Shown here one piece after another: positions 1-64,000 of a DNA stretch of 64,000 nucleotides. Made by a program: the position numbers and the translations under genes. Source of the DNA: Streptomyces sp. SAI-127 (GTDB lineage: Bacteria; Actinomycetota; Actinomycetes; Streptomycetales; Streptomycetaceae). The notes under the pieces are model-generated. The model saw nothing but the letters and a program-made list of their open reading frames with translations, searched no databases and was not told the origin of the DNA. Positions within the stretch are counted from its first letter, which is position 1, and each line of letters opens with the position of its first letter. Location of the stretch: positions 62,001 through 126,000 of the forward strand of contig NZ_JARXYJ010000001.1 in NCBI RefSeq assembly GCF_029894425.1, written 5' to 3'.

Positions 1-603
1 GGTACGGAGGTGTTCATCACCTCGTACGCACCGCGTCCACGGCTCCTCGTGTTCGGTGCGACGGACCACGCCGGGGCGGTCGCGTCGTTGGGCGCTTTCC
101 TCGGATACGAGGTCACGGTCTGCGACGCCCGCTCGGTGTTCGCCACGCCGGCGCGCTTCCCGGACGCGGATCAGGTGGTGGTCGACTGGCCGCACCGTTT
201 CCTCGCCCGCACACCGGTCGATGGCCGCACGGTCGTCGTGGTCCTCACCCACGACGCCAAGTTCGACGTGCCGCTGCTCGAAGTGGCGCTGCGGCTGCCG
301 GTCGCGTACGTGGGGGCGATGGGCTCCCGGCGCACGCATCACGAGCGCCTCGACCGGCTGCGCGAGGCGGGCCTCACCGAGCGGGAACTCGCCCGGCTGC
401 GTTCGCCGATCGGCCTCGACCTGGGAGCACGTACGCCCGAGGAGACCGCGGTAGCCATCGGGGCGGAGATCGTCGCGGTGCGGCGGGGCGGTGGCGGGCT
501 GCCGCTCCGGGACACGCACGGGCCCTTGCACCACGACCCGTACACGCCCTGGGGGACCCACCAGTCCGCTGGATTCAAGAACGTTGAGCATCACGGGAGT
601 TGA
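1..603 (+). CDS. XdhC/CoxI-family molybdenum-enzyme maturation protein, 5' end outside window
   Basis: The frame is open to the window edge, so this is the C-terminal 200 residues of a longer protein; the first GTG in the window (position 10) need not be the start. What is visible is the Rossmann-like XdhC C-terminal domain: a nucleotide-binding strand RLLVFGATDHAGAVASLG, then VVVLTHDAKFDVPLLEVAL, then AYVGAMGSRRTHHERL and a closing LGARTPEETAVAIGAEIVA. XdhC proteins bind and insert molybdenum cofactor into xanthine-dehydrogenase-type hydroxylases. A possible client enzyme is encoded at 5436-9128. The stop lies 3 bp before mftF, so the two are probably cotranscribed. The family call is firm; the client is inferred. 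Confidence 0.85.
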   Translation, partial: GTEVFITSYAPRPRLLVFGATDHAGAVASLGAFLGYEVTVCDARSVFATPARFPDADQVVVDWPHRFLARTPVDGRTVVVVLTHDAKFDVPLLEVALRLPVAYVGAMGSRRTHHERLDRLREAGLTERELARLRSPIGLDLGARTPEETAVAIGAEIVAVRRGGGGLPLRDTHGPLHHDPYTPWGTHQSAGFKNVEHHGS

Positions 604-606
604 ACG

Positions 607-2085
607 GTGGCGTCATCCACTGCGTCGAACAGTCGACCGCTGTCCCCGCCCGGTCTGCCGATCGCACTCGACCGCGCCGCGTCCTTCTACGGCGGCGGCC
701 GGGTGGTGACCGGCGGCTCACCCTGGGGCGTCGCGCGCATCAAGGCGGCCGCGCTGCCCCAGCTCGCCGCCCTCCGGCGGGCGGGCCGGCACGGCCTGAC
801 ACCGGACACGACGGTGGGGCGCGCCCTGGCCCGGCAGCTGCTCGACCGCGGCCTCGCGCACCCCGTGCCCCCGACGCGCGGCGGGCCCCATCCGGTCACC
901 GTGGTCGTCCCCGCGTACGGACGCACAGCCGAACTGGCCCGCTGCCTTGCCGCGTTGCGCGGTCTGGAGGTGATCGTCGTCGACGACTGCTCACCGGATC
1001 CCGCGGCCGTGCGGGCGATCTCCGAGGCGCACGGGGCCCGTCTGGTCCGGCACGCGGTCAACCGAGGGCCCGCGGCGGCGCGTACCACCGGCGCCGCACT
1101 CGCGACCACGCCACTCGTCGCGTTCGTCGACTCGGACTGCCGCCCCGAGGAGGGCTGGCTCGACCTGCTGGTCCCCGCCTTCGACGATCCTCAGGTCGCG
1201 GCCGTCGCACCGCGGATCCTGCCGGATGTTCCGTATCCCCCGATGGGCCTGCTCGCCCGCTACGAGGCCGCGCGTTCCGCACTCGACCTGGGCCGTGAGC
1301 AGGCCGTGGTGCGCCCTGGCGCACGGGTCGGCTTCGTGCCCACAGCCACACTGGTCGTGCGCACGGACGTCCTGTCCCAGGTCACGTTCGACGAGGAGTT
1401 GCGGCTCGGCGAGGACGTCGACTTCGTCTGGCGGCTGCACGACCACGGGTTGCACGTGCGCTACCAGCCGCGCGCCCGCGTCCTGCACACGCCCCGGCTC
1501 GCGTGGCGAGAGGCGCTCAAACGCCGTCACGAGTACGGGACTTCGGCGGCCGCACTGGCCGAACGCCACCCCGGCCGGGTCGCACCGGCCCGCCCGTCCG
1601 CGTGGAATCTGCTGACGCTCGGCCTCCTGACCCATGGCCGCCCGGGCGCCGCGGCGCTCAGCACGCTCACGTCCGCGGCGCTCCTTCGTCGCCATCTGTC
1701 GGACACCCCCGCCGCGACGGAACTGAGCGCATCCGTGGTGGCGCAGGGCCTGGTCGCCGACTCCATGGCGCTCGGACTCGCCCTGCGCCGCGAGTGGTGG
1801 CCCCTGGGCCTGCTGTGCCTGGGCGCGGCGCCCAGCAGCCGCACCGCCCGGGCGGCCACGGCGGCCATGCTCGCCCCCGTCCTCGCGGAGTGGGTGGCGC
1901 GCCGGCCGCCCCTGGACCCCGTGCGCTGGACGGCCCTGCGCTGCCTGGACGACCTGGCGTACGGCACGGGCGTGACGGCCTCGGCCTGGCGCCATCGCGC
2001 CCTCGCGCCGCTGCTGCCGAAGGTGGGCCTGCCTTTTGTGCGCCGGTCCGCCGCGAGTCGCGCCAAGGACTCACAAGCCGTGTAG
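607..2085 (+). CDS. mftF: Mycofactocin glycosyltransferase MftF
   Basis: 492 aa with a GTG start 3 bp after the preceding stop. A GT-A family 2 glycosyltransferase domain occupies about residues 95-330: HPVTVVVPAYGRTAELARCL, EVIVVDDCSPD, and the metal-binding acidic motif VDSDCRPEEGWLD near residue 178. The leading 90 residues (DRAASFYGGGRVVTGGSPWG) and the hydrophobic C-terminal third match the layout of MftF, which adds beta-1,4-glucose units to premycofactocin. Its presence beside xdhC rather than behind mftE/mftD is unusual; the rest of the pathway is at 35.1-40.2 kb. The assignment rests on whole-protein resemblance to MftF plus the mycofactocin cluster in the same window. A generic family 2 glycosyltransferase is the alternative. 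Confidence 0.85.
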   Translation: MASSTASNSRPLSPPGLPIALDRAASFYGGGRVVTGGSPWGVARIKAAALPQLAALRRAGRHGLTPDTTVGRALARQLLDRGLAHPVPPTRGGPHPVTVVVPAYGRTAELARCLAALRGLEVIVVDDCSPDPAAVRAISEAHGARLVRHAVNRGPAAARTTGAALATTPLVAFVDSDCRPEEGWLDLLVPAFDDPQVAAVAPRILPDVPYPPMGLLARYEAARSALDLGREQAVVRPGARVGFVPTATLVVRTDVLSQVTFDEELRLGEDVDFVWRLHDHGLHVRYQPRARVLHTPRLAWREALKRRHEYGTSAAALAERHPGRVAPARPSAWNLLTLGLLTHGRPGAAALSTLTSAALLRRHLSDTPAATELSASVVAQGLVADSMALGLALRREWWPLGLLCLGAAPSSRTARAATAAMLAPVLAEWVARRPPLDPVRWTALRCLDDLAYGTGVTASAWRHRALAPLLPKVGLPFVRRSAASRAKDSQAV

Positions 2086-2120
2086 ACCCGCCTGTCCACA
2101 GCGACCAGGCCCACGGCCAG

Positions 2121-2276
2121 GAAGCCGAACGATGGTTACTGCTCTCCCAATTCCACAGCGACGGCGACGCGGGGATGGAGTGGGGCGACGTGGCTGCGCT
2201 CTACTGGCTCATCCGCCCCGAGGACCTCGCCGCCCACCGCTTCGGCCAGGTCCCGCTGACCATGCAGTGCATGTGA
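2121..2276 (+). pseudogene. C-terminal remnant of a DUF1963 (YwqG-like) protein
   Basis: Reading from GAA at 2121 to TGA at 2276 gives about 50 residues that look like the end of a DUF1963 protein, including DGDAGMEWGDVAALYWLIRP and EDLAAHRF. There is no start codon or N-terminal part in frame; upstream sequence is the 3' end of mftF. It holds a TTA codon, rare in this GC-rich DNA. I read it as a truncated relic of no present function. The remaining 138 bases to 2414 show no gene. Confidence 0.6.
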
Positions 2277-2414
2277 GCCGGCCCTGAGCAGGTCGTTCAC
2301 CTCGTGTGCTGCTTCTGGTTTGCGCCCATTCCTCGGCGGGAACGACGGGCCGCCAGGGTCTTGATCGCACCAGGGCGGCACGAAGCACCACGCCTCGCAG
2401 CCGCCCCGGTTCCC

Positions 2415-2651
2415 TCAGTCGTCAGGCGGAAAGACCGCCTTCCCGGACTCCGCGTCCGCGATCGAGATCGCCTCGATGGGGCAGGACTCGGCGACCTCCA
2501 GGACCTCCTCCGATGCCGGCAGGACCTCCGCGGTGGCGCGGCCCTGGCCGGTCGTCTCGTCGAGCTGGAACTCCTGCGGCGCGGAGGCCGCGCACAGCCC
2601 CGTACGGACGCACATGCGCGGGTCGACCTTGACTCTCCAGTGCTCGGTCAT
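2415..2651 (-). CDS. Ferredoxin, 3Fe-4S type, P450 partner
   Basis: 78 aa, ATG at 2651. Cysteines at 14, 20 and 57 (MCVRTGLC and SCP) form the C-X5-C...CP pattern of single-cluster actinobacterial ferredoxins; threonine sits where a fourth ligand would be, which predicts a 3Fe-4S cluster. It lies 33 bp downstream of the P450 gene on the same strand, so it most likely passes electrons to that P450. A reductase is not adjacent; the nearest candidate in the window is at 46378-47406, and a genome-encoded ferredoxin reductase is equally possible. Confidence 0.93.
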   Translation of the reverse strand: MTEHWRVKVDPRMCVRTGLCAASAPQEFQLDETTGQGRATAEVLPASEEVLEVAESCPIEAISIADAESGKAVFPPDD

Positions 2652-2684
2652 GAGCGGGCTCCCTTACTCAACTCCCCATCGCCC

Positions 2685-3887
2685 TCAGGGCTTCTGGATG
2701 ACGAGCGGCAGCGTCTTCCAGCCCCGTACGGTCGAGGTCTGGGCCAGCTCCGCGCCCTCCCAGTCGACCTCCCAGGCGGGGAAGCGCCGCAGGATCTCCT
2801 CGGCCGCCACCTTTCCCTCCAGGCGGGCGAGCGCGGCGCCCAGGCAGTAGTGCGCGCCGACGCCGAACGACATGTGCTGCGACACCCGGTGGATGTCGAA
2901 GACATCCGGGTCGGGGAAGCGGTCCGGGTCGCGGTTGGCGGCGGCCTGGATGAAGAGGATGGCGCTGCCGGCCGGCACGGTGGAGCCGTGCAGCTCCACG
3001 TCCCGGGTCACATAGCGGGCTGTGAACGGTCCTGTCGGCTCGAAGCGCAGGATCTCCTCGATGGCGTTCGGGATGAGGGCGGGCTCGGCCACCAACTCCC
3101 GGCGGGCCTCGGGGTAGCGGGCCATCAGCGCGCCGAACCAGCCGATCAGCCGGCCGGTCGTCTCATTGCCCGCGCCTGCGACCACGGTGCAGTACGTGAG
3201 GACTTCCTCGTCGGTGAGGGTGCGCCGGGTGCCGTTCTCGTCCTCGAACTCGGCGGTCATCAGCTCGGTCATGAGGTCGTCGGACGGGTGCTTCTTGCGC
3301 CAGTCGATGTAGTCCTGGAACCCCTCGGCGTTGAGGATCTCGCCGGAGTCGATGCGACCGCCGTCCCCGGTCTCCAGGGTCGCGTCGGTCCGGTCCCGGT
3401 AGCGCACCTGGTCGGCCTCGGGGATGCCGAGGAGCATCCCGATCACACGCATCGGCATCTCGGCGCCGACGGCCGCCACGAGGTCGAAGCGGTCGGCTCC
3501 GGTGACCGGTTCGAGGACGCGCTCGCAGTACGCCCTGATCCTCGGCTCGAGTTGTGCGATACGGCGTGGAGTGAAGACGCGGGCGAGCAGGCGCCGGTGG
3601 ATGTCGTGGACGGGCGGGTCCTCGAAGATCAGGGTGCCCGGCGGCAGTTCGATGTCCGCCTGGATGATCTCCAGGATGTCGCCGCGCGCCGAGGAGTACG
3701 TCTGCCAGTCGGCGAGGCCGCGCTGGCAGTCGGCGTAGCGGCTGACCGCGTAGAAGTCGTGCCGCTCGTTGTAGTAGAGCGGGGCCTCTTCGCGCAGGCG
3801 CGCGTAGACGGGATACGGGTCGCGGGCCAGGGCCGCGTCGAAGGGGTCCCAGTAGACGGGCTCGGTGGTGGTGTCGGCGACGGTCAT
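2685..3887 (-). CDS. Cytochrome P450
   Basis: 400 aa. The ATG at 3887 overlaps the SDR stop as ATGA, which fixes this start over a longer frame reaching 3995 that lacks P450 character. The oxygen-binding I-helix motif is AGAGNETTG, the K-helix motif is EEILRF, and the heme-ligand loop is FGVGAHYCLG with Cys348. These mark a soluble, ferredoxin-fed bacterial P450 that hydroxylates or oxidises a small substrate. Overlap with an SDR of the mycofactocin-linked type suggests a route of hydroxylation followed by alcohol oxidation. The overall look is like actinobacterial sterol or terpene P450s, but the substrate cannot be read from sequence. Confidence 0.93.
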   Translation of the reverse strand: MTVADTTTEPVYWDPFDAALARDPYPVYARLREEAPLYYNERHDFYAVSRYADCQRGLADWQTYSSARGDILEIIQADIELPPGTLIFEDPPVHDIHRRLLARVFTPRRIAQLEPRIRAYCERVLEPVTGADRFDLVAAVGAEMPMRVIGMLLGIPEADQVRYRDRTDATLETGDGGRIDSGEILNAEGFQDYIDWRKKHPSDDLMTELMTAEFEDENGTRRTLTDEEVLTYCTVVAGAGNETTGRLIGWFGALMARYPEARRELVAEPALIPNAIEEILRFEPTGPFTARYVTRDVELHGSTVPAGSAILFIQAAANRDPDRFPDPDVFDIHRVSQHMSFGVGAHYCLGAALARLEGKVAAEEILRRFPAWEVDWEGAELAQTSTVRGWKTLPLVIQKP

Positions 3888-4720
3888 TTCAGCATGGCTC
3901 CCGCGTCGATGACGGTGGTGGTCCCGGTGACGAAGCGCCCGTCGTCCGAGGCGAGGTAGAGCACGGCGCCGCTGATGTCGCGCGGCTCGACCCATGGGGT
4001 GGGCAGCAGGTGCATGCTCTGCGAGACGGCGGCGAAGTCGTCGACCGTGGGGTTCTCCAGGTCCGGACGGAACATCCGGTACGTGTCCTCGTGCATGACC
4101 ATCGGTGTGTTGACCTGGGAGGGGTGAATGGAGTTGACCCGGATGCTGTGCTCGCCGAGCTCCCAGGCAAGGGTGCGCATCAGGCCCACGACGCCGTGCT
4201 TGGCGGCGATGTAGTGACCGATGTTGGCGTGGCCGCGCAGACCGCCGACGGAGCTGGTCAGAATGATCGAGCCACCGCGTCCGCCGGCGACGATGTGCGG
4301 GATGGCGACCTTGGCGGTGAGCCAGACGCCGGTCAGGTTGACGTCGATCATGTCGCGCCAGGTCTTCTCGTCCATGGCGTCCAGGCGGGCCCCGTCGCTG
4401 CCGAGGCCCGCGTTGGCACAGACGATGTCGAGCCTGCCGAACTGGGCGACACCCTCGTCGACGGCGGCCTTGAGCGCGTCGTGGTCGCGTACGTCCGCCT
4501 GCACGGCGTGGATGCGCCGCCCCAGCTTCTGCACCTGGTTGACCGTCTCGTCGAGATCCTCGGGCGTCGACATGGGGAACTTGACGCCGTCGAGCTGCTT
4601 GCAGACGTCGATCGCGATGATGTCGGCGCCTTCTTCGGCGAGACGGATCGCATGGCTGCGGCCCTGTCCTCGCGCCGCGCCGGTGATGAAGGCGACCTTT
4701 CCTTCTACGCGTCCGGGCAT
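3884..4720 (-). CDS. Mycofactocin-coupled SDR family oxidoreductase
   Basis: 278 aa. The N-terminal cofactor loop is TGAARGQGRSHA, followed by IAIDVCKQ and an extra 25-30 residue insert (PMSTPEDLDETVNQVQKLGR) between beta-2 and alpha-3. That insert is the hallmark of the SDR subfamily that co-occurs with mycofactocin and holds NAD as a bound, non-exchangeable cofactor. The catalytic residues are present: Ser in LTSSVGG, then Tyr and Lys in HYIAAKHG. It probably oxidises an alcohol made by the overlapping P450 and hands electrons to mycofactocin. Its 5' side is separated by 79 bp from the CoxG-like gene, so it may belong to the molybdenum hydroxylase transcript. Confidence 0.9.
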   Translation of the reverse strand: MPGRVEGKVAFITGAARGQGRSHAIRLAEEGADIIAIDVCKQLDGVKFPMSTPEDLDETVNQVQKLGRRIHAVQADVRDHDALKAAVDEGVAQFGRLDIVCANAGLGSDGARLDAMDEKTWRDMIDVNLTGVWLTAKVAIPHIVAGGRGGSIILTSSVGGLRGHANIGHYIAAKHGVVGLMRTLAWELGEHSIRVNSIHPSQVNTPMVMHEDTYRMFRPDLENPTVDDFAAVSQSMHLLPTPWVEPRDISGAVLYLASDDGRFVTGTTTVIDAGAMLK

Positions 4721-4799
4721 GGGGAACCTCGTTTCTGGCTGGACGTGCTCGGGTGAAGGACGTGCGGGTGGGTGTGCCTGTGGCTTTACGCAGCTGGCT

Positions 4800-5418
4800 T
4801 TAGTCAGCGCGGCGGCGCCGGGCGCGCAGGCGGCCGAGCGTGAGGATCAGCAGGGCCGCGGCCACGAGCGGCGCCATCCGCTTGACAGCCGTGGCGCCGG
4901 TGGCCTCGATCAGGTCCAGTGGTGCGGCGGAGGGCGCCGGAGTGGGTGAATGCGCGGCCGGTTCGGGTGAGTTGGCCGCGATTTCGGCGGCGAGGTTCTC
5001 CGGCGAACCGTTCCATGAGGGCGCCGGACACCTCGGCGAGGGTGCCACGGCCGAACTGGGCCGGCTTTCCGGTGATGCTGAGGTCGGTCTCCACGTGCAC
5101 GGCGGTACGGCCGCCACCGGCGTCGCTGAGGCGGCAGGTGACGAGAGCCTTCGCGGTGCCGTTGCCGCGCGCCTCGCGACCGCCTGCCTCCAGGACGACG
5201 ACCTTCGCCTGCTCGTCACGCTTGAGGAAGGTGACCGTGCCGCTGTAGGTGAGCGCGATGGGGCCCAACTTCACTTTGATCCGGCCGCGGTGTTCGTCGC
5301 CGTCGCTCGCGGTGAGCGTCGCACCGGGCACACAGGGCGCAACGCGCTCGACGTCGAGCAGGACCTGCCAGGCGTCGTCGACGGCGACGGGGATGCTGAG
5401 GGTGTTCTCCAGCTTCAC
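4800..5418 (-). pseudogene. CoxG-like (SRPBCC) membrane-associated protein, frameshifted
   Basis: From the GTG at 5418 the reading frame encodes a CoxG domain (KLENTLSIPVAVDDAW, RVAPCVPGATL, LGPIALTYSGTVTF). It reaches LMERFAG and then loses similarity. The normal continuation ENLAAEIAANSP and a C-terminal membrane anchor (MAPLVAAALLILTLG) followed by an Arg-rich tail are in another frame ending at 4800. Removing one G of the pair at 5000-5003 would join ERFA to ENLAAEI. CoxG proteins recruit or help mature CoxLMS-type hydroxylases, and this gene is directly downstream of such an operon. It may be a real inactivating lesion or a single-base sequencing error; the rest of the gene looks intact. 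Confidence 0.8.
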
Positions 5419-5435
5419 AGCGCCTCCTCCCCCCC

Positions 5436-5918
5436 TCAAGCCGTGTCCTGTGCCGCGGCCCGGACGGCGTTGACGATCCCCTGGTAGCCGGTGCAGCGGC
5501 ACAGGTTCCCGGTGAGTGCCTCGCGGATCTCCTCGTCGGTGGGTTTGGGATTCTCCGCCAGGAACGCGGTCACCGAGACGACGAATCCGGGGGTGCAGAA
5601 ACCGCACTGCAACCCGTGATGCTCCCTGAACGCCGCCTGCACCTTGGACAGTTCACCGTCCGGCCCTGCAAGACCCTCGACGGTGGTCACCTCGCCGCCG
5701 TCGGCCTGCACGGCGAACACCAGGCAGGCGCGGACGGGTTCGCCGTCGAGCAGCACGGTGCACGCGCCGCAGACGCCGTGCTCGCAGCCGAGGTGGGTCC
5801 CGGTCAGGGAGCAGGTGACGCGCAGGAAGTCGGCGAGGGTGAGCCGGGGCGCCACGGCCGCCCGGCGGCCGGCGCCGTTGACCCGTATGTCGATCTCGAT
5901 GGTCTCCGCATCAGTCAT
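5436..5918 (-). CDS. Molybdenum hydroxylase small subunit, 2Fe-2S (CoxS-like)
   Basis: 160 aa, ATG at 5918, overlapping the end of the FAD subunit gene by 8 bp. The plant-type 2Fe-2S loop is [15 protein letters not shown] (about residues 45-59). The C-terminal four-helix cluster is CGFCTPGF and then [10 protein letters not shown]. This two-cluster layout and length are those of the small subunit of xanthine dehydrogenase / CO dehydrogenase family enzymes, carrying electrons from the molybdenum site to FAD. The gene order on this strand is large subunit, medium subunit, small subunit. Confidence 0.95.
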
Positions 5919-6789
5919 GGAGTGCCTCCTGTACGGCGCCGTGCCAGGCGCGGGCGACCATCGCGGCGCCCACACGAATGCGGTAAAGGGCCGATCCGTG
6001 CAGATCGGAGGGGACGGAGTCGAGGTCTTCGGTCGCGAGCCGGCCGATGTCCTCGGCGTCGGTCCCCAGCGGGTCCGTGCCGAGCAGAGCGGTCTCGGCC
6101 GCTGTGGCCCGCCGCGCGGTCGGGCCGAGCCCGAACAGGCTGATGGCGCACCGGTCGAGACGGCCCGCAGGGTCCACGCGGAGTGCGACCGTGGCACCGG
6201 CGATGGCGAAGTCCCCGCTCCTGCGGGCGAACTCCTCGACGGCGAACCCGCACCGCCCGCTCCACACCGGGAACCTGACACCGGTGAGCAGCTCGTCCTC
6301 GGCGAGGGCCGTGGTCCAGACACCGTTGAGAAAGTTCGCTGCCGGGATGGTGCGCCGGCCACGCGGCGAGAGCGCTTCCAGCTCGGCGTCCAAGGTCAGG
6401 GCCACCGCCGGATACTCGGCCGCGGCATCGGCGTGCGCCAGCGAGCCGCCGACGGTGCCCCGGCTGCGAATCTGGAAGTGACCGATCAACGGGGTGGCAC
6501 GGGCAAGGAGCGGAACCGCGGCGCGCACCTCCTCCGACCGCTGCACGGCGGCCTGAGTGGTGGCCGCCCCGACCCACACGGTGTCGTCGTCCCGGCGCTC
6601 GATCCCGCGCAGTTCGTCGAGGCGGCGCAGGTCGACGAGGTGGCCTAAGGACGCCAGGCGCAGGGCCAGCATGGGGACGAGGCTCTGCCCTCCCGCGATG
6701 ACCTTCGCCTCGTCCCCCCACTCCCCCAGCAGACCGACGACCTCGCCGGGAGTCTCGGGGGCGTGGTACCTGAAGGGTGCCGGCTTCAC
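5911..6789 (-). CDS. Molybdenum hydroxylase FAD-binding medium subunit (CoxM-like)
   Basis: 292 aa. GTG at 6789 overlaps the large-subunit stop as GTGA, which decides the start; the open frame runs far upstream only as a shadow of the large subunit. The two FAD-binding signatures are present: AGGQSLVPMLALRLA (about 33-47) and TVGGSLAHADAAAEYP (about 112-127). The C-terminal CO_deh_flav_C region follows (ALAEDELLTGVRFP, then EEFARRSGDFAIAGA). It accepts electrons from the 2Fe-2S subunit and passes them to an external acceptor. Confidence 0.95.
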   Translation of the reverse strand: MKPAPFRYHAPETPGEVVGLLGEWGDEAKVIAGGQSLVPMLALRLASLGHLVDLRRLDELRGIERRDDDTVWVGAATTQAAVQRSEEVRAAVPLLARATPLIGHFQIRSRGTVGGSLAHADAAAEYPAVALTLDAELEALSPRGRRTIPAANFLNGVWTTALAEDELLTGVRFPVWSGRCGFAVEEFARRSGDFAIAGATVALRVDPAGRLDRCAISLFGLGPTARRATAAETALLGTDPLGTDAEDIGRLATEDLDSVPSDLHGSALYRIRVGAAMVARAWHGAVQEALHD

Positions 6790-9128
6790 GAGCGTGCCCC
6801 CTGCCCCTGCCGCTGCCTGTCGATGAGTCCCACGATCGAGGCGGGGGTCAGCGGCAGTCGCTCGATCCGTACGCCGAGCGGGGCGAGCGCGTCGGCGACC
6901 GCGTTGACGACGGCGGGCGCGGAGCCGATCGCGCCGCCCTCGCCGACTCCCTTGTAGCCCCCGGGCCCGGGGCTCGGCGTCTCGACATGGCCCACTTCGA
7001 TGACCGGCACCTCGGTGGCCGTGGGCAGCAGATAGTCCATGAACGTGGTCGACACGGGGTTGCCGTCCGTGTCGTAGGCGAGCTCCTCGTAGAGCGCGCC
7101 GCCGATGCCCTGGACGGTGCCGCCGTGGATCTGGCCCTCCACCACGCTGGGGTTGATCATCGGGCCGCAGTCCTCGCTGACGATGTACCGCAGGAGTTTC
7201 ACCTCTCCGGTGACCACGTCGACTTCGCAGGTGCAGACGTGGGTGGCGTTGGCCCAGATCATCAGGTGCGGGGTGTGGTAGCGCCCGCTCGCTTCGAGCC
7301 CGGCGGGCACTCCGGGCGGCAGGGCGTGCACCTGGTAGTACGCGATGTCGGCTATCTCCGCGAGGGACAGTGACCCGTCCGCGCCCTTGGCCGCCGCCTG
7401 TCCTCGCTCGAACTCGACGTCCTCCAGCGGCACTTGCAGCCGGTGCGCCGCGATGGCGCGGATGCGCTCCCGCAGCACCCCGGCCGTCTCCTCGATGGCC
7501 CCCGCCGTCATGGGCCCCGAGCGGCTGCCGCCGGTGCCGGCTCCGTACGGTGTGATGGCCGTGTCGCCCTGCACGGTGCTGACGTCCTCGATGGCGACGC
7601 CGAGCGCGTCGGCGGTGAGCTGGACGACCGTGGTCTCCAGGCTGTTGCCGCAGGACCCGCCGGCGACGTAGATATTGACCTTGCCGGAGGGCTCGACGCG
7701 GATCGTCGCCCCCTCGGTGGCGTGGAACGGCGTGGCGCCGGCGGTCGGTTCGACGTAGGTGCACGTGCCGACGCCGAGGTAGCGGCCCTGCTGCCGGGCC
7801 TGTTCCTGCTCCTTGCGGAATGCCTCGTAGTCGAGCATCTGCAGGGCCTGCTCGAAGGTCTCGCGCGGGGAGATGTGGTCGTACGGCATCCCGTTGAAGT
7901 TCGCCGTGGGCAGCTCGTCGCGGGTGAGCATGTTCCGGCGGCGTAACTCCACCGGGTCGAGGCCGAGTTGGCGGGCCGCGGTGTCCAGGAGCGTTTCGCG
8001 GGCCATGGACTCGTACTGCCAGGGGCCGCGGTAGGCGACGCGGCCGCTGGTGTTGGAGTAGACGAAGCGCGACGAGAACGTGCCTTCCGGGATGCGGTAC
8101 GGGCCGGGGAAGAGCATCCCGACCGCGATGCCGCTCTGCACGGGGGACGGCGTCGGGTACGCACCGGCGTCCTGGACGTGGTCGAGCGTCGCGGCCAGGA
8201 TGCGGCCGTCCTCGTCGAGGGCGATGCGCGCCTCGCCGTGTTCGTGGCGTGCCTGGCCTGCCGCGAGGAGGTGCTCCTGGCGGTCCTCGATCCACTTGAG
8301 TGCGGCGGGCAGCTTGCGGGCCGCGAGCATCACGCACATGTCCTCGCGCTGCGGCAGGACCTTCTGTCCGAAGCCGCCGCCGGTGTCCCGCATCACGACC
8401 CGCACCCGGTGCTCGGCGATGCCGAGCAGCCGCGCGCAGAAGGACCGGACCTCGTGCGGGGACTGGGTGGAGGCCCAGATGCTCATCTCCCGGCCGGCCG
8501 GGGCCCATTCGGCGACGATTCCGCGGGTCTCCATCGGGACCGGGCCGTGCGACTGCTGGTACAGGGTCTGGGCGACGACGTGCGGCGCGCTAGCGAAGAC
8601 GGGATCGAGGTCGGCCATCGGGCGTCCGCCGAGCTGACCGACGAGGTTGTCGGGATGCTCCGCGTGCACGGACTCCGGAGAGTCGAGGGCTGTCGTGTAG
8701 TCGACGACAGGCGCGAGCGGGTCGTAGTCGACGACGACCACCTCCGCGGCGTCCTCCGCGAGGTAGCGGTCGTCGGCCACGATCATCGCGACCGGGTCGC
8801 CGACGAAGCGCACTTCGCCCTCGGCGAGCGGCGGACGCGGAGTGTCCGGGTCGTCGCGTCCGTTGAGCGTGTACCACTGCTCGTGGACGCCGGGGTTGAG
8901 GTCGGCGGCGACGAACACGGCGTGCACGCCGGGGAGTTCGCGGGCCTCGGAGGCATCGATGCGGAGGATGCGGGCGCGCGCCATCGGGCTGCGCACGAAG
9001 CACACATGGAGCATGCCGGGGCGTACGACGTCATCGACGTAGGTGCCCGTGCCGGTCAGGAGTCGCGCGTCCTCGACGCGCGGGGTGCGGGTGCCGGCGT
9101 ATGCGGCGGCGCGCCCGGTTGGTGCCAT
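6786..9128 (-). CDS. Molybdenum hydroxylase large subunit, xanthine dehydrogenase family (not canonical CO dehydrogenase)
   Basis: 780 aa, ATG at 9128. It contains the aldehyde-oxidase/xanthine-dehydrogenase a/b hammerhead (LTGTGTYVDDVVRPGMLHV) and the molybdopterin-binding domain with GGGFGQK. The conserved catalytic Glu is at about 730 in KGVGEGGAIG. At the position of the CO dehydrogenase active-site loop (form I AYXCSFR, form II AYRGAGR) it reads VAYRGPWQYE, residues 364-373, so it lacks the catalytic Cys of form I and also differs from form II. It is therefore best called a hydroxylase of unknown substrate, probably an N-heterocycle or aldehyde. It is the first gene of the operon and is divergent from a TetR gene. 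Confidence 0.92.
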   Translation of the reverse strand: MAPTGRAAAYAGTRTPRVEDARLLTGTGTYVDDVVRPGMLHVCFVRSPMARARILRIDASEARELPGVHAVFVAADLNPGVHEQWYTLNGRDDPDTPRPPLAEGEVRFVGDPVAMIVADDRYLAEDAAEVVVVDYDPLAPVVDYTTALDSPESVHAEHPDNLVGQLGGRPMADLDPVFASAPHVVAQTLYQQSHGPVPMETRGIVAEWAPAGREMSIWASTQSPHEVRSFCARLLGIAEHRVRVVMRDTGGGFGQKVLPQREDMCVMLAARKLPAALKWIEDRQEHLLAAGQARHEHGEARIALDEDGRILAATLDHVQDAGAYPTPSPVQSGIAVGMLFPGPYRIPEGTFSSRFVYSNTSGRVAYRGPWQYESMARETLLDTAARQLGLDPVELRRRNMLTRDELPTANFNGMPYDHISPRETFEQALQMLDYEAFRKEQEQARQQGRYLGVGTCTYVEPTAGATPFHATEGATIRVEPSGKVNIYVAGGSCGNSLETTVVQLTADALGVAIEDVSTVQGDTAITPYGAGTGGSRSGPMTAGAIEETAGVLRERIRAIAAHRLQVPLEDVEFERGQAAAKGADGSLSLAEIADIAYYQVHALPPGVPAGLEASGRYHTPHLMIWANATHVCTCEVDVVTGEVKLLRYIVSEDCGPMINPSVVEGQIHGGTVQGIGGALYEELAYDTDGNPVSTTFMDYLLPTATEVPVIEVGHVETPSPGPGGYKGVGEGGAIGSAPAVVNAVADALAPLGVRIERLPLTPASIVGLIDRQRQGQGARS

Positions 9129-9205
9129 CGGTCCGTTCCTCCGTTCACGTGCGGAACTCAGGAGCTGAACTCAGGGGGGCGAACTCATGTGCTGTGCTCA
9201 CGTGC

Positions 9206-9219
9206 TGAACGAGTGTTCA
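9206..9219. promoter_or_regulatory. Inverted repeat TGAAC-N4-GTTCA, probable operator
   Basis: A perfect palindrome TGAACGAGTGTTCA lies in the 144-bp gap between the divergent molybdenum hydroxylase operon and the TetR gene at 9273. Such a placement fits an operator through which this TetR controls both directions. The half-site differs from the GAGAA motif seen elsewhere in the window. Confidence 0.6.
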
Positions 9220-9229
9220 ACTGAGGTGC

Positions 9230-9244
9230 TGAACGACTGTTTAA
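9230..9244. promoter_or_regulatory. Second TGAAC-N4-GTTTA operator-like repeat
   Basis: TGAACGACTGTTTAA repeats the previous palindrome with one changed base in the right arm, centred 24 bp further on. Two spaced copies in one divergent promoter region support a real regulator-binding region for the TetR encoded immediately to the right. Confidence 0.55.
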
Positions 9245-9272
9245 CACCCGCCGTTCGAGGGCGTCAAGCACA

Positions 9273-9887
9273 ATGACGGGTATGACTGCCACGCCTCGCC
9301 GGATGGGTGCCGAGAACTCCAAGACGCGTCTGCTGCTGCTCGACACCGCACAGCGCCTGATGCTGGAGGAGGGGTACGCGGCCGTCGGCGTACGGCGCGT
9401 TGCACGCGAGGCCGAGGTGGCGCCGGCCCTGGTCCTCTACTACTTCCGCACGCTCGACGACCTGTTCCTCGCCATGCTGCGGCGGCGCGCGGACAAGGAA
9501 CTGGAGCGCGCCGAGCGGCTGCTGAGCGGACCGCAGCCGCTGCGGGCGCTGTGGCGGCTCAGCAGCCATCCGGGCAACGCCCTGACCACGGAGTACGCGG
9601 CCCTCGCCAACCACCGCAAGGAGATCCGCGCCGAGCTGGCCGCGATCTCGGAGCGCTATCGCGAAGTCCAGCTCGAAGCCCTCACGCGCGGCCTCGAACA
9701 GGCGGGCACCCAGCTGCCGGCCGGGATGTCCCCGGCCGTGCTGCTCGTGCTCACCAACGCTGTCGGCCGCAACCTGATGATGGAGCGGGCCCTGGGCATG
9801 ACGACCCGGCACGAGGAGGCCCTCGCCTTCGTGGAGCAGGTGCTCCAGGAGTACGAGGGCGACCCCGCGCGGGCCGCCGAGCGGTGA
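9273..9887 (+). CDS. TetR/AcrR-family transcriptional regulator
   Basis: 204 aa from ATG at 9273; an internal ATG four codons on is an alternative. The N-terminal helix-turn-helix spans about residues 18-65: LDTAQRLMLEEGYAAVGVRR, VAREAEVAPALVLYYF, then RTLDDLFLAMLRR. The C-terminal ligand and dimer domain is unlike the other TetR proteins here. It is divergent from the molybdenum hydroxylase operon, with two inverted repeats between, so it probably represses that operon and itself. It is followed by gene debris rather than a cotranscribed gene. Confidence 0.92.
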   Translation: MTGMTATPRRMGAENSKTRLLLLDTAQRLMLEEGYAAVGVRRVAREAEVAPALVLYYFRTLDDLFLAMLRRRADKELERAERLLSGPQPLRALWRLSSHPGNALTTEYAALANHRKEIRAELAAISERYREVQLEALTRGLEQAGTQLPAGMSPAVLLVLTNAVGRNLMMERALGMTTRHEEALAFVEQVLQEYEGDPARAAER

Positions 9888-9950
9888 GGCTCCGCTCAAG
9901 CTACCCGGCAGTGAGTTCCGCGCAAGCCGCCGAGCAGTGAGGCTCCGTCA

Positions 9951-10237
9951 GCTCTCCGCGCCCGAGGTCTTGAGACCGCCGAGCCCCCGCCGGCGTCGCC
10001 GCAGTTCGTGCGCGGCCGCCTTGGGCTTGCGGTCGCGGGTGAAGACGCCCTTGCGGTTGCCGTCGACGCGGTGGGTGCCGTGGGCGGGCGGAAGTCGGCG
10101 AAGTTCCAGACGTGTTCGCCCACGACCGCCTCGATCCGGTCGAACGCCCGGTGGCTCGCGGCCGGATAGGCGGCCTGGTACTCCTCCGTCCACGGCTGGT
10201 CCCCCACCGAGTGCAGACCGGGCATGGTGTCCGCGCC
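9951..10237 (-). pseudogene. C-terminal fragment of a GH2 beta-glucuronidase, frameshifted
   Basis: On the minus strand, GADTMPGLHSV...WTEEYQAAY, FDRIEAVVGEHVWNFADF and, in another frame, RVDGNRKGVFTRDRKPKAA match the last 90 residues of UidA-type beta-glucuronidases. The catalytic domain upstream is missing, and the two matching parts are joined only by a frameshift near 10085. This is a dead fragment, adjoined by SDR debris at 10275-10540. Confidence 0.75.
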
Positions 10238-10274
10238 GTGCAGGTGGCCGGGTCCGGCACGCAGCGAGGTGCTG

Positions 10275-10540
10275 TCAGGCGATGGTGCGGTGGTGGATAG
10301 GCAGCGGATGGGATGCGGGCGCCACCTCGACGCCTGGGTCAACAACATTCACCGCGAAGACTGTGTCCCAGGCCCCGTCGTCCATCTGCGCGATCGGGAT
10401 GTACGGAAAGACTCCGACGCCATGTACGCGCCCATGCCGGGGGCGGTGCCCTCGAACCCCTCGGTGGAGCAGATGTTGACGATCACTCCGCCCTGTCCAC
10501 CCGCGGTCATGCCCCGGGCGGTACGTCAAGCGGGCAGCGT
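10275..10540 (-). pseudogene. Scrambled fragments of a short-chain dehydrogenase
   Basis: Two SDR pieces lie on the minus strand in different frames. The first read is TAGGQGGVIVNICSTEGFEG (start about 10510), normally around residue 140; the second is FPYIPIAQMDDGAWDTVFAV, normally around residue 100. Their order is the reverse of an intact SDR, so the locus was rearranged as well as truncated. No Rossmann N-terminus or YxxxK motif remains. Confidence 0.6.
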
Positions 10541-10545
10541 CACTC

Positions 10546-11013
10546 TCAGCGTGGGCCTGCACCGTTGGGCGCGTCGGTTTCGGGTGCCGGGACGACGGTG
10601 GTGGACGGCTCCGGCTGGGCCGCTGGTGTGAGCCGGTCGCCCAGTTCGGAGAGGTCGTACGCCTGACGCGCCAGCCAGAAGCGCAGGAAGCCGGTGAGCG
10701 AGTAGCGCAGATACAGCACCCCGCCCACCACCGCGCACACCACGGCGGTCAGGCCGATGGCGAGGGCGTCACGCTGGGCCAGTGGATCGTCGCTCGCATG
10801 GGCGAGAGGGTAGGTCAGCGCGCCGAGGACCAGCCCGGCCAGGAGCAGAAGTGCTCCGATACGCAGCCACAGGGTGTGGCGTGCTGCGGCCGGGTCGGGG
10901 ATCTTCAGGGCGGCCAGGTCGCGGGCGAACCGGTCCGCCCGGGTGGGGACTTGGGGCTGGTCCGCGTGCCTGAGGGTGTGTGGTTCTGTCGTGGTGCCGG
11001 TGGTCGGCGTCAT
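10546..11013 (-). CDS. Small two-helix membrane protein of the ABC transporter operon
   Basis: 155 aa. ATG at 11013 overlaps the stop of the upstream ATPase gene as ATGA, which sets the start. Two hydrophobic segments are visible: LWLRIGALLLLAGLVLGALT (about 55-74) and ALAIGLTAVVCAVVGGVLYL (about 90-109). They are flanked by a charged N-terminal part (DRFARDLAALKIPD) and a Pro/Thr-rich tail. I do not recognise the family. As the last gene of a five-gene import operon it may be an accessory membrane protein of the transporter, but that is only positional. Confidence 0.8.
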   Translation of the reverse strand: MTPTTGTTTEPHTLRHADQPQVPTRADRFARDLAALKIPDPAAARHTLWLRIGALLLLAGLVLGALTYPLAHASDDPLAQRDALAIGLTAVVCAVVGGVLYLRYSLTGFLRFWLARQAYDLSELGDRLTPAAQPEPSTTVVPAPETDAPNGAGPR

Positions 11014-11759
11014 GCCGCGCTCCCCAGGTAGTAGGAGGACAGTTCGGCGTGCAGGGAGCTGTCGGGGTGGCCCTGCCACTGGATGCGGCCGCGCACGAGG
11101 ACGGCCGCATGGTCGGCGATCTTCAGCACCGCGGCGGCGAACTGCTCCACGACGAGCACCGCCACACCCTGGCGGGCCAGTTCGGCGACGTGCTCGTACA
11201 ACTCGGCGACCACCACCGGCGCCAGGCCCATGGACAGTTCGTCGAGCAGCAGGACGGCCGGGTCGGTGGCCAGGCCCCGGGCGAGCGCGAGCATCTGTTG
11301 CTGCCCGCCGGACAGGGTGCCTGCCGCCTGCTTCACGCGTTCGCCGAGGACCGGGAAGCGGCTGTAGGCGAGTTCCTCGATCTCCGCCAGGCCGCGCCCG
11401 CTGAAGGTCATCATGCGGAGGTTGTCGCGCACGGAGAGGTTCGGGAAGATGCCCCGGCCCTCCGGGATGAGGCAGACACCGGCCCGGGCGAGGTCGCGTG
11501 GGCGCGCGCCGGTGGCGTCGCGGCCGCCGAGGTGCAGGGTGCCCGCCGAGGGGTGGTGCGCCCCGGCGGCGACATTGAGGGTGGTGGTCTTGCCGGCGCC
11601 GTTCGGGCCGAGCAGGGCCACGACCTGGCCGGCGGCGACGGTGAGATCCACTCCGTGCAGCACGGTGATGCGGTCGTAGGCCGCCTGGATGCCTCGTAGT
11701 TCGAGCAGCGGGGGCGGGGTGCCTTCTGCCACGGGCCGCAACGCAGGGCTCTCGGACAT
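11010..11759 (-). CDS. livF: ABC transporter ATP-binding protein, LivF type
   Basis: 249 aa from ATG at 11759, 4 bp after the LivG-type stop; a longer frame to 11828 overlaps LivG and is rejected. Walker A is GPNGAGKTT, the signature is LSGGQQQMLALARGL, Walker B is AVLLLDELSMGLAP, and the H-loop region is VLVVEQFA. The short form with LIPEGRGIFPNLSV after the Q-loop is typical of LivF, one of two ATPases in branched-chain-amino-acid/hydrophobic-compound importers. It works with LivG and the fused permease upstream. Confidence 0.95.
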   Translation of the reverse strand: MSESPALRPVAEGTPPPLLELRGIQAAYDRITVLHGVDLTVAAGQVVALLGPNGAGKTTTLNVAAGAHHPSAGTLHLGGRDATGARPRDLARAGVCLIPEGRGIFPNLSVRDNLRMMTFSGRGLAEIEELAYSRFPVLGERVKQAAGTLSGGQQQMLALARGLATDPAVLLLDELSMGLAPVVVAELYEHVAELARQGVAVLVVEQFAAAVLKIADHAAVLVRGRIQWQGHPDSSLHAELSSYYLGSAA

Positions 11760-11763
11760 GTGC

Positions 11764-12474
11764 TCACGCCTCCCCGAGGTAAGCCGCCAGGACCGTCTGG
11801 TCCTGCTGTATGTCCTCGGGCGTGCCATGGGCGACGACTTTGCCGAGGTCGAGTACGTACATTTCGTCGCAGACGCTCATCACGAGGCTCATGTCGTGCT
11901 CGACGAGGACCACGGCGCGCCCCTCGCCCGCGACGTCGCGCAGCAGGGACGCGAAACGCCGGGTCTCCTCGGCGTCCTGGCCCGCGGCCGGTTCGTCGAG
12001 GAGCAGCACCCGCGGCCGGCCGGCCAGCGCCCGGCCGACTTCGAGGAGCCGCGCGGCACCGGTGGGCAGGGCGTCGGCGAGGGTGGCGGCGTCCGCGGTG
12101 AGGCCGATGCGCTCCAGGATCTCGTCGGCGATGCGGTCCGCCTCCCGGCGCCGCGGGCCGAGTTCGGCCGCGACGCGCAGATTGTCGCGGACGCTGAGCC
12201 GGCCGAAGAGTTCGAGGCGCTGGAAGGTGCGGGCCATGCCTTTGCGGGCCCGCTGGGCCGGAGTGCGCCGGGTGATGTCCCGGCCGTCGAGGCGGACCTG
12301 GCCCGTCTGGGGTCGGCGCAGTCCGGAGACGACGTCGAACAGGGTTGATTTTCCGGCACCGTTGGGTCCGATGAGGCCGGTGATCCGGCCCGCCTCGGCG
12401 GCGAATCCGGTGCCGTCGAGGGCCCGTTTTCCGCCGAACGTGACGGTCACGTCATTTGCTTCCAGCAAGGCCAC
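11764..12474 (-). CDS. livG: ABC transporter ATP-binding protein, LivG type
   Basis: 236 aa, GTG at 12474, overlapping the permease 3' end by 23 bp. Walker A is GPNGAGKST, a LivG-typical ARTFQRLELFGRLSV stretch follows, and Walker B is RVLLLDEPAAG with EHDMSLVMSVCD after it. The ABC signature is altered to LPTGAARLLEVGRAL instead of LSGGQ, a change common in LivG proteins. It pairs with LivF to power the LivHM-type permease. Confidence 0.95.
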   Translation of the reverse strand: MALLEANDVTVTFGGKRALDGTGFAAEAGRITGLIGPNGAGKSTLFDVVSGLRRPQTGQVRLDGRDITRRTPAQRARKGMARTFQRLELFGRLSVRDNLRVAAELGPRRREADRIADEILERIGLTADAATLADALPTGAARLLEVGRALAGRPRVLLLDEPAAGQDAEETRRFASLLRDVAGEGRAVVLVEHDMSLVMSVCDEMYVLDLGKVVAHGTPEDIQQDQTVLAAYLGEA

Positions 12475-14569
12475 GCGCGATCACCTCCTGGTCCTCGGTC
12501 CGCCAGGGGCGGCGTAGTCCCCACCACTCCACGGGGTCGGGCGCGGGCTGTGGGCCCTCGAGCCGTGTGGTGGCTCGGACGCGCAGCGCGGTGCCGACCG
12601 CCAGGGCGGTGAGCAGGAACATCGCGCCGCCGATCAGGTCGTTCGCGTACAGGGCCCAGAGGACGGCGAGTACGCCACCGGTGACCGGGAGGAGCAACCG
12701 GTCGCGCGCGAGCGGTGTCCATTCGGCCCTGAAGCGCGGGGCGATGCCGCCCGGGCTGTGCGCGAGGCCCATTCCGGCCAGGGCGATCATGAGGGTGGAG
12801 ACGTCGTGGGCCCAGTCCCCGAAGTGGCCGAGCAGATGCGGTGGAGCGACGAAGGCGATGCCCGTGAACAGTCCGGTGCCGACCGCGCCGAGGCCGCCGA
12901 TCACCGCGACCAGGAAGATCGGCAGGTTGGCGACGAGGTTGAACTGCTCGGCGGTGACGGTGCGTTGCTGCATCCCGTAGAGCGCGCCGCCGAGACCGGC
13001 GATCGCCGCGGACAGGGCGAACACCAGCACCTTGGCGGCGAGGGGGCGGCCTCCGAGGGTGGCGTAGGCGGCTTCGCTGTCGCGCAGCGCGATCAGGCTC
13101 CGGCCGAAGCTGCCGCGCCGCAGCCACGCCACGGCGAGGGAGGCGAGCGCCAGGAACACGGCGGCGAGCAGCAGGAGTTCGGTGTCCGAATCGAGGCGCC
13201 ATCCGAACAGGTTCGGTCCCGCCGCCTCCACGGACCCTTGATCGAACAGCGCGATACGGACGCCGAGGATCTCGAACGACGGGAGGGTGAACACCCAGCG
13301 GTCGAGGATCACGGCGAAGGCGGCGGTGCCGAGGGCCAGATAGATGCCGGACAGGCGCAGTGCCGGAATGGCGATCAGCGCCCCGACGACGCCGGCGACG
13401 AGGACGGCGACGGGCAGTGCCCACACCTGCCCCTGTGCTCCCAGGTGTCCCCACACCACGGCCCCGATGCCCGCGATGCTCAGCTGGCACAGGGAGATCT
13501 GGCCGGCGTACCCGGCGAGCGGTACGTAGGAGAGCGCGACGATGCCGAGGGAGAAGATCGGTCCGTACGAGATGAGGCCCTCCTCGTCGAGGACGGTCAT
13601 CAGGAACACCGCGAACAGCACGACGCTCGCGGCGAAGACCCCACTGCCGCGCGCTGTTGGCAGCGGCACACGGACCAGGCGCCGGTCGCGGCCGCGCAGC
13701 CGGCGGTGCGGGAACAGCAGCAGGGCGAGGAAGAGCAGCAGGGCGGGGGCGGCGAGCCGCAGTCCGGGGAGGTAGTCGTTCTGCGGCAGGTAGCCCGTCA
13801 GATAGCTCTCCAGGCAGCCGACGACGAGCGCCCCGAGGAAGGTGAGCGGGAGGCTGCGCAGCCGGCCGAAGACCGCGGCGGTGTACGCGCTGACGATGAG
13901 CAACGACAGCTGTGCGGCGTCGAGGGCGACGGTCGGGGCGATCAGGATGCCGCCGAGGGCGGCGAGTTGGGTGCTGAGGATCCAGGCGAGGCGGCCGGCG
14001 CGCTGCGGGGAGGCGCCGGCGAGGGAGGCCAGCGCACGGTCGTCGACGCAGGCGCGCATCTCGGTACCGGAGCGGGTGCGGTTGAGGAGCAGCCACAGAC
14101 CGACGGCGACCAGCGCGGCCACCGCCAGGGTGAGCAGCTGGTGCCCGGTGATCGCGGCGAGGCCCAGCTTGATGGCCGGCGTGTCCGCGAAGAACGGGCG
14201 CAGCGGGCGGGCTGTGTTGGGGTCCCAGACCCAGCGGGCCAGCGCGATCGCCCCGGTGAGCAGGGCGACCGTCATCACCAGGCGCTCCGCCTCGCCGAGC
14301 GCCTGCACCGGTCGCATCAGGACCCGCTCGACGAACAGGCCGAAGGCCGGCGCGAGGACGAGCAGGACGACGGCCAGGGCAACGGGCACCGGCCAGCCCC
14401 AGCCGAACGCCAGCTGCCAGTAGGCGAACGCGGAGAGCATGCCGGACGCGCCGTGCGCGAAGTTGAAGACTCCGGCGGTGGTGTAGGTGAGGACCAGGCC
14501 GCTGCCGACGACCGCGTAGATCGCGGCCGTCGTCAGGCCGACCACTCCGAAGGTGAGGAACTGTTCCAT
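12452..14569 (-). CDS. Fused LivH-LivM permease of a branched-chain-amino-acid-type ABC importer
   Basis: 705 aa, ATG at 14569, about twice the length of a single permease. Residues about 1-290 are LivH-like (LTYTTAGVFNFAHGASGML near 28-46). After a charged linker (FPHRRLRGRDRRLVRVPLP), about 305-620 is LivM-like (YVPLAGYAGQISLCQLSIAG, then LRLSGIYLALGTAAFAVIL). A further hydrophobic segment (LIGGAMFLLTALAVGTALRV) and a soluble tail close the protein. The fusion guarantees equal amounts of both halves. HAAT-family systems of this kind are common near actinobacterial catabolic genes, where they may import acids rather than amino acids. Confidence 0.93.
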   Translation of the reverse strand: MEQFLTFGVVGLTTAAIYAVVGSGLVLTYTTAGVFNFAHGASGMLSAFAYWQLAFGWGWPVPVALAVVLLVLAPAFGLFVERVLMRPVQALGEAERLVMTVALLTGAIALARWVWDPNTARPLRPFFADTPAIKLGLAAITGHQLLTLAVAALVAVGLWLLLNRTRSGTEMRACVDDRALASLAGASPQRAGRLAWILSTQLAALGGILIAPTVALDAAQLSLLIVSAYTAAVFGRLRSLPLTFLGALVVGCLESYLTGYLPQNDYLPGLRLAAPALLLFLALLLFPHRRLRGRDRRLVRVPLPTARGSGVFAASVVLFAVFLMTVLDEEGLISYGPIFSLGIVALSYVPLAGYAGQISLCQLSIAGIGAVVWGHLGAQGQVWALPVAVLVAGVVGALIAIPALRLSGIYLALGTAAFAVILDRWVFTLPSFEILGVRIALFDQGSVEAAGPNLFGWRLDSDTELLLLAAVFLALASLAVAWLRRGSFGRSLIALRDSEAAYATLGGRPLAAKVLVFALSAAIAGLGGALYGMQQRTVTAEQFNLVANLPIFLVAVIGGLGAVGTGLFTGIAFVAPPHLLGHFGDWAHDVSTLMIALAGMGLAHSPGGIAPRFRAEWTPLARDRLLLPVTGGVLAVLWALYANDLIGGAMFLLTALAVGTALRVRATTRLEGPQPAPDPVEWWGLRRPWRTEDQEVIARGLAGSK

Positions 14570-14732
14570 CAGGCGCCCGTCCGAGTCCGGGCACCGGGCG
14601 CCGAAGGCACCGGTGTCATGGGGTCTCCTCCTCGCAGTTCCCAGGGACCGGGGCGCCTGCGCGGCGGCGCCACACGGATGACCACGGGCCAGTACGGGAG
14701 TATGAGCCAGGTCAAGTGGCGCCGTCGGCCGG

Positions 14733-16118
14733 TCACTTCAGGTCGTCCATCGACTTGCCGACATCAGCGAGCCGCGCCGGTGCGCCGTATTGGCCCTTGT
14801 ACTTCACGACGGGCGCGTCACAGCGGTACGGGCCGTTGTCCGGCTTGAAGTCGGCGGGCTTCCAGCCTTCAGGCGTGGTCTCAACGATCGTGTAGCACTT
14901 GGACGGGACGTCCTGCTTGCTCACGTCGAACGGTGCCTGGATGCCGCCGGCGGTCCACTCGGTCTGCTTCAGCGCGTTGTCGTAGACGCACTTGCGGGTG
15001 AGCTCCGCGCAGTCACGGGCCGCGGTGGCGAAGAGCAGCCACGCGGAGAACGCCCGCAGCGCGGGGTAGGTGACGGGCTTGCCCGGCGCGTACTTCTCGA
15101 AGAGTGCCTTGACCTGCTGGATGGCCTCACTGTCGGAGCCCGTCTCCAGCGGGTGGGTGGCGAACAGCTCAGCGTAGTTGTGCTGGGTGCCGAGTGCCGA
15201 GCCCGCCAGGTCGATGAAGTTCTGGTTGTACGAGTTGCTGTTGGAGTCGATCCAGTCGGGGGCGTAGCCGATGCTGGTCAACGCCTGCTCCAGCTTGGCG
15301 AGCTGGTCGAACTGCCCCAGGAAGACCAGGCCCTTGACCTTCTTGTTCTTGATGGCCTGGGCGTACGGGGTCCAGTCGGCGACGCCGGCGGTCGGATAGA
15401 GGTCGGAGTAGGAGACCTTGCCGCCGAGCGTGGCGATGGACTCCTCGAACTGCGCTCCGATCACCTTGGTCACCGGGCTGTCGCCGGAGATGATGCCGAC
15501 GTCCTGGGCCGAGGAGGGGAACTTCTCCTTCAGGAGCCAGTTGTAGAACCCGCCGTACTGGAAGTACGCCGAGTACGGCCCGGCGGACATCACCTGCAGA
15601 TCGGAGCCGATGCTGGGGGCGAGGGACGACTGGGCGGGGAAGGCGGGGAGCAGACAGCCGAGGCGGTCCTTGACGGCCATACCGTCGAGCGCGGCGCTGC
15701 CGCCGACCAGGGCGAAGTCCTCCTTGCAGGCCTGCTGCATGCGCTGGCGGACTTCCATGAGCTTCGCGTCGCGGATGACGGGGACGAGCTTGCGGCCGTT
15801 GATGCCGCCCAGTTCGTTGCACCAGGAGGTGAACGCCTTGGCCGTGTCGGGCATTTCGGAGTTCTTGTTGAAGCCCATGTCGGTGAAGACGCCGACCTTG
15901 ATCTCCTTGTCGGTCACGCCCTGGGCGGTGCCGGCCTTGGCATCGCCCTTGCCGCACACGTCCTTCAGGGTGCCGAAGTCGGCGCCTTGGACCGGCGGTT
16001 CCTTCTGGGTGGCGTCGCGGGTCTCCTCGGGTTCACTGCCGGTCGAGCCCGAGCGGGTGGAACAGCCGGCGAGCAGCACCGCGATCACGGTGACCACGCC
16101 TATGAGCAGCCTTCTCAA
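14733..16118 (-). CDS. ABC transporter substrate-binding lipoprotein, LivK/HAAT type
   Basis: 461 aa. The start is TTG at 16118, chosen because GAGGAGG sits 5 bases upstream and because it gives a complete lipoprotein signal: MRRLL, a hydrophobic stretch, then lipobox LLAGC with the lipidated Cys near residue 19. After a low-complexity linker the periplasmic-binding fold begins at GVTDKEIKVGVFTDMG. The protein would be anchored outside the membrane and deliver substrate to the fused permease, whose gene begins 163 bp downstream. Four or more Cys in the mature part may form disulfides. Ligand unknown; amino acid versus catabolic substrate cannot be decided here. Confidence 0.93.
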   Translation of the reverse strand: MRRLLIGVVTVIAVLLAGCSTRSGSTGSEPEETRDATQKEPPVQGADFGTLKDVCGKGDAKAGTAQGVTDKEIKVGVFTDMGFNKNSEMPDTAKAFTSWCNELGGINGRKLVPVIRDAKLMEVRQRMQQACKEDFALVGGSAALDGMAVKDRLGCLLPAFPAQSSLAPSIGSDLQVMSAGPYSAYFQYGGFYNWLLKEKFPSSAQDVGIISGDSPVTKVIGAQFEESIATLGGKVSYSDLYPTAGVADWTPYAQAIKNKKVKGLVFLGQFDQLAKLEQALTSIGYAPDWIDSNSNSYNQNFIDLAGSALGTQHNYAELFATHPLETGSDSEAIQQVKALFEKYAPGKPVTYPALRAFSAWLLFATAARDCAELTRKCVYDNALKQTEWTAGGIQAPFDVSKQDVPSKCYTIVETTPEGWKPADFKPDNGPYRCDAPVVKYKGQYGAPARLADVGKSMDDLK

Positions 16119-16295
16119 GGGGTCCTCCTCGGGGAATCGGACGCCGGTGTCCGATGGAGCACGACCGGATAGTACGAGGGGTCAGCCGCGACGGAAACTA
16201 CATTCTCGAATTGGGCAAGGCAACTACTCGCACACGAGAACCTGACATAAGTTCCGACAGATGCACATCGGCCGCAAGGCTCCCCGAACGCCTGC

Positions 16296-16310
16296 AGTAT
16301 TACCGTTCTC
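16296..16310. promoter_or_regulatory. Catabolic-regulon operator, upstream copy
   Basis: AGTATTACCGTTCTC keeps the right arm TTCTC of the GAGAA-N5-TTCTC palindrome. Its centre (16303) is exactly 22 bp from the better copy at 16318. It lies between the divergent ABC transporter operon and the gene at 16336. Confidence 0.45.
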
Positions 16311-16317
16311 CTTCATT

Positions 16318-16332
16318 GAGAGTAACGTTCTC
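16318..16332. promoter_or_regulatory. Catabolic-regulon operator GAGAG-N5-TTCTC
   Basis: GAGAGTAACGTTCTC matches the window-wide palindrome with one arm base changed. It ends 3 bp before the ATG at 16336, so a bound repressor would block that gene's start region. It might also affect the divergent transporter operon starting at 16118. Confidence 0.6.
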
Positions 16333-16335
16333 GTC

Positions 16336-17385
16336 ATGAGCGAACCGAAGAGCACGGCCGCGTACCGCGTGGTGCAGTGGGCGACGGGGAACATCGGGAG
16401 CCGCACCCTGCGCGCGGCGATTGAGCACCCCCGCCTCGACGTCGTAGGGGTCCTGGTGCACAGCAAGGCCAAGTCCGGCCGGGACGCCGGAGAGTTGTGC
16501 GGTCTCGCACCGCTCGGCGTACGCGCCACCACCGATCTGGACGACGTACTGGCGCTGAAGCCGGACTGCGTGCTGTACACACCGCGGGAGCTGGCCTCGG
16601 ACGACGTGTGCGCGCTGCTCTCCGCGGGGATCAACATCGTCGCCACCCGCACCGACTTCCACTACCCGGAAGCAATGGACCCGCGCTTGCGGCGCGGTGT
16701 CGAGGCGGCCTGTGCCGAGGGCGGCGCCAGCATCCACAGCACCGGCAGCAGCCCCGGCTTCGTCACGGAGGCGCTGCCCTTCGTCCTCGCCTCGCTGCAA
16801 CGGCGCCTCGACGGGCTGCTCATCGAGGAGTTCGCCGACCTGTCGCGGCGCGCCTCCCCCGGACTGCTCTTCGACGTGATGGGGTTCGGCGGCCACGAGG
16901 GGACGTTCGACGAGCAGCGGCTCGCGTCACTGCGCGCGAGCTTCGGACCGTCCTTGCGACTGGTGGCCGACACCCTCGGACTTCCTGTCGAACAGGCTGC
17001 GGTGCACGGCGAGTTCGCGTACGCACGGGAACGCACCTCGATCGCCGCCGGGACCCTGGAGGCAGGCACGGTCGCGGCGCAGCGCATCACGGTCGCCTGG
17101 CTGAACGGCGAACGACCCGTCCTCCAATTCCGGGCCATCTGGTACTGCACCACCGACCTCGACCGGTCCTGGGACCTGCGGGACACGGGCTGGCGCCTGA
17201 CGGTCGACGGCGACGCCCCGCTCGACGTCACCATCCGCTTCCCCGTGGCAGCCGACGACGCGGCCGCCGTCTACCCGTCCTACACCGCCAACCGCGCGGT
17301 CAACGCGGTGCCATGGGTGTGCGAGGCTCCGGCGGGCATCCGGACCACGGCGGATCTGCCGCAGATCGTGCCGCTTCTGAACTGA
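16336..17385 (+). CDS. Dihydrodipicolinate-reductase-like NAD(P)-dependent oxidoreductase
   Basis: 349 aa. ATG at 16336 is preferred over 16261 because the longer N-terminus spans the operator and is not conserved-looking. The Rossmann motif VVQWATGNIGSRTLRA is at about 12-27, then LKPDCVLYTP and a C-terminal catalytic-fold domain (GSSPGFVTEALPF). Proteins of this group (often called dihydrodipicolinate reductase or 2,4-diaminopentanoate-dehydrogenase-like) are frequent in actinobacterial lipid and steroid gene clusters. They are not thought to make lysine there. The substrate is unknown. The gene stands alone, convergent with the LLM gene at 17408. Confidence 0.85.
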   Translation: MSEPKSTAAYRVVQWATGNIGSRTLRAAIEHPRLDVVGVLVHSKAKSGRDAGELCGLAPLGVRATTDLDDVLALKPDCVLYTPRELASDDVCALLSAGINIVATRTDFHYPEAMDPRLRRGVEAACAEGGASIHSTGSSPGFVTEALPFVLASLQRRLDGLLIEEFADLSRRASPGLLFDVMGFGGHEGTFDEQRLASLRASFGPSLRLVADTLGLPVEQAAVHGEFAYARERTSIAAGTLEAGTVAAQRITVAWLNGERPVLQFRAIWYCTTDLDRSWDLRDTGWRLTVDGDAPLDVTIRFPVAADDAAAVYPSYTANRAVNAVPWVCEAPAGIRTTADLPQIVPLLN

Positions 17386-17407
17386 GCCGCACCGACCGAG
17401 GCCCCGG

Positions 17408-18337
17408 TCAGCCGCCTGCCGCGAGATTCGCGAGCAGGCCTCTGGTGCGGCGGGCCGAGGCCCGGCGGCTGTCGCGGTCAGGGCCCACAGGCACGATGTG
17501 TGCCCACAGGTCGGTCGCGCCCGCGTCGGCCAGGGCGGCCAACTGCCCTCGTACGCAATCCTCGTCGCCGATCACGGCCGCCTCGGCCGGTGCCGCCTTG
17601 CCACCGATCTCCAGGATCCGGCGGTAATTCGGCAGGCCGTCGTACGCCACCGCCGTGGCCGCCGCTGCGATACGCGCCTCGTCGGGGTCATCGTGCACGG
17701 CCACCGGGAGCCCGGCGACGATGCGCGGGGACGGGCGGCCCGCGGCCGTCGCCGCTTTGTGCAGGCGTGGCGCGATATGGGTGTCGATGGCCTCGGCCGT
17801 CGCCATCCACAGCACCACTCCGTCCGCGCACTCTCCCGCCACCCGCAGCAGCCGCGGGCCGAGCGCCGCGAGCAGGACCGGCACGCCCCCGGCGGGCAGC
17901 GAGGGCGGTGCCGAGGTGTGCGCGGACCAGTGCTCTCCGGTGACGTCGGCCTGCTCGCCGCGCAGCAGCGTGGTGAGGATGCGCAGATACTCCTCGGTGG
18001 CCGCGCCCACGCCGTCGTACGACAACCCCAGCGCGCCCTCCACGTACGGTCGGTGCGACGGTCCGATGCCGAGCGTGAAGCCCGGCCTGCCCATGGCATA
18101 CGGGACGGAAGCCGCGCGGCCCGCCTGCAGGACGGGGTGGCAGGGATAGGTCTGGACGACCGCCGTGCCGAGCTCGATGGCGGTGGTGGCGCGCCCGGCG
18201 ACCGCCATGGCGGCCAGCGGGTCGCCCGCCACGGCACTGGCGTACCAGAGTGCGTGGAAGCCGTCGCGTTCCGCTTCCTCGGCCTGGCGCACGATGCCGT
18301 CGACGGTGGCGGCGCCTCCGGTCAGACCGATCCGCAT
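17408..18337 (-). CDS. LLM-class F420-dependent oxidoreductase
   Basis: 309 aa, a TIM-barrel luciferase-like monooxygenase family member: MRIGLTGGAATVDGIVRQAE, FHALWYASAVAGDPLAAMAV, and IELGTAVVQTYPCHPVLQAG. The length and opening fit the F420-dependent subgroup rather than FMN monooxygenases. It is the last gene of a seven-gene run reading leftward from 23460. It would transfer hydride between F420 and an unknown intermediate. The exact reaction is not inferable. Confidence 0.88.
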   Translation of the reverse strand: MRIGLTGGAATVDGIVRQAEEAERDGFHALWYASAVAGDPLAAMAVAGRATTAIELGTAVVQTYPCHPVLQAGRAASVPYAMGRPGFTLGIGPSHRPYVEGALGLSYDGVGAATEEYLRILTTLLRGEQADVTGEHWSAHTSAPPSLPAGGVPVLLAALGPRLLRVAGECADGVVLWMATAEAIDTHIAPRLHKAATAAGRPSPRIVAGLPVAVHDDPDEARIAAAATAVAYDGLPNYRRILEIGGKAAPAEAAVIGDEDCVRGQLAALADAGATDLWAHIVPVGPDRDSRRASARRTRGLLANLAAGG

Positions 18338-18350
18338 GACCGCTCCCCCT

Positions 18351-18980
18351 TCACCACCGTGTCACCGGTGTCTGTCCCGGGTCGTCTTCGGCGGTCAGCG
18401 GTCTGCGGTAGGACAGGTCGTCGCGGTCGCGGGTGCCTTTGACGAAGCCCTGCTCCTTGAAGAAGGGCGTACGCAGGACGGACGCGTCGGCGGACAGCGC
18501 GAGGTCGACCGTGCAGCGGCGTACGGCGATGCGCCAGGTGCCGTCGCGGCGCTCCAGGCGGTCGAGATAGCGGCCGCTCATCAGCATTGCCGTCCTGCCG
18601 TCGTGCGAAAGGAGCCCGACGAGCACGTAGCTCTCGCAGTGCGCGATGTCACCGCCCTCGTCGATCTCGCAGAGGTGCGTGGTGATGTTGTGGGTGTGCA
18701 GCTCGGCCGCCTCGGCGTGGACCATGTTGGCCCACTGTGCGTACGCGGGACCGCAGTTGACCGTGGCGCCGTGCTCGTCGACGCCGTCCTGGTGGTACGC
18801 GGCCGTGAGCAGATCGGCGTCGAAACGGTCGTGTCCGCGGGCGTGCCGGGCTACGCAGTCCAGGATCTCCTGCCGGTCGTTCAGGTTTCGGACCTGGCCC
18901 TCGAGCCGCGCCAGGCGCTCCTCGTCGCCGTTCATGCCGTCGCCGTTCATGCCGTCGCCGCTCATGCCGTCGCCGCTCAT
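18351..18980 (-). CDS. NTF2-like / SnoaL-type protein with repeated start region
   Basis: 209 aa if started at 18980, where ATG overlaps the dioxygenase stop as ATGA. The fold begins at LNDRQEILDCVARHARGHDR and contains ELHTHNITTHLCEIDEGG and GRYLDRLERRDGTWRIAVRR. This is the SnoaL_4 pattern of small cone-shaped enzymes such as hydratases, isomerases or epoxide hydrolases. The first 20 residues are four copies of a five-residue unit (MSGDG, MSGDG, MNGDG, MNGD) from a 15-bp tandem repeat, each with its own ATG, so any of four starts could be used. Function in the pathway is unknown. Confidence 0.85.
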   Translation of the reverse strand: MSGDGMSGDGMNGDGMNGDEERLARLEGQVRNLNDRQEILDCVARHARGHDRFDADLLTAAYHQDGVDEHGATVNCGPAYAQWANMVHAEAAELHTHNITTHLCEIDEGGDIAHCESYVLVGLLSHDGRTAMLMSGRYLDRLERRDGTWRIAVRRCTVDLALSADASVLRTPFFKEQGFVKGTRDRDDLSYRRPLTAEDDPGQTPVTRW

Positions 18981-19813
18981 GCCGTCACCGGCTCCTCGCC
19001 CGCGAAAGTGATGCGCCGCAGCAGCCGGAGCGAGGTCGGCTCGTAGGGCAGGGCGCGGTGCAGCATGCCGGTGTTGTCCCAGAGCACGAGGTCGCCGGGG
19101 CGCCAGCTGTGGCGCAGGGTGAAGCGCTCCTGCGTCGCGAAGTCCAGCAGGCGGTCGAGGAGTTCACGGCCGTCCTTCTCCGCCATACCGACGATCCGGT
19201 CGGCCGTGGCGCCGATCAGGAGCGACGTGCGTCCGTCGCGGTGCCTCCACACCAGGGGGTGCTCGCGGCTGGGGATCCGGTCCCAGGCGGCCCGCTCCTT
19301 CGGCGCGGGATCGGGATTCACCAGGAGCTGAGCGGCGGTGAAGCTGTGCACCACCCGCAGGTCCGCCAGCTGCTTGCGCTGGTCCTCGGGCAGGGCCCGC
19401 CAGGCGGCGTAGGTGTTGGCGAACTCGGTGTCGCCGCCCTCGTCGGCGACCTGCCGGGCGAGCAGGACGGTGGCCTTCTGCGGGGTCTCGTCGCGGGTGC
19501 CGTCGATGTGCCAGAAGAAGGTGCCGCGGCGCACCTCGGCCAGTTGGCTCTTCGCCGGATCGAGGGTGATCGTGTCGATCTCCGGATGCGCCGGGTCGCC
19601 GCCCATCGGCGGGACGACGGCATCGCCCAGCTGCCGCCCCAGCGAGGAGAAATCGGCGTCGCTCAGATCGGCTCCGCGGCAGACGACCACGCCGCGGTCA
19701 TCCAGCGCGGTACGCAGTGCGGCCACCGCGTCGGGTTCGAGGAGACGGGTGCCGGACAGGCCGGTGGTCTGCGCACCGATCTCGGGGGCGATGGGAGTGA
19801 AGGCGACGGTCAC
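18977..19813 (-). CDS. TauD/TfdA-family Fe(II)/2-oxoglutarate dioxygenase
   Basis: 278 aa. GTG at 19813 has GGAGG a few bases upstream and overlaps the previous stop as GTGA; a much longer open frame to 20143 is a shadow. The iron-binding HxD is in FFWHIDGTRDETP (about residue 104). The distal His and 2-oxoglutarate-binding Arg region are in VLWDNTGMLHRALPY near the C-terminus. The family hydroxylates unactivated carbons or cleaves ethers and sulfonates. Here it sits among CoA-thioester enzymes, so a hydroxylation or ring-modifying step is likely. Confidence 0.92.
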   Translation of the reverse strand: MTVAFTPIAPEIGAQTTGLSGTRLLEPDAVAALRTALDDRGVVVCRGADLSDADFSSLGRQLGDAVVPPMGGDPAHPEIDTITLDPAKSQLAEVRRGTFFWHIDGTRDETPQKATVLLARQVADEGGDTEFANTYAAWRALPEDQRKQLADLRVVHSFTAAQLLVNPDPAPKERAAWDRIPSREHPLVWRHRDGRTSLLIGATADRIVGMAEKDGRELLDRLLDFATQERFTLRHSWRPGDLVLWDNTGMLHRALPYEPTSLRLLRRITFAGEEPVTA

Positions 19814-20418
19814 GGTTCCTCCGGGCGGCGGGGCGCGTGCGGGATGGCTGTGGCGGGCAGGTCGTCGTCCAGGTCCAGGGCGAAGGACCGCATGAGGTAG
19901 GCGATGGTCTCGTATGCGCCGACGGTGAAGATGAGGTCGATCAACTGCTGTGTGCCGAGGGTCGAGCCGAGTTCGCCCCAGGTCTTCTCGCCGATGGCGC
20001 CGTCCCCGACGAGTTCGCCGGCGGCGCGCAGCAGGGCGGCGTCCTGCGGATCCCATCCGGGTTCGTCGGGACCCAGGCCGATGCGGTGCACCTCGTCCGC
20101 GGTCAGGCCCACGTCGCCGGCTTGGACGACGTGCTGGGACCACTCGTAGGCGCAGTCACGCAGTGCCGATACGCGCAGGACCAGGAGCTCGCGCTGGCGC
20201 GGGGTGAGCGTGGTGGCGCGCATGATGTGGCCGTTGAACGTGAGGAAGGCGTGGGCGAGTTCCGGGTGGTGCGCGTAGGTGCCGAGCACGTTCAGGGCCT
20301 TGGGGCGTCCTTCGGACACGGGCGCGGGGTGGCGTGGGTTCGGCGGGGTCAGGGAGGCGAGGGCGGCGCGCATCCCGGGGGGCCAGGAACGGACGGGCAG
20401 GGGTTCGATGCGGGGCAC
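19810..20418 (-). CDS. Carboxymuconolactone decarboxylase family (AhpD-like) protein
   Basis: 202 aa. The core motif is in LRVSALRDCAYEWSQHVVQA, near residues 80-99, with the Cys and His expected of the family, followed by GLTADEVHRI. The protein is longer than the minimal 100-130 aa domain and has a second helical half (GTQQLIDLIFTVGAYETIAY). Members act as decarboxylases or as alkylhydroperoxidase-like thiol enzymes. Context among beta-oxidation genes does not decide which. It sits 41 bp after the hydratase gene and overlaps the dioxygenase gene. Confidence 0.88.
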   Translation of the reverse strand: MPRIEPLPVRSWPPGMRAALASLTPPNPRHPAPVSEGRPKALNVLGTYAHHPELAHAFLTFNGHIMRATTLTPRQRELLVLRVSALRDCAYEWSQHVVQAGDVGLTADEVHRIGLGPDEPGWDPQDAALLRAAGELVGDGAIGEKTWGELGSTLGTQQLIDLIFTVGAYETIAYLMRSFALDLDDDLPATAIPHAPRRPEEP

Positions 20419-20459
20419 GGGCGGGGCTCCTTCGCGGGCGTACGGGACCGGTCCGGTTC

Positions 20460-21242
20460 TCAGCGCAGCTTCTGCTTCATCTCGTCGAGCCGAGCGAGAA
20501 TTGGGTATCCGGTGACGCTCAGCGCGTTTCCGTGCCCGGTCTGGTGGATGTCGAAGACGGACTGGACGGCGGCGTGGAAGCCCTGCACGTCAAGCGTCTG
20601 GTTCACCGCCCGCTTGGCCTGGCGCAGTCCGAACGACGGCATCGCGGCGATCCGCTCGGCCAGCTGCCTCGTCCCCGTGTCCAGTTGACCGCGCGGCACG
20701 ACCTTGTTCACCATCCCGATCCGCTCCGCCTCCTCCGCGGTCAGCGGACGTCCGGTGAACAGGATCTCCTTGGCCTTGCGCGGACCCAGCTCCCACGTGT
20801 GGCCGTGGTACTCGACACCGCCGATGCCCATCGTGACCACCGGGTCCGAGAACAGCGCGTCCTCGGCCGCCACGATCAGGTCGCAGGGCCAGCAGAGCAT
20901 CAGGCCGGCCGCGATGCAGCGGCCCTGCACCGCGGCGATGGAGGGCTTGGGCACATTGCGCCAGCGCAGCGTGTAGTCGAGGTAGCGGCGGCTCTCGGCG
21001 CTGTAGATCCACTCCAGGGTGATCTCGTCGGGAGAAGGCCAGCGGTCATTGAGGTCGTGCCCGGCGGAGAAGTGCTTGCCCTCGGCGCGTACGACGATCA
21101 CCGCCACCTCGTCGTCCTCGGCGGCCCGGGTCCAGGCGGCGTCGAGTTCGTCGAGCAGTTCGGCGTTCTGTGCGTTGGCCACCTCGGGGCGGTTGAGCGT
21201 GAGGGTCGCGATGCGGTCCTTCACCTCGTACAGGATGTTCAC
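20460..21242 (-). CDS. Enoyl-CoA hydratase/isomerase family protein, atypical active site
   Basis: 260 aa, GTG at 21242, 11 bp after the acyl-CoA dehydrogenase stop. The crotonase fold is clear: LTLNRPEVANAQN, the oxyanion-hole segments GKHFSAGHDL and GRCIAAGLMLCW, and FTGRPLTAEEAERIGMVNKV. The two Glu of true hydratases are not at their usual places; GLMLCW replaces GGGCEL and FSDPVV replaces FGxPE. It may therefore be an isomerase, hydrolase or lyase of the superfamily. It works next to a pair of acyl-CoA dehydrogenases. Confidence 0.9.
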   Translation of the reverse strand: MNILYEVKDRIATLTLNRPEVANAQNAELLDELDAAWTRAAEDDEVAVIVVRAEGKHFSAGHDLNDRWPSPDEITLEWIYSAESRRYLDYTLRWRNVPKPSIAAVQGRCIAAGLMLCWPCDLIVAAEDALFSDPVVTMGIGGVEYHGHTWELGPRKAKEILFTGRPLTAEEAERIGMVNKVVPRGQLDTGTRQLAERIAAMPSFGLRQAKRAVNQTLDVQGFHAAVQSVFDIHQTGHGNALSVTGYPILARLDEMKQKLR

Positions 21243-21253
21243 GTATCGGCTCC

Positions 21254-22435
21254 TCAGCCTCGGGGCAGGCCGAGCACCCGCTCGGCGACGATGGTGCGCT
21301 GGATCTCGGAGGTGCCGCCGGCGATGGTGCCGGCGAAGGTGCGGGCGTAGCGCTGGAACCAGCTGCCGGCGAAGTCCTCCCAGTGCATGTACGCGTACGG
21401 GGCGGTGGTGGCGGGGTGCGTGAGCCCGTCAGGCCCTGCCGCTTCGAGGGCGCGTTCGGCGGCCTGCTGCACCGCCTCCGAGCCGAGCAGCTTCAGTACG
21501 GACAGGGCCGGTACGTCCTGTTCGCCGCGGGCGGCGCGCGCCAGGGCCCGCAGTCCGAGCAGCCGCAGCGCCTGGGCGTCCATCGCGAGGGTGGCGTACC
21601 AGTCCTTGTCCAGGTCGGTGAGCGGGCGGAAGTCCCGCAGGAGTTCGTCCATGCGGTCGCTGAAGCTGAGCCACAGCAGGGTGCGTTCATGCCCGAGAGA
21701 GCCGCCCGCGACGCGCCAGCCCTCGTTCAGCGGGCCGACCAGGTTCTGCGCCGGGACACGGACGTCGTCGAAGTAGACCTCGTTGAAGTCGAGGTCGTCG
21801 GGGGCGGTGAGGGAGCCGAAGGGTCGGCGGGTCACACCGGGGGTGTCGGTGGGGATGACAAGGCAGCTGATGCCCTTGTGCTTGGGTGCGTCGGGGTCGG
21901 TGCGGACGAAGGTGAGGAGCACGTCGGCGTCATGGGCGCCGGACGTCCACACTTTCTGGCCGTTCACGACGAACTGGCCGTCTTCGTCCGCGAGTTCGGC
22001 GCGAGTGCTCAGGGAGGCGAGATCGCTGCCGGCGCCCGGTTCGCTCATGCCGAGGGCCGCGGTCATCTCCGCACGCAGGATCGGCACGGCCCAGCGCCGC
22101 TTCTGCTCGTCGGTGCCGAAGGTGAGCAGGGAGGCGGCGATGATGCCGAGGCCCTGGGGGTTGAAGGAGTGGTAGATGCGGCGCCGGGAGAGCTCCTCCA
22201 GGTGGACGTAACTCTGCATCAGTGTCGCGTTCCGGCCGCCGAACTCCGGCGGATTCCCGGGCAGCAGCCAGCCCTCGTCGAAGAGAAGCCGCTGCCAGCG
22301 CCGGGCCCATGCGGGGACGTCCGCGGTGGAGTGCGAGCGCTCAGCCGTTTCGGCCTCGGCGGGCAGATGCGTGTCGAGGAAGGCCGTGAACTCGTCCCGG
22401 AACGCCTCGACTTCGGCGTCGAAGGTCAGCTGCAT
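21254..22435 (-). CDS. Acyl-CoA dehydrogenase, larger member of a pair
   Basis: 393 aa, ATG at 22435, overlapping the partner gene by 10 bp. FAD/substrate motifs are ALGMSEPGAGSDLASL (about 130-145) and VNGQKVWTSGAHDAD, and the C-terminal end is AGGTSEIQRTIVAERVLGLP. It runs leftward in one operon with a second, shorter acyl-CoA dehydrogenase. Overlapping pairs like this in actinobacteria commonly form alpha2beta2 heterotetramers acting on bulky ring-bearing acyl-CoAs, such as the FadE pairs of steroid side-chain degradation. That quaternary structure is inferred. Confidence 0.94.
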   Translation of the reverse strand: MQLTFDAEVEAFRDEFTAFLDTHLPAEAETAERSHSTADVPAWARRWQRLLFDEGWLLPGNPPEFGGRNATLMQSYVHLEELSRRRIYHSFNPQGLGIIAASLLTFGTDEQKRRWAVPILRAEMTAALGMSEPGAGSDLASLSTRAELADEDGQFVVNGQKVWTSGAHDADVLLTFVRTDPDAPKHKGISCLVIPTDTPGVTRRPFGSLTAPDDLDFNEVYFDDVRVPAQNLVGPLNEGWRVAGGSLGHERTLLWLSFSDRMDELLRDFRPLTDLDKDWYATLAMDAQALRLLGLRALARAARGEQDVPALSVLKLLGSEAVQQAAERALEAAGPDGLTHPATTAPYAYMHWEDFAGSWFQRYARTFAGTIAGGTSEIQRTIVAERVLGLPRG

Positions 22436-23460
22436 GATGCGCCTACGCCTCCCGCGTCGCGATGATTCGAGGTGATGAGTTCGGCGATGCGGGCCCGGTG
22501 CGCCGCCGCGCCGCCCCGCATCAGCTCCCCCGCCTTGGCCCGCTTGAGCGCGAACTGCAGGTCGTTCTCCCAGGTGAAGCCCATCGCGCCGAACAGCTGG
22601 ATGCCGTGCCGGAAGACGAGCGCCTGGCACTCCCCGGCCGCCGCCTTCGCCATGGCCGCCGCGAGCGGCCGGTCCGGGGCGTCGGCCGCGATGGTCAGTG
22701 CGGCGTGGTAGGCAAGTGCATGGGCTCTCTCGATCGCCACATACATGTCGGCGGCTTTGTGCTGTACGGCTTGGAAGGATCCGATGGGTGCACCGAACTG
22801 GCGCCGTGTACGGGCGTGTTCGAGCACCAGGTCGAGTACGCGGCGGCACGCGCCGACCATGGTGACGGCCATGGCGGTGAGGGCTACATCGTTGGCGTGC
22901 GGTGGAGGTGCGGCGCTCACGCGGGCGTCGTCGGTGACCCGCACCTGCGAGAACGTTACTTCCGCGAGGTGCAGGACCGGATCCAGCGCCGGTGTCCGTA
23001 CGGCCCGCACCTCCTGGGCGGGCACGAGGAAGACTCCCTCATCGGTGACCACGGCGAACCAGTCCGCCCGGTCGCCGTCCAGGACGTGGCGGGCGTGGCC
23101 GTCGAGGAACCAGACCCGGCCCTCACGCCGGGCCCGCACGCCCTCGACGACCGCGGCGCCCGGCTCCCGGGGGGCGATCAGGCCTTCCGGCACGAGGGGG
23201 GCGAACTGGGTGAGCGTGGCGAGATAGGGCGTCGGATCGGTCGCACGGCCCAACTCCTCCAGCACGATGGCGAGTTCCACCATCTGAGCCGGGTCGGCGA
23301 GTTCGGTCCAGCCGAGGTCCGCGTAGGTGCGCCACAGCGGCTCCGGGTCAGCGTCCGCATCGACCACCGCACGTACCAGCGCAGGCGGGCACTCCTTGGC
23401 GAGGACCTCCCGGACGGACTTCTGCCACAGCCGCTGGTCGTCGTCGAACTCGAAGAGCAT
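22426..23460 (-). CDS. Acyl-CoA dehydrogenase, smaller member of a pair
   Basis: 344 aa, ATG at 23460, first gene of the leftward operon. The N-terminal helical domain is present but the middle is short and lacks the usual SEPGAGSD FAD motif. The C-terminal domain is well kept (ARTRRQFGAPIGSFQAVQHK and FGAMGFTWENDLQFALKR). This is the signature of the small subunit in heteromeric acyl-CoA dehydrogenases, where the FAD site is shared with the partner. The neighbouring 393-aa subunit gene overlaps it. Operator-like repeats lie 63-99 bp upstream. Confidence 0.93.
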   Translation of the reverse strand: MLFEFDDDQRLWQKSVREVLAKECPPALVRAVVDADADPEPLWRTYADLGWTELADPAQMVELAIVLEELGRATDPTPYLATLTQFAPLVPEGLIAPREPGAAVVEGVRARREGRVWFLDGHARHVLDGDRADWFAVVTDEGVFLVPAQEVRAVRTPALDPVLHLAEVTFSQVRVTDDARVSAAPPPHANDVALTAMAVTMVGACRRVLDLVLEHARTRRQFGAPIGSFQAVQHKAADMYVAIERAHALAYHAALTIAADAPDRPLAAAMAKAAAGECQALVFRHGIQLFGAMGFTWENDLQFALKRAKAGELMRGGAAAHRARIAELITSNHRDAGGVGASCS

Positions 23461-23522
23461 CGTCGCCTCCTGGTCCGGATGTGCGTGAACGACCGAACCC
23501 GACGGGCCGCTCCGACGGGGGC

Positions 23523-23537
23523 GATAATAACGTTCTC
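23523..23537. promoter_or_regulatory. Catabolic-regulon operator GATAA-N5-TTCTC
   Basis: GATAATAACGTTCTC, one arm base off the GAGAA-N5-TTCTC palindrome, lies in the 128-bp gap between the divergent acyl-CoA dehydrogenase operon and the TetR gene at 23589. A weaker copy is 22 bp to the right. Confidence 0.6.
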
Positions 23538-23544
23538 TCGATCG

Positions 23545-23559
23545 GAAAGTAATAGTCTC
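23545..23559. promoter_or_regulatory. Catabolic-regulon operator, weak tandem copy
   Basis: GAAAGTAATAGTCTC has eight of ten arm bases matching loosely to GAGAA and TTCTC. Its centre is 22 bp from the preceding site, the same spacing seen at 16.3, 28.9 and 53.7 kb. Confidence 0.45.
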
Positions 23560-23588
23560 AGCTTGGCAGAGCGGGGTAGCCTCCCCTC

Positions 23589-24284
23589 ATGAAACCGGAG
23601 ATCTCCCTCGACACGGGCCCGGCGGACACCGAACCGACGTGGAAGCAGCGCGCGGTCGAGCGCTCCACCCGGGCGGCCAAACGGCGCGCCGAGCAGAGGG
23701 TGCAGCGTTTCCTCGACGCGGCTCAGGAGCTCATGGCCGACAAGGGCACCACGGACCTCACGGTGCAGGAGGTGGTCGACCGCTCGGGCCAGTCGCTGCG
23801 CAGCTTCTACCAGCACTTCGACGGCAAGCACGAGCTGCTGCTCGCCCTTTTCGAGGACGCCCTGAGCCGGACCGGCGACGCATTGCGCGCGGCCACGTCG
23901 GGACCCGGAGCCGCCGAAGCGCCCGTGGCACGCCTGGAGGCGGCCACCCGGCTGCTGTTCACCATGTGCCGCCCGGGCCCCGGTGACCTGCACCCCCTGT
24001 TCAGCGAGTTCGCACCACAGCTACTGCTCACGCACCCCGATGAGGTTCGGCTCGCGCACGCTCCGGTGCTGGGAATCCTGGCCGAGCTGATGGAGGCGGT
24101 CGACGCGGCCGGCGGGCTGCGTTCCGGCATGCGGCCGCGGCGGGCGGCCGCGATGCTGATGCAGACGACCATGTTCCTGTCGCAGTCGGCCATCGGCGTC
24201 AACCCGGAGGGCCCCGCGCCCCGGCCGCTGTCCGCCGACGAAGTGTGGGCGTTCTGCTCCGGCGGCTTCGAGGCGAGGAGCTGA
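23589..24284 (+). CDS. TetR-family regulator, candidate regulon repressor
   Basis: 231 aa. After a 30-residue charged leader (RSTRAAKRRAEQRVQRFLDA) comes the helix-turn-helix DLTVQEVVDRSGQSLRSFYQ and HFDGKHELLLALFEDAL, about residues 40-95. Its DNA-binding half is close to that of the TetR at 56686-57570, so both may read similar sites. It is divergent from the acyl-CoA dehydrogenase operon, with two GAGAA-type repeats in between, making it a natural autoregulated repressor. Ligands of such regulators in lipid clusters are usually CoA thioesters; that is inferred. Confidence 0.93.
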   Translation: MKPEISLDTGPADTEPTWKQRAVERSTRAAKRRAEQRVQRFLDAAQELMADKGTTDLTVQEVVDRSGQSLRSFYQHFDGKHELLLALFEDALSRTGDALRAATSGPGAAEAPVARLEAATRLLFTMCRPGPGDLHPLFSEFAPQLLLTHPDEVRLAHAPVLGILAELMEAVDAAGGLRSGMRPRRAAAMLMQTTMFLSQSAIGVNPEGPAPRPLSADEVWAFCSGGFEARS

Positions 24285-24308
24285 GACACCGCATCGGCCC
24301 AGCACGAC

Positions 24309-24323
24309 GAGAACGGCATTCTC
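24309..24323. promoter_or_regulatory. Catabolic-regulon operator, perfect palindrome
   Basis: GAGAACGGCATTCTC has both arms perfect (GAGAA and TTCTC). It lies 30 bp before the thioesterase ATG at 24354 and 24 bp after the TetR stop, so the thioesterase probably has its own regulated promoter. Confidence 0.7.
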
Positions 24324-24353
24324 AACTTCGCGTAACTCCCCTACACTTGCTGC

Positions 24354-25166
24354 ATGTCGGACCTCTGGAGCGACCTTCTCGCCTGCCTCGACCTGCGCCC
24401 TCTGCCGCACGCCGCCGCGCCGGCCTTCGAAGGCACCAACCAGCAGCTCGCGTATCACCGCCTGTTCGGCGGCCAGCTCCTGGCCCAGTGCGTCCGGGCC
24501 GCCCAGCGGCTCGGTCCGGACAAGGCCGTGAAGTCCCTGCATGTGCTCTTCCCGCGCCCGGGCCGGAGCGACGAGCCCGTCCGCTACGAGGCGACCCGCG
24601 TCCAGGAGGGCAACACCTTCGCCACGTGGTCCCTCACCGCGCGCCAGGACGCGGGTGTGATCGCCACCGCGGCGGTGTCCCTGCACCGGGTCGAGCCCGG
24701 CGTGGAGCACCAGTTCACGGCGCCCGTACCGGAGGTTCTCGGCCCGGAACATGGCGTGGAGTTCGAGCTGCTGCCCTGGGATACCCGTACAAGCGCCGAT
24801 CTCGACTCCCCCGGCGTGGCACCTGCCGAGCTGGACCTGTGGATGCGCACCCCGCACGTGGACGCGGATCTCGGCCCGGCCCTGCTCGCCTACGCCTCCG
24901 ACCTGACCCTGATCGGCACCGCACTGCGCGCGGTCGACGGCATCGGCCAGCAGGACGCCGGCAAGGCGTTCACCTCGGCCGTCACCTCGCACACCGTGTG
25001 GTTCCACCGCCCCGCCCGCGTCGACGACTGGCTGCTGCTCCGCCAGCACGCGCCGCTGATCGCCCACGGCCGCTGCCACGGGCGAGGGGACGTCTTCACC
25101 GCGGACGGCTTGCTCGTGGCGTCCTACGCACAGGACGCGCTGTTGCGCCTTCCGCCCTCACCTTGA
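24354..25166 (+). CDS. Acyl-CoA thioesterase II (TesB-like)
   Basis: 270 aa, the usual length of bacterial TesB. It has a double hot-dog fold: YHRLFGGQLLAQCVRAAQRL (about 35-54), HVLFPRPGRSDEPVRYEATR, then the second half with SHTVWFHRPARVDDWLLL and GRGDVFTADGLLVASYAQDA. The catalytic Asp/Thr/Gln triad region of the second domain (SDLTLIGTAL) is present. It would hydrolyse acyl-CoA to free acid and CoA, probably releasing CoA from dead-end intermediates. A strong GC hairpin follows the stop. Confidence 0.93.
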   Translation: MSDLWSDLLACLDLRPLPHAAAPAFEGTNQQLAYHRLFGGQLLAQCVRAAQRLGPDKAVKSLHVLFPRPGRSDEPVRYEATRVQEGNTFATWSLTARQDAGVIATAAVSLHRVEPGVEHQFTAPVPEVLGPEHGVEFELLPWDTRTSADLDSPGVAPAELDLWMRTPHVDADLGPALLAYASDLTLIGTALRAVDGIGQQDAGKAFTSAVTSHTVWFHRPARVDDWLLLRQHAPLIAHGRCHGRGDVFTADGLLVASYAQDALLRLPPSP

Positions 25167-25172
25167 CCGGCT

Positions 25173-25207
25173 GGCCCCGCCGAAGTCGTCGCGACCTCGG
25201 CGGGGCC
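25173..25207 (+). terminator. GC-rich hairpin after the thioesterase gene
   Basis: An 11-bp perfect stem GGCCCCGCCGA / TCGGCGGGGCC begins 7 bp after the thioesterase stop. The loop itself can pair further (GTCG / CGAC). There is no clear U-tract, as is common in GC-rich actinobacteria, so termination is likely but not certain. Confidence 0.65.
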
Positions 25208-25289
25208 TGCTCACCTCCCGCTGAGTAACCGGCCGCCGCGGGATTGCCCCGCACCCCGGCGACGGCGAGCAAGGCACCCAGGCGCAGAG

Positions 25290-25600
25290 CACCAGCAGCG
25301 TGTGGCCTGGCTCGACTGCGGCGAGGTCGAGTGCCTGTACGGCGATGAGTCCGCCCAACGGCAGGGTCTCGGCGGCGACCAGGTCAGTGCCCGCCGGCAC
25401 GGCGGCCACCGCCTCCACGTCCAGCACCACGTATTCGGCCTGCGCCTTGAGCGGGAGAGCCAGCAGGTCGGACAGACCGATCACCGGGTCGCCCCGCCGG
25501 AAGCCGGCGACGTCCGGCCCCAGCGCGTCGACGGTGCCGGCGACGTCCCAGCCCAGGCCGGTGATCTCCCGATCCGGGAGCAGGCCACCGCGGTGAGCCC
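25290..25600 (-). pseudogene. Internal fragment of an MDR-family (quinone-oxidoreductase-like) dehydrogenase
   Basis: On the minus strand a single frame gives PDREITGLGWDVAGTVDALG, FRRGDPVIGLSDLL, AEYVVLDVEAVAAVPAGTDL and PLGGLIAVQALDLAAVEPGH. This is the N-terminal GroES-like part of medium-chain dehydrogenases up to the cofactor domain. Both ends are missing, there is no start codon, and the sequence degenerates at the nucleotide-binding Gly motif. It is a relic left between the thioesterase and SDR genes. Confidence 0.65.
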
Positions 25601-25668
25601 GCCGGACGGGTACGACCGAGGCATGTCAGCGGAGCCGCCCGCCCCCGGCGGCATGTGATCCGTGCGCT

Positions 25669-26496
25669 TCAGGTCCCGGTCCTCGAACCCTTCTCCTCCG
25701 CCTCGATGTCGGCCAGCAAGGCAGCAACGCGTGTCCGTGCGCGAGCCGCGACACCGGTGCCCGGCGCGGTGTGCACTCGGTCCGCCTCCACCGCGTGCAG
25801 TGCCGCCGCTGCGACCTCGCGTGGGCTGAGGATGCCGTCCGGGGCGAGGTCGCGCATCGAGGGGGACCCGGTGGGCAGTTGGATGGCGCCGAGAGCTGCG
25901 GAGTTCTGCCCGAGCGGAGTGTCCACGAGACCCGGACAGACGACGGTCGCGCCCAGCGTCGGTGCCACCTGTTTCAGTTCCGCGTCGAGTGTCTCGGTCA
26001 GGCCGACGACCGCGTGCATGGTGCCGGCGTACGGGGTACGCCCGGGCAGCGGTGCGAGGCCTCCGGCGGAGGCGGTGTTGAGGAAGTGACCGGACCCCTG
26101 CTCGATCAGCAAAGGCGCGAAGGCGCGTACCCCGTGGACGACGCCGAGCAGTTTGACGCCGATCAGCCGCTGCCAGGTGTGATCGTCCTGCTGCCACATC
26201 GGAGCGCCCGGACAGACGACTCCGGCGTTGTTGCACACCAGGTCCACTCGCCCGTACGCGGTCATCGACCGGTCGGCGAGCCGTCCGACCGCCGCCGCGT
26301 CGCTCACGTCGGTCACGACGGCGGTGACCTCCGCCCCGGCCGCGCGCAGCGCTTCGCACGCCGACGCCAGTCCGTCCTCGCGGATGTCGGCGATCACCAG
26401 CCGTACCCCGCGCGCCGCCAGTTCCTCGGCGAGGCCGTACCCGATACCGCTGGCCCCGCCGGTGACCACCGCGACCTGCCCCTTCTCGATGCGCAC
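25669..26496 (-). CDS. SDR-family protein with the catalytic Lys replaced by Met
   Basis: 275 aa, last of a three-gene operon from 28868. The cofactor loop TGGASGIGYGLAEELA (about 12-27), CNNAGVVCPGAP and Ser143 (NTASAGG) are intact. The YxxxK pair reads Y156-A-G-T-M160, so the Lys that binds the cofactor ribose and lowers the Tyr pKa is Met. The N-terminus and the rest of the fold look healthy. It may be a degraded or non-redox SDR, or use another residue. It lies 12 bp downstream of the phosphotransferase gene. Confidence 0.9.
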   Translation of the reverse strand: MRIEKGQVAVVTGGASGIGYGLAEELAARGVRLVIADIREDGLASACEALRAAGAEVTAVVTDVSDAAAVGRLADRSMTAYGRVDLVCNNAGVVCPGAPMWQQDDHTWQRLIGVKLLGVVHGVRAFAPLLIEQGSGHFLNTASAGGLAPLPGRTPYAGTMHAVVGLTETLDAELKQVAPTLGATVVCPGLVDTPLGQNSAALGAIQLPTGSPSMRDLAPDGILSPREVAAAALHAVEADRVHTAPGTGVAARARTRVAALLADIEAEEKGSRTGT

Positions 26497-26508
26497 TTTC
26501 GCTCCTCC

Positions 26509-27543
26509 TCAGTCCCGTGCCATCTCGAGCCGCGCCTTGGCCCACAGCCACTCGGCGTACGAGTGCATCGCCTCGCCGGTCGCCCGGTCGCGTCGGCCCT
26601 CCACGGCGGCGTACCAGCTGCCTTCGAGGAGAGCGGCGAGCCGGAAGCAGGCGAGCACCTCGAACCAGCGGAAGGCAGAGGTGTCGCGGCCGGTGGACTC
26701 GGCGTAGTACGCGAGGAGTTCGGCGCGCGACGGCATGCCCTCCCAGGGGGTGAGGTAGGGCTCGGCGCCGGGGGGATCGCCTTCCTCCCGCCAGGCGGTG
26801 AGGATCCAGGCGAGGTCGAGCAGCGGGTCGCCCAGGGAGGCCATCTCCCAGTCGACGATCGCCGCCAGGCTCGGGGCGTCGTGCGACAGCATCACGTTGG
26901 CGAACTGCAGATCGCCGTGCACGATGCCAGTCCGGCCCTGCTTCGGGGTGTGCCCCGTGAGCCACTCGGCCACCGCGTCGACGTGCGGGGACTCGGTCTC
27001 CCGGTAGGCGGCGCTGTGGCGGTAGCCGTGCAGCATCTTCAGGTATCGGGCCGGCTGGCGCTCCACCCATCCGTCGGGGCGGCCGAGTTGGTCCGCGCCC
27101 ACCGCGTACGGGTCGACCGAGGCGAGCTTCGCCGCCCCGTCGACCAGGGCGAACGCGGCGCGGCGGCGCCAGTCCGCGTCCTCGGCATAGCGGCCGGGGA
27201 ACCGGCCCTGCGGGGTGAACCCGTCGATCTTCTCCAGGATGGAGAAGGGACCGCCCAGCGGTGAGTCCTGGTCGAGGCTGAACGCGTACTGGCGCGGGTG
27301 CGGTACGTCCGTGTCCGCCAGCGCCGCGAGCGCGCCGCTCTCGCGACGGAAGGCGTCGGCGGCGCGGTCCTCGAGGTGGCGGCCCGGCAGGCGGAGGACG
27401 AGCTCGGTGCCGTCGGCGCGGCGGACGAGGGAGAGGATGTTCTGCGCTCCGCCGGCGAGCGGCGACAGCTCGATCACCGGACCGTACCCCGGCAGATCTG
27501 CGAGGCCAGGCCAGGTGTTGAGGAGTGCGAGGGTGTCGGTCAT
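26509..27543 (-). CDS. APH-fold phosphotransferase (ACAD10-like kinase family)
   Basis: 344 aa, ATG at 27543 overlapping the acyl-CoA dehydrogenase stop as ATGA. The kinase signature is HGDLQFANVML (about residues 206-216), with the metal-binding DWEMASLGDPLLDLAW 20 residues on and a glycine-rich N-lobe SPLAGGAQNILSLVRR. Relatives are fused or adjacent to acyl-CoA dehydrogenases (human ACAD10/11), where phosphorylation of a 4-hydroxyacyl-CoA precedes elimination. The same pairing here, kinase overlapping a dehydrogenase, supports that role for a hydroxylated acyl-CoA. Confidence 0.9.
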   Translation of the reverse strand: MTDTLALLNTWPGLADLPGYGPVIELSPLAGGAQNILSLVRRADGTELVLRLPGRHLEDRAADAFRRESGALAALADTDVPHPRQYAFSLDQDSPLGGPFSILEKIDGFTPQGRFPGRYAEDADWRRRAAFALVDGAAKLASVDPYAVGADQLGRPDGWVERQPARYLKMLHGYRHSAAYRETESPHVDAVAEWLTGHTPKQGRTGIVHGDLQFANVMLSHDAPSLAAIVDWEMASLGDPLLDLAWILTAWREEGDPPGAEPYLTPWEGMPSRAELLAYYAESTGRDTSAFRWFEVLACFRLAALLEGSWYAAVEGRRDRATGEAMHSYAEWLWAKARLEMARD

Positions 27544-28868
27544 CGGGCGCTCGCTTCCTCGGGCTGAAGCAGAGCCGCGTACTTCTCACGGGCGGCGGCC
27601 AGTCGGGTGGGCAGGTGCGCGGAACCGAAGAGCCGGTCCTCGGCCGGTTCCACGCCCTTGAGCAGCAGGCGGGCCACGACGTCCTTGTGCGCCTCGGTCG
27701 GGCCGTCCGCGACACCGAGCACCGGTCCTGCCTGCCACATCCGGGCCAGCGGCAGTTCGTTGGAGACGCCGAGCGCCCCGTGCAGGTGCATGGCCCGGTA
27801 GGTGATGTCGACGAGCGTCTTCGGGGTGGCCACCTTGACGGCGGAGATGTGCAGGCGTGCCGTACGGGCGTCCTCTGGCGAGCCGCTGCGGGAGGCCCGG
27901 TCCGCTTGCCAGGCGGCGTGCAGGACTTGGAGGCGGAACTGCTCCAGCTGGATCCAGCTGTCCGCGAGCGCGTGCCGTACCGCCTGCTGGTCGGCGAGCG
28001 GCCGTCCTCGGGTGCGGCGGCCGGCTATCCGCTCCCCCATCATGTCCAGCGCGCGCCGGCACTGTCCCACGGACCGCATCGCATGATGCAGGCGTCCGCC
28101 GCCGAGGCGGGTCTGGGCGATGGCGAACCCGCTGCCCGGCTCGCCCAGGAGGTTCTCGGCGGGCACGCGGCAGCCGGTGAAGCGCAGGTAGGCGTGCACG
28201 CCTTCCCCGAGCGGTTCGCCCGCGAGTCCTGTGCCGCGCACCATCTCCATGCCGCCGGTGCCCGCCGGAATGACGAACATCGAGGAGCCCTGGTGGACCG
28301 GCACCTCCGGGTCGGTGATGACCATGGCGATGACGAACGCGGCGTGCGGGTAGTTGGAGGCGAACCACTTCTCACCGTCGATCACCCACTCGTCGCCGTC
28401 GCGTACCGCCCGGCAGGTGAAGCCCCCTGGGTCGGCGCCGCCGGTCGGCTCGGTCATGGCGAAGGTGGAGACGATCCGTCCGTCGAGGAGCGGTTCGAGG
28501 AATTCCTTGCGCTGCTCATCAGTGCCGTAGTGGGCGAGGATCTCGGCGTTGCCGGAGTCGGGGGCCTGGGTGCCGAAGACCATCGGGGCCCAGGAGGAGC
28601 GGCCCAGAATCTCATTCAGCAAGGCCAGCTGGACCTGTCCCATGCCCATGCCGCCGAGTTCGGGCGGCAGATGGGCGGCCCACAGGCCCTGTTCGCGCAC
28701 CTGGCGCTGGAGCGGGCGGACGGCGTCGAGGTAGACGCGGCTGGTGCGGTCGTACGGTTCCGCGTTGCCCGGGAAGAGGACGTCGAGCGGCTCGACCTCA
28801 TCCCGTACGAAGGTGTCGGCCCAGTCGAGGCGGGCCTGGAACGCGGCGTCGGTGCTGAAGTCCCACAT
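27540..28868 (-). CDS. Acyl-CoA dehydrogenase of the ACAD10/11-like group
   Basis: 442 aa, ATG at 28868. The FAD motif is TFAMTEPTGGADPGGF, the substrate region VIDGEKWFASNYPHAAFVIA, and the C-terminal end MHLHGALGVSNELPLARMWQ. It is about 50 residues longer than typical fatty acyl-CoA dehydrogenases, in line with ACAD10/11-type enzymes. The next gene is an APH-fold kinase overlapping by 4 bp. It is the first gene of a three-gene operon headed by two or three tandem GAGAA-type sites. Confidence 0.94.
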   Translation of the reverse strand: MWDFSTDAAFQARLDWADTFVRDEVEPLDVLFPGNAEPYDRTSRVYLDAVRPLQRQVREQGLWAAHLPPELGGMGMGQVQLALLNEILGRSSWAPMVFGTQAPDSGNAEILAHYGTDEQRKEFLEPLLDGRIVSTFAMTEPTGGADPGGFTCRAVRDGDEWVIDGEKWFASNYPHAAFVIAMVITDPEVPVHQGSSMFVIPAGTGGMEMVRGTGLAGEPLGEGVHAYLRFTGCRVPAENLLGEPGSGFAIAQTRLGGGRLHHAMRSVGQCRRALDMMGERIAGRRTRGRPLADQQAVRHALADSWIQLEQFRLQVLHAAWQADRASRSGSPEDARTARLHISAVKVATPKTLVDITYRAMHLHGALGVSNELPLARMWQAGPVLGVADGPTEAHKDVVARLLLKGVEPAEDRLFGSAHLPTRLAAAREKYAALLQPEEASAR

Positions 28869-28891
28869 ATTGGCGGTCCCCTTCAGGGAGA

Positions 28892-28906
28892 CAGAACGTC
28901 GTTCGG
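28892..28906. promoter_or_regulatory. Catabolic-regulon operator, tandem copy 1
   Basis: CAGAACGTCGTTCGG matches four of five left-arm bases and three of five right-arm bases. Its centre is 22 bp from the next copy. It is 24 bp upstream of the acyl-CoA dehydrogenase ATG. Confidence 0.45.
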
Positions 28907-28913
28907 ACACTAG

Positions 28914-28928
28914 CAGAACGACATTCTC
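28914..28928. promoter_or_regulatory. Catabolic-regulon operator CAGAA-N5-TTCTC
   Basis: CAGAACGACATTCTC differs from the perfect palindrome only at the first base. It is the best of three tandem copies in the gap between the acyl-CoA dehydrogenase at 28868 and the broken TetR gene. Confidence 0.65.
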
Positions 28929-28934
28929 GTGACC

Positions 28935-28949
28935 AGGAACAGCGTTCTG
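28935..28949. promoter_or_regulatory. Catabolic-regulon operator, tandem copy 3
   Basis: AGGAACAGCGTTCTG is a weaker match centred 21 bp from the middle copy. It makes this the only promoter in the window with three candidate sites in a row. Confidence 0.35.
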
Positions 28950-28984
28950 AATCCCGCCAAGGGGCGGCACGCCAACTCCCTCGA

Positions 28985-29623
28985 TCAGGAGCGGGCCCCT
29001 GCCACCAGGAAGCGCTTCAGCTGCTCGACATCCGCCTCGTCCGGCGCGTGTCCGGACAACAGCCAGTGCTGCAGCGCGGCGACGGCCGCTCCGGCGATCG
29101 TCCGCCCGGCGCGGACCGAGTCGGCGGCCCCCAACTCTCATGCCGGGCCGGCGAAGAGCGAACCCAGGTCGTCCACCAGGACCACAATGGCGTGCCCCGC
29201 GTGCGGCACCGGGGTGACGGCGGCAGCGAGGACCGCCCGTACGCCCGCCGCGAGTCGCGGGTCGGCGGCCTGCCGTACGACGGCGGCGATGCCGGCACGC
29301 AGCCGGTCCTCGGCGCTGTCACCCGTGGCTCGTTCCATCCGGCGCCTGACCTGTCCGGCGAGTTCGCGCGCGCCGCGCTCGACGATCGCCTCCACTAGGG
29401 CGTCCCGGCCGGAGAACGCGCGGTAGAAGGCATCGTTGGAGAGCCCCGCGGCGGCCACGATGTCGGCGACGCGAGGCGGGCGTGGCGCACACTCGGTCAT
29501 CAGCTTCAGCCCAGCGTCGAGCAGGGCGTCCACCTCGGCGCGGGCGCTCTGTTCAGCACCTGCAATCCGGCGGCTCACGGCCCGTTCGGCGAGCGACGGC
29601 GGGTGGGGATCGGTCGGAGTCAA
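28985..29623 (-). pseudogene. TetR-family regulator interrupted by an in-frame TGA
   Basis: ATG at 29623 opens a TetR protein with DNA-binding part PRVADIVAAAGLSNDAFYRA and FSGRDALVEAIVERG. At codon 162 the frame meets TGA (29138-29140), yet the same frame continues for 51 more codons (ELGAADSVRAGRTIAGAAVA, ALQHWLLSGHAPDEADVEQL) to a second TGA at 28985. That tail is a normal TetR C-terminus. A CGA-to-TGA change would explain it. The truncated protein lacks the last dimerisation helices and is probably inactive. It is divergent from the SDR gene at 29717. Confidence 0.75.
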
Positions 29624-29640
29624 CGCTCTACCTCCTGCGC

Positions 29641-29676
29641 AAGAGTTCCATTCTGGAATACGAGAATGCTAATTTC
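29641..29676. promoter_or_regulatory. Two degenerate regulon sites in a divergent promoter
   Basis: AAGAGTTCCATTCTG (29641-29655) and GAGAATGCTAATTTC (29662-29676) are degenerate copies of the GAGAA-N5-TTCTC palindrome with centres 21 bp apart. They lie between the broken TetR gene and the SDR gene. The stretch also has a short perfect repeat TTCCA-TTC-TGGAA at 29646-29658. Confidence 0.45.
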
Positions 29677-29716
29677 GCATGCACTTGCCGGACCTGTCAT
29701 CGGGGGCGCGACGCAC

Positions 29717-30511
29717 ATGGGACACAGGGCACACGCGGGACGCGGTGGATACGCAGACGGCCTGTTCGACCTCAGCGGCCGCGTGGTCCTGGTCACCGGC
29801 GGCAGCCGCGGGCTGGGACGGGAGATGGCGTTCGGGGCGGCCCGCTGCGGCGCGGACGTCGTGATCGCCTCGCGGACATATGAGGCGTGCGTGACCACGG
29901 CAGGTGAGATCGAGAAGGAGACGGGCCGCGCCGCCCTGCCGTACGCGGTCCACATGGGCCGTTGGGACCAGCTGCCGGGGCTCGTGGACGCGGTGCACGA
30001 GCGCTTCGGCCGCCTGGACGTGCTGGTCAACAACGCGGGAATGTCGCCGGTGTACGAGGACTTGGGCGAGGTGACGGAGAAGATGTTCGACGCCGTCGTC
30101 GCCCTGAACCTCAAGGGTCCGTTCCGCCTCTCCGTGCTCGCCGGGCAGCGGATGGCCGCGGCGGGCGGCGGAGCCATCGTCAATGTCAGCTCCACCGGCT
30201 CACTGCGCCCGCGCGCCCCGATCGTGCCGTACGCGGCGGCGAAGGCGGGACTCAACGCGATGACGGAAGGCCTGGCGCACGCGTTCGGGCCGACGGTCCG
30301 CGTCAACACCCTGATGTGCGGGCCGTTCGCCACCTGGGCCACCCGCCACTGGCAGGACGACCCCGAGGCGCTCGCGGCCGGCGTACGCGACCACGCGCTA
30401 CAGCGCATCGGCGACCCCCGCGAGGTCGTCGGCGCCGCACTGTACCTGATCTCGGACGCCGCCTCGTACACGACGGGGGCGACGTTGCGGGTCGACGGGG
30501 GGATGCCCTGA
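29717..30511 (+). CDS. Short-chain dehydrogenase/reductase
   Basis: 264 aa from ATG 29717. The frame is open further up, but an earlier ATG at 29666 falls inside the operator, so 29717 is preferred without a strong ribosome site. The cofactor motif TGGSRGLGREMAFGAA, VNNAGMSP, Ser in NVSSTGS and Tyr-Lys in VPYAAAKAG are all present, so it should be an active NAD(P) enzyme. It ends with the typical GATLRVDGGMP. It is a single-gene unit; its substrate is likely a hydroxyacyl-CoA or alcohol of the pathway. Confidence 0.9.
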   Translation: MGHRAHAGRGGYADGLFDLSGRVVLVTGGSRGLGREMAFGAARCGADVVIASRTYEACVTTAGEIEKETGRAALPYAVHMGRWDQLPGLVDAVHERFGRLDVLVNNAGMSPVYEDLGEVTEKMFDAVVALNLKGPFRLSVLAGQRMAAAGGGAIVNVSSTGSLRPRAPIVPYAAAKAGLNAMTEGLAHAFGPTVRVNTLMCGPFATWATRHWQDDPEALAAGVRDHALQRIGDPREVVGAALYLISDAASYTTGATLRVDGGMP

Positions 30512-30566
30512 GAGTGCTCGGGCATCTCCCGGTCCTTTGTCGTGGTGCGTGACGAGGCGTAGTGCC

Positions 30567-31531
30567 TCATCGCAATCCGCGCACCAACTTCCCCACCCAC
30601 ACCGACGTTCGCGCATCGACGTCATGGTCGTCTGTCAGCGCGGAGACCCTCACGTAGCCGTCCGAGACAGCGGCGGCATCGGTTCCAGGACCGGCGGAGG
30701 GATCCGCCCCGCGAAATCCCACGCGGTACGTGCCGGCGCCGGCGCCGCCGGACCCGTTGGCCGCCTTGTAGTCCGGAGCGAGCAGCGCGTCGCCTGCGAC
30801 ATCGGTGGCGCGGGTCCCCTTCGGCGGAAGCGGATCGCCCGCGTTTCCGGGTAGCGGTCGCAGTGGCACGTCAACGTTAAGCGCCAGGCCGCGCGGCATC
30901 AACCGGCCGTCTCTGGCGGCGCGTCGGATACGGTCGACGAGCTGCGCGGCATACATCGCGGTGGCCAGGGACGGGATGCCGGACTCGGCCGCGGTGAGCG
31001 CCGCGTTCACGTGCCGGAGTGCGGGATGATCTTCCGTAATTGGGTGCCGGGATCGATCCCCGAGACCACCAGGTCCCGCGGCTCGCCGCCGAGCACTTCG
31101 TCGAAAGCGAAGTACACACTGTCGGAGGGCGAGCCCGGGGTCAAAGTCCACACACCGCCCTCCGGTCGCGCCACCTCGAGGGTGGCCGGTGGCACGGTGA
31201 CCCGACCGCCCTGACCGCTCTGGTCGGTGCCGAGGGCGACCACCACGACGCGGTGCCCGTCGACGACCAGCGCCTCGCGCAGCGCGACGATATACGGGGT
31301 GCCCGAACCGCCCTCGCCGCGCCAGCCGTCGTCGCTGGTCATGCCGATGGTGAGCGGGTGCCACTTCGCTTCGTCTCGTACCTACGTCGCACCGTCGGTG
31401 GGCCCCGTGGCGGTCACCGTCGCCGCGAACGCCGCGAACGCCGCAAGGACAGGCAGCAGTCTCTTTCCTGCCGGGTGCGGCTTCTTGGATACAGGGCCGT
31501 CCCGCCGCGGTCCGTCTTCCACCCGGCTCAC
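30567..31531 (-). pseudogene. Secreted SurE-like 5'/3'-nucleotidase, broken twice
   Basis: From GTG 31531, which overlaps the thiolase stop as GTGA, a signal peptide is read (RLLPVLAAFAAFAATVTATG). An in-frame TAG follows at 31382-31384. The same frame then encodes a SurE domain (TSDDGWRGEGG, GTDQSGQGGRVTVPPATLEV, TPGSPSDSVYFAFDEVLGG, IIPHSGT). A frameshift near 31010 moves the remainder (VNAALTAAESGIPSLATAMY onward) to another frame ending at 30567. The usual TNDDG metal motif is TSDDG. With two lesions it is almost certainly dead, and it has no evident role in the surrounding beta-oxidation operon. Confidence 0.75.
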
Positions 31532-32667
31532 CGCCCCGCCACCTCGACCACCATCGCCGACGCCATCCCCCCGCCCGCGCACATGGCGGCAACGCCCACT
31601 CCCCCACCCCGGCGCCGCAGTTCATGCACCAGCGTCACCAGCATCCGGGCGCCGGTGGCGGCCACCGGGTGGCCCAGGGAGATGCCGCTGCCGTTGACGT
31701 TCACCCGGTCGGGGTCGAGGGCGAGGCGGCGTACGACGGCCACGCACATCGACGCGAAGGCCTCGTTGATCTCGAAGAGGTCGACGTCGTCGAGGGAAAG
31801 CCCTGCCCTGGCAAGGGCTTTGGGGATGGCCAGGGCGGGCGCCATGCCGGTCTCCGCGGGGTCGACACCCACGGACGCCCAGGCGCGTACCGTGGCGAGT
31901 GCGGGCAGGCCGAGGCGGTCGCTCGCGACGACGAGGGCCGCGGCCGCGTCGTTGCCGCCGCAGGCGTTGCCTGCGGTGATGCTGAAGCCTTCGATCTCCG
32001 GGTGCAGCGGCTTGAGGGCGGCGAGTTTCTCCAAGGAGGTGTCCCGGCGCGGGTGTTCATCGACCGAGAACAGTCCGTGCGGCGTCCCGATCGGGACGGT
32101 CTCGGCCTCGAAACGCCCCTCGTCGATGGCGCGAACGGCGTTCCGGTGCGAGCGCAGGGCCCAGGCGTCCATGTCCTCACGGCTGATCTGCTCGGCCACT
32201 GCCGTGTTCCAGCCGATGGTGTACGACATGTCGAAGTTGGGCGCGTCCGGCCGGTTGGGGTGGGTCGGCGGGTACCAGTCGCTCCACTCACCGTCCATGC
32301 GGCGCCGCGAACGGGGCCCCGTCGAGGCAGAGTTGACCCCTCCCGCGATCACCAGTTCGTCCATGCCGGACCGGATGGACGCGGCAGCGTGTTCGACGGC
32401 AGCGAGACCCGCTGCGCAGTGCCGGTTGACGGCCGCTCCGGGTATCGAGGTCAGGCCGGCGGTCAGCGCGGCGTGCCGGGCGATGACCCCGCCGCCGTAC
32501 AGGCCCTCCCCGAGGACCACGTCGTCGACGCCGACCGGGTCGAGGCCCTTCGCCGCGGCGGACACGATGTGGTCAGCGAGGTCGTAGGCGCTGGTGTCCC
32601 GCAGGGTGCCCTTGCCCGCGGTGCCGATGGGGGTGCGCAGGGCGCGGACGATGACGGCTTCAGGCAT
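31528..32667 (-). CDS. Thiolase / acetyl-CoA acyltransferase
   Basis: 379 aa, ATG at 32667, overlapping the acyl-CoA ligase 3' end by 8 bp. The acyl-accepting Cys is in AAVNRHCAAGLAAVEHAAAS (about residue 85). The other catalytic motifs are EINEAFAS, NGSGISLGHPVAATGARM, and the second Cys in AAMCAGGGMASA. It performs thiolytic cleavage of 3-ketoacyl-CoA, the last step of beta-oxidation. It is cotranscribed with an acyl-CoA ligase from the operator at 34202. Confidence 0.95.
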   Translation of the reverse strand: MPEAVIVRALRTPIGTAGKGTLRDTSAYDLADHIVSAAAKGLDPVGVDDVVLGEGLYGGGVIARHAALTAGLTSIPGAAVNRHCAAGLAAVEHAAASIRSGMDELVIAGGVNSASTGPRSRRRMDGEWSDWYPPTHPNRPDAPNFDMSYTIGWNTAVAEQISREDMDAWALRSHRNAVRAIDEGRFEAETVPIGTPHGLFSVDEHPRRDTSLEKLAALKPLHPEIEGFSITAGNACGGNDAAAALVVASDRLGLPALATVRAWASVGVDPAETGMAPALAIPKALARAGLSLDDVDLFEINEAFASMCVAVVRRLALDPDRVNVNGSGISLGHPVAATGARMLVTLVHELRRRGGGVGVAAMCAGGGMASAMVVEVAGR

Positions 32668-34201
32668 GGGTGGCCTCTCGGTCGGGGTGGTCGCCCGGCT
32701 GGGCGGGGGGTTCGGCCGACTGGCCGCGGGCTTCGGCCGGCTCTGCCGGGTCGGCGAGAGGTGTGGTCTCCGACTCGGTGAACTCCGTGACCAGGACGCG
32801 GCGCAGCAGCTTTCCGGTGTCGGTGCGCGGCAGTCCGGCGCGGAAGACGATCGTGTCGGGCGTCTTGGAGGTACGCAGCCGCTCACGCACCCAGCCTCGC
32901 AGGACATCGGGCTCGCCCTCGCCGACCACGAAGGCGACGATCCGCTGCCCCCACTCCTCGTCGGGGACACCGATCACGGCCGCCTCGCGGATGCCGGGGT
33001 GGGCGAGCAGCACGTCCTCGATCTCCTCGGGCGCGATGTTCTCGCCGCCCCGGATGATGGTGTCGTCGGCGCGCCCCTCGATGAACAGATAGCCGTCGGC
33101 ATCGAGCCGCCCGCGGTCCCGCGTCGGGAACCAGCCGTCCTCGTCCAGCACACTGCGCCCCTGGTACTCACCGGAGATCTGCTCCCCGCGCACGTGCACG
33201 AGCCCGGTCCCGCCGGGGCCGAGCACCTTCCCCGCACTGTCACGGATCTCGATCTCGACACCCGGCAGGGCGCGTCCCACCGACGACAGGCGTGCGCGTA
33301 CGGAGGGTTCGGCGGCGGCGACGGCCGCGCGGTGGTCGTCAGGGCCGAGCACCGCGACGGACGAAGCCGTCTCGGTCAGGCCGTACGCGTTGACGAAACC
33401 GGTCTCCGGAAAGAGTGCGAGGGCCCGCTCCACAACGACGCGCGGGGTGCGCGCACCCCCGTACGCGAGGTGGCGCAGGGTCGGCGTGCCCGCGTCGGGA
33501 CCCTCCACGGCCTCGACGACGCGGGCGAGCATGGTCGGCACGAGCATGGCGTGGGTGACGCCTTCGCGGCGTACGGTGGCCAGCCACTCCCCCGCGTCGA
33601 AGGCGGACAGGTAGACGACCTGACGGCCGGTATAGAGGTTCGAGAGCAGGTTGGTCAGGCCTGCCACGTGGTACGGCGGGACCGCGACCAGCGCCGCGTC
33701 GCCCGGCTCGGCCGAGCCGAACTCCTGGGTGCCGAGGATGTACGCAAGCAGATGCCGGTGCCGTAGCAGCGCGGCCTTGGGAGCGGCGCTCGTGCCGCTG
33801 GTGTAGAGGATGACCGCCACCGCGTCCGGGTCCCACTCGGGTTCCAGCGCGATGGTGGAAACCTCGTTCTCGGATGGCGCGGTGAGCGTGTCGAGGTCTT
33901 CGGAGCTCAGCAGCAAGGCACCCGGATGCCGGCTTTCGATCTCCGCCAACTGCTCATGCCCCAGCCGGTAATTGAGCGGCACGAACGGCACGCCTGCCAG
34001 CGCCGCACCGAACAGCGCCACGGGATAGGCCAGTTGATTGACACCGCGGTAGAGAACGGCCGGCCTGCCCCGGAAGCGCCCGGCCGCTCGCCGGGCGCGC
34101 TCCAGTAGCTGTCCGGCGGTCAGGGTGTGGCCGTCCGCCGTCACCGCAGGCCGCTCGCCGTCGGCCGAAGCCGCCATTTCAAGGATCATGGTGATATTCA
34201 T
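32660..34201 (-). CDS. Acyl-CoA synthetase (AMP-binding)
   Basis: 513 aa if started at ATG 34201, which touches the operator; a second ATG at 34189 gives 509 aa and is equally possible, as neither has a clear ribosome site. Adenylation motifs are AVILYTSGTSAAPKAALLRH, NAYGLTETAS, and DADGYLFIEGRADDTIIRGG. The C-terminal catalytic Lys is in PRTDTGKLLRR. A 40-residue Pro/Glu-rich tail follows. It converts a carboxylic acid to its CoA ester. It heads the operon with thiolase. Confidence 0.94.
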   Translation of the reverse strand: MNITMILEMAASADGERPAVTADGHTLTAGQLLERARRAAGRFRGRPAVLYRGVNQLAYPVALFGAALAGVPFVPLNYRLGHEQLAEIESRHPGALLLSSEDLDTLTAPSENEVSTIALEPEWDPDAVAVILYTSGTSAAPKAALLRHRHLLAYILGTQEFGSAEPGDAALVAVPPYHVAGLTNLLSNLYTGRQVVYLSAFDAGEWLATVRREGVTHAMLVPTMLARVVEAVEGPDAGTPTLRHLAYGGARTPRVVVERALALFPETGFVNAYGLTETASSVAVLGPDDHRAAVAAAEPSVRARLSSVGRALPGVEIEIRDSAGKVLGPGGTGLVHVRGEQISGEYQGRSVLDEDGWFPTRDRGRLDADGYLFIEGRADDTIIRGGENIAPEEIEDVLLAHPGIREAAVIGVPDEEWGQRIVAFVVGEGEPDVLRGWVRERLRTSKTPDTIVFRAGLPRTDTGKLLRRVLVTEFTESETTPLADPAEPAEARGQSAEPPAQPGDHPDREATHA

Positions 34202-34216
34202 GAGAGTGCTATTCTC
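34202..34216. promoter_or_regulatory. Catabolic-regulon operator GAGAG-N5-TTCTC
   Basis: GAGAGTGCTATTCTC, one base off perfect, lies in the 54-bp space between the divergent acyl-CoA synthetase and the HSD10-like SDR. It abuts the possible synthetase ATG at 34201, so binding would block initiation directly. Confidence 0.65.
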
Positions 34217-34255
34217 GCGATTCAAGAGCCGCACTTTCAAGAGTGGGGAGCACGT

Positions 34256-35023
34256 ATGCGCATCAGCGGGAGTTCCGCGGTCGTGGTGGGTGGTGCGGGC
34301 GGCCTGGGGGAAGCCACCGTCCGCCGGCTGCACGAAGCGGGCGCCAAAGTCGTTGTGGCCGACCTCTCCGACGAGAAGGGCAAGGCCCTCGAACAGGAGC
34401 TGGGGGTGCGGTACATACGCACCGACGCGACCAGCGAGGCGGACGTGCAGTCAGCACTGGCCGAGGCCGAGGCTCTGGGAGAACTGCGCATCTCGGTCGA
34501 CGCGCACGGCGGCCCGGCCTCCGGCGGCCGCCTGGTCGGCAAGGACGGCACCCCGCTCGACCTGGACGGCTTCCGCCGCACCGTCGACATCTACCTGACC
34601 GGCGTCTTCAACGTGATGCGGCTCGCCGCCGCCGCGATGGCGCGCCAGGAACCGCAGGACGAACAGTCCGGGCGCGGCGTCATCGTCAACACCGCGTCCA
34701 TCGCCGCGTACGAGGGACAGATCGGCCAACTCCCCTACGCCGCCGCGAAAGGCGGCGTCGTCGCCATGACCTTGGTCGCGGCCCGCGACCTGTCCCCGCT
34801 GGGCATCCGTGTCGTCACCGTGGCTCCCGGCACGTTCCTCACACCCGCGTACGGGCAGGCAGGCGACAAGCTGGAGGCGTACTGGGGTCCACAGGTCCCG
34901 CATCCGAGGCGGATGGGCCACCCGGCCGAGTACGCGCAGCTGGTCCAGCAGATCGCCGAGAACGACTACCTCAACGGCGAGGTGATCCGCCTGGACGGGG
35001 CGCTGCGCTTCCCGCCCAAGTAG
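34256..35023 (+). CDS. 3-hydroxyacyl-CoA dehydrogenase, HSD10-like SDR
   Basis: 255 aa, ATG at 34256; longer upstream frame crosses the operator and is rejected. The Gly motif is [17 protein letters not shown], then [14 protein letters not shown]. The catalytic Ser is in [10 protein letters not shown], and Tyr-Lys are in [14 protein letters not shown]. The pattern ([28 protein letters not shown]) matches type-2 3-hydroxyacyl-CoA dehydrogenases, which oxidise branched or steroid-like 3-hydroxyacyl-CoA. With the divergent ligase and thiolase this gives the later half of a beta-oxidation cycle. Confidence 0.93.
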
Positions 35024-35079
35024 GACGAACGGGCCGTGCAGCCAGGCTCGGGCATGGGGGCGAGGGGGCAAGCGGGCAA

Positions 35080-35724
35080 CTAGCTTTGGGCGCCGCCCTC
35101 ATGGGCAGCGAACCCATCCCCCAGGGCCCCGAGCGCCTCGTCGAGCCAAGCCGTCAGATCACTGTCCGGCCGCGCCAGCCAGCAGTCGTACGCGGCGCGG
35201 CAGGCCGCCACGGTGGTGCGCCCCACGGCCAGCGGGATGAGCGCGTCGGCCGGTACGCCGAGCCGGCGTGCGGCGTACTCGCTGATCGTGCGGCCCCATG
35301 CCTCGTAGTGCGGCGCCGCGCTGGCCATCAGCGCCTCCGAGGCGGTCAGCAGCGTCATACGGGTGCGCAGTTCGGCGGGGTCGCCGCCGCGCGTGCGGTT
35401 GGCGTCCACGACGGCCCGGCGCACCGCCCGCATCAGCGGGACCTCGTCGTCGATCCGGTCCAACGCCCGCTGCAGCCGGGCCACTTCGGTGTCCCAGCCG
35501 TGCCACAGGACGGCCGCCTTGGACTCGAAGTAGCGGAAGAAGGTACGCCGGGTCACGCCCGCCTCGGCGGCGATGTCGTCGACCGTGACCCGGTCGAAGC
35601 CGCGTTCGCTGAACAGACGCAGCGCGATCAGGTCGAGGGCGCGGGCACTGGTGCCGCGCGGACGCCCGCGGGGCCGCTCCCCGTTGGCGCCAACCGGCTC
35701 TTCCCTGCCCCGACTTCTCTCCAT
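35080..35724 (-). CDS. mftR: Mycofactocin system TetR regulator MftR
   Basis: 214 aa with a basic N-terminus (ERPRGRPRGTSARALDLIAL). The helix-turn-helix is FDRVTVDDIAAEAGVTRRTF and FRYFESKAAVLW, about residues 43-75. It is divergent from mftA across a 93-bp gap. In mycobacteria MftR represses the mft cluster and responds to acyl-CoAs; the same role is expected here. A GTCAC-N3-GTGAC repeat in the shared promoter is the likely target. Confidence 0.92.
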   Translation of the reverse strand: MERSRGREEPVGANGERPRGRPRGTSARALDLIALRLFSERGFDRVTVDDIAAEAGVTRRTFFRYFESKAAVLWHGWDTEVARLQRALDRIDDEVPLMRAVRRAVVDANRTRGGDPAELRTRMTLLTASEALMASAAPHYEAWGRTISEYAARRLGVPADALIPLAVGRTTVAACRAAYDCWLARPDSDLTAWLDEALGALGDGFAAHEGGAQS

Positions 35725-35736
35725 CGTATTGATTAT

Positions 35737-35749
35737 GTCACAGGGTGAC
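35737..35749. promoter_or_regulatory. Inverted repeat GTCAC-N3-GTGAC, probable MftR operator
   Basis: GTCACAGGGTGAC is a perfect palindrome 12 bp upstream of the mftR ATG and 68 bp before mftA. A partial copy (GTCACAGTGTG, 35769-35779) lies 32 bp further on. The placement fits an autoregulated divergent promoter. Confidence 0.6.
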
Positions 35750-35817
35750 GTTACGGTTCCGAGTATTCGTCACAGTGTGCCAAAAATACTGCGCGCATCC
35801 TCCTGAGGAGCACGGAC

Positions 35818-35967
35818 ATGGCCTACGAACCCGAAACGCTCACCCGCGACGAGCGCCCCGCACAGACCGGACCGGACGGCCCCGCAGCCGCCGACTACAC
35901 CGAAGCCCTGGCCGAGGACGTCCTGGTCGAAGAGATCTCGATCGACGGCATGTGCGGTGTCTACTGA
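35818..35967 (+). CDS. mftA: Mycofactocin precursor peptide MftA
   Basis: 49 aa, ATG at 35818 behind GAGGAG at a good distance. The acidic leader ends in LVEEISIDGMCGVY, and the conserved C-terminal IDGMCGVY is the substrate of the mycofactocin radical SAM enzyme: the last Val-Tyr is decarboxylated, cross-linked and released to become the redox cofactor. The gene is short and overlaps mftB by 11 bp. All diagnostic residues are present, so a working system is expected. Confidence 0.97.
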   Translation: MAYEPETLTRDERPAQTGPDGPAAADYTEALAEDVLVEEISIDGMCGVY

Positions 35968-36277
35968 CCCGGCGGGCGCCGGCACAAGCCCCGCCTTCGA
36001 CCTCGACGCCCCCTGGCGGCTGCACCCCCGGGCGGCCATCCGTCCCGAGCGCTTCGGCGCGCTGCTCTACCACTTCGGGACGCGCCGGCTCTCCTTCCTG
36101 AAGAACCGCACTCTGCTCGACGTGCTCCGCACACTCGACCAGGAGATCAGCGCCCGCTCGGCCTGTCTCGCCGCGGGAGTGAGCGAGCAGGACCTGCCGC
36201 TGTTCGCCCGCGCCTTGGATGGCCTCGCGGCCTCGGACATGATCTGCCCCCGCAGCGAAGGGAGGTCCCCCGCATGA
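35957..36277 (+). CDS. mftB: Mycofactocin peptide chaperone MftB
   Basis: 106 aa, GTG at 35957 inside the mftA end (the GTG overlaps the Gly-Val codons). The protein is a small RiPP-recognition (PqqD-like) domain: PWRLHPRAAIRPERFGALLY, HFGTRRLSFLKNRTLLDVLR and VSEQDLPLFARALDGLAASD. MftB binds the MftA leader and presents it to MftC. Length and position between mftA and mftC are as usual, and its stop overlaps the mftC start. Confidence 0.95.
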   Translation: MSTDPAGAGTSPAFDLDAPWRLHPRAAIRPERFGALLYHFGTRRLSFLKNRTLLDVLRTLDQEISARSACLAAGVSEQDLPLFARALDGLAASDMICPRSEGRSPA

Positions 36278-37467
36278 GCCTCGCATCGGCCTCCCTCATC
36301 GAGCACTTCGAGGACGGTCTCGCTGCCCCGATCTGCCTGACCTGGGAGCTGACCTACGCCTGCAACCTGGCGTGCGTGCACTGCCTGTCCAGCTCCGGCC
36401 GCCGCGACCCGCGCGAGCTGACCACCGCCGAGTGCAAGGCGGTGATCGACGAGCTGGAACGCATGCAGGTCTTCTACGTCAACATCGGCGGCGGAGAACC
36501 GACCGTCCGCCCCGACTTCTTCGAGCTGATCGACTACGCGACGCGCCACCACGTCGGCGTCAAGTTCTCCACCAACGGCGTCAGGATCACCCCCGAGGCC
36601 GCTCGCCGGCTCGCCGCGAGCGACTACATCGACGTGCAGATCTCGCTCGACGGGGCCACCGCCGCGGTCAACGACGCGGTGCGCGGGTCCGGTTCGTACG
36701 ACACCGCGCTGCGCGCGATGACCCACCTCCGCGACGCCGGATTCGAGGGTTTCAAGCTGTCGGTGGTGATGACCCGGCACAACATCGGCCAGCTCGACGC
36801 GTTCAAGGAGCTGGCCGACCGGTACGGCGCCCAGCTGCGCATCACCCGGCTGCGGCCCGCAGGCCGTGGCGCGGACACCTGGGGCGAGCTGCACCCGCTG
36901 CCCGAGCAGCAGCGCGAGCTGTACGAGTGGCTCCTGAGCCATGGCGAGTCGGTACTCACCGGAGACTCGTTCTTCCACCTGTCCGGCTACGGCGACGGGG
37001 CCCTGCCCGGCCTGAACCTGTGCGGGGCGGGCCGCGTGGTGTGCCTGATCGATCCTGTCGGCGATGTGTACGCCTGCCCGTTCGCGATCCACGAGAACTT
37101 CCTCGCCGGCAACGTCCGCTCGCCCGGCGGCTTCCAACAGGTCTGGCAGCACTCCGAGTTGTTCGAGGAACTGCGCAGCCCCCAGTCCGGTGGGGCGTGC
37201 ACGTCCTGCTCCGCGTACGACTCCTGCCGCGGCGGCTGTATGGCGGCGAAGTTCTTCACAGGGCTGCCCCTTGACGGGCCGGATCCCGAGTGCGTCAAGG
37301 GGCACGGGCAGGTGGCGCCGGCGAGCGCGGTGCCGCGCCCTTCCCAGGACCATTCGCACCGTTCGCGTCCGGTCCCGGTGACGATCGGCCGCCGCCCCGA
37401 GCGGCCGAGCGCCCCCGACCGGGCCTGCGACGAGAGCCCGCTCGCCGGGTTCGTACCGGAGCCGTGA
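36274..37467 (+). CDS. mftC: Mycofactocin radical SAM maturase MftC
   Basis: 397 aa, ATG at 36274 overlapping mftB. The radical SAM cluster is C30-x3-C34-x2-C37 (CNLACVHC), followed by NIGGGEPTVRP. The C-terminal SPASM region holds CGAGRVVCLIDPVGDVYACP and CTSCSAYDSCRGGC for auxiliary Fe-S clusters. MftC catalyses oxidative decarboxylation and then carbon-carbon bond formation on the MftA C-terminal Val-Tyr. The final 50 residues (Pro/Arg-rich, from about 345) extend past the SPASM domain. Confidence 0.97.
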   Translation: MSLASASLIEHFEDGLAAPICLTWELTYACNLACVHCLSSSGRRDPRELTTAECKAVIDELERMQVFYVNIGGGEPTVRPDFFELIDYATRHHVGVKFSTNGVRITPEAARRLAASDYIDVQISLDGATAAVNDAVRGSGSYDTALRAMTHLRDAGFEGFKLSVVMTRHNIGQLDAFKELADRYGAQLRITRLRPAGRGADTWGELHPLPEQQRELYEWLLSHGESVLTGDSFFHLSGYGDGALPGLNLCGAGRVVCLIDPVGDVYACPFAIHENFLAGNVRSPGGFQQVWQHSELFEELRSPQSGGACTSCSAYDSCRGGCMAAKFFTGLPLDGPDPECVKGHGQVAPASAVPRPSQDHSHRSRPVPVTIGRRPERPSAPDRACDESPLAGFVPEP

Positions 37468-37470
37468 GTC

Positions 37471-38181
37471 ATGCCCGTACGGCAGCTGTCGGACCTGACC
37501 TGGCCCGAGGTGCAGCGGCACGTCGCCGCGGGCGCTCTGCTCGCCGTGCCGGTCGGATCCACCGAACAGCACGGCCCGCATCTGCCGCTGTCCACGGACG
37601 CGGATATCGCGCTCGCCCTGTGCGAACGCCTGGCTCGGGCGCGGGATGACGTACTGGTGGCGCCCTGCGTCCCGTACGGCTCCAGCGGCGAGCACGCAGG
37701 GTTCCCCGGAACGCTGTCCATCGGGCAGGAGGCGCTCGAACTGCTCCTGGTCGAGCTGGTACGCAGCGCCACCGACACCTTCGAGCACGTGCTGCTCGTC
37801 TCGGCGCACGGCGGCAACGCCGAACCGGTGGTCCGGGCCGTGGCCCGATTGCGGGCCGAAGCGCGTGATGTCGCCGTCTTCCTGCCGTCATGGCGCGGCG
37901 GTGACGCACACGCCGGGCGCACGGAGACGTCGCTGCAGCTCGCCCTGCACCCGAGCCGTCTGCGGATGCGTGAGGCCGCCGCGGGCAACACCCGCCCGTT
38001 GGCGGAACTGATGCCGACGCTGCGGGCGGGAGGCGTGCGTGCGGCGAGCGCGAACGGGGTTCTGGGGGATCCGGCAGGTGCCACGGTGGCTGAAGGCGCT
38101 GCACTGCTGCGGGAGTCGACCGACCAGCTCGTCGCTCAGGTCTCGCGCTGGCGCGCCGGGCGGCAGGCGGTGGCACCGTGA
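37471..38181 (+). CDS. mftE: Mycofactocin peptidase MftE (creatininase family)
   Basis: 236 aa, ATG 3 bp after mftC. Creatininase-fold metal motifs are present: VGSTEQHGPHLPLSTDADIA (about 28-47), YGSSGEHAGFPGTLSI, and SAHGGNAEPV, plus AHAGRTETSLQLAL. MftE cleaves the modified peptide to release the Val-Tyr-derived dipeptide (AHDP). Here it directly follows mftC, ahead of the SDR and mftD. Confidence 0.95.
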   Translation: MPVRQLSDLTWPEVQRHVAAGALLAVPVGSTEQHGPHLPLSTDADIALALCERLARARDDVLVAPCVPYGSSGEHAGFPGTLSIGQEALELLLVELVRSATDTFEHVLLVSAHGGNAEPVVRAVARLRAEARDVAVFLPSWRGGDAHAGRTETSLQLALHPSRLRMREAAAGNTRPLAELMPTLRAGGVRAASANGVLGDPAGATVAEGAALLRESTDQLVAQVSRWRAGRQAVAP

Positions 38182-39002
38182 GCCGGACACACAGGACGAG
38201 CGATACGGGTACGAAGCCCCGCGTCGCACTCGTCACCGGGGCCGGACGTGGGATCGGCGCCGCCACGGCCCTGGCGCTCGCCGCCCGCGGCTGGTCCGTA
38301 CTCGCGGTCGATCTGGCCTGCGACGACCCCGATCTGCCGTACCCGATGGCCACCAAGGCGGAGCTCGACGCCGTGGTGGCGCGGGCGGGCGCACCCGAAC
38401 GCGTGCGGCCCTTCGTCGCCGACGTACGCGATCCTGCGGCTCTCGCGAAGGCCGTGTCCGAAGCCGAGCGGTACTGGGGCGGACTCGACGCGGCGATCGC
38501 CTGCGCGGGTGTCATCGCGGGCGGCGTACCGCTGTGGGAGGTGCCGCCCGCGCAGGAACGCGCGGTGCTCGACATCGACCTGGGCGGCGTCCTGAACCTC
38601 GCCCGGGCCGCGCTGCCCGCACTGCTGCGCAGGCCCGAACCCCGGCAGGGCCGCTTCCTCGCGGTGGCGTCGGCCGCGGCCACGCGAGGTCTGCCGATGC
38701 TGGCCGCCTACTGCGCGGCCAAGGCGGGTGTGGCGGGTCTGATCCGTGCCCTGGGCGTGGAGTTGGCCGGCACCGGCGTGACCGCCAACGCCGTCAGCCC
38801 GGGCTCCACGGCCACCCCGATCCTCACCGAAAGCGCCCGCCTGTACGACCTGCCGAACTGTGAGGCGTTCGCCGCCCAGCAACCCATGGGCCGACTCCTC
38901 GAGCCGGCCGAAGTGGCCGAGGTCCTCGCGTTCCTCGCCGGGCCCGGCAGCAGCGGCATGACCGGGGCGGTCGTCCCGGTCGACGCGGGGCTCGCCCTCT
39001 GA
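38178..39002 (+). CDS. Mycofactocin-dependent SDR oxidoreductase
   Basis: 274 aa, GTG at 38178 overlapping mftE as GTGA. The Gly motif is TGAGRGIGAATALALA. An inserted stretch (DDPDLPYPMATKAELDAVVA) between beta-2 and the next helix marks the mycofactocin-coupled SDR subfamily. Ser in VASAAATRG and Tyr-Lys in AAYCAAKAG are present. In related clusters these enzymes hold NAD tightly and use mycofactocin to recycle it. Location inside the biosynthetic cluster links synthesis with use. Confidence 0.92.
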   Translation: MSRTHRTSDTGTKPRVALVTGAGRGIGAATALALAARGWSVLAVDLACDDPDLPYPMATKAELDAVVARAGAPERVRPFVADVRDPAALAKAVSEAERYWGGLDAAIACAGVIAGGVPLWEVPPAQERAVLDIDLGGVLNLARAALPALLRRPEPRQGRFLAVASAAATRGLPMLAAYCAAKAGVAGLIRALGVELAGTGVTANAVSPGSTATPILTESARLYDLPNCEAFAAQQPMGRLLEPAEVAEVLAFLAGPGSSGMTGAVVPVDAGLAL

Positions 39003-39052
39003 GACCCAGTCACCACCCCAGCACATCCATGCACACGTAGAAGGGACTCCTC

Positions 39053-40243
39053 ATGGCCCTGCTCGGCAACCCCTGGTTCGAGACGGTCGCCGAGGCGCAG
39101 CGACGCACCCGCCGCCGACTGCCGCCCGCCGTGTACGGCGCGCTGATCGGAGGTTCCGAAGGCGGACTCACCCTCAAGGACAACCAGGCAGCGTTCGGTG
39201 AACTGGGCTTCGCCCCGCATGTGGCAGGCCTCGCCGCGCAGCGCGATCTGACGACCTCGGTCATGGGACAGGAACTCGCCCTGCCGGTCATCTGCTCGCC
39301 CACGGGAGTCCAGGCCGTGCACCCCGACGGGGAGCTGGCCGTCGCCCGCGCGGCGGCGGCCCGCGGCACGGCGCTCGGTCTGAGTTCGTTCGCGTCTCAG
39401 CCCGTCGAGGACGTGGTGGCGGCGAACCCGCGGACGTTCTTCCAGATCTACTGGTCCGGCACCCGCGAGCAGATCCTGCACCGCATGGAGCGCGCCCGCG
39501 CCGCCGGTGCGGCGGGCCTGATCCTCACCCTGGACTGGTCGTTCTCACAGGGCCGCGACTGGGGCAGCCCGTCGATCCCCGAGCGGATCGACGTACGCAC
39601 GATGATCCGGTACGCGCCCCAGGCCCTCACCCACCCGCGCTGGCTGGCCGCCTACGCGAAGGCCCGCAGGCTGCCCGAACTGTCCGTGCCGAACATGACG
39701 CAGGGCCCGGGCGCCGAAGTGCCGGGATTCTTCGGCGCGTACGGCGAGTGGATACAGACCCCGCCGCCCACCTGGGAGGACGTGGCCTGGCTGGTCAAGC
39801 AGTGGGACGCCCCCTTCATGCTCAAGGGCATCACCCGCATCGACGACGCCAAACGTGCCGCCGACGCGGGCGTCACCGCCCTGTCCGTCTCCAACCACGG
39901 CGGCAACAACCTCGACGGCACTCCTGCCGCGATCCGCGCCCTGCCGGCGGTGGCCGAAGCGGTCGGGGACGAGGTGGAGATCGTGCTCGACGGGGGTGTG
40001 CGGCGCGGCGCCGACGTGGTCAAGGCGCTCGCGCTCGGCGCGCGGGCGGTGATGATCGGCCGCGCGTATCTGTGGGGCCTCGCCGCGAACGGTCAGGCCG
40101 GCGTGGAGAACGTGCTCGACATCCTGCGCTCCGGCATCGACTCGGCTCTGCTCGGGCTCGGGCGCGCGTCGGTACGGGAACTCGGGCGCGAGGATGTGCT
40201 CGTACCGGAGGGCTTTGTGCGCAGGCTCGGCGCAGAGCAGTGA
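39053..40243 (+). CDS. mftD: Pre-mycofactocin synthase MftD
   Basis: 396 aa FMN-dependent alpha-hydroxyacid-dehydrogenase fold. FMN and catalytic motifs are VICSPTGVQAVHPDGELAVA, TFFQIYW, the active-site His/Arg regions in LSVSNHGGNNLDGTPAAIRA, and LDGGVRRGADVVKALALGA with MIGRAYLWG. MftD deaminates the AHDP intermediate to the alpha-keto amide pre-mycofactocin. It is 50 bp after the SDR and is the last gene of the cluster; no mftF or mftG follows. Confidence 0.95.
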   Translation: MALLGNPWFETVAEAQRRTRRRLPPAVYGALIGGSEGGLTLKDNQAAFGELGFAPHVAGLAAQRDLTTSVMGQELALPVICSPTGVQAVHPDGELAVARAAAARGTALGLSSFASQPVEDVVAANPRTFFQIYWSGTREQILHRMERARAAGAAGLILTLDWSFSQGRDWGSPSIPERIDVRTMIRYAPQALTHPRWLAAYAKARRLPELSVPNMTQGPGAEVPGFFGAYGEWIQTPPPTWEDVAWLVKQWDAPFMLKGITRIDDAKRAADAGVTALSVSNHGGNNLDGTPAAIRALPAVAEAVGDEVEIVLDGGVRRGADVVKALALGARAVMIGRAYLWGLAANGQAGVENVLDILRSGIDSALLGLGRASVRELGREDVLVPEGFVRRLGAEQ

Positions 40244-40261
40244 CGCGCGGTGCTCCGCCGC

Positions 40262-41125
40262 TCAGCCCTGCGGCTCGTCCCGCTCGAGCAGGCCCGCCGG
40301 GACGTGGTTCGCCCAGCCCTGCCCCGGCCAGTTGAACCACCCCGACGACGCGTACGTCCCGCCGTCGGGGTGCAGGGTCGTGCCGGTGACGTACGAGGAC
40401 AGGCGTGAGGCGAGGAAGACGACGCATCCCGAGACGTCGTCCACTTGGCCCACCCGGCCCATGGGGATCGCGGCCCGCACACCGGCCGTGTCGGCCAACA
40501 CACCTCCAGCCGAGGCAAGTTGGGAGAGCCGTGGGGTGGGCGTGAGATCCGGGGCGACGTTGTTTACGCGTATCCCGTACGGTGCTTCCTCGACCGCGAG
40601 CGTGCGCGCGAACTGCTCCACGGCCGCCTTCGCCGCCGCGTAGACGGCGAATCCGGGCGCGGCGCGGTGCGCCTCGACGGTTGTCAGGTTGACGATGCTG
40701 CCGCCGCGTCCGCCGTCCCGCATCCGGGGTACGGCGAGGGAGCAGGCGTGCAGGACATGCAGAAGGTTGGCGCGCAGGAGCGCGTCCCAGCCCTTCGGTG
40801 ACGTGTCCGTGAAAGCGGCACGGAAGGTGCCGCCGACGACGTTGACCAGGGTGTCCAGGCGCCCCCATCGCTCGTCGACCGCCTCGAACAAGTCGGTGAG
40901 AGCCTCCGGTTCGCGTGCGTCGCCGTGCCGGACGATCGCTTCGTGGCCGTTCTCGTCGAGCGTCCGGCGCGTGGTTGCGGCCGCTGCCGGGTCGATGTCG
41001 AGTACGGCGGTATGTACCCCGCAGGCCGCCAGGTCAAGGGTGATCGCGGCGCCCAGGCCGCCCGCCCCGCCCGTGATCACGGCCACGGTGCCGGCCAGGC
41101 CGGCGCGCTCCTCGAACCAGCCCAT
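40262..41125 (-). CDS. Short-chain dehydrogenase/reductase
   Basis: 287 aa, ATG at 41125. The cofactor loop is TGGAGGLGAAITLDLA, followed by LDIDPAAAATTRRTL, and the Tyr-Lys pair is in GFAVYAAAKAAVEQF. The catalytic Ser position is Thr (NLTTVEAH), a change some active SDRs tolerate. The C-terminal 25 residues (ASSGWFNWPGQGWANHVPAG) extend past the usual TLHPDGG end and may cap the active site. It is the last gene of the operon that starts at 46316, and convergent with mftD. Confidence 0.9.
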   Translation of the reverse strand: MGWFEERAGLAGTVAVITGGAGGLGAAITLDLAACGVHTAVLDIDPAAAATTRRTLDENGHEAIVRHGDAREPEALTDLFEAVDERWGRLDTLVNVVGGTFRAAFTDTSPKGWDALLRANLLHVLHACSLAVPRMRDGGRGGSIVNLTTVEAHRAAPGFAVYAAAKAAVEQFARTLAVEEAPYGIRVNNVAPDLTPTPRLSQLASAGGVLADTAGVRAAIPMGRVGQVDDVSGCVVFLASRLSSYVTGTTLHPDGGTYASSGWFNWPGQGWANHVPAGLLERDEPQG

Positions 41126-41142
41126 GGGTCCACCTCTCCGTT

Positions 41143-42045
41143 TCACCTCAGATACGTGGCGCCGAACGCGTCGATGAATTCGAAGGTGGCCCCGGCCGAG
41201 TCGGTCCCGCTGGAGACGACGACCCACGTGACCCCGGCCTTGGCCAGCTCGGCGAACGCCTCCCGGTGACGGTCGGGCTCGGCGGCCGGGGTGGTCAGGC
41301 CTTCGTCCTGATAGGAGTGCACGATGTCGATCGGATCCGTACGACCCACGGCGGCCGCGTTCTCGTACAACTCCGCTACGAGCTGGGCGAGTTCCGGCAC
41401 TCCGCCGAGCCCGGGCGTACGGGCCGTCTGCGCCAGCTGAGCGCCTCCGGACAGTGGCATCCAGCCATGCGCGCGCTCGGCCACTCGGCACCGGGTCAGC
41501 CGCGCGTTGCCGCCCACCCAGATCGGCAGCGGTGACTGGACGGGACGAGGGCGGCAGACGACATCGCGGGCGCTGAAGTGGCGGCCTTCGTAGCTGAAGG
41601 GTTCACCACTCCAGTAGCCCGGAAGCACGTCCAGCGTCTCGTCGAAGAGGGCGTTGCGCTCGTCGAAGTCGACGCCGAGTGCGTGGAACTCACCCTTCAG
41701 ATAGCCCGCACCGAGCCCGAGGGTGAACCGGCCACCGGAGAGCCGGTCGAGGGTGGCCGCCGCCTTGGCCAGCAGGAACGGATTGCGGTACGGGGCGACG
41801 GACAGATAGGTGAGCAGGCGCAGCCGCTCGGTCACAGCGGCGACATGGCCGAGCGCGACGAACGGGTCCAGCGTTTGATGCCCGCCGGAGGCCAGCCACC
41901 GTGAGCCGGGGGCAGGGTGCTCGGTCAGCGAGAACCCGTGGAATCCGGCCCGCTCGGCGACCTGCGCCACCTCGCCGAGCGGGCCGGCGGCCAGAAGGTC
42001 GCCGTCGGGGCCGTGGGGCTCGGGGTACTGGAATATGAACTGCAT
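41143..42045 (-). CDS. LLM-class F420-dependent oxidoreductase
   Basis: 300 aa, ATG at 42045. Luciferase-like TIM barrel: FHGFSLTEHPAPGSRW, LRLLTYLSVAPYRNPFLLAK, LDRLSGGRFTLGLGAGYLKG, and CRPRPVQSPLPIWVGGNARL. The GGRFTLGLGAGYLKGEF segment is typical of the F420-binding subgroup found beside acyl-CoA genes in actinobacteria. It overlaps no neighbour but sits 5 bp from the hydratase stop, clearly in one operon. Hydride donor or acceptor role on an enoyl intermediate is possible; unproven. Confidence 0.9.
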   Translation of the reverse strand: MQFIFQYPEPHGPDGDLLAAGPLGEVAQVAERAGFHGFSLTEHPAPGSRWLASGGHQTLDPFVALGHVAAVTERLRLLTYLSVAPYRNPFLLAKAAATLDRLSGGRFTLGLGAGYLKGEFHALGVDFDERNALFDETLDVLPGYWSGEPFSYEGRHFSARDVVCRPRPVQSPLPIWVGGNARLTRCRVAERAHGWMPLSGGAQLAQTARTPGLGGVPELAQLVAELYENAAAVGRTDPIDIVHSYQDEGLTTPAAEPDRHREAFAELAKAGVTWVVVSSGTDSAGATFEFIDAFGATYLR

Positions 42046-42050
42046 CGCGG

Positions 42051-42830
42051 TCAGGCGTCCTTCGCCAGGAGCCCGGCGAGCGTCTGTCGGAAGTCCTCGG
42101 TCTGGAAGGACTGGTACTCGGCGGTGGTCGCGAAGTCGAGGGTGGCCAGGACCGCGCGTTCCAGGTGCAAGTTGAGCAGCCGCTTCGTTGCCTCGACGGC
42201 CTGCCGCGGCAGCCCCGCGATGCGCTTGGCGCAGTCGAGGGCGTCGGAGAGCGGATCCGCGCTGACGTGGTTCGCGAGGCCCATCGCCACGGCTTTGTCG
42301 GCGCGGATCCGGGCGCCGGTAAGGGCATACTCCTTGGCGAACATCAGGCTCGTGTGCAGCGGCCAGGTGAGCGGGCCGCCGTCGGCGGCGACCAGGCCGA
42401 TCTGGACGTGCGGGTCGGCCAGATAGGCGTTCTCGTGAAGGTAGGCGATGTCGCTGAGCGCGATCAGGCTGCACCCGAGTCCGACCGCGGGGCCGTTGAC
42501 GGCGGCGACCACCGGGACGCGGCAGCGCGCCATGCCGAGGACGAGGTCGCGGCCGTGGGCGATGGTGCGCGTGCGCAGTTCGGGGTCCTTGCTCAGCTGG
42601 TCCAGGTAGGTGAGGTCGCCTCCGGCGGAGAACGCGCGTCCGCTGCCGGTGAGCACGGCGGCGCGCGCGTCGTGGTCCTCGCTCAACTGCGGCCACAGTC
42701 GGGCGAGTCCGGTGTGCAGGGCGTCGTTGACGGCGTTGAGGGCGTCGGGCCGGTTGAGGGTGATCACACGCAGCGGGCCCTCGGCGCGTACGTCGATCTC
42801 CGGCGGCAGATCGTACAGCGGGCCGGTCAT
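42051..42830 (-). CDS. Enoyl-CoA hydratase/isomerase family protein
   Basis: 259 aa, ATG at 42830 with GGAGG just upstream. Crotonase motifs are ITLNRPDALNAVNDALH, GSGRAFSAGGDLTYLD and VNGPAVGLGCSLIALSDIAY, then LTGARIRADKAVAMGLANHV. The first hydratase Glu is replaced (GLGCSL), and the second position reads DPHVQIGL, so classical hydratase activity is doubtful. Three more copies of its ribosome-site/start region lie immediately upstream in a 26-bp tandem repeat. It is in the operon with two acyl-CoA dehydrogenases and an acyl-CoA ligase. Confidence 0.9.
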   Translation of the reverse strand: MTGPLYDLPPEIDVRAEGPLRVITLNRPDALNAVNDALHTGLARLWPQLSEDHDARAAVLTGSGRAFSAGGDLTYLDQLSKDPELRTRTIAHGRDLVLGMARCRVPVVAAVNGPAVGLGCSLIALSDIAYLHENAYLADPHVQIGLVAADGGPLTWPLHTSLMFAKEYALTGARIRADKAVAMGLANHVSADPLSDALDCAKRIAGLPRQAVEATKRLLNLHLERAVLATLDFATTAEYQSFQTEDFRQTLAGLLAKDA

Positions 42831-42921
42831 GTCAACCTCCAGGTCCAACAGGGCAAGTCACCCTCCAGGCCGAGCCGGTCATGTCAGCCTCCAAGTCGAG
42901 TCGGTCATATCAGCCTCCAAG
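42818..42921 (-). repeat. Four tandem 26-bp copies of a translation-start module
   Basis: Read on the minus strand, four consecutive 26-bp units start at 42921, 42895, 42869 and 42843. Each has a TGGAGG ribosome site followed by TGA and then ATGACCG (the third copy has CTTGCCC instead). The first unit contains the stop of the upstream acyl-CoA dehydrogenase, and the last contains the true hydratase start. This looks like slippage duplication of the stop/ribosome-site/start junction between two overlapping operon genes. Confidence 0.8.
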
Positions 42922-44007
42922 TCCCAGGATCCGGCGGGCGATGATGTTCTTCTGGATCTGCGAGGTGCCGCCCATGACGCTCTGGGAACGGCTGTAGAGG
43001 TACTCGGCGAACAGCACCGGGTCGCGGGTGCCGCCGACGGCGAGCGCCGCGTGGCCGACGTCCTGTTCGACCCAGGTCATCAGGAGTTTGTCGAGGGAGC
43101 CCTCGGGTCCGTGGTGGACCCCGTCGAGTCGTTCGGACAGGCGGCGGCGCAGGTGGAGCCGGAGCATCTCGGCCTGGACGGCCGCCCAGCGCAGTTCGTC
43201 GGACGGCTCGGTCTCCGGTGCGCGCCGGGCGAGGTCGCGCACGAGCTTGCCGTAGCGGGCGGTGAAGCCGAGTTCGGCGGGTTCGCGCTCGTGGCCGACC
43301 ACGGTCATGGCGAGGGCCCAGCCCTCGCCGGGGGCGCCGACCATGCGGTCCGCGGGGACCCGCGCGCCGTCGATGACGAGCTGTCCGAACTCGCTCGTCA
43401 CCCCGTTGATCATCTTCAACGGCCGCTGCTGGATGCCTCCTTGATGCATGTCGACGATGAAGGCCGAGATGCCCTTGTGCCGCGGAACGTCCGGATCGGT
43501 GCGGGCCAGCATCAGGCACCAGTCGGCGACGTCCGAGTAGCTGGTCCAGATCTTGTGGCCGTCGAGGAGGTACGTGTCGCCCTCGCGCGTGGCCGTGGTG
43601 GTGAGGGAGGCGAGGTCGGAGCCTGCTCCGGGTTCGCTGAAGCCCTGGCACCAGCGTTGCGTTCCGTCGATCATGCCGGGCAGGAACCGGCGGCGCAGTT
43701 CCTCGCTGCCGTGCCGCCCCAGGCCCTGGACGAGATAGCCGAGGCTGGGGCGCGGGCGGGCTCCGGCGCGGGCGAGTTCCTCGTCGAGGATCACGTCGTA
43801 CACCGGGGGCAGCTCGTGGCCGCCGTACGCGCGCGGCCAGGTCAGGCCGAAGAACCCGCCGGCGTACAGGGCCTGGTGCCAGTCGCCCTGCCGTGCCCAG
43901 TAGTCCTCGCCGGAGCCGGAGGCGGGGAACCTCGCGGCGTTGTCCGCCAGCCAGGTCCGCAACCGGCCGCGGAACGCGGCCTCTTCGGGTGCGTCACGAT
44001 AGTCCAA
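42910..44007 (-). CDS. Acyl-CoA dehydrogenase, larger member of a second pair
   Basis: 365 aa with a TTG start at 44007, chosen because GGAGGAG lies about 8 bases upstream and because the earlier ATG at 44079 would overlap the partner gene by 86 bp. FAD motif: CQGFSEPGAGSDLASL; substrate region: LLDGHKIWTSYSDVADWCLM; C-terminal end: VMGGTSQIQKNIIARRILGL. It overlaps the 3' end of a shorter acyl-CoA dehydrogenase by 14 bp, so the two probably form a heteromeric enzyme, as proposed for the 21-23 kb pair. Confidence 0.92.
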   Translation of the reverse strand: MDYRDAPEEAAFRGRLRTWLADNAARFPASGSGEDYWARQGDWHQALYAGGFFGLTWPRAYGGHELPPVYDVILDEELARAGARPRPSLGYLVQGLGRHGSEELRRRFLPGMIDGTQRWCQGFSEPGAGSDLASLTTTATREGDTYLLDGHKIWTSYSDVADWCLMLARTDPDVPRHKGISAFIVDMHQGGIQQRPLKMINGVTSEFGQLVIDGARVPADRMVGAPGEGWALAMTVVGHEREPAELGFTARYGKLVRDLARRAPETEPSDELRWAAVQAEMLRLHLRRRLSERLDGVHHGPEGSLDKLLMTWVEQDVGHAALAVGGTRDPVLFAEYLYSRSQSVMGGTSQIQKNIIARRILGLGG

Positions 44008-44899
44008 GGTCGATCTCCTCCAGGCGTACGGGGAACAGCTCGCTCGACGTGAGCACGCGCCGCAGATACACATGGGCAAGGCACTCCCAGGTGTTGCCGA
44101 TGCCGCCGTGCACCTGGATCGCGGTCTCGCATACGGTGCGCGCGGCGCGTGCGCAGTAGACCTTCGCGATACGGGCGGATCGCAGGGCCTCCTCCGGGCC
44201 GGTCGCGTCGACGGCCCAGGCCGCGTACCGCAGCACGCTGGTGGAGCCCTCGATCAGGGCGAGGCCCTCGGCGAGCGGGTGCGACACGGCCTGGTAGGAG
44301 CCGATGGACTGTCCGTACTGTTCGCGGATCTTGGCGTACTCGCAAGCCAGCGCGTGCGCTCCGCGGGCGGCTCCGAGCAGGTCGGCGGAGGTCGCGACGA
44401 GTGCGAGGGCGTGGAAGCGGGCGGCCCGCTCTTCGGTGAGCGCGGGCAGCGGCTCCGGTTCGCCGATGAGTTCGCTGCGTGCGCGCGTGAGATCGGCGGT
44501 GCGTATGGGGTCCCCCAGTGCGCCCGCGAAGGGGATGGTCTCCCGTAGCTCGACCGCGCGTCGCATCCCCCGCGCGTCGACGGCCTCGCCGTTCACCGCG
44601 AGCGTCCAGGCGGTGCGGTCCTCCGCGGCGGCCGGGAGCAGTTCGTCGGCGAGCACCGGACCGAGGTAGGGCACGTCGATCAGTCCGCGCCCGAACTCCT
44701 CGGCGACCAGGGCGACTTCGACACCGGTGGCGTCGTCCGAGCGCAGCCGGCGCCAGCCCGTGTCGGCGACGGCCTTCTCCAGGCGGGCGAGGCGCGCTTC
44801 GTCGTCCAGGTCGAGGACCGAGCCCGGTCCGAGGTCCGCGGACAGCTTCCCTGCCGCCTCCTTCAGCCACTGCTGCTCACTGGTCAGCCGTGCGTCCAT
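43994..44899 (-). CDS. Acyl-CoA dehydrogenase, smaller member of a second pair
   Basis: 301 aa, ATG at 44899. The middle domain is reduced and no SEPGAGSD motif is found, while the C-terminal domain is kept (CEYAKIREQYGQSIGSYQAV, QVHGGIGNTWECLAHVYLRR). This is the small-subunit pattern. It lies between the acyl-CoA ligase (23-bp overlap) and the larger dehydrogenase subunit. Together they would dehydrogenate the CoA ester made by the ligase. Confidence 0.92.
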   Translation of the reverse strand: MDARLTSEQQWLKEAAGKLSADLGPGSVLDLDDEARLARLEKAVADTGWRRLRSDDATGVEVALVAEEFGRGLIDVPYLGPVLADELLPAAAEDRTAWTLAVNGEAVDARGMRRAVELRETIPFAGALGDPIRTADLTRARSELIGEPEPLPALTEERAARFHALALVATSADLLGAARGAHALACEYAKIREQYGQSIGSYQAVSHPLAEGLALIEGSTSVLRYAAWAVDATGPEEALRSARIAKVYCARAARTVCETAIQVHGGIGNTWECLAHVYLRRVLTSSELFPVRLEEIDLGLS

Positions 44900-46316
44900 G
44901 ACGCTCCTTCAGGACTCGGCGCAGGACCTTCCCTGACGGAAGGCGGGGTATCTCGTCCACGAACACGACCTCGTGCGGCCGTTTGTAGGTGGCCAGGCGT
45001 TCGCCGACGTAGGCGATCAGGTCGCCCGCCGTCACCGGTGCGCGCGTGGAGACGGCGGCGATCACGGACTCCGAACCCTCATCGCCGGATACGCCGTAGA
45101 CGGCGCAGTCGGACACGGCCTGATGGCCGAGGAGCACGCCTTCGACCTCGGCCGGCGCGACCTGGAACCCCTGGACTTTGATCATCTCCTTGGAACGGTC
45201 CGTGAGGTACAGCCAGCCGTCGCTGTCCACGCGCCCGACGTCACCGGTGCGGTACCAGCCGCCCCGGAAGGCCTCGCGGGTCGCGTCGGCGGGCAGGTAA
45301 CCCGCCATCAAGGACGGCGACTTGAGCTCGATCTCGCCGGTCTCGCCGACCCCGAGGACGCGTCCCGTCTCCAGGTCGGTGACCCGCACCCGCACGCCCG
45401 GCACCGGCCGCCCCACACTGTCGAGCCGTGCGCCCTGAAGGGGATTGCAGGCGATGACGGGCAGTTCGCTCGCCCCGTAGGCGGGCACCCAGCCGACCCC
45501 CGTACGGCGGGTGACCTCCTCGGCGACGCCGGCCGTCACGGGTGTCGCGCCCCACATGATGAACCGCAGCGAGGACAGGTCGTACGACTCCAGGTCCGGG
45601 TGCCTCGCCATCGCCAGGGCGATCGGCGCGACGGCCATCTCGACGGTGATCCGGTCCTTCTCGATCCGTTCGAGGACCCGGTTCAGATCGAAGCGGCGAT
45701 GCAGCCGCACCCATGCACCGGCGGCGAGCGCCGTCTCGATGTTGAGCAGGCCGAGGATGTGCGAGGGCGGGGTGGTCACCTGGAGGCGGTCCTGCCCGGT
45801 GAGTTGGAGGGCGTCCGTCCAGTGCCTTGTCGCCGCGGCGAACGACGCATGGGTGTGGCGTACGGCCTTCGGCAGTCCGGTCGTGCCCGAGCTGAAGACG
45901 AGGACGGCATCGGCGGCCGGATCGGGCGGGGAGAACGTCCCCGCGCCGTCACCGGTAAGCGTCACCTCGTCCAGGTGCAGCATGGGCATCAGGTCGGCGA
46001 GCACCTGCTGGTCGCCGAGCGCGTCGGCGGGGCGGGTGACCGCCAGGACATGCTCGACCTCGGTCCTCTTCCACGCCGGGCTGATGAGGACGACCGCGGC
46101 TCCCGCCTTCCACACGGCATGGACGGCCACCACGAACTCGGGCCGGTTCGAGGACATGAGCGCCACCCGCTCCCCCGCGCGCACCCCTCGGCGTACCAGG
46201 GTCGCGGCGAGGGAGTCGGCGAGGGACTCGAGCCGGCCTCGGCTGTACGTCTCCTCCTCGAAGGCCAGGGCCGCCTCATCCTGCGCGCCGGACGTCTGCA
46301 TGTGAGAGGCTCCCAT
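44877..46316 (-). CDS. Acyl-CoA ligase (AMP-binding, 4-coumarate-CoA-ligase-like)
   Basis: 479 aa, ATG at 46316 (a second ATG five codons on is possible). Adenylation motifs are VLVFSSGTTGLPKAVRHTH, VPAYGASELPV and TGDVGRVDSDGWLYLTDR. The catalytic Lys is in RLPSGKVLRR. It heads a six-gene operon (ligase, two acyl-CoA dehydrogenases, hydratase-like, LLM, SDR). It activates a carboxylate to its CoA ester, the entry step for this operon. Confidence 0.94.
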   Translation of the reverse strand: MGASHMQTSGAQDEAALAFEEETYSRGRLESLADSLAATLVRRGVRAGERVALMSSNRPEFVVAVHAVWKAGAAVVLISPAWKRTEVEHVLAVTRPADALGDQQVLADLMPMLHLDEVTLTGDGAGTFSPPDPAADAVLVFSSGTTGLPKAVRHTHASFAAATRHWTDALQLTGQDRLQVTTPPSHILGLLNIETALAAGAWVRLHRRFDLNRVLERIEKDRITVEMAVAPIALAMARHPDLESYDLSSLRFIMWGATPVTAGVAEEVTRRTGVGWVPAYGASELPVIACNPLQGARLDSVGRPVPGVRVRVTDLETGRVLGVGETGEIELKSPSLMAGYLPADATREAFRGGWYRTGDVGRVDSDGWLYLTDRSKEMIKVQGFQVAPAEVEGVLLGHQAVSDCAVYGVSGDEGSESVIAAVSTRAPVTAGDLIAYVGERLATYKRPHEVVFVDEIPRLPSGKVLRRVLKERHGRTADQ

Positions 46317-46325
46317 CTCGACTGC

Positions 46326-46340
46326 GAGAACGTTATTCTC
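46326..46340. promoter_or_regulatory. Catabolic-regulon operator, perfect palindrome
   Basis: GAGAACGTTATTCTC is perfect in both arms and lies in the 61-bp gap between the divergent acyl-CoA ligase (46316) and the ferredoxin reductase (46378). One site can therefore control both directions. Confidence 0.75.
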
Positions 46341-46377
46341 AAAGAGATAGAACTTTCATACCAGAAGGAGGCCGCCC

Positions 46378-47406
46378 GTGCCGACCCCCTCGCCCGCGCC
46401 TGCTGCCTTCCACCGCGCGACGATCACCCGGATCGTCCGGGAAACCGCCGACACCACCACGTACACGCTCCGTCCGCACAGTGGCGATTTCTCCTACCGT
46501 GCAGGGCAGTTCTGCACGTTCCGCGTGCAGGTGGACGGGCGGCACCTGCTGCGCTCGTACTCGATGTCGAGTGCGCCGGAGACGGACGGCGAGCTGATGA
46601 CCACGGTGAAGCGGGTGCCGGGCGGCAAGGTCTCGAACTGGCTGGGCGACCACGCACGCGAAGGCGACACGCTCGAACTCACCCAGCCCCGGGGGCGGTT
46701 CTGCCTGCGCGAGATCGAGGTTCCGCTGCTCGGATTCGCCGGCGGCAGCGGCCTCACGCCCGTGTTCTCGCTGGCCAAGAGCGCACTCGCCGGTACACGG
46801 CGCAACGTCAGGCTGCTGTGCGCCGACCGTTCGCGGGACGCGATGATCTTCGCTTCGGCCCTCGACGAGCTGGTGCTGCGCTATCCCGGAAGGCTCACAG
46901 TCGTACGTCATCTGGACGCGGATCGGGGCCTGTTGGATCAGGCCCGGGTCAAGGAGTTCGTGGGAGCGGACGGGGACGCGGACGTGTACGTGTGCGGCCC
47001 CGAGCCCTTCATGGAACTCGTCGAGTCGGCGCTTCCGGGCGGCGGAAAGTTGTTCAGCGAACGGTTCGGCGCGGCAGCTCCTGCCGCCCCTCCGACCGCG
47101 ACGGCCGCCCCGCCGGCTCCGACGGCCGCGGCGCCGGGGACCATATCGATCCGCCTGGGCAACCAACGGGTCGCGGTACCCGCCCACCCCGGCGAGACGC
47201 TTCTGCAGACCGCCCGCCGAGCGGGCCTGACCCCACCGTTCTCCTGCGAGGCCGGAAACTGTGCCACGTGCATGGCAAAGGTCACCGAAGGATCGGTGCG
47301 CATGCGAGTGAATGACGTTCTGGAGGACGACGAGGTGGCGGAGGGCTATGTGCTCACCTGCCAGGGGGTACCCGAAACTCCGTCGGTGACAGTCGAGTAC
47401 GAGTGA
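46378..47406 (+). CDS. Ferredoxin-NAD(P) reductase with C-terminal 2Fe-2S domain (KshB-like)
   Basis: 342 aa, GTG at 46378 preceded by AGGAGG. Domain order is FAD-binding (LLRSYSMSSAP, about 60-70), NAD-binding (GFAGGSGLTPVFSLAK and VYVCGPEPFM), a Pro/Ala-rich linker (about 238-260), then a plant-type 2Fe-2S domain with FSCEAGNCATCMAKV. This layout is that of reductase components of ring-hydroxylating and ketosteroid 9-alpha-hydroxylases (KshB). The Rieske oxygenase at 59314-60591 is the natural partner, and both genes have a GAGAA-type operator. It might also feed the P450 ferredoxins. Confidence 0.93.
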   Translation: MPTPSPAPAAFHRATITRIVRETADTTTYTLRPHSGDFSYRAGQFCTFRVQVDGRHLLRSYSMSSAPETDGELMTTVKRVPGGKVSNWLGDHAREGDTLELTQPRGRFCLREIEVPLLGFAGGSGLTPVFSLAKSALAGTRRNVRLLCADRSRDAMIFASALDELVLRYPGRLTVVRHLDADRGLLDQARVKEFVGADGDADVYVCGPEPFMELVESALPGGGKLFSERFGAAAPAAPPTATAAPPAPTAAAPGTISIRLGNQRVAVPAHPGETLLQTARRAGLTPPFSCEAGNCATCMAKVTEGSVRMRVNDVLEDDEVAEGYVLTCQGVPETPSVTVEYE

Positions 47407-47420
47407 ACGTCGCCCGGGAG

Positions 47421-47785
47421 TCAGCGCGTGCGCACCGTCTGAGTCTGCGTGGTCTGGCCCACCAGCACCCCTTCTCGCACCTCGAACACATCGGTCTGCA
47501 CGACGATGAAGGATCGCCCGATGTGCAGAGGGCGGGCCACTGCCTCAACGGTGCCCGCGCGGACCGGGCGGAAGAAATGGGTCTTGGAGTCGACACTCGA
47601 AGTGTCGGCACCGGAGTCATCAGCACACCACCGTGGAGCGTGGCGCCGGCCGTGCACAGGTCGGAGGACCAGGACAGGGTGCCGCTCGCGTGCTCGGCGG
47701 TCGCCTCGGTGAGGTCGATTCCCAGTCCGTTGGCGAACGGCATTGCGGCCAGGAGGTCGGCGGGGCGGGTCAGGTCGGAGGCCAT
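47421..47785 (-). pseudogene. PaaI-like hot-dog thioesterase, internally deleted and frameshifted
   Basis: ATG at 47785 starts DLTRPADLLAAMPFANGLGI, LSWSSDLCTAGATLHGGVLM, after which similarity stops. The rest (SKTHFFRPVRAGTVEAVARP, SFIVVQTDVFEVREGVLVGQ) is in another frame ending at 47421. About 20 residues between the LHGG motif and the SKTHFFRPV strand are missing, so a small deletion caused the frameshift around 47600-47625. The gene would have been the last of the operon from 51960. It is unlikely to make a working enzyme. Confidence 0.75.
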
Positions 47786-47871
47786 ACACCACGGTGGACG
47801 GGACCGACTCCGTGGTCGATTACACCGGCAGTCATTGACACCGGCGACAGATGCGAGTCCGGGCCTGACCC

Positions 47872-49038
47872 TCAGTACGACCGGGGCAGCCCCATCACGT
47901 GCTGGGACACGTAGTTGAGCACCATCTCCTGGCTCACGGGCGCGAGGCGAAGCAGCCGGGACTCCCGGAAGTAGCGCTCGACGTGGTACTCGCGGGCGTA
48001 TCCCATGCCGCCCAGCGTCTGCACGGCGCGGTCCGCGGCCTGGAAGCCGGCGTCCGCGCACAGGAACTTGGCCATGTTGGCCTCGCGTCCACAGTCCAGG
48101 CCGCGGTCGTAGCGCCAGGCGGCGTTGCGGGCCATGAGCCGGGCCGCGTCGAGGCGGGTCAGGGCCTCGGCCAGCGGGAAGGCGATGCCCTGGTTCTGGC
48201 CGATCGGCCGCTCGAAGACGATCCGTTCGCTCGCGTAACGGGTCGCCACGTCGAGGGCGGCCCGGCCGAGGCCCAGGGCCTCGTGGGCGAGAAGGATCCG
48301 TTCGGGGTTGAGGCCGTCAAGGAGATACCTGAATCCCTGCCCTTCCTCGCCGATCCGTGCGCTGACCGGGACCTTCAGACCGTCGATCAGGATCTCGTTC
48401 GACGCCACGGCGTTGCGGCCCATCTTCGGGATGGGCCGGATCTCCATGGCGTTGCGGTCGACGTCCGCGAGGAACACCGACAGACCGTGGGTGGGCTTGG
48501 CCACCTCATCGCGCGGGGTCGTACGGGCGAGCAGCACCATCTTCTGCGAGTCGCCCGCCTTGGTGATCCACACCTTGCGGCCGTGGACGATGTAGTGGTC
48601 GCCTTCGCGGCGCGCGAAGGTGGAGATGCGGGTGGTGTCGGTGCCCGCATCGGGTTCCGTGACGCCGAAGCACACATGCAGTTCGCCCGTGGCCGCGTGC
48701 GGCAGTACGGCACGACGGAGTGCCTCGCTGCCGTGCTTGGCCAGGACGTTGAGGCCGAAGATGGTCAGGTGCATGGTGGAGCAGCCGTTCATGCCGGCGC
48801 CCGATGCCGCGACCTCCTCCAGGAGCAGTGAGGCCTCCAGGACGCCGAGTCCGCCGCCCCCGTACTCCTCGGGGACGGCGATGCCGAGCCAGCCCGCCTT
48901 CGCGAAGGCGTCGTAGAACTCCCAGGGGAATTCGCCGCGTTCGTCGCGATCGGCCCAGTAGTCGGGAGCGAAGGTGCGGGCCAGATCGCGGACGGCCGCC
49001 TGGATGTCCCGTTGCTGTTCGCCGAGTTCGAGGTCCAT
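47872..49038 (-). CDS. Acyl-CoA dehydrogenase
   Basis: 388 aa, ATG at 49038, sharing one base with the preceding stop (TGATG). Motifs: CFGVTEPDAGTDTTRIST (FAD), VHGRKVWITKAGDSQKMVLL, and the C-terminal VQTLGGMGYAREYHVERYFR. This is the usual single-chain homotetramer type, unlike the two heteromeric pairs. The operon contains an acyl-CoA ligase, an amidohydrolase and a chorismate-mutase-like protein, so it probably acts on the product of that ligase. Confidence 0.94.
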   Translation of the reverse strand: MDLELGEQQRDIQAAVRDLARTFAPDYWADRDERGEFPWEFYDAFAKAGWLGIAVPEEYGGGGLGVLEASLLLEEVAASGAGMNGCSTMHLTIFGLNVLAKHGSEALRRAVLPHAATGELHVCFGVTEPDAGTDTTRISTFARREGDHYIVHGRKVWITKAGDSQKMVLLARTTPRDEVAKPTHGLSVFLADVDRNAMEIRPIPKMGRNAVASNEILIDGLKVPVSARIGEEGQGFRYLLDGLNPERILLAHEALGLGRAALDVATRYASERIVFERPIGQNQGIAFPLAEALTRLDAARLMARNAAWRYDRGLDCGREANMAKFLCADAGFQAADRAVQTLGGMGYAREYHVERYFRESRLLRLAPVSQEMVLNYVSQHVMGLPRSY

Positions 49039-49307
49039 CAGTCCCGCTCGCCGCCCGGATGGCACAGCACGAGCACGGACCGGGCCACGAGTTCGCCTCC
49101 GCTGCCGAGCCCGTCGACATAGCGCAGGGTCGTGTCGCGTACGGCGCCGGTGTAGGCGGGATCGACGGCGCGCGGACCCGGGGGCATGGGCAGTCCCTGA
49201 GCGAGCTCGCGGCGCCGGGCGAGCAGCGCGATGATCTGGTCGTCGAGTTCGGCGAGGTCGGCACAGGCATGGCCGCGCCCGGTCGTCTCGACCACGTGTG
49301 TCGTCAC
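49038..49307 (-). CDS. Chorismate-mutase-like small protein
   Basis: 89 aa, GTG at 49307 overlapping the ligase stop as GTGA, with a downstream stop that overlaps the next gene. The helix ADLAELDDQIIALLARRREL (about 16-35) resembles the first helix of AroQ-type chorismate mutases. A second helix ends in ARSVLVLC. Several active-site residues of true mutases are hard to place in so short a chain. It is tightly held in a catabolic operon, which argues against shikimate metabolism. Function unknown. Confidence 0.7.
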   Translation of the reverse strand: MTTHVVETTGRGHACADLAELDDQIIALLARRRELAQGLPMPPGPRAVDPAYTGAVRDTTLRYVDGLGSGGELVARSVLVLCHPGGERD

Positions 49308-50782
49308 TGCGGTTCTCCCTTGGCGATGTGCAGCTGGTCCTTCATGACCTTCCCGGTCCCGTTCAGTGGCAGCTCGGTCCGGAACTCCACGGATCTGGGC
49401 ACCTTGTACCCGGCCATCCGCTCCCGGCTCCAGGCGATCAGGTCCTCCTGCGATACGGGGGAACGCGTGACGACGAACGCCTTGCCCACCTGGCCGAGGC
49501 GCTTGTCCGGCACCCCGATGACAGCGGCCTGTGCGACCGCGGGATGCTCGAGGAGGAAGCCTTCGATCTCGGCGGGGTAGGCGTTGAATCCGCCGACGAT
49601 GAACATGTCCTTCTTGCGGCCGACGATCCGCAGCCGTCCGTCCGCGTCGAGCGTGCCGAGGTCGCCGGTGTGCAGCCAGCCGTCGGTGTCGACGGCCTCG
49701 GCGGTGGCCGCCGGGTCGTCGAGGTAGCCCTGCATGACGCTGTAGCCGCGCACCAGGACCTCGCCGTCCTCGGCGATGCGCACTTCGACGCCGTCGCACG
49801 GGGTGCCGACGGTGGTGGCGATGGACTCGAAGGAGTCGCCGGGGCGTGAGGCGGTGACGGTACCGGCCTCGGTCAGCCCGTACCCGGTCATGATCGACCG
49901 GAAGGGCAGCTGCGTACGCACGCGCCGGATGAGCTCCACGGGAATGTCGGCGGCTCCCGTCACGGCGGCCCGCAGCGAGGACAAGTCGTTGCCTTTGCCG
50001 GCCACTTCGAGGAGCGAGTGGTAGAGGGTCGGCGGCCCGGGCAGCATCGTGATCTTCTCCCGCTGGACCAGCTCCACCACCCGGTCCACGTCGAAGACCG
50101 GCACGGGGAGGATCGTGGCGCCGCGGATCAGCGAGGCGATGATCCCGGCCTTGTAGCCGAACGTGTGGAAGAACGGGTTGACGGCCAGATACCGGTCTCC
50201 CTCGCGCAGATCGGCGAGGTGGCACCACTCCTCGTACAGGCGCAGCGTCTGCCGGTGCGTCATCAGCACGCCCTTGGGGCGGCCCGTGGTGCCCGAGGTG
50301 TAGATGACGTCGGCGATGTCATCGGGGCGGGATGCGCGGTCGTACGGTGTTCCGCTCGCCAGGAAGTCCGAGCGGAGGTCGATCACCGGGATGCCGTCCG
50401 GTGCGGTGAACTCACGCCCGAGGAAGCCCTGTTGGACGAGTACGAGCTTCGCGCCGCTGCGCCCGATGATGTCGGCGGCCTCCTGGCCCTGCAGCCGGGT
50501 GTTGACCGGCACCAGGACGCCGCCCGCGGTGACCGCGCCGAGCGCGGCCACGATCCACGCGGCCGAGTTGGGCGCCCAGACGGCCACGCGGTCGCCCGTG
50601 CCGACGCCTGCCGAGGCATACGCCCCGGCGGCCCTGCGGATGCGCTCGGCGAGTTCGGTGAAGGTCAGGCGCGTGGAGCCGTCCACGACCGCCTCGGCGT
50701 CACCGAAGCGTTCGGCGGCGCTGAGCGCCATCCGCGGGATGGTGCCCCAACTCGCCCATCCCGCCGCGTCCGCGGTGTTCAT
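49304..50782 (-). CDS. Acyl-CoA ligase, FadD3-like
   Basis: 492 aa, ATG at 50782 overlapping the amidohydrolase stop as ATGA. Adenylation motifs are DVIYTSGTTGRPKGVLMTH, MTGYGLTEAGT, and LRIVGRKKDMFIVGGFNAYP. The catalytic Lys is in LNGTGKVMKD. The GRKKDMFIVGGFNAYPAEIE block and overall length are like FadD3, the ligase for steroid-ring-derived propionate acids. The substrate here may be a similar bicyclic or cyclic acid, but no other C/D-ring gene was found nearby. Confidence 0.93.
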   Translation of the reverse strand: MNTADAAGWASWGTIPRMALSAAERFGDAEAVVDGSTRLTFTELAERIRRAAGAYASAGVGTGDRVAVWAPNSAAWIVAALGAVTAGGVLVPVNTRLQGQEAADIIGRSGAKLVLVQQGFLGREFTAPDGIPVIDLRSDFLASGTPYDRASRPDDIADVIYTSGTTGRPKGVLMTHRQTLRLYEEWCHLADLREGDRYLAVNPFFHTFGYKAGIIASLIRGATILPVPVFDVDRVVELVQREKITMLPGPPTLYHSLLEVAGKGNDLSSLRAAVTGAADIPVELIRRVRTQLPFRSIMTGYGLTEAGTVTASRPGDSFESIATTVGTPCDGVEVRIAEDGEVLVRGYSVMQGYLDDPAATAEAVDTDGWLHTGDLGTLDADGRLRIVGRKKDMFIVGGFNAYPAEIEGFLLEHPAVAQAAVIGVPDKRLGQVGKAFVVTRSPVSQEDLIAWSRERMAGYKVPRSVEFRTELPLNGTGKVMKDQLHIAKGEPQ

Positions 50783-51960
50783 ACGCCGAGCAGGCGGGCC
50801 AGGTTGCCGCCCATGACCTTGGCCTTGTCCTCGTCGCTCAGCTTCGCCAGGTGGTCGACGTAGGTCACCGGGTCGGCGAGGCCCTCCGGGTGCGGGTAGT
50901 CGGAGCCGAACAGGACCCGCTCGATGCCGATGAGGTCGCCGAGCGCGGCCATGTCCTCCTCCCAGAAGGGGCTGATGTGGATGTGGCGCTTGAAGACGTC
51001 GACCGGGTTCTCCTGGAACTCGTGCGGCATCTTCTTGTACACGTCGGCCAGGCGGTCGAGCAGCGGCTCGACCCAGGACGCGCCGTTCTCGATGACGGCG
51101 ACCTTGAGCGCCGGGAAGCGGCTCAGCGCGCCGTGGCAGATCAGGGACGAGACGGCGTCCTCAATCGGCCGCCACTCGTTGATCTGCCGGAAGGCGTTGG
51201 GCTTGAAGGGCAGGAACTCCCGCTGGTTGCCTTCCCAGTCGTTGGCGTAGTCCGAGTAGCCGCTGTCGGAGGAGTGCAGGGTGACGAGCAGGTCGTGGTG
51301 GACCACCCGCTCCCAGAACGGGTCGAACTCCGGCAGGGCGAACGAGCGGGTGATGCCGCCGGGGCCGGGCACGGGCGCGGGACGGACCAGGATGGCCCGG
51401 GCACCTCGCTCCACCACCCATTCCAGCTCCTCGATCGCCTTGTCGACGAACGGGAGGGTGATGACCGGGACGGTGAAGATGCGGTCCTCGTAGTTGAAGG
51501 ACCAGGTCTCGTGCAGCCACTGGTTGAGCGCATGGATTACGGTGTGGATCAGCTCCGGGTCGTCCTTCATCCGCTCCTCGATCAGGCTCGCGAGGGTCGG
51601 GAACATCAGGCTGCGCTGGATGCCGAGTTCGTCCATCAGCTCCAAGCGCGGGCCGGGTTCACGGAAGGCCGGGATCGCGCGCATGGGTTCGCCGAATATC
51701 TCCCGGCGGGTCTTGCCGGTGGGGTTGCCGACCTTGAAGTACTCCTCCATGGCACCGGGCCGCGCGACGACCTCGAAGGTGGGGTTGGGGATGTACTCGC
51801 TGATCTGACCCCGGACGGCGATCTTCGTCCGGCCGTCGACCTGGACGTACCGGATCGCCCCCGCGTACTGCTCCGGCAGGTACCTGGTGAGGGCCTCCTC
51901 GGTCTCGTAGAGGTGGTTGTCCGCGTCGAAGAGCGGATACGGCAGCTCGCGCGAGGGCAT
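50779..51960 (-). CDS. Amidohydrolase-family metal-dependent hydrolase (TIM-barrel, AMP-ligase operon)
   Basis: 393 aa, ATG at 51960 chosen because AAGGAGG is 6-7 bases upstream; a longer frame begins at 51975. The first metal motif is unusual (LFDADNHLYETEEALTRYLP). Further motifs are VTLHSSDSGYSDY (His), LKVAVIENGASWVEPLLDRL, and the distal Asp in VLFGSDYPHPEGLADP. It belongs to the amidohydrolase_2 group, which contains decarboxylases and C-C or amide hydrolases. It is the first gene of a five-gene operon. The reaction could be ring opening or decarboxylation of a CoA-linked intermediate. Confidence 0.9.
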   Translation of the reverse strand: MPSRELPYPLFDADNHLYETEEALTRYLPEQYAGAIRYVQVDGRTKIAVRGQISEYIPNPTFEVVARPGAMEEYFKVGNPTGKTRREIFGEPMRAIPAFREPGPRLELMDELGIQRSLMFPTLASLIEERMKDDPELIHTVIHALNQWLHETWSFNYEDRIFTVPVITLPFVDKAIEELEWVVERGARAILVRPAPVPGPGGITRSFALPEFDPFWERVVHHDLLVTLHSSDSGYSDYANDWEGNQREFLPFKPNAFRQINEWRPIEDAVSSLICHGALSRFPALKVAVIENGASWVEPLLDRLADVYKKMPHEFQENPVDVFKRHIHISPFWEEDMAALGDLIGIERVLFGSDYPHPEGLADPVTYVDHLAKLSDEDKAKVMGGNLARLLGV

Positions 51961-51982
51961 GAGATCCTCCTTCACTGATTAC

Positions 51983-51997
51983 GAGAATGCTATTCTC
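51983..51997. promoter_or_regulatory. Catabolic-regulon operator, perfect palindrome
   Basis: GAGAATGCTATTCTC, perfect in both arms, fills most of the 38-bp gap between the amidohydrolase ATG (51960) and the stop of the upstream ligase gene (51999). It marks a separate promoter inside a co-directional run. Confidence 0.72.
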
Positions 51998-51998
51998 A

Positions 51999-53594
51999 TC
52001 AACCTTCCGCCGCAATGTCCTCGCGCGCCTTCGCCGAGAGTTCCGCACGGAGCACGAACTTCTTGACCTTGCCACTCGCCGTGCGCGGGAAGTCCTCGAC
52101 GGCGTGCAGTTCCTCGGGCCACTTCTGCCGTGCCAGACCGGCACCTTGGAGGTGAGCGCGCACCTCGTCGAGTGAAGGGAGCGCATGGCCGGGGCGCAGG
52201 CGCACGAACGCGGCGGCGTGCTCGCCCAGGCGTGCGTCGGGCGCGGCGACGACGGCCGTTTCGGCGACGGCCGCGAGGCCGAGGAGCACTTCCTCGAGCT
52301 CGACGGCGCTGATGTTCTCGCCGCCGCGGATGATGACGTCCGCCTTGCGGTCGACGATGGTGAGGTAGCCGTCGTCATCGATCACGCCGATGTCGCCGGT
52401 GTGGTACCAGCCCTCCGCGTCGAACACGGTCGCCGTCAACTCCGGGTCGGTGTACCCGAGGCAGAGGTCGGGGCCGCGGGTGAGGATCTCCCCGTCGTCG
52501 GCCAGGCACACCTCCACACCCGGCATCGGATCGCCGTCCGTGTGCAGGCGCTTGGCGGCCGGCGCGCTGACCCGGGTGGCGGTGGCCGAGGGGTGTTCGG
52601 TGGATCCGTACGAGCGGAACACCGTGATGCCGAGGGCCTCCAGGCGCGTGGTGACGGGCGAGGGGACCGCGGCGCCGCCAAGGCCCGCGTACGGCAGGCG
52701 GGCGGCGTCGGCGGCGGTGAAGTCCGGGTGGTCGAGCAGGCTCGACATGTAGTACGCGGCTCCCCCTCCGACCGCGAGCCCTTCCTCGCGGATCAGGCGC
52801 AGCGCCTGCCCCGGGTCCCAGACGTCGGTCAGGTTGACCGGCATACCGTCGAGCACCTGGATGAGCAGCGCGTTGATCATGCCGATGAAGTGCCCGAGGG
52901 GTGCGGCGGTCAGCTGGTCGCCGCGGTCGGCCGGATACAGGTCGGCCAGCTGTCGCGTCTCGAAGCCGAGCGTGCGGTGGCTGTGTACAACCCCCTTGGG
53001 ATCACGGGTGGTTCCCGAGGTGAAGGCGATCAGTGCGGGCGCGTCCGGGTCCACGGCGGCGGTGCCCGTCAGGGGTTCGCCGGCCAGCAGGTCGTCGAAG
53101 TCACGCCCCACCACACCCACGACGGGCACGTCCGTGCAGACCTCCGGGTCGAAGCTCAGACGGCCGAACTTCTCGGCGGTCACGAAGACCTTGGGGCGGG
53201 TGGCGTCGAGGATGTAGCTCAGTTCCTTGCGCCCGTAGAAGTGGACGACGGGGACCACGACGGCACCCAGGAACGCGGAGGCCCAGAAGACGGCCGCGGC
53301 CTCCATCCAGTTCGGCAGCTGCAGCACGATCCGGTCGCCGGGGACGACTCCGCGAGCGCGCAGCCCCGCCGCCAGCCTCCGTGCGATGCGCTCGACGTCG
53401 GCGAACGTGCCCTCGTACGGCCGGACTTGCGAATGCACGCGGAAGGCGACGTCGTGAGCGAAGGCGAGCCCCCGACTCAGGAGGTCACCGATGGTGTCGC
53501 GGGTCCACCAGCCCTCCGCCTCGTAGCGGGCGACCAGCTCCGGCGGGATCTCACGGAAGGTGTACGACAGCTCTGACGGCACCGTGGCAGGCAT
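51999..53594 (-). CDS. Acyl-CoA ligase, cyclohexanecarboxylate-CoA-ligase-like
   Basis: 531 aa, ATG at 53594. Adenylation motifs are LIAFTSGTTRDPKGVVHSH, RSYGSTEHPSATATRV and TGDIGVIDDDGYLTIVDRKA, with VIIRGGENISAVELEEVL, and the catalytic Lys in PRTASGKVKKFVLR. The N-terminus (RYEAEGWWTRDTIGDLLSRG) resembles AliA-type cyclohexanecarboxylate-CoA ligases. It is a monocistronic unit controlled by its own tandem operator-like sites. One of four acyl-CoA ligases in the window. Confidence 0.93.
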   Translation of the reverse strand: MPATVPSELSYTFREIPPELVARYEAEGWWTRDTIGDLLSRGLAFAHDVAFRVHSQVRPYEGTFADVERIARRLAAGLRARGVVPGDRIVLQLPNWMEAAAVFWASAFLGAVVVPVVHFYGRKELSYILDATRPKVFVTAEKFGRLSFDPEVCTDVPVVGVVGRDFDDLLAGEPLTGTAAVDPDAPALIAFTSGTTRDPKGVVHSHRTLGFETRQLADLYPADRGDQLTAAPLGHFIGMINALLIQVLDGMPVNLTDVWDPGQALRLIREEGLAVGGGAAYYMSSLLDHPDFTAADAARLPYAGLGGAAVPSPVTTRLEALGITVFRSYGSTEHPSATATRVSAPAAKRLHTDGDPMPGVEVCLADDGEILTRGPDLCLGYTDPELTATVFDAEGWYHTGDIGVIDDDGYLTIVDRKADVIIRGGENISAVELEEVLLGLAAVAETAVVAAPDARLGEHAAAFVRLRPGHALPSLDEVRAHLQGAGLARQKWPEELHAVEDFPRTASGKVKKFVLRAELSAKAREDIAAEG

Positions 53595-53734
53595 GGCGAA
53601 CGCTCCCCTGACGACTTGGCGGCCGGATCTCGGGCCGGGGCACGATGGGCGGGCGGTGCGGGAGTGCGGGCAGGGCGCCGCCCGCGTGGCCCGGGCGGTC
53701 GGATCTTCCCCCTGGACCGACCCGCCCCTGCGCC

Positions 53735-53749
53735 GGATATGCTATTTCC
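53735..53749. promoter_or_regulatory. Catabolic-regulon operator, weak tandem copy
   Basis: GGATATGCTATTTCC keeps the TGCTA spacer found in the perfect site at 51983 but has only six of ten arm bases. Its centre is 22 bp from the following copy. Confidence 0.4.
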
Positions 53750-53756
53750 GCTTACT

Positions 53757-53771
53757 GAGAATGCCAATATC
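53757..53771. promoter_or_regulatory. Catabolic-regulon operator GAGAA-N5-ATATC
   Basis: GAGAATGCCAATATC has a perfect left arm and a partly conserved right arm. It lies in the 205-bp region between the divergent ligase (53594) and the hydratase (53800), so it may serve both. Confidence 0.5.
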
Positions 53772-53799
53772 CACGACGCCACAGGTACGGAGGTTCCGC

Positions 53800-54543
53800 A
53801 TGGTCGAGCTGGACGGCGCGGTCGCGACGGTCGAGCTGGAGCTGTACGGCGCGGTCGCGGTCGTCACGATCAACCGCCCACACACCCGCAACGCCATCTC
53901 CCTGGACACCATGGGCGAGTTGGAGAAGACCCTGGATGCGGCCGAAGGGGCGCGGGCGCTGGTCGTCACGGGGGCGGGAGACCGCGCGTTCGTCTCCGGC
54001 GGCGACCTCAAGGAGCTCGCGGCCCTGCGCACTCATGAGGAGGCCGCCGAGATGGCCCGGCGGATGCGCGGCGTCTGCGATCGGATCGCGGACTTCCCCG
54101 CGCCGGTGATCGCCGCGCTCAACGGGCACGCCCTCGGCGGCGGCGCCGAGATCGCGATGGCGGCCGACATCCGGGTGGCCGCGGAGGGCATACGGATCGG
54201 GTTCAACCAGGTCAGCCTGGAGATCATGCCGGCGTGGGGCGGCGCGGAACGGCTGGCGACGCTCGTCGGACCGGGACGAGCGCTGCTGCTGGCCGGGACG
54301 GGGCGGATCCTGGACGCGGGCGAGGCCGAGCGGCTGGGGCTCGTCGACTTGGTGCTGCCGCGAGCCGAATTCGCCGACGGCTGGCGCCAGTTGGCGGCGT
54401 CGCTGGCCACTCGTCCCGCGGCGAGCATCAAGCGCGTGGTCCGCGGTGTCTCCGCGCAGGAGGCCGTGGACGCGTTCGCCGAGCTGTGGGTGGCGGACGA
54501 GCACTGGGAGGCCGCGGAACAGGTGCTGCGCCGCCGCCCCTGA
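53800..54543 (+). CDS. Enoyl-CoA hydratase
   Basis: 247 aa, ATG at 53800 with ACGGAGG just upstream; the open frame extends to 53560 but without hydratase character. Motifs are VTINRPHTRNAISLDTMGEL, AFVSGGDLKELAAL, and NGHALGGGAEIAMAADIRVA. The first catalytic Glu (GGGAEIA) is present, and the second region (GFNQVSLEIMPAWGG) has Asn and Glu nearby. This is the most canonical hydratase of the three in the window. It is a single-gene unit followed by a hairpin. Confidence 0.93.
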   Translation: MVELDGAVATVELELYGAVAVVTINRPHTRNAISLDTMGELEKTLDAAEGARALVVTGAGDRAFVSGGDLKELAALRTHEEAAEMARRMRGVCDRIADFPAPVIAALNGHALGGGAEIAMAADIRVAAEGIRIGFNQVSLEIMPAWGGAERLATLVGPGRALLLAGTGRILDAGEAERLGLVDLVLPRAEFADGWRQLAASLATRPAASIKRVVRGVSAQEAVDAFAELWVADEHWEAAEQVLRRRP

Positions 54544-54557
54544 GCGCGGCACGCCAT

Positions 54558-54594
54558 CGCCCTGCCCGGGGAAACCATGCGAGAGGGCAGGGCG
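54558..54594. terminator. Bidirectional hairpin between convergent genes
   Basis: CGCCCTGCCC (54558-54567) and GGGCAGGGCG (54585-54594) form a perfect 10-bp stem with a 17-nt loop. It lies between the hydratase stop (54543) and the stop of the convergent DUF1330 gene (54607). Confidence 0.65.
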
Positions 54595-54606
54595 GATGCG
54601 GCAGGG

Positions 54607-54918
54607 TCAGCCCTGGCGCGGCGGCATCTCGAACCCCGCGAGCAGCACGCCGTTGCAGTCGGCCGCGGCCAGCCGCAGCACCTTCGCCTCGGCATACGCG
54701 GCGGACTCGTACCAGGCCTGGGCAGCCTCCACGGAAGGGAACTCCACGAGGACGGTGCGCCCTTCGTGCCACTGGCCCTCCAGGACCTGCGGGCTCGCGT
54801 CGACCGCGAGGACGCGTGCGCCCGCCTCGGCCATGGACGGCGCCGCCGCACGGCCGTAGGCATCCATTCCGGCCTGGTCCTTGATGGCCTCGGTGACGAT
54901 GACATAGCCCTTGGGCAT
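54607..54918 (-). CDS. DUF1330 protein
   Basis: 103 aa, a single alpha/beta-barrel domain: MPKGYVIVTEAIKDQAGMDA, then TVLVEFPSVEAAQAWYESAA and YAEAKVLRLAAADCNGVLLA. This is the DUF1330 pattern (dimeric ferredoxin-like fold). Members are scattered through catabolic clusters and no activity is agreed. It is the last gene after P450 and ferredoxin on the same strand, 50 bp downstream, so cotranscription is likely. Confidence 0.88.
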   Translation of the reverse strand: MPKGYVIVTEAIKDQAGMDAYGRAAAPSMAEAGARVLAVDASPQVLEGQWHEGRTVLVEFPSVEAAQAWYESAAYAEAKVLRLAAADCNGVLLAGFEMPPRQG

Positions 54919-54968
54919 ACGGGGCCTCTCTTCGTACGGGGGAAGGTAAGGGAATTGCAGGCGGACCG

Positions 54969-55157
54969 TCAGGTCACCGTGATGGCGCGCTCGGGGCAGG
55001 ACCCGGCCGCCGTCTTCACGCCCGCCTCCGTCCCGGCCGGCAGCTCGCCCTCACGCGCCTCGGCATAGCCGTCATCGGTGAGGGTGAACACCTCCGGGCA
55101 GGCGAGCTCACAGATGCCGTGGCCCCGGCAACGCTCGTCGTCGACGCTCGCCTTCAC
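54969..55157 (-). CDS. Ferredoxin, 3Fe-4S type, P450 partner
   Basis: 62 aa, GTG at 55157 overlapping the P450 stop as GTGA. The cluster Cys are in CRGHGICELACPEV (C10, C16, C20) and SCPERAI (about C53). The C-X5-C spacing with the final CP is the usual P450-partner ferredoxin pattern; C20 is an extra Cys not in the three-ligand set. It is almost certainly the electron donor of the overlapping P450. Confidence 0.93.
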   Translation of the reverse strand: MKASVDDERCRGHGICELACPEVFTLTDDGYAEAREGELPAGTEAGVKTAAGSCPERAITVT

Positions 55158-56494
55158 GCGGCCTCCTGCGGGGGCGCGAGCGTGAACTGCAGGAACAGCC
55201 TGGTCAGTCCGCGCAACATGAAGGTCGGTACGTAGTGGAAGCGGCGCGCGCCCGCGGGGCCGTGGTGGTCCTCGGAGAGCCGGATGTCGGTGGTGCGGTC
55301 GAGGAGCCGTTCGATGGCCACCCGGGCTTCCGCGCGGGCCAGCGGTGCTCCCGGGCAGGTGTGCGGTCCGCGACCGAAGGCGATGTGGCGGCGGACTCCG
55401 GGGCGCGCGGGATCGAACGCGGCGGGGTCGTCGAACTGGCGTGGGTCGCGGTTCGCTGCGCTGTTGAGGAGCATCACCGTGGTGCCCGCGGGCAGACCGA
55501 CGCCGCCGACCGTGACGGGTACGCGGGTGAGCCGGAAGTCGCCCTTCACCGGGCTCTCGGTGCGCAGCACCTCCTCGACGAAGAGCGGCACCCGGTCACG
55601 GTGCTCCCTCAACTCGGCCTGCAGTTGCGGCTGTTCGGCGATGAGCTTGAGTGCGGAGCCGAGCAGGCGCACCGTGGTCTCCTGACCCGCCGCGAACAGG
55701 TTCGCGGCGACCCGCACGACGTCCGCGACCTCGGGCAGCCTGCCGTCGGGGAAGGTGGCGGTGGCCAGGCCCGTGAGGACGTCCTCGCGCGGCGCACGGC
55801 GCCGGTCCTCGATGTAGCGCGCGACGCGCTCGTACAGGTGCCCCAGCGGGTTGCGGTCCAGGGTGTCCTCTCCGGTGCTGCCGATACCGCCGCCGTCCGC
55901 CGGACCGTGCCGCAGCAGGGCGGCGATCTCCGCCCGGTCGCCTTCCGGTACGCCGAGCAGATCCGCGATGACGAGAAAGGTGAAGGGACCGGCGAACCCG
56001 CTGACGAACTCACCCGGGACTGCAACGCCCTCGCCCTCCAGGAAATCGTCGAGCAGTCCGTCGGCGAGGCGCCACATGGCCTCCTCGTTCTCCTTCAGCC
56101 GCTTCGGCGTGATCAGCCGCATCAGGAGCGCCCGGTGGTCGGTGTGCACCGGCGGGTCGAGAGTCGGCAGCTGGTCGCTCATCGGCAGCTCGTCGCGGTG
56201 CGCCTCGATGAGCCCGCTGACGTCGTCGCCCTCGAGCGGCACCGGGAATCCGGGGAACGGCCCACTCACCGCGTTGCACGCGGAGAACGCCTCGGTGTCG
56301 TTGTAGATCCGTACGGCCTCGTCGTAGCCGGTCACCATGACCACGTCGTGGTGACTCTCGCGCTGCACCGGACAGCGCGCGCGGAGTGCGTCGAAATAGG
56401 GGTACGGGTCCGCGACGACGCTCTCGTCACGGAAGAAGTCCACTGCCTCGAAGTCCGTCTCATCGTCCGTCACTGCCGGCACGGCTCCCTTCAT
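55154..56494 (-). CDS. Cytochrome P450
   Basis: 446 aa, ATG at 56494. I-helix motif AAGQETTVRLLG; K-helix EEVLRTE; heme loop FGRGPHTCPGAPLARAE with Cys380. It differs clearly from the P450 at 2685 (PG in place of LG after the Cys and a longer N-terminus). Two regulon-type sites lie 43-78 bp upstream, so it is expected to be induced with the other catabolic operons. It probably hydroxylates the pathway substrate or an early intermediate. Confidence 0.94.
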   Translation of the reverse strand: MKGAVPAVTDDETDFEAVDFFRDESVVADPYPYFDALRARCPVQRESHHDVVMVTGYDEAVRIYNDTEAFSACNAVSGPFPGFPVPLEGDDVSGLIEAHRDELPMSDQLPTLDPPVHTDHRALLMRLITPKRLKENEEAMWRLADGLLDDFLEGEGVAVPGEFVSGFAGPFTFLVIADLLGVPEGDRAEIAALLRHGPADGGGIGSTGEDTLDRNPLGHLYERVARYIEDRRRAPREDVLTGLATATFPDGRLPEVADVVRVAANLFAAGQETTVRLLGSALKLIAEQPQLQAELREHRDRVPLFVEEVLRTESPVKGDFRLTRVPVTVGGVGLPAGTTVMLLNSAANRDPRQFDDPAAFDPARPGVRRHIAFGRGPHTCPGAPLARAEARVAIERLLDRTTDIRLSEDHHGPAGARRFHYVPTFMLRGLTRLFLQFTLAPPQEAA

Positions 56495-56536
56495 CGGCGT
56501 TACCCGGTAGGGAAGTTACCAACACCGGACAGCGGT

Positions 56537-56551
56537 GAGAAGGGCGTTTCC
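56537..56551. promoter_or_regulatory. Catabolic-regulon operator GAGAA-N5-TTTCC
   Basis: GAGAAGGGCGTTTCC has a perfect left arm and three of five right-arm bases. It is 43 bp upstream of the P450 ATG, paired with the next site 21 bp away. Confidence 0.45.
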
Positions 56552-56557
56552 ACACAT

Positions 56558-56572
56558 GACAATGACAATCTC
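56558..56572. promoter_or_regulatory. Catabolic-regulon operator GACAA-N5-ATCTC
   Basis: GACAATGACAATCTC differs from the palindrome by one base in each arm. With the preceding copy it forms a tandem pair in front of the P450-ferredoxin operon. Confidence 0.5.
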
Positions 56573-56621
56573 AACCTGGTGCGGCCATGGCGGCCCTGGC
56601 GCACGCCACCGGCAACGCGAA

Positions 56622-56657
56622 AGCCCCGTGCGAACGCTGGTGCGTACGCGCGGGGCT
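56622..56657 (-). terminator. Hairpin terminator after the TetR gene
   Basis: AGCCCCGTGCG and CGCGCGGGGCT form an 11-bp stem with one wobble pair. On the minus strand it is followed by TTTCGC, and it begins 28 bp after the stop of the TetR gene at 56686. It would end the TetR transcript before the P450 promoter. Confidence 0.65.
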
Positions 56658-56685
56658 GATGTGATGCGCTGTGGCGGTAACGAGG

Positions 56686-57570
56686 TCAGTCGGCCGTTCG
56701 CTTGGCTGTGCGCGCGGTCGTCGGCTTCTTGGCCGGTGCCTTCCTCGCGGCGGCCCTCTTGGTCGTGGTCGTCTTCTTCGCCGGGGCCTTCTTGGCCGCG
56801 GGCGCCCGCTTCGCAGGCGCCGTGCTCTCCGCGGTGGCCTTGGCCGGCGCCTTCACCGCGCTGCGGCTCTCGGCCGTGAGCCCGCCGAACAGCAGCTCCC
56901 ACAGCGCCTCGGCCTCCGCGGCTGTGTCGTCCCCGGCGTGCAGGCCACCGATCGTCACGGCGAAGGAGCTGAACATGGTCGCCTGCAGCACCGTCCCCGC
57001 GACGCGGCGGAGGTCCAGGTCCTGGCGCACGGCACCGGAGGCGGCCGCCGCCTCGAGCAGTTCGACGAGGAGGGCGTTGATGGGCCCGAAGGCGCGCGCC
57101 GCCTCCTTGGGGTGCTCGGTCATCAACTGCTGGGCGAACTCGGCCATGCCGAGTGTCGCCGCCCTGCGCTCCTTGGGGGCCGTGGCGATCGGCCGGCACA
57201 GCCGGTAGTAATCGACGGTGAAGCGGTGCAGACGCTCCAGCGGATCGTCGATCTCCTCGAGCGCGTCGCGCAGCCGGACCGTGGTGGAGGACACCGACTC
57301 CTCGAACAGGGCGAGCAACAGCTCGTGCTTACCGGCGAAGTACTGGTAGAAACTCCGCAGGGACTGGCCGGACTTCTTGACCACTTCCTGCACGGTGAAG
57401 TCCTTGCCGGACTCGCCGCTCAGCAGCTCGAGGGCCGCGTCGAGAAAACGCTGCACGCGCTTCTCGGCCCGCACCCGCGCGGGATCGACGGACCGCGCGA
57501 CGGCCAGCTCACGCCAGCTGGCGGTGGTCTCGGTGGAAAAGGGCTCCGGCGCCGGATCGCTCGTGGTCAT
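56686..57570 (-). CDS. TetR-family regulator with histone-like C-terminal tail
   Basis: 294 aa, longer than the family's usual 190-230. The helix-turn-helix is DFTVQEVVKKSGQSLRSFYQ and YFAGKHELLLALFEESV (about 53-90), nearly the same as in the TetR at 23589. The ligand domain runs to about residue 237. The last 57 residues are almost only Lys, Ala, Pro, Thr and Arg (AKKAPAKKTTTTKRAAARKA), like bacterial histone-H1/AlgP tails, and could bind DNA non-specifically. A regulon-type palindrome at 57636 precedes the gene, so it is probably autoregulated and a second candidate controller of the regulon. Confidence 0.92.
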   Translation of the reverse strand: MTTSDPAPEPFSTETTASWRELAVARSVDPARVRAEKRVQRFLDAALELLSGESGKDFTVQEVVKKSGQSLRSFYQYFAGKHELLLALFEESVSSTTVRLRDALEEIDDPLERLHRFTVDYYRLCRPIATAPKERRAATLGMAEFAQQLMTEHPKEAARAFGPINALLVELLEAAAASGAVRQDLDLRRVAGTVLQATMFSSFAVTIGGLHAGDDTAAEAEALWELLFGGLTAESRSAVKAPAKATAESTAPAKRAPAAKKAPAKKTTTTKRAAARKAPAKKPTTARTAKRTAD

Positions 57571-57635
57571 GGCCCAAGCCTAGCGCACGGGCGAGATCGC
57601 GCCTCTCCCTCACCAATACGCTCGCGGACAGTTCG

Positions 57636-57651
57636 CAGAAACTAGGTTCTC
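57636..57651. promoter_or_regulatory. Regulon-like palindrome with a 6-bp spacer
   Basis: CAGAAACTAGGTTCTC resembles the other sites, but the arms CAGAA and TTCTC are 6 bases apart rather than 5. It lies 65 bp upstream of the TetR ATG at 57570 and suggests autoregulation. Confidence 0.45.
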
Positions 57652-57695
57652 AATGTCCCGGGCCGTGTTCGCGAGGAACGGGCCCAGGCGGGGCT

Positions 57696-58940
57696 TCAGT
57701 CCCGGTACACCTGCCCGCCTTTCATCACGAACCGGACGTCACCGGTCACCGCGATGTCGGAGAGCGGGTCACCCGCAACACCCACGATGTCGGCGAGCAG
57801 CCCGGGTTCGAGCCGTCCGCGGTCCTCGGCGTCGATGAGATCGGCGGCGACGACCGTGGCCGCCCGTAGCGCCTGGAGCGGCGTCATCCCCCGGTCCACC
57901 AGGGCGATCAGCTCCTTCGATCCGCGGCCGTGCGGGATGGCGGGAGCGTCGGTGCCCAGGGCCACGCGCACCCCTCGGGCGATGGCGCGCGAGGTGGTGG
58001 CGCGGGCGAGCGGAAAGACCTCGGCAGCCTTGGCCTGTAGTTCGGGGGCGGCGTGTGTGAGGTCCATGGCCTCGGTCAGGCAGGTGGTGGCAACGAGGAA
58101 AGTGCCCCGCTCCGCCATCAGGTCCAAGGTCTCGTCGCTCGCGAGGAAGCCGTGCTCGATGCAGTCGATGCCTGCGTCGAGGGCGGCGCGGATGGCCCGG
58201 TCGCCCATGCAGTGGGCGGCGACCTTGACGCCGGCACGGTGGGCCTCGTCCACGATGGCACGCAATTCCTCGTCGGAGTACTGCTGGGCACCGGCCGGCC
58301 CGGTGTGCGACATCACGCCGTTGGAGGCGCAGACCTTGATGACGCGGGCGCCGTACTTGAGCTGGTAGCGGACGGCCTTGCGGACCTCGTCGACGCCGTT
58401 GGCGATCCCCTCCTCGACGGTGAGCGGCATGACGTGCGGGGCCAGGGCCTGGAACATGGTGGGGTCGAGGTGGCCGCCGGTGGGCGTGATCGCGTGCCCC
58501 GCGGGCACGATCCGCGGGCCTTCCACCCACCCCAGGTCGATGGCTTTCTTAAGGGCCACGTCGAGGAGAATGCCTCCGGTCTGCACGAACAGTCCGAGGT
58601 TGCGGACAGTGGTGAATCCGGAGCGCAGGGTCCGGCGGGCGTTGGCAGCGGCGCGCAGGGTCCGTACGGCTGGGTCCTCCTGGACCGGGATGAGCGGGCT
58701 GCGGTGATCGGCCCCGCCCAGGACCAGGTCCACCTCCATGTCCATCAGGCCGGGCAGCAAGGTGACATCACCGAGGTCGCGTACGACCGTGTTCTCCGGC
58801 AGGGAGTCGGGGCCGATCGCGGTGATCCGTTCACCCTCGACGAGGACCGAGCCCCCGGTGACGTACTCCCCCTTCTCGATGTCGAGCAGCCGGGCGGCGC
58901 GCAGGAGCACGGGAGGCGACGGCGTGCGGGGCCGGGCCAT
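57696..58940 (-). CDS. Amidohydrolase-family protein (prolidase/imidazolonepropionase-like)
   Basis: 414 aa, ATG at 58940 one codon-gap from the preceding stop. The composite fold starts with a small beta domain, then TLLPGLMDMEVDL. Later metal and catalytic residues are present: Lys in ARVIKVCASNG, His in VAAHCMGDRAI and CIEHGFL, and Asp in LGTDAPAIPHG. The usual HxH after PGL-D is replaced by E69-V-D71. It may bind a single metal or belong to a subfamily with other ligands. It is the last gene of the Rieske oxygenase operon. Confidence 0.88.
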   Translation of the reverse strand: MARPRTPSPPVLLRAARLLDIEKGEYVTGGSVLVEGERITAIGPDSLPENTVVRDLGDVTLLPGLMDMEVDLVLGGADHRSPLIPVQEDPAVRTLRAAANARRTLRSGFTTVRNLGLFVQTGGILLDVALKKAIDLGWVEGPRIVPAGHAITPTGGHLDPTMFQALAPHVMPLTVEEGIANGVDEVRKAVRYQLKYGARVIKVCASNGVMSHTGPAGAQQYSDEELRAIVDEAHRAGVKVAAHCMGDRAIRAALDAGIDCIEHGFLASDETLDLMAERGTFLVATTCLTEAMDLTHAAPELQAKAAEVFPLARATTSRAIARGVRVALGTDAPAIPHGRGSKELIALVDRGMTPLQALRAATVVAADLIDAEDRGRLEPGLLADIVGVAGDPLSDIAVTGDVRFVMKGGQVYRD

Positions 58941-58942
58941 GC

Positions 58943-59281
58943 CTACACCGCCGGTTCGAGGACGGCGTCGATGCTGGAGGCGCCCGAGTCGGGAACCCTC
59001 GGCTGGCGCCAGGCCTCCACGGGGAAGGCGACGGTCACCAGCGCGCAGAACGCCCACAGCAGGCACTTGTCCTGCTCGGACAGGCTCTCCGGCTCGGTCA
59101 TGTCGACCTGCTCCAGGTAGGCCGTGCCGTCCCGCAGGAGCGGGAACGCCACGCTGTAGAAGGCGTCGAGCTCCTCCATGGTGGAGGCGATGCGCTTGGC
59201 GTAACGAGCGCGCTCGGTCGGGATCGCCCAGTCGGCGAAGGGTTCGAGCGCGGCGAATTCGGGCGGGAAGGTCTGCGCCAT
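58943..59281 (-). CDS. Uncharacterised 112-aa protein of the Rieske oxygenase operon
   Basis: 112 aa, ATG at 59281, 32 bp after the Rieske gene stop and 2 bp before the amidohydrolase start. No domain is recognised. It is acidic with aromatic-rich helices (EFAALEPFADWAIPTERARY, STMEELDAFYSVAFPLLRDG) and no signal peptide. Its tight place between an oxygenase and an amidohydrolase suggests an accessory or small-subunit role in the same step, but nothing in the sequence proves it. Confidence 0.82.
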   Translation of the reverse strand: MAQTFPPEFAALEPFADWAIPTERARYAKRIASTMEELDAFYSVAFPLLRDGTAYLEQVDMTEPESLSEQDKCLLWAFCALVTVAFPVEAWRQPRVPDSGASSIDAVLEPAV

Positions 59282-59313
59282 GGTCGGTGTCTCCCAGGGG
59301 TTGTCGGCTGCTG

Positions 59314-60591
59314 TCAGGACGCGTCGGCCGTGGTCGCCTGGTGATCGTTCACGTACCGCATCGCCGTGTGGTGCAGATGCCGTAGGAGTACTTCCTGGTC
59401 GTTGAGCGGGAAGTCGAGGGCCGCCCGTGACTGCAGCATCGTCTGGGTCGCTTCGAGGGTGTTGCCGTCCTGAAGCCCGTACTCCTTGAAGGAGACGACG
59501 GCCAGCTCCTGCTGCAGCCGCTCGAAAGCGTTCTTCGGCGGTACGAAGTAGGCGGTGCCCTCGAAGATGTGCGTGTTGTACGAGGTCGGCCAGTAGTGGT
59601 ACGTGAGAACCCAGTTGGGGCGCCAGATCAGCAGCATGAAGTTGGGGAAGAAGACGAAGGAGTCCATGCCCCAGCGCTTGTCGCGGGTCGGGTTGACCGC
59701 GGGCGGCAGGTCCTCGGTGGCCACGCCGAGGTCCGGTGCGTCCCAGGGCCCGAACAGACCGCTGCGCAGCGCCGCTTCGATGGGCTTGACCATCTTGCGG
59801 TCCAGCGGCGGCGCGATGCCTCCCCAGGAGGAGACCATGCTGTGCGGGCCGTCGATGTCGTACGCGAGGGCCTCGTACCCGTACTTCTGGATCTTGGCGC
59901 GCTCCTCGGCCATGTACTGACCGCCGTGCAGGATCGGCGCGTGATAGAACTCGGCGAACGCGTCGATGAACAACTTCCAGTTGGAGCCGATCTCGGCGCG
60001 GTACTTGTGCACCTGGGTCAGCCTGTCGAACGGGTAGCCCTTGATGCCGGACCCGAACTTACCGAGAAAGTCCCGCAGTTCGGTGGTGTTCTCCGGGTCG
60101 AGGTTGACGAAGACGAAGCCCTCCCACACCTCGCACTGGACGCCGACGAGTCCGTAGTCGCCCTTGTCGAGGTCGAAGAACTCGCCTTCCTGCTGCACGA
60201 AGGCCAGCTTGCCGTCGAGGCCGTAGCGCCAGGCGTGGTACTTGCAGGTGAACTGACGGCAGGTGCCGCTGGTCTCCTCGCGCGGGAAGTCGTTCCACAC
60301 CAGCTTGTTGCCGCGGTGGCGGCAGACGTTGTGGAACGCGCGGATCTTCTCGTCCGTGCCGCGCACGATGATGACCGAGGCGCCGGCGGCGTCCAGCTCC
60401 TTGGTGAAGTAGCTGCCCTTCTTCGGCAGCTGCTCGACCCGGCCGACGTTCAGCCAGGTCTTCTTGAAGATCGCCTCACGCTCCTGCTCGTAGAACTCCG
60501 GCGAGATCGAGTCCTCGAACGAGAGCGGCTCGGTGCCGATCTTGAAGTGCTCGGTCCAGCTGCCCGCCTCGGGCTTGGGGAAGTGCGGCAT
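59314..60591 (-). CDS. Rieske non-heme iron oxygenase, alpha subunit
   Basis: 425 aa, ATG at 60591. The Rieske cluster motif is C-x-H (VCRHRGNKLV) and C-x2-H (FTCKYHAWRYGLDG), about residues 90-125. The catalytic iron site is in NWKLFIDAFAEFYHAPILHG with the His-x4-His pair. No beta subunit is adjacent, so it is probably an alpha-only type. The reductase at 46378 has the same operator class and could supply electrons. The likely role is mono- or di-hydroxylation of a ring. Confidence 0.94.
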   Translation of the reverse strand: MPHFPKPEAGSWTEHFKIGTEPLSFEDSISPEFYEQEREAIFKKTWLNVGRVEQLPKKGSYFTKELDAAGASVIIVRGTDEKIRAFHNVCRHRGNKLVWNDFPREETSGTCRQFTCKYHAWRYGLDGKLAFVQQEGEFFDLDKGDYGLVGVQCEVWEGFVFVNLDPENTTELRDFLGKFGSGIKGYPFDRLTQVHKYRAEIGSNWKLFIDAFAEFYHAPILHGGQYMAEERAKIQKYGYEALAYDIDGPHSMVSSWGGIAPPLDRKMVKPIEAALRSGLFGPWDAPDLGVATEDLPPAVNPTRDKRWGMDSFVFFPNFMLLIWRPNWVLTYHYWPTSYNTHIFEGTAYFVPPKNAFERLQQELAVVSFKEYGLQDGNTLEATQTMLQSRAALDFPLNDQEVLLRHLHHTAMRYVNDHQATTADAS

Positions 60592-60652
60592 GGGGTTCCG
60601 TCCTCACGCTCGTCGTTCCGACAGGCCGACGATAACAGAGCTACCGCCTGAA

Positions 60653-60667
60653 GAGAATGCCGTTCTC
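60653..60667. promoter_or_regulatory. Catabolic-regulon operator, perfect palindrome
   Basis: GAGAATGCCGTTCTC, perfect in both arms, lies 62 bp before the Rieske ATG and overlaps the last two bases of the CoA-transferase stop codon. It gives the Rieske operon its own control separate from the upstream run. Confidence 0.72.
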
Positions 60668-61997
60668 ATTTTTCGCGATCACCTCTGATCCGTCGCTCGC
60701 AGCCGGGCCCGGAGACCAGACCGGTCCGCGCCCACGCAGTCAACTCCGCCTGTCGGTAGCCCACTTCGGTCAGGACGTCCCGGGTGTGGGCGCCCACCTG
60801 CGCTCCCGCCCACCGGATCCGGCCCGGCGTGCGGGTCAGGCGCGGCACCACGCCGGCCATGGCGACCTCGCAGCCGAGGTCGGTGTCGTGGACGCGCTGG
60901 ATCATCTGCCTAGCCAGGTACTGGGGGTCGGTGACCATGTCCGGAGCCCGGTAGACCAGCCCGTGCGGCACGGCAGCGGCGGTGAGCAGCTCGTCCAGGT
61001 CACCATGGTCGAGGGTGCCGGTCCACGCGCCGATCAATTCGTCGAGCTCGGCCATGTGCGCGCCGCGCGCCACGTGCGTGGAGTAGCGCTCGTCGTCAGC
61101 GAGTTCAGGCCGTTCCATGGCCTTCGCCAGGCGTACGAAGATGGGGTCGGCGTTGGCCGCCACGATCATCAGGCGGCCGTCGGCCGTGGGGTAGGCGTTG
61201 GACGGGGCCGAGCCCGGGAGTGTGCCGCCCGAGCGGGTACGGACCTGGCCGGTGAGTTCGTAGTCGGCGATCAGGGATTCCGACAGCGCGAACACCGCCT
61301 CGTACAGGGCGACATCGACCACCTGGCCCCGGCCGTCGCGTTCGGCCTGCCGCAGCGCGGCAAGGGTGCCGAACGCAGCGAACATTCCGGAGAGCTGGTC
61401 GCCCATCGACAGCGCGGCGCGGGCCGGGGGGCGGTCGGGCGATCCGGTCAGTTCGCGCAGTCCGCCCATCGCCTCGCCGATACTTCCGAAGCCGGGATCG
61501 CCCGCGCGCGGGCCCGTCTGGCCGAATCCGGAGACCCGGGTCATGACCAGGGCGGGCCGCTCCCGGCTCAACTCCTCGTATCCCAGACCCCATTCCTCCA
61601 TCCGGCCGGGCGTGAAGTTCTCCAGGACCACATCGCAGGTGAGAGCGATTCGGCGGGCCGCCTCCCGGCCCTCGGGGCGCCTCAGGTCGAGGGCGACCAG
61701 GCGCTTGTTGCGCGCGAGCGCCGACCACCAGATGCTGCGGCCCTCCAGCAGGACTCCCCAGCGGCGCATCGGGTCACCGGCGCCGGGGGCCTCGATCTTG
61801 ATGACTTCGGCCCCGAGGTCCGCGAGGAGCTGCCCCGCGAAGGGTCCTGCGACGAAGCTGCCGAGTTCGAGAACGCGCACGCCGGTGAGAGGTCCGTCCG
61901 TCACGGGTGGGGGGTACCCGCCGTCTGTCGCGGACGTGGTACCCAAGCCCTCTGCCACCGGCTCGGCGCCCCGGCCGTCTGCTGCGGATGTCGTCAT
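60666..61997 (-). CDS. CaiB/BaiF-type (class III) CoA-transferase
   Basis: 443 aa. ATG at 61997 is preferred for its strong GGAGGAA site and ATGA overlap with the upstream stop. It adds 31 low-complexity residues (TTSAADGRGAEPV...) before the conserved start PLTGVRVLELGSFVAGPFAG, where a GTG near 61904 is the alternative. Catalytic Asp region: GDPGFGSIGEAMGGLRELTG. Other motifs: ADLGAEVIKIEAPGAGDPMR and LARNKRLVALDLRRPEGREA. It transfers CoA between acids, which would activate one intermediate without ATP. Confidence 0.92.
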   Translation of the reverse strand: MTTSAADGRGAEPVAEGLGTTSATDGGYPPPVTDGPLTGVRVLELGSFVAGPFAGQLLADLGAEVIKIEAPGAGDPMRRWGVLLEGRSIWWSALARNKRLVALDLRRPEGREAARRIALTCDVVLENFTPGRMEEWGLGYEELSRERPALVMTRVSGFGQTGPRAGDPGFGSIGEAMGGLRELTGSPDRPPARAALSMGDQLSGMFAAFGTLAALRQAERDGRGQVVDVALYEAVFALSESLIADYELTGQVRTRSGGTLPGSAPSNAYPTADGRLMIVAANADPIFVRLAKAMERPELADDERYSTHVARGAHMAELDELIGAWTGTLDHGDLDELLTAAAVPHGLVYRAPDMVTDPQYLARQMIQRVHDTDLGCEVAMAGVVPRLTRTPGRIRWAGAQVGAHTRDVLTEVGYRQAELTAWARTGLVSGPGCERRIRGDREK

Positions 61998-62893
61998 GCA
62001 GATTCCTCCGCGCTGTCCTGGAGAACTTCCTGATGAGCCCGTGCGGTGTACGGATAGATCCGGGTGAAGTCGGCGCCCGGCTCGGCGGTCGCGAAGTCGT
62101 CCCACACCTGGCCGGTGACCGGGCCGACCCGCCCGGCACCCCCGCCTCCCTGACCGGCGACGGCCTCCAGGTAGAGCGCCACGTCCTTCGCCATCAGCGT
62201 GTTGGCGAACCCGGAGGCATAGCGCCCGGTCAGCACGTGGTGCGGGAACTTGTCGGAGGTGGCCGCCGACCGACCGCTCGAGGTGTTGAGGACGTCGAGG
62301 ACCGTGGCCAGGTCGAGTCCGAGCGCGCAGGCGAAGGCCACGGCCTCGCTGGTCGCGGCGAGGGCGGTCGCGGAGAGGAAGTTGTTCGCCAGTTTCAGCG
62401 CCTGCGCCAGCCCCGGGCGGTCCCCCACCCGTCGGCGCCGGTCGCTCAGGCCGGCCAGGACCGGCTCGACACGGGCGCACGCCTCGTCGCCGCCCGCGTA
62501 CATGACCATGAGGGTGCGGGCGCGGGCCCCCGCCACGCCGCCCGAGACCGGCGCGTCCACATAGCCGACACCGGCCTCGGCGAGCAGGTCGGCGACGCTG
62601 CGGGCGGCCGCGACGCCGATGGTGGAGGTGTCGATGACGTGGGTGGCGCGCCGCCCGGCGGCCATCGCGATCTCACGGGCGACCTTCTCGCAGGCCGCCC
62701 CGTCGGGGAGGCTGAGCACCATCACGTCGCAGCGGCGTGCCACCTCCGCGACCCCGGACGTCATCGCCGCACCGGCAGGCAGTCCGCCGGCTCCGGCGGT
62801 GTCGTACGCCAGGACGCCGTGACCCCGCTGCACCAGGTTGGCGGCGAGGGCGCCGCCCATGTTGCCCAGCCCGATGAACCCGACCGTGCTCAT
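61994..62893 (-). CDS. 3-hydroxyisobutyrate-dehydrogenase-like NAD(P) oxidoreductase
   Basis: 299 aa, ATG at 62893 overlapping the decarboxylase-like stop as ATGA. Rossmann start VGFIGLGNMGGALAANLVQR; substrate motif VDAPVSGGVAGARARTLMVM; catalytic Lys helix ALKLANNFLSATALAATSEA; DVALYLEAV near the end. Beta-hydroxyacid dehydrogenases of this type oxidise 3-hydroxy acids to semialdehydes or ketones. In this operon it follows an aldehyde dehydrogenase, consistent with alcohol-aldehyde-acid oxidation before CoA transfer. Confidence 0.93.
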   Translation of the reverse strand: MSTVGFIGLGNMGGALAANLVQRGHGVLAYDTAGAGGLPAGAAMTSGVAEVARRCDVMVLSLPDGAACEKVAREIAMAAGRRATHVIDTSTIGVAAARSVADLLAEAGVGYVDAPVSGGVAGARARTLMVMYAGGDEACARVEPVLAGLSDRRRRVGDRPGLAQALKLANNFLSATALAATSEAVAFACALGLDLATVLDVLNTSSGRSAATSDKFPHHVLTGRYASGFANTLMAKDVALYLEAVAGQGGGGAGRVGPVTGQVWDDFATAEPGADFTRIYPYTARAHQEVLQDSAEESA

Positions 62894-63318
62894 ACCCCGG
62901 GCGCCTCTCGCCCGCCCTGCACGTCCGGTACGTCTTTGAGAGCACGCCGTGCGGCCAGTCCTGCGGGCGCCCCGCAATAGCCCGCGATCTGGAAGAGCAG
63001 TTCGTCCAGCTCCTCGTCCGTGACACCGGTCCGTTCCCGTACGGAGGCGTGCAGACGGAACTCCTCCATGCGCCCCATCGCGGCCGTCATGGCGAGCACC
63101 AGCAGGCTGCGGTCGCGCGGGCTCAGCGCACCGCCTCTGGCCCATGCGCCCCAGGCGACGGTGGTGATGTAGTCCTGGAAATCCGCGGCGACGGTGCCCG
63201 CGGGGGCCGCGTTGGCGTCGACGTACGCGTCGCCGAGCATGGCCCGGCGCAACGCTCGGGCGGCCTCCGGAAGCGGGGCCGCCTGTGGCGAAGGCGTGGG
63301 CGGGTCGGCCTGTGGCAT
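62890..63318 (-). CDS. Carboxymuconolactone decarboxylase family protein
   Basis: 142 aa, ATG at 63318. Core motif LSPRDRSLLVLAMTAAMGRM and EFRLHASVRERTGVTDEELD, then LLFQIAGYCGAPAGLAARRA. This is the gamma-carboxymuconolactone decarboxylase (PcaC-like) pattern and length. It lies 40 bp downstream of the aldehyde dehydrogenase. Actual decarboxylation of a lactone is possible, but no protocatechuate-branch genes were found near. Confidence 0.9.
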   Translation of the reverse strand: MPQADPPTPSPQAAPLPEAARALRRAMLGDAYVDANAAPAGTVAADFQDYITTVAWGAWARGGALSPRDRSLLVLAMTAAMGRMEEFRLHASVRERTGVTDEELDELLFQIAGYCGAPAGLAARRALKDVPDVQGGREAPGV

Positions 63319-63358
63319 GGGGTCTCCCGGGTCGGTGACGGTTCGGTGACGGTTCGGT

Positions 63359-64000
63359 TCATGAGCTGCCCAGCGCGAGGCTGACCGTCTTGACCTGCGC
63401 GTACTCGTGCAGCGCTTCGAGGCCCTTCTCCCGGCCGTAACCGCTCTGCTTGTAGCCGCCGAAGGGGGTCTCGATGGTCAACGGGCCGCCGTTGACGGTG
63501 ACTTGGCCCGCCTGGATCCGCTCGGCGAGGCGCAGTCCGCGGGCGGTGTCGCCGCTCCATATGGAGGCGACCAGCCCGTACGCGGTGTCGTCGGCCAGAG
63601 CCAGTGCGTGGCCCTCGTCGGTGAACGGCATGGTGACGAGGACCGGTCCGAAGATCTCTTCGCGGGCGAGCGGCAGCTCGCGGGGCACGTGGGCGTAGAG
63701 GGTCGGCCGGATGTACAGACCGCCGGCGGGCGGCCCGTCCTCGTACGCTCCGCCGCCTGTCAGCGGACGGCAGCCTGCCTCGCGGGCGCGGTCGAAGTGG
63801 TCGAGGACCTTGGCGTACTGGGCCTCGGTGATGATCGGGCCGAAGTCCGTTGCCGGTTCGAGGCGTTCGAGCCGTGCGGCGACCTCGCGTACGAAGGGGT
63901 CGTGCACGGAGGACTCGACGAGCAGCCGCGTCGTGGCCGAACACACCTGTCCGGCGTTCGCGGCGACGGCATTCACGGCGGCGGCAGCCGCGCGCTCCAG
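63359..64000 (-). CDS. Aldehyde dehydrogenase, N-terminal part beyond window
   Basis: The frame is open to the window edge; 213 C-terminal residues are visible. The catalytic Cys is in ANAGQVCSATTRLLV. Later ALDH motifs are EEIFGPVLVTMPF, AYGLVASIWSGDTARGLRLA and PFGGYKQSGYGREKG. The catalytic Glu and NAD loop lie outside. It heads the visible part of the operon with the decarboxylase-like, hydroxyacid dehydrogenase and CoA-transferase genes, and would oxidise an aldehyde to an acid. The promoter is off the window. Confidence 0.93.
   Translation of the reverse strand: MERAAAAAVNAVAANAGQVCSATTRLLVESSVHDPFVREVAARLERLEPATDFGPIITEAQYAKVLDHFDRAREAGCRPLTGGGAYEDGPPAGGLYIRPTLYAHVPRELPLAREEIFGPVLVTMPFTDEGHALALADDTAYGLVASIWSGDTARGLRLAERIQAGQVTVNGGPLTIETPFGGYKQSGYGREKGLEALHEYAQVKTVSLALGSS

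Follow-up and report, generated by a model that had tools for sequence, protein, structure and literature searches.

Operators of one palindromic family recur through an island of catabolic genes in the genome of the host, a soil Streptomyces, and there is strong support for a link between this family and a single TetR-type regulator. The island is ~100 kb long (contig 36052-137218). We analysed a 64,000-nucleotide stretch of it (the window) together with the surroundings; relative to the window the island runs from about -26 kb to +75 kb. As judged from sequence comparisons, the regulator of the operator family is almost certainly the TetR protein encoded at 23589-24284, called TetR-A. The motif lies before many island operons and is paired with one regulator gene elsewhere, and this points to a common on/off switch. 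We consider it quite likely that the palindromes are the sites of one TetR repressor, TetR-A, which would control the island, keep it off without substrate and be released by an acyl-CoA.

23589-24284, + strand: TetR-A, 231 aa, proposed autoregulated regulator (TetR_N domain; upstream site; co-occurrence with the motif)

Operator family and its sites

The original prediction described near-identical GAGAA-N5-TTCTC palindromes. The family is real; the window contains 35 matches with at most two mismatches against 10.97 expected, and none of 100 shuffles reached 35. The coordinates of four perfect copies (24309, 46326, 51983, 60653) and four one-mismatch copies (16318, 23523, 28914, 34202) were confirmed. 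Sites were scored with a matrix built solely from relatives' sites, without the host's own. Eleven of the twelve sites originally listed scored 16.0-29.2 bits. The exception is 57636, which gives no hit at that position and 11.1 bits one base further on, at 57637; the claim of a site before the second TetR gene (56686) depended on it and is unsupported. The window also contains a site absent from the earlier list, 16193 (19.4 bits), and further sites lie beyond it at window-equivalent positions -11588, -5223, +65635, +65748 and +73675.

A sharper consensus, GAGAAYNNNRTTCTC, has six perfect copies in the 10.7-Mb genome, all six at contig 50412-127649 (77 kb). With one mismatch, 56 copies occur genome-wide against 4 for the reversed control; such copies alone are not specific, because only 14 of the 56 fall in the island and 42 lie outside. 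For the looser N5 pattern the genome has nine perfect copies, of which three lie a long way from the island; its one-mismatch form is frequent (168 copies versus 102 in the reversed control). These outside copies and the frequency of the loose pattern would fit palindromes that are chance or compositional matches chosen by eye, but the shuffle, background-scan, spacer and co-occurrence tests all contradict chance, and the probability of this explanation is close to negligible. When the relatives-only matrix was run over the 101-kb island and 400 kb elsewhere, 18 bits or more were reached by 17 sites in the island and by 1 outside; at 20 bits or more, the numbers were 13 and 0. Half-site pairs in the island occur eight times at a spacer of exactly 3, with none at spacers 0-2 or 4-6. 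A called start was found within 250 bp for 144 of 158 sites of at least 18 bits, and the median distance from site centre to gene start is 39 bp (n=143; sites of at least 18 bits with a called start at most 250 bp away).

The operators in the window, which carry no strand, are listed below with the genes behind them. Genes are from our own gene calls and Pfam domains, scores are from the relatives-only matrix, and fractions give the relatives' regions with an orthologue in which the site is kept.

16193-16207: operator before ABC importer binding protein 14733-16097 (-); 19.4 bits; kept in 1/12
16318-16332: operator before DapB-like oxidoreductase 16336-17385 (+); 23.1 bits; kept in 4/8
23523-23537: operator between TetR-A (+) and dehydrogenase pair 1, 22426/21254 (-); 20.9 bits; kept before TetR-A in 13/13 and before 22426 in 7/11
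24309-24323: operator before acyl-CoA thioesterase 24354-25166 (+); 25.8 bits; kept in 6/9
28914-28928: operator before acyl-CoA dehydrogenase 27540-28868 (-) and downstream genes; 21.9 bits; kept in 9/10
29662-29676: operator between short TetR-like gene 29138-29533 (-) and SDR 29717-30511 (+); 20.7 bits; kept before the SDR in 3/6
34202-34216: operator between ligase 32660-34201 (-, with thiolase 31528) and SDR 34256-35023 (+); 23.4 bits; kept in 11/11 on both sides
46326-46340: operator between ligase 44877-46301 (-), grouped with dehydrogenase pair 2 and a hydratase, and ferredoxin reductase 46378-47406 (+); 26.4 bits; kept before the ligase in 3/3 and the reductase in 10/10 (several at 13-15 bits)
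51983-51997: internal operator before amidohydrolase 50779-51960 (-) and ligase 49304-50782; 29.2 bits; kept in 9/9
53757-53771: operator between ligase 51999-53594 (-) and hydratase 53800-54543 (+); 16.0 bits; kept before the ligase in 9/9 and the hydratase in 6/9
56558-56572: operator before CYP150A-like P450 55154-56473 (-), beside a weaker site at 56537 (15.4 bits); 18.7 bits; kept in 7/7
60653-60667: internal operator before Rieske oxygenase 59314-60591 (-), 58943 and amidohydrolase 57696; 26.2 bits; kept in 10/11

With the exception of the TetR gene at 56686, the genes expected behind sites were found there: the P450, the Rieske oxygenase, the thioesterase, all four ligases, both heteromeric dehydrogenase pairs and the TetR gene at 23589. 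Ligase 49304 and dehydrogenase pair 43994/42910, however, do not follow a site directly and would be reached through the genes ahead of them in a presumed operon. Site conservation is poor at some genes, among them the importer binding protein (1/12 regions), SDR +64812 (3/10) and aldehyde dehydrogenase +73716 (3/11). By these counts, sites ahead of orthologous operons can be regarded as conserved in relatives, weakly at some genes.

A strong match at -23392 (23.0 bits) sits within the mutase gene. A second operator class with spacer 5 was considered and rejected; its full pattern has 20 copies in 80 named loci and 7 in relatives' regions, with near-identical letters in similar places in many loci, and these copies were taken for probable conserved coding sequence. 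A promoter and terminator scan of 45800-61000 gave no excess over shuffles.

TetR-A and its paralogue

TetR-A has an N-terminal TetR helix-turn-helix (PF00440, E 1.7e-11, above the gathering score) and 5,010 relatives in a protein search at E <=1e-20. A site stands ahead of its orthologue in all 13 relatives' regions and in 69 of 80 named loci, and no site of at least 13 bits was found upstream in the other 11. The 80 loci contain 317 sites versus 16 in reversed sequence. The palindrome before its own gene in 13/13 regions is consistent with dimer binding by TetR-A. The single TetR regulon of the original prediction holds insofar as one operator family is tied to one TetR by clustering, autoregulatory position and co-occurrence; of the two TetR genes it named, 23589 is the conserved one.

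In the mechanism that we infer, a TetR-A dimer would bind GAGAAY-N3-RTTCTC at a position just ahead of its own gene and in 15 control regions of the island. When substrate is absent, TetR-A would act as a repressor of the genes for P450/Rieske oxygenation, CoA ligation and beta-oxidation, and possibly also of those for uptake. Its release from the operators would come from an acyl-CoA that the pathway itself produces, a putative ligand modelled on KstR and KstR2.

Motif and regulator also occur together across actinomycetes. In the family sample, at least 6 sites were found in 7 of 8 TetR-A carriers versus 0 of 142 others, and in the order sample, at least 4 sites in 9/9 carriers versus 1/236 others. 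In the class sample, at least 3 perfect sites were found in all 45 genomes with a close TetR-A orthologue versus 8 of 349 others. These genomes share ancestry, so Fisher values for co-occurrence overstate the number of independent cases. One exception (G003) has the regulator, no perfect site and a single 15-bit site at the regulator's own gene. Of the 25 genomes sampled from the mycobacterial genus, 24 carry the regulator, and two mycobacterial genomes share the regulator, the motif and the operons. Across these samples, the regulon appears unusually widespread.

56686-57570, - strand: TetR-B, TetR-A paralogue (45% identical to TetR-A), role uncertain

TetR-B lies within the island and could be a second regulator of it. 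In the recognition region it keeps the QSLRSFYQ-F-GK stretch, and 40 of 57 helix-turn-helix residues match TetR-A; its ligand domain has diverged (44/135 identical). This would be expected if both proteins bind one set of operators and respond to different intermediates, so that in the host lineage the island is under the control of two signals. Such an arrangement is rather unlikely. Its orthologue was found in just one of 13 relatives' regions, and no site of at least 13 bits (relatives-only matrix) lies before its gene. In addition, in seven genomes of the class sample all homologues are distant (36-44% identical) and there is at most one perfect site, so that distant TetR homologues need not use the operator. 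On this evidence TetR-B is best described as a paralogue that is restricted to its lineage and has no convincing site before its gene.

Comparison with known regulons

The KstR regulon for cholesterol catabolism in Mycobacterium is similar in that a TetR regulator lies inside its own regulon and a palindromic AGAAC operator precedes many catabolic operons (PMC1995591, available text). The original prediction saw no match to the KstR consensus. This is right for the spacer, which is 3 here and 2 in KstR, but the AGAAC half-site is common to both, as in the KstR operator TAGAAC-N2-GTTCTA given in the same text. Besides this half-site, the island has a fusion of thiolase and DUF35 and heteromeric dehydrogenases like those for steroid side chains, which would fit KstR-type operators and an island that is part of ordinary steroid catabolism. 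We regard this as very improbable. The island spacer is always 3 and never 2, and the outer letters are G/C, whereas those of KstR are T/A; TNNAACNNGTTNNA has no copy in the island and turned up twice in relatives' regions (1.35 Mb) and twice in mycobacterial regions (240 kb). The gene set is different, and KstR is only distantly similar to TetR-A, with KstR structures at a profile E of 1.4e-4, ranked below many other TetR proteins. Ketosteroid dehydrogenase (FAD_binding_2) and extradiol ring cleavage are marks of 9,10-seco steroid catabolism, and no FAD_binding_2 or extradiol-type domain was found among the 89 distinct proteins scanned, a set that covers part of the island genes. In both its operator and its regulator gene the island departs from KstR, and it is taken not to be the KstR regulon.

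KstR2 uses a CAAG-type operator. A CoA thioester releases the TetR repressor KstR2 (steroid C/D rings) from its operator (PMC6678751, available text), as is only proposed for TetR-A; the two have profile similarity at family level only (E 2.3e-5).

From the available text of a 2019 paper (PMC6593523), the mycobacterial, phytosterol-induced regulator Rv0767c was a plausible known identity; it is a TetR regulator of P450 and dehydrogenase operons, and its motif X palindrome precedes 14 operons, including P450, dehydrogenase and TetR genes. The island also has an Rv0768-like aldehyde dehydrogenase, though under the family cut-off. In five mycobacterial genomes, the best Rv0768-type locus of each (5/6 loci above the family cut-off) has a TetR gene divergent from the dehydrogenase gene. 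These five loci each carry two copies of another operator, GGACANNTGTCC, and no TetR-A-type site, and TetR-A finds no relative there. Two of the five genomes (G400 and G527) carry the TetR-A island at another place. The different operator contradicts Rv0767c/motif X as the known identity, and the chance that the motif is motif X and the island the Rv0767c regulon is slighter still than that of the KstR-type explanation.

In the open-licence literature, no named pathway or regulator for the operator was found, and none of six strings of the motif turned up in print; the suspicion that the regulon might be undescribed survived this search.

Island genes and candidate substrate

11010-16097, - strand: ABC importer of branched-chain-amino-acid type (two ATPases, permease, binding protein; Pfam)
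21254-23460, - strand: heteromeric acyl-CoA dehydrogenase pair 1 (Pfam; nearest solved chains 6wy9/6wy8 Tcur3483)
42910-46301, - strand: ligase and heteromeric acyl-CoA dehydrogenase pair 2 (Pfam)
54969-55157: ferredoxin (Fer4_15), beside P450 55154-56473
55154-56473, - strand: cytochrome P450, CYP150A6-like (6dcd CYP150A6, E 4.1e-147)
59314-60591, - strand: Rieske oxygenase large subunit (Pfam; nearest solved chains carnitine monooxygenase)

The gene content of the island weakly suggests a polycyclic isoprenoid substrate, for example a terpenoid, steroid or sapogenin. Tentatively, and with doubt, we propose a class-wide actinomycete regulon, a parallel to KstR and KstR2 yet separate from them, for an undescribed pathway of plant polycyclic isoprenoid aglycones. 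Its substrates would be triterpenoid or steroidal sapogenins or related terpenoids, degraded by retro-aldol reactions on the side chain, P450/Rieske attack, heteromeric acyl-CoA dehydrogenases, a B12 acyl-CoA mutase and hydrolytic enzymes of the amidohydrolase fold. If so, the regulon would be standard in many mycobacteria and patchy in Streptomyces. One regulator would give a handle on ~100 kb of conserved catabolic genes of an orphan pathway, and with the operator defined, a single-site reporter can screen compounds for the inducer, making the pathway directly testable.

The window P450, being CYP150A6-like, recalls the Mycobacterium marinum CYP150A5 system, to which the available text assigns no catabolic pathway or regulator. 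CYP51 and CYP125 were rejected as identities for P450 +67710; among solved chains P450cin and a CYP125MRCA protein come nearest to it, without any being close. For the mutase, the closest solved chain is 2-hydroxyisobutyryl-CoA mutase, followed by methylmalonyl-CoA mutase; at residues that we take to be diagnostic it keeps the methylmalonyl-type Tyr/Arg pair, which is suggestive rather than decisive for its specificity.

The operator and its distribution in the genome

Near-identical 15-bp palindromes had been placed before about twelve operons by the original prediction, and this is largely borne out, since 11 of the 12 sites listed score 16.0-29.2 bits with a matrix built from relatives only (this genome and its near twin, G089, left out). 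The site at 57636 fails, and scores 11.1 bits one base over. GAGAA-N5-TTCTC with at most two mismatches occurs 35 times in the window versus 10.97 expected, and none of 100 shuffles reached 35. The tighter consensus is GAGAAYNNNRTTCTC, which has six perfect copies in the whole 10.72-Mb genome, all within contig 50412-127649; the window spans contig 62001-126000. With one mismatch, 56 copies were found versus 4 for the pattern read backwards, and 14 of the 56 fall inside the island, the catabolic gene cluster at contig 36052-137218. The looser N5 pattern is less specific; it has nine perfect genome copies, three of them far off, and 168 versus 102 copies with one mismatch.

Genes were called with our own script over contig 1-166000 and in 13 regions of 12 relatives carrying the regulator, and a 19-column matrix was iterated at 13 bits. 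Counting this genome, there were 14 regions; at this threshold 12 have 13 to 40 sites, where Markov sequence gives 0.8 to 2.8, and the remaining two, G018b and G003, have 3 and 1 versus 1.0 and 0.2. With the relatives-only matrix, the 101-kb island contains 23 sites at 13 bits, 17 at 18 bits and 13 at 20 bits, and 400 kb elsewhere (twenty 20-kb stretches along the chromosome) contain 7, 1 and 0. No site reached 13 bits with the full matrix in 65 kb of island flanks. Among all fetched regions, 144 of the 158 sites of at least 18 bits have a called start within reach, and the distance from site centre to start has a median of 39 bp (interquartile range 30-60, n = 143).

TetR-A and the operator across actinomycetes

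TetR-A (23589-24284, + strand) is the proposed regulator. Each of the 150 genomes of the family sample encodes a TetR homologue of some kind, and only 8 have a TetR-A orthologue (E below 1e-60); at least six perfect sites were found in 7 of these 8 carriers versus 0 of the 142 others. The exception, G003, retains 15 of 17 recognition-region residues, with a single 15-bit site next to its TetR gene, and hardly any island genes occur in its fetched region. For the order-wide sample (245 genomes), carriers were identified first and the motif was counted afterwards. The nine carriers, six of them new, have 6, 8, 6, 11, 5, 9, 6, 6 and 4 perfect sites, and four or more were found in 1 of the 236 non-carriers. 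A TetR-A match at 1e-30 was obtained in 52 of the 394 class-sample genomes, and in 45 it reached 1e-60 or better. Every one of these 45 close carriers has at least three perfect sites, versus 8 of the 349 others, and the seven genomes with distant homologues only have 0 or 1. Fisher values for this co-occurrence take no account of common descent, and the samples overlap by three genomes.

TetR-A was found in 24 of 25 sampled genomes of the mycobacterial genus, identified as such by protein names, and the sole non-carrier (G542) has one site. The same regulator occurs in two mycobacteria, G400 and G527, whose genomes have 9 and 11 perfect sites in a cluster around its gene. Because two sites of G527 lie at the opposite record end, its cluster probably runs across the record start. 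Their sites adjoin orthologues of many of the island genes (ligase plus dehydrogenase pair 2; SDR; dehydrogenase pair 1 plus hydratase; Rieske; P450).

Upstream of TetR-A, 13/13 relatives' regions have a site scoring 13 bits or more, three of these sites being weak (14.7-15.0 bits). In a scan of named genomes, the best 80 of 153 confirmed loci were retained, from Streptomyces, Actinomadura, Frankia and its relatives, Amycolatopsis, Prauserella, Catenulispora and others. Such a site lies at most 400 bp upstream of TetR-A in 69 of these 80 loci and is absent in 11, and together the 80 contain 317 sites versus 16 in reversed sequence; at least five (L110, L142, L160, L164, L187) belong to genomes that also went into the matrix. 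The pairing of the operator with its regulator is established as far as sequence allows, and the breadth of the regulon across actinomycete genomes is unusual. We propose that TetR-A would act as a ligand-released repressor of the island operons.

Predicted control regions

This genome has 18 sites of at least 16 bits. Seventeen lie upstream of called starts, making 15 control regions, and the remaining one (23.0 bits, -23392) lies within a mutase gene. Orthologues were reciprocal best hits with at least 45% identity; among the regions having the orthologue, a site was counted as kept at 13 bits or more.

Control regions and conservation of their sites among the relatives' regions (window coordinates; negative or + positions lie outside the window)
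-11588: SnoaL-like gene and third heteromeric dehydrogenase pair; kept 6/9 (at -11550)
-5223: GH78 rhamnosidase and TetR
16193 and 16318: ABC importer, DapB-like oxidoreductase; kept 1/12 (importer binding protein), 4/8 (DapB-like)
23523: dehydrogenase pair 1 and TetR-A; kept 7/11 at dehydrogenase pair 1
24309: thioesterase; kept 6/9
28914: acyl-CoA dehydrogenase; kept 9/10
29662: SDR 29717; kept 3/6
34202: ligase-thiolase and SDR; kept 11/11, both sides
46326: ligase with dehydrogenase pair 2, ferredoxin reductase; kept 10/10, reductase side
51983: amidohydrolase-ligase; kept 9/9
53757: ligase and hydratase; kept 9/9, ligase side
56558: P450; kept 7/7
60653: Rieske; kept 10/11
+65635 and +65748: SDR operon, dehydrogenase-P450-thiolase operon; kept 3/10 at SDR +64812
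+73675: aldehyde dehydrogenase +73716; kept 3/11

The sites at 51983 and 60653, proposed as internal control points, are indeed conserved (9/9 and 10/11). Control of the ABC importer by a predicted operator is doubtful.

The 23-bit match within a gene lies in the large-subunit gene of a two-subunit B12-dependent acyl-CoA mutase (contig 37070-39102; L017:17070-19102). Leaving aside the twin, at 98%, nine relatives' regions have this mutase at 84-90% identity, and its closest solved chain is 2-hydroxyisobutyryl-CoA mutase. The GH78 alpha-L-rhamnosidase (1236 aa; contig 52909-56619, window-equivalent -9091 to -5381; L018:12909-16619) lies divergently to a TetR gene, and a 19.6-bit site separates the two; the rhamnosidase orthologue is present in G310 and was not found in the near twin. 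A mycofactocin cluster lies inside the island at 35080-40243 (MftR, MftC and MftD above NCBIfam cut-offs, a creatininase-family gene and an SDR). The predicted sites include no operator for this cluster, and MftR, MftC and MftD orthologues were found in 2/13 regions. A molybdopterin hydroxylase set (CoxG-like and large subunit, 4804-9128) is also inside the island without sites, with orthologues only in G089 and the second G018 region.

Other regulators and a possible substrate

The KstR operator is given as TAGAAC-N2-GTTCTA in the available text of PMC1995591. Its half-site is common to the island operator, but the spacer is 2 in KstR and 3 here; AGAAY/RTTCT pairs in the island number eight at spacer 3 and none at 0-2 or 4-6. 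The KstR pattern does not occur in the island, and elsewhere it was found twice in the relatives' 1.35 Mb, twice in 240 kb of mycobacterial sequence and four times in the best 80 of 153 loci.

The best candidate from print, as far as the available text of PMC6593523 goes, was the Rv0767c regulon, which was rejected on a different palindrome and the lack of a TetR-A relative at Rv0768-type loci of five mycobacterial genomes. The best such locus in each of the five has a divergent TetR gene and two GGACANNTGTCC copies, with no GAGAAYNNNRTTCTC-type site and no TetR-A relative; L237, a sixth such locus passing the cut-off, lacks both palindromes. In L230, L231, L232, L233 and L234, both GGACANNTGTCC palindromes lie at about 1260-1455, between the TetR gene and the Rv0768-type aldehyde dehydrogenase. 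GGACANNTGTCC is a likely operator of Rv0767c orthologues. The available text of PMC10312376 reports GAC/GTC enrichment at Rv0767c sites, with which this palindrome is consistent. In the text of the open-licence papers searched, none of six motif strings was printed.

Orthologues of the other TetR genes are rarer: TetR-B (56686), a paralogue of TetR-A, and the TetR at -5158 have them in 1/13 regions each, MftR (35080) in 2/13 and the TetR at 9303 in 3/13. Since TetR-B largely keeps the HTH of TetR-A (40/57) and not its ligand domain (44/135), it is possible that the two share operators.

The window P450 is similar to CYP150A6 (CYP150A5 oxidises beta-ionone, according to the available text of PMC6237146), the thiolase-DUF35 fusion resembles the lipid-transfer protein/ChsH2 complex 6ok1, the heteromeric dehydrogenases resemble Tcur3483, and the rhamnosidase adjoins one operator site. 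Taken together, this suggests a polycyclic isoprenoid substrate, perhaps the aglycone of a plant glycoside. Against it, no classical steroid-ring enzyme was found among 89 distinct proteins scanned, the Rieske protein is nearest to carnitine monooxygenase, and the rhamnosidase, with an orthologue in only 1/13 regions, is therefore accessory.

A short TetR-like gene at 29138-29533 (131 aa with the start as called, HTH at residues 4-50) is possibly truncated or wrongly called. It has orthologues in 3/13 regions and is divergent from an SDR gene, with a predicted operator in between.
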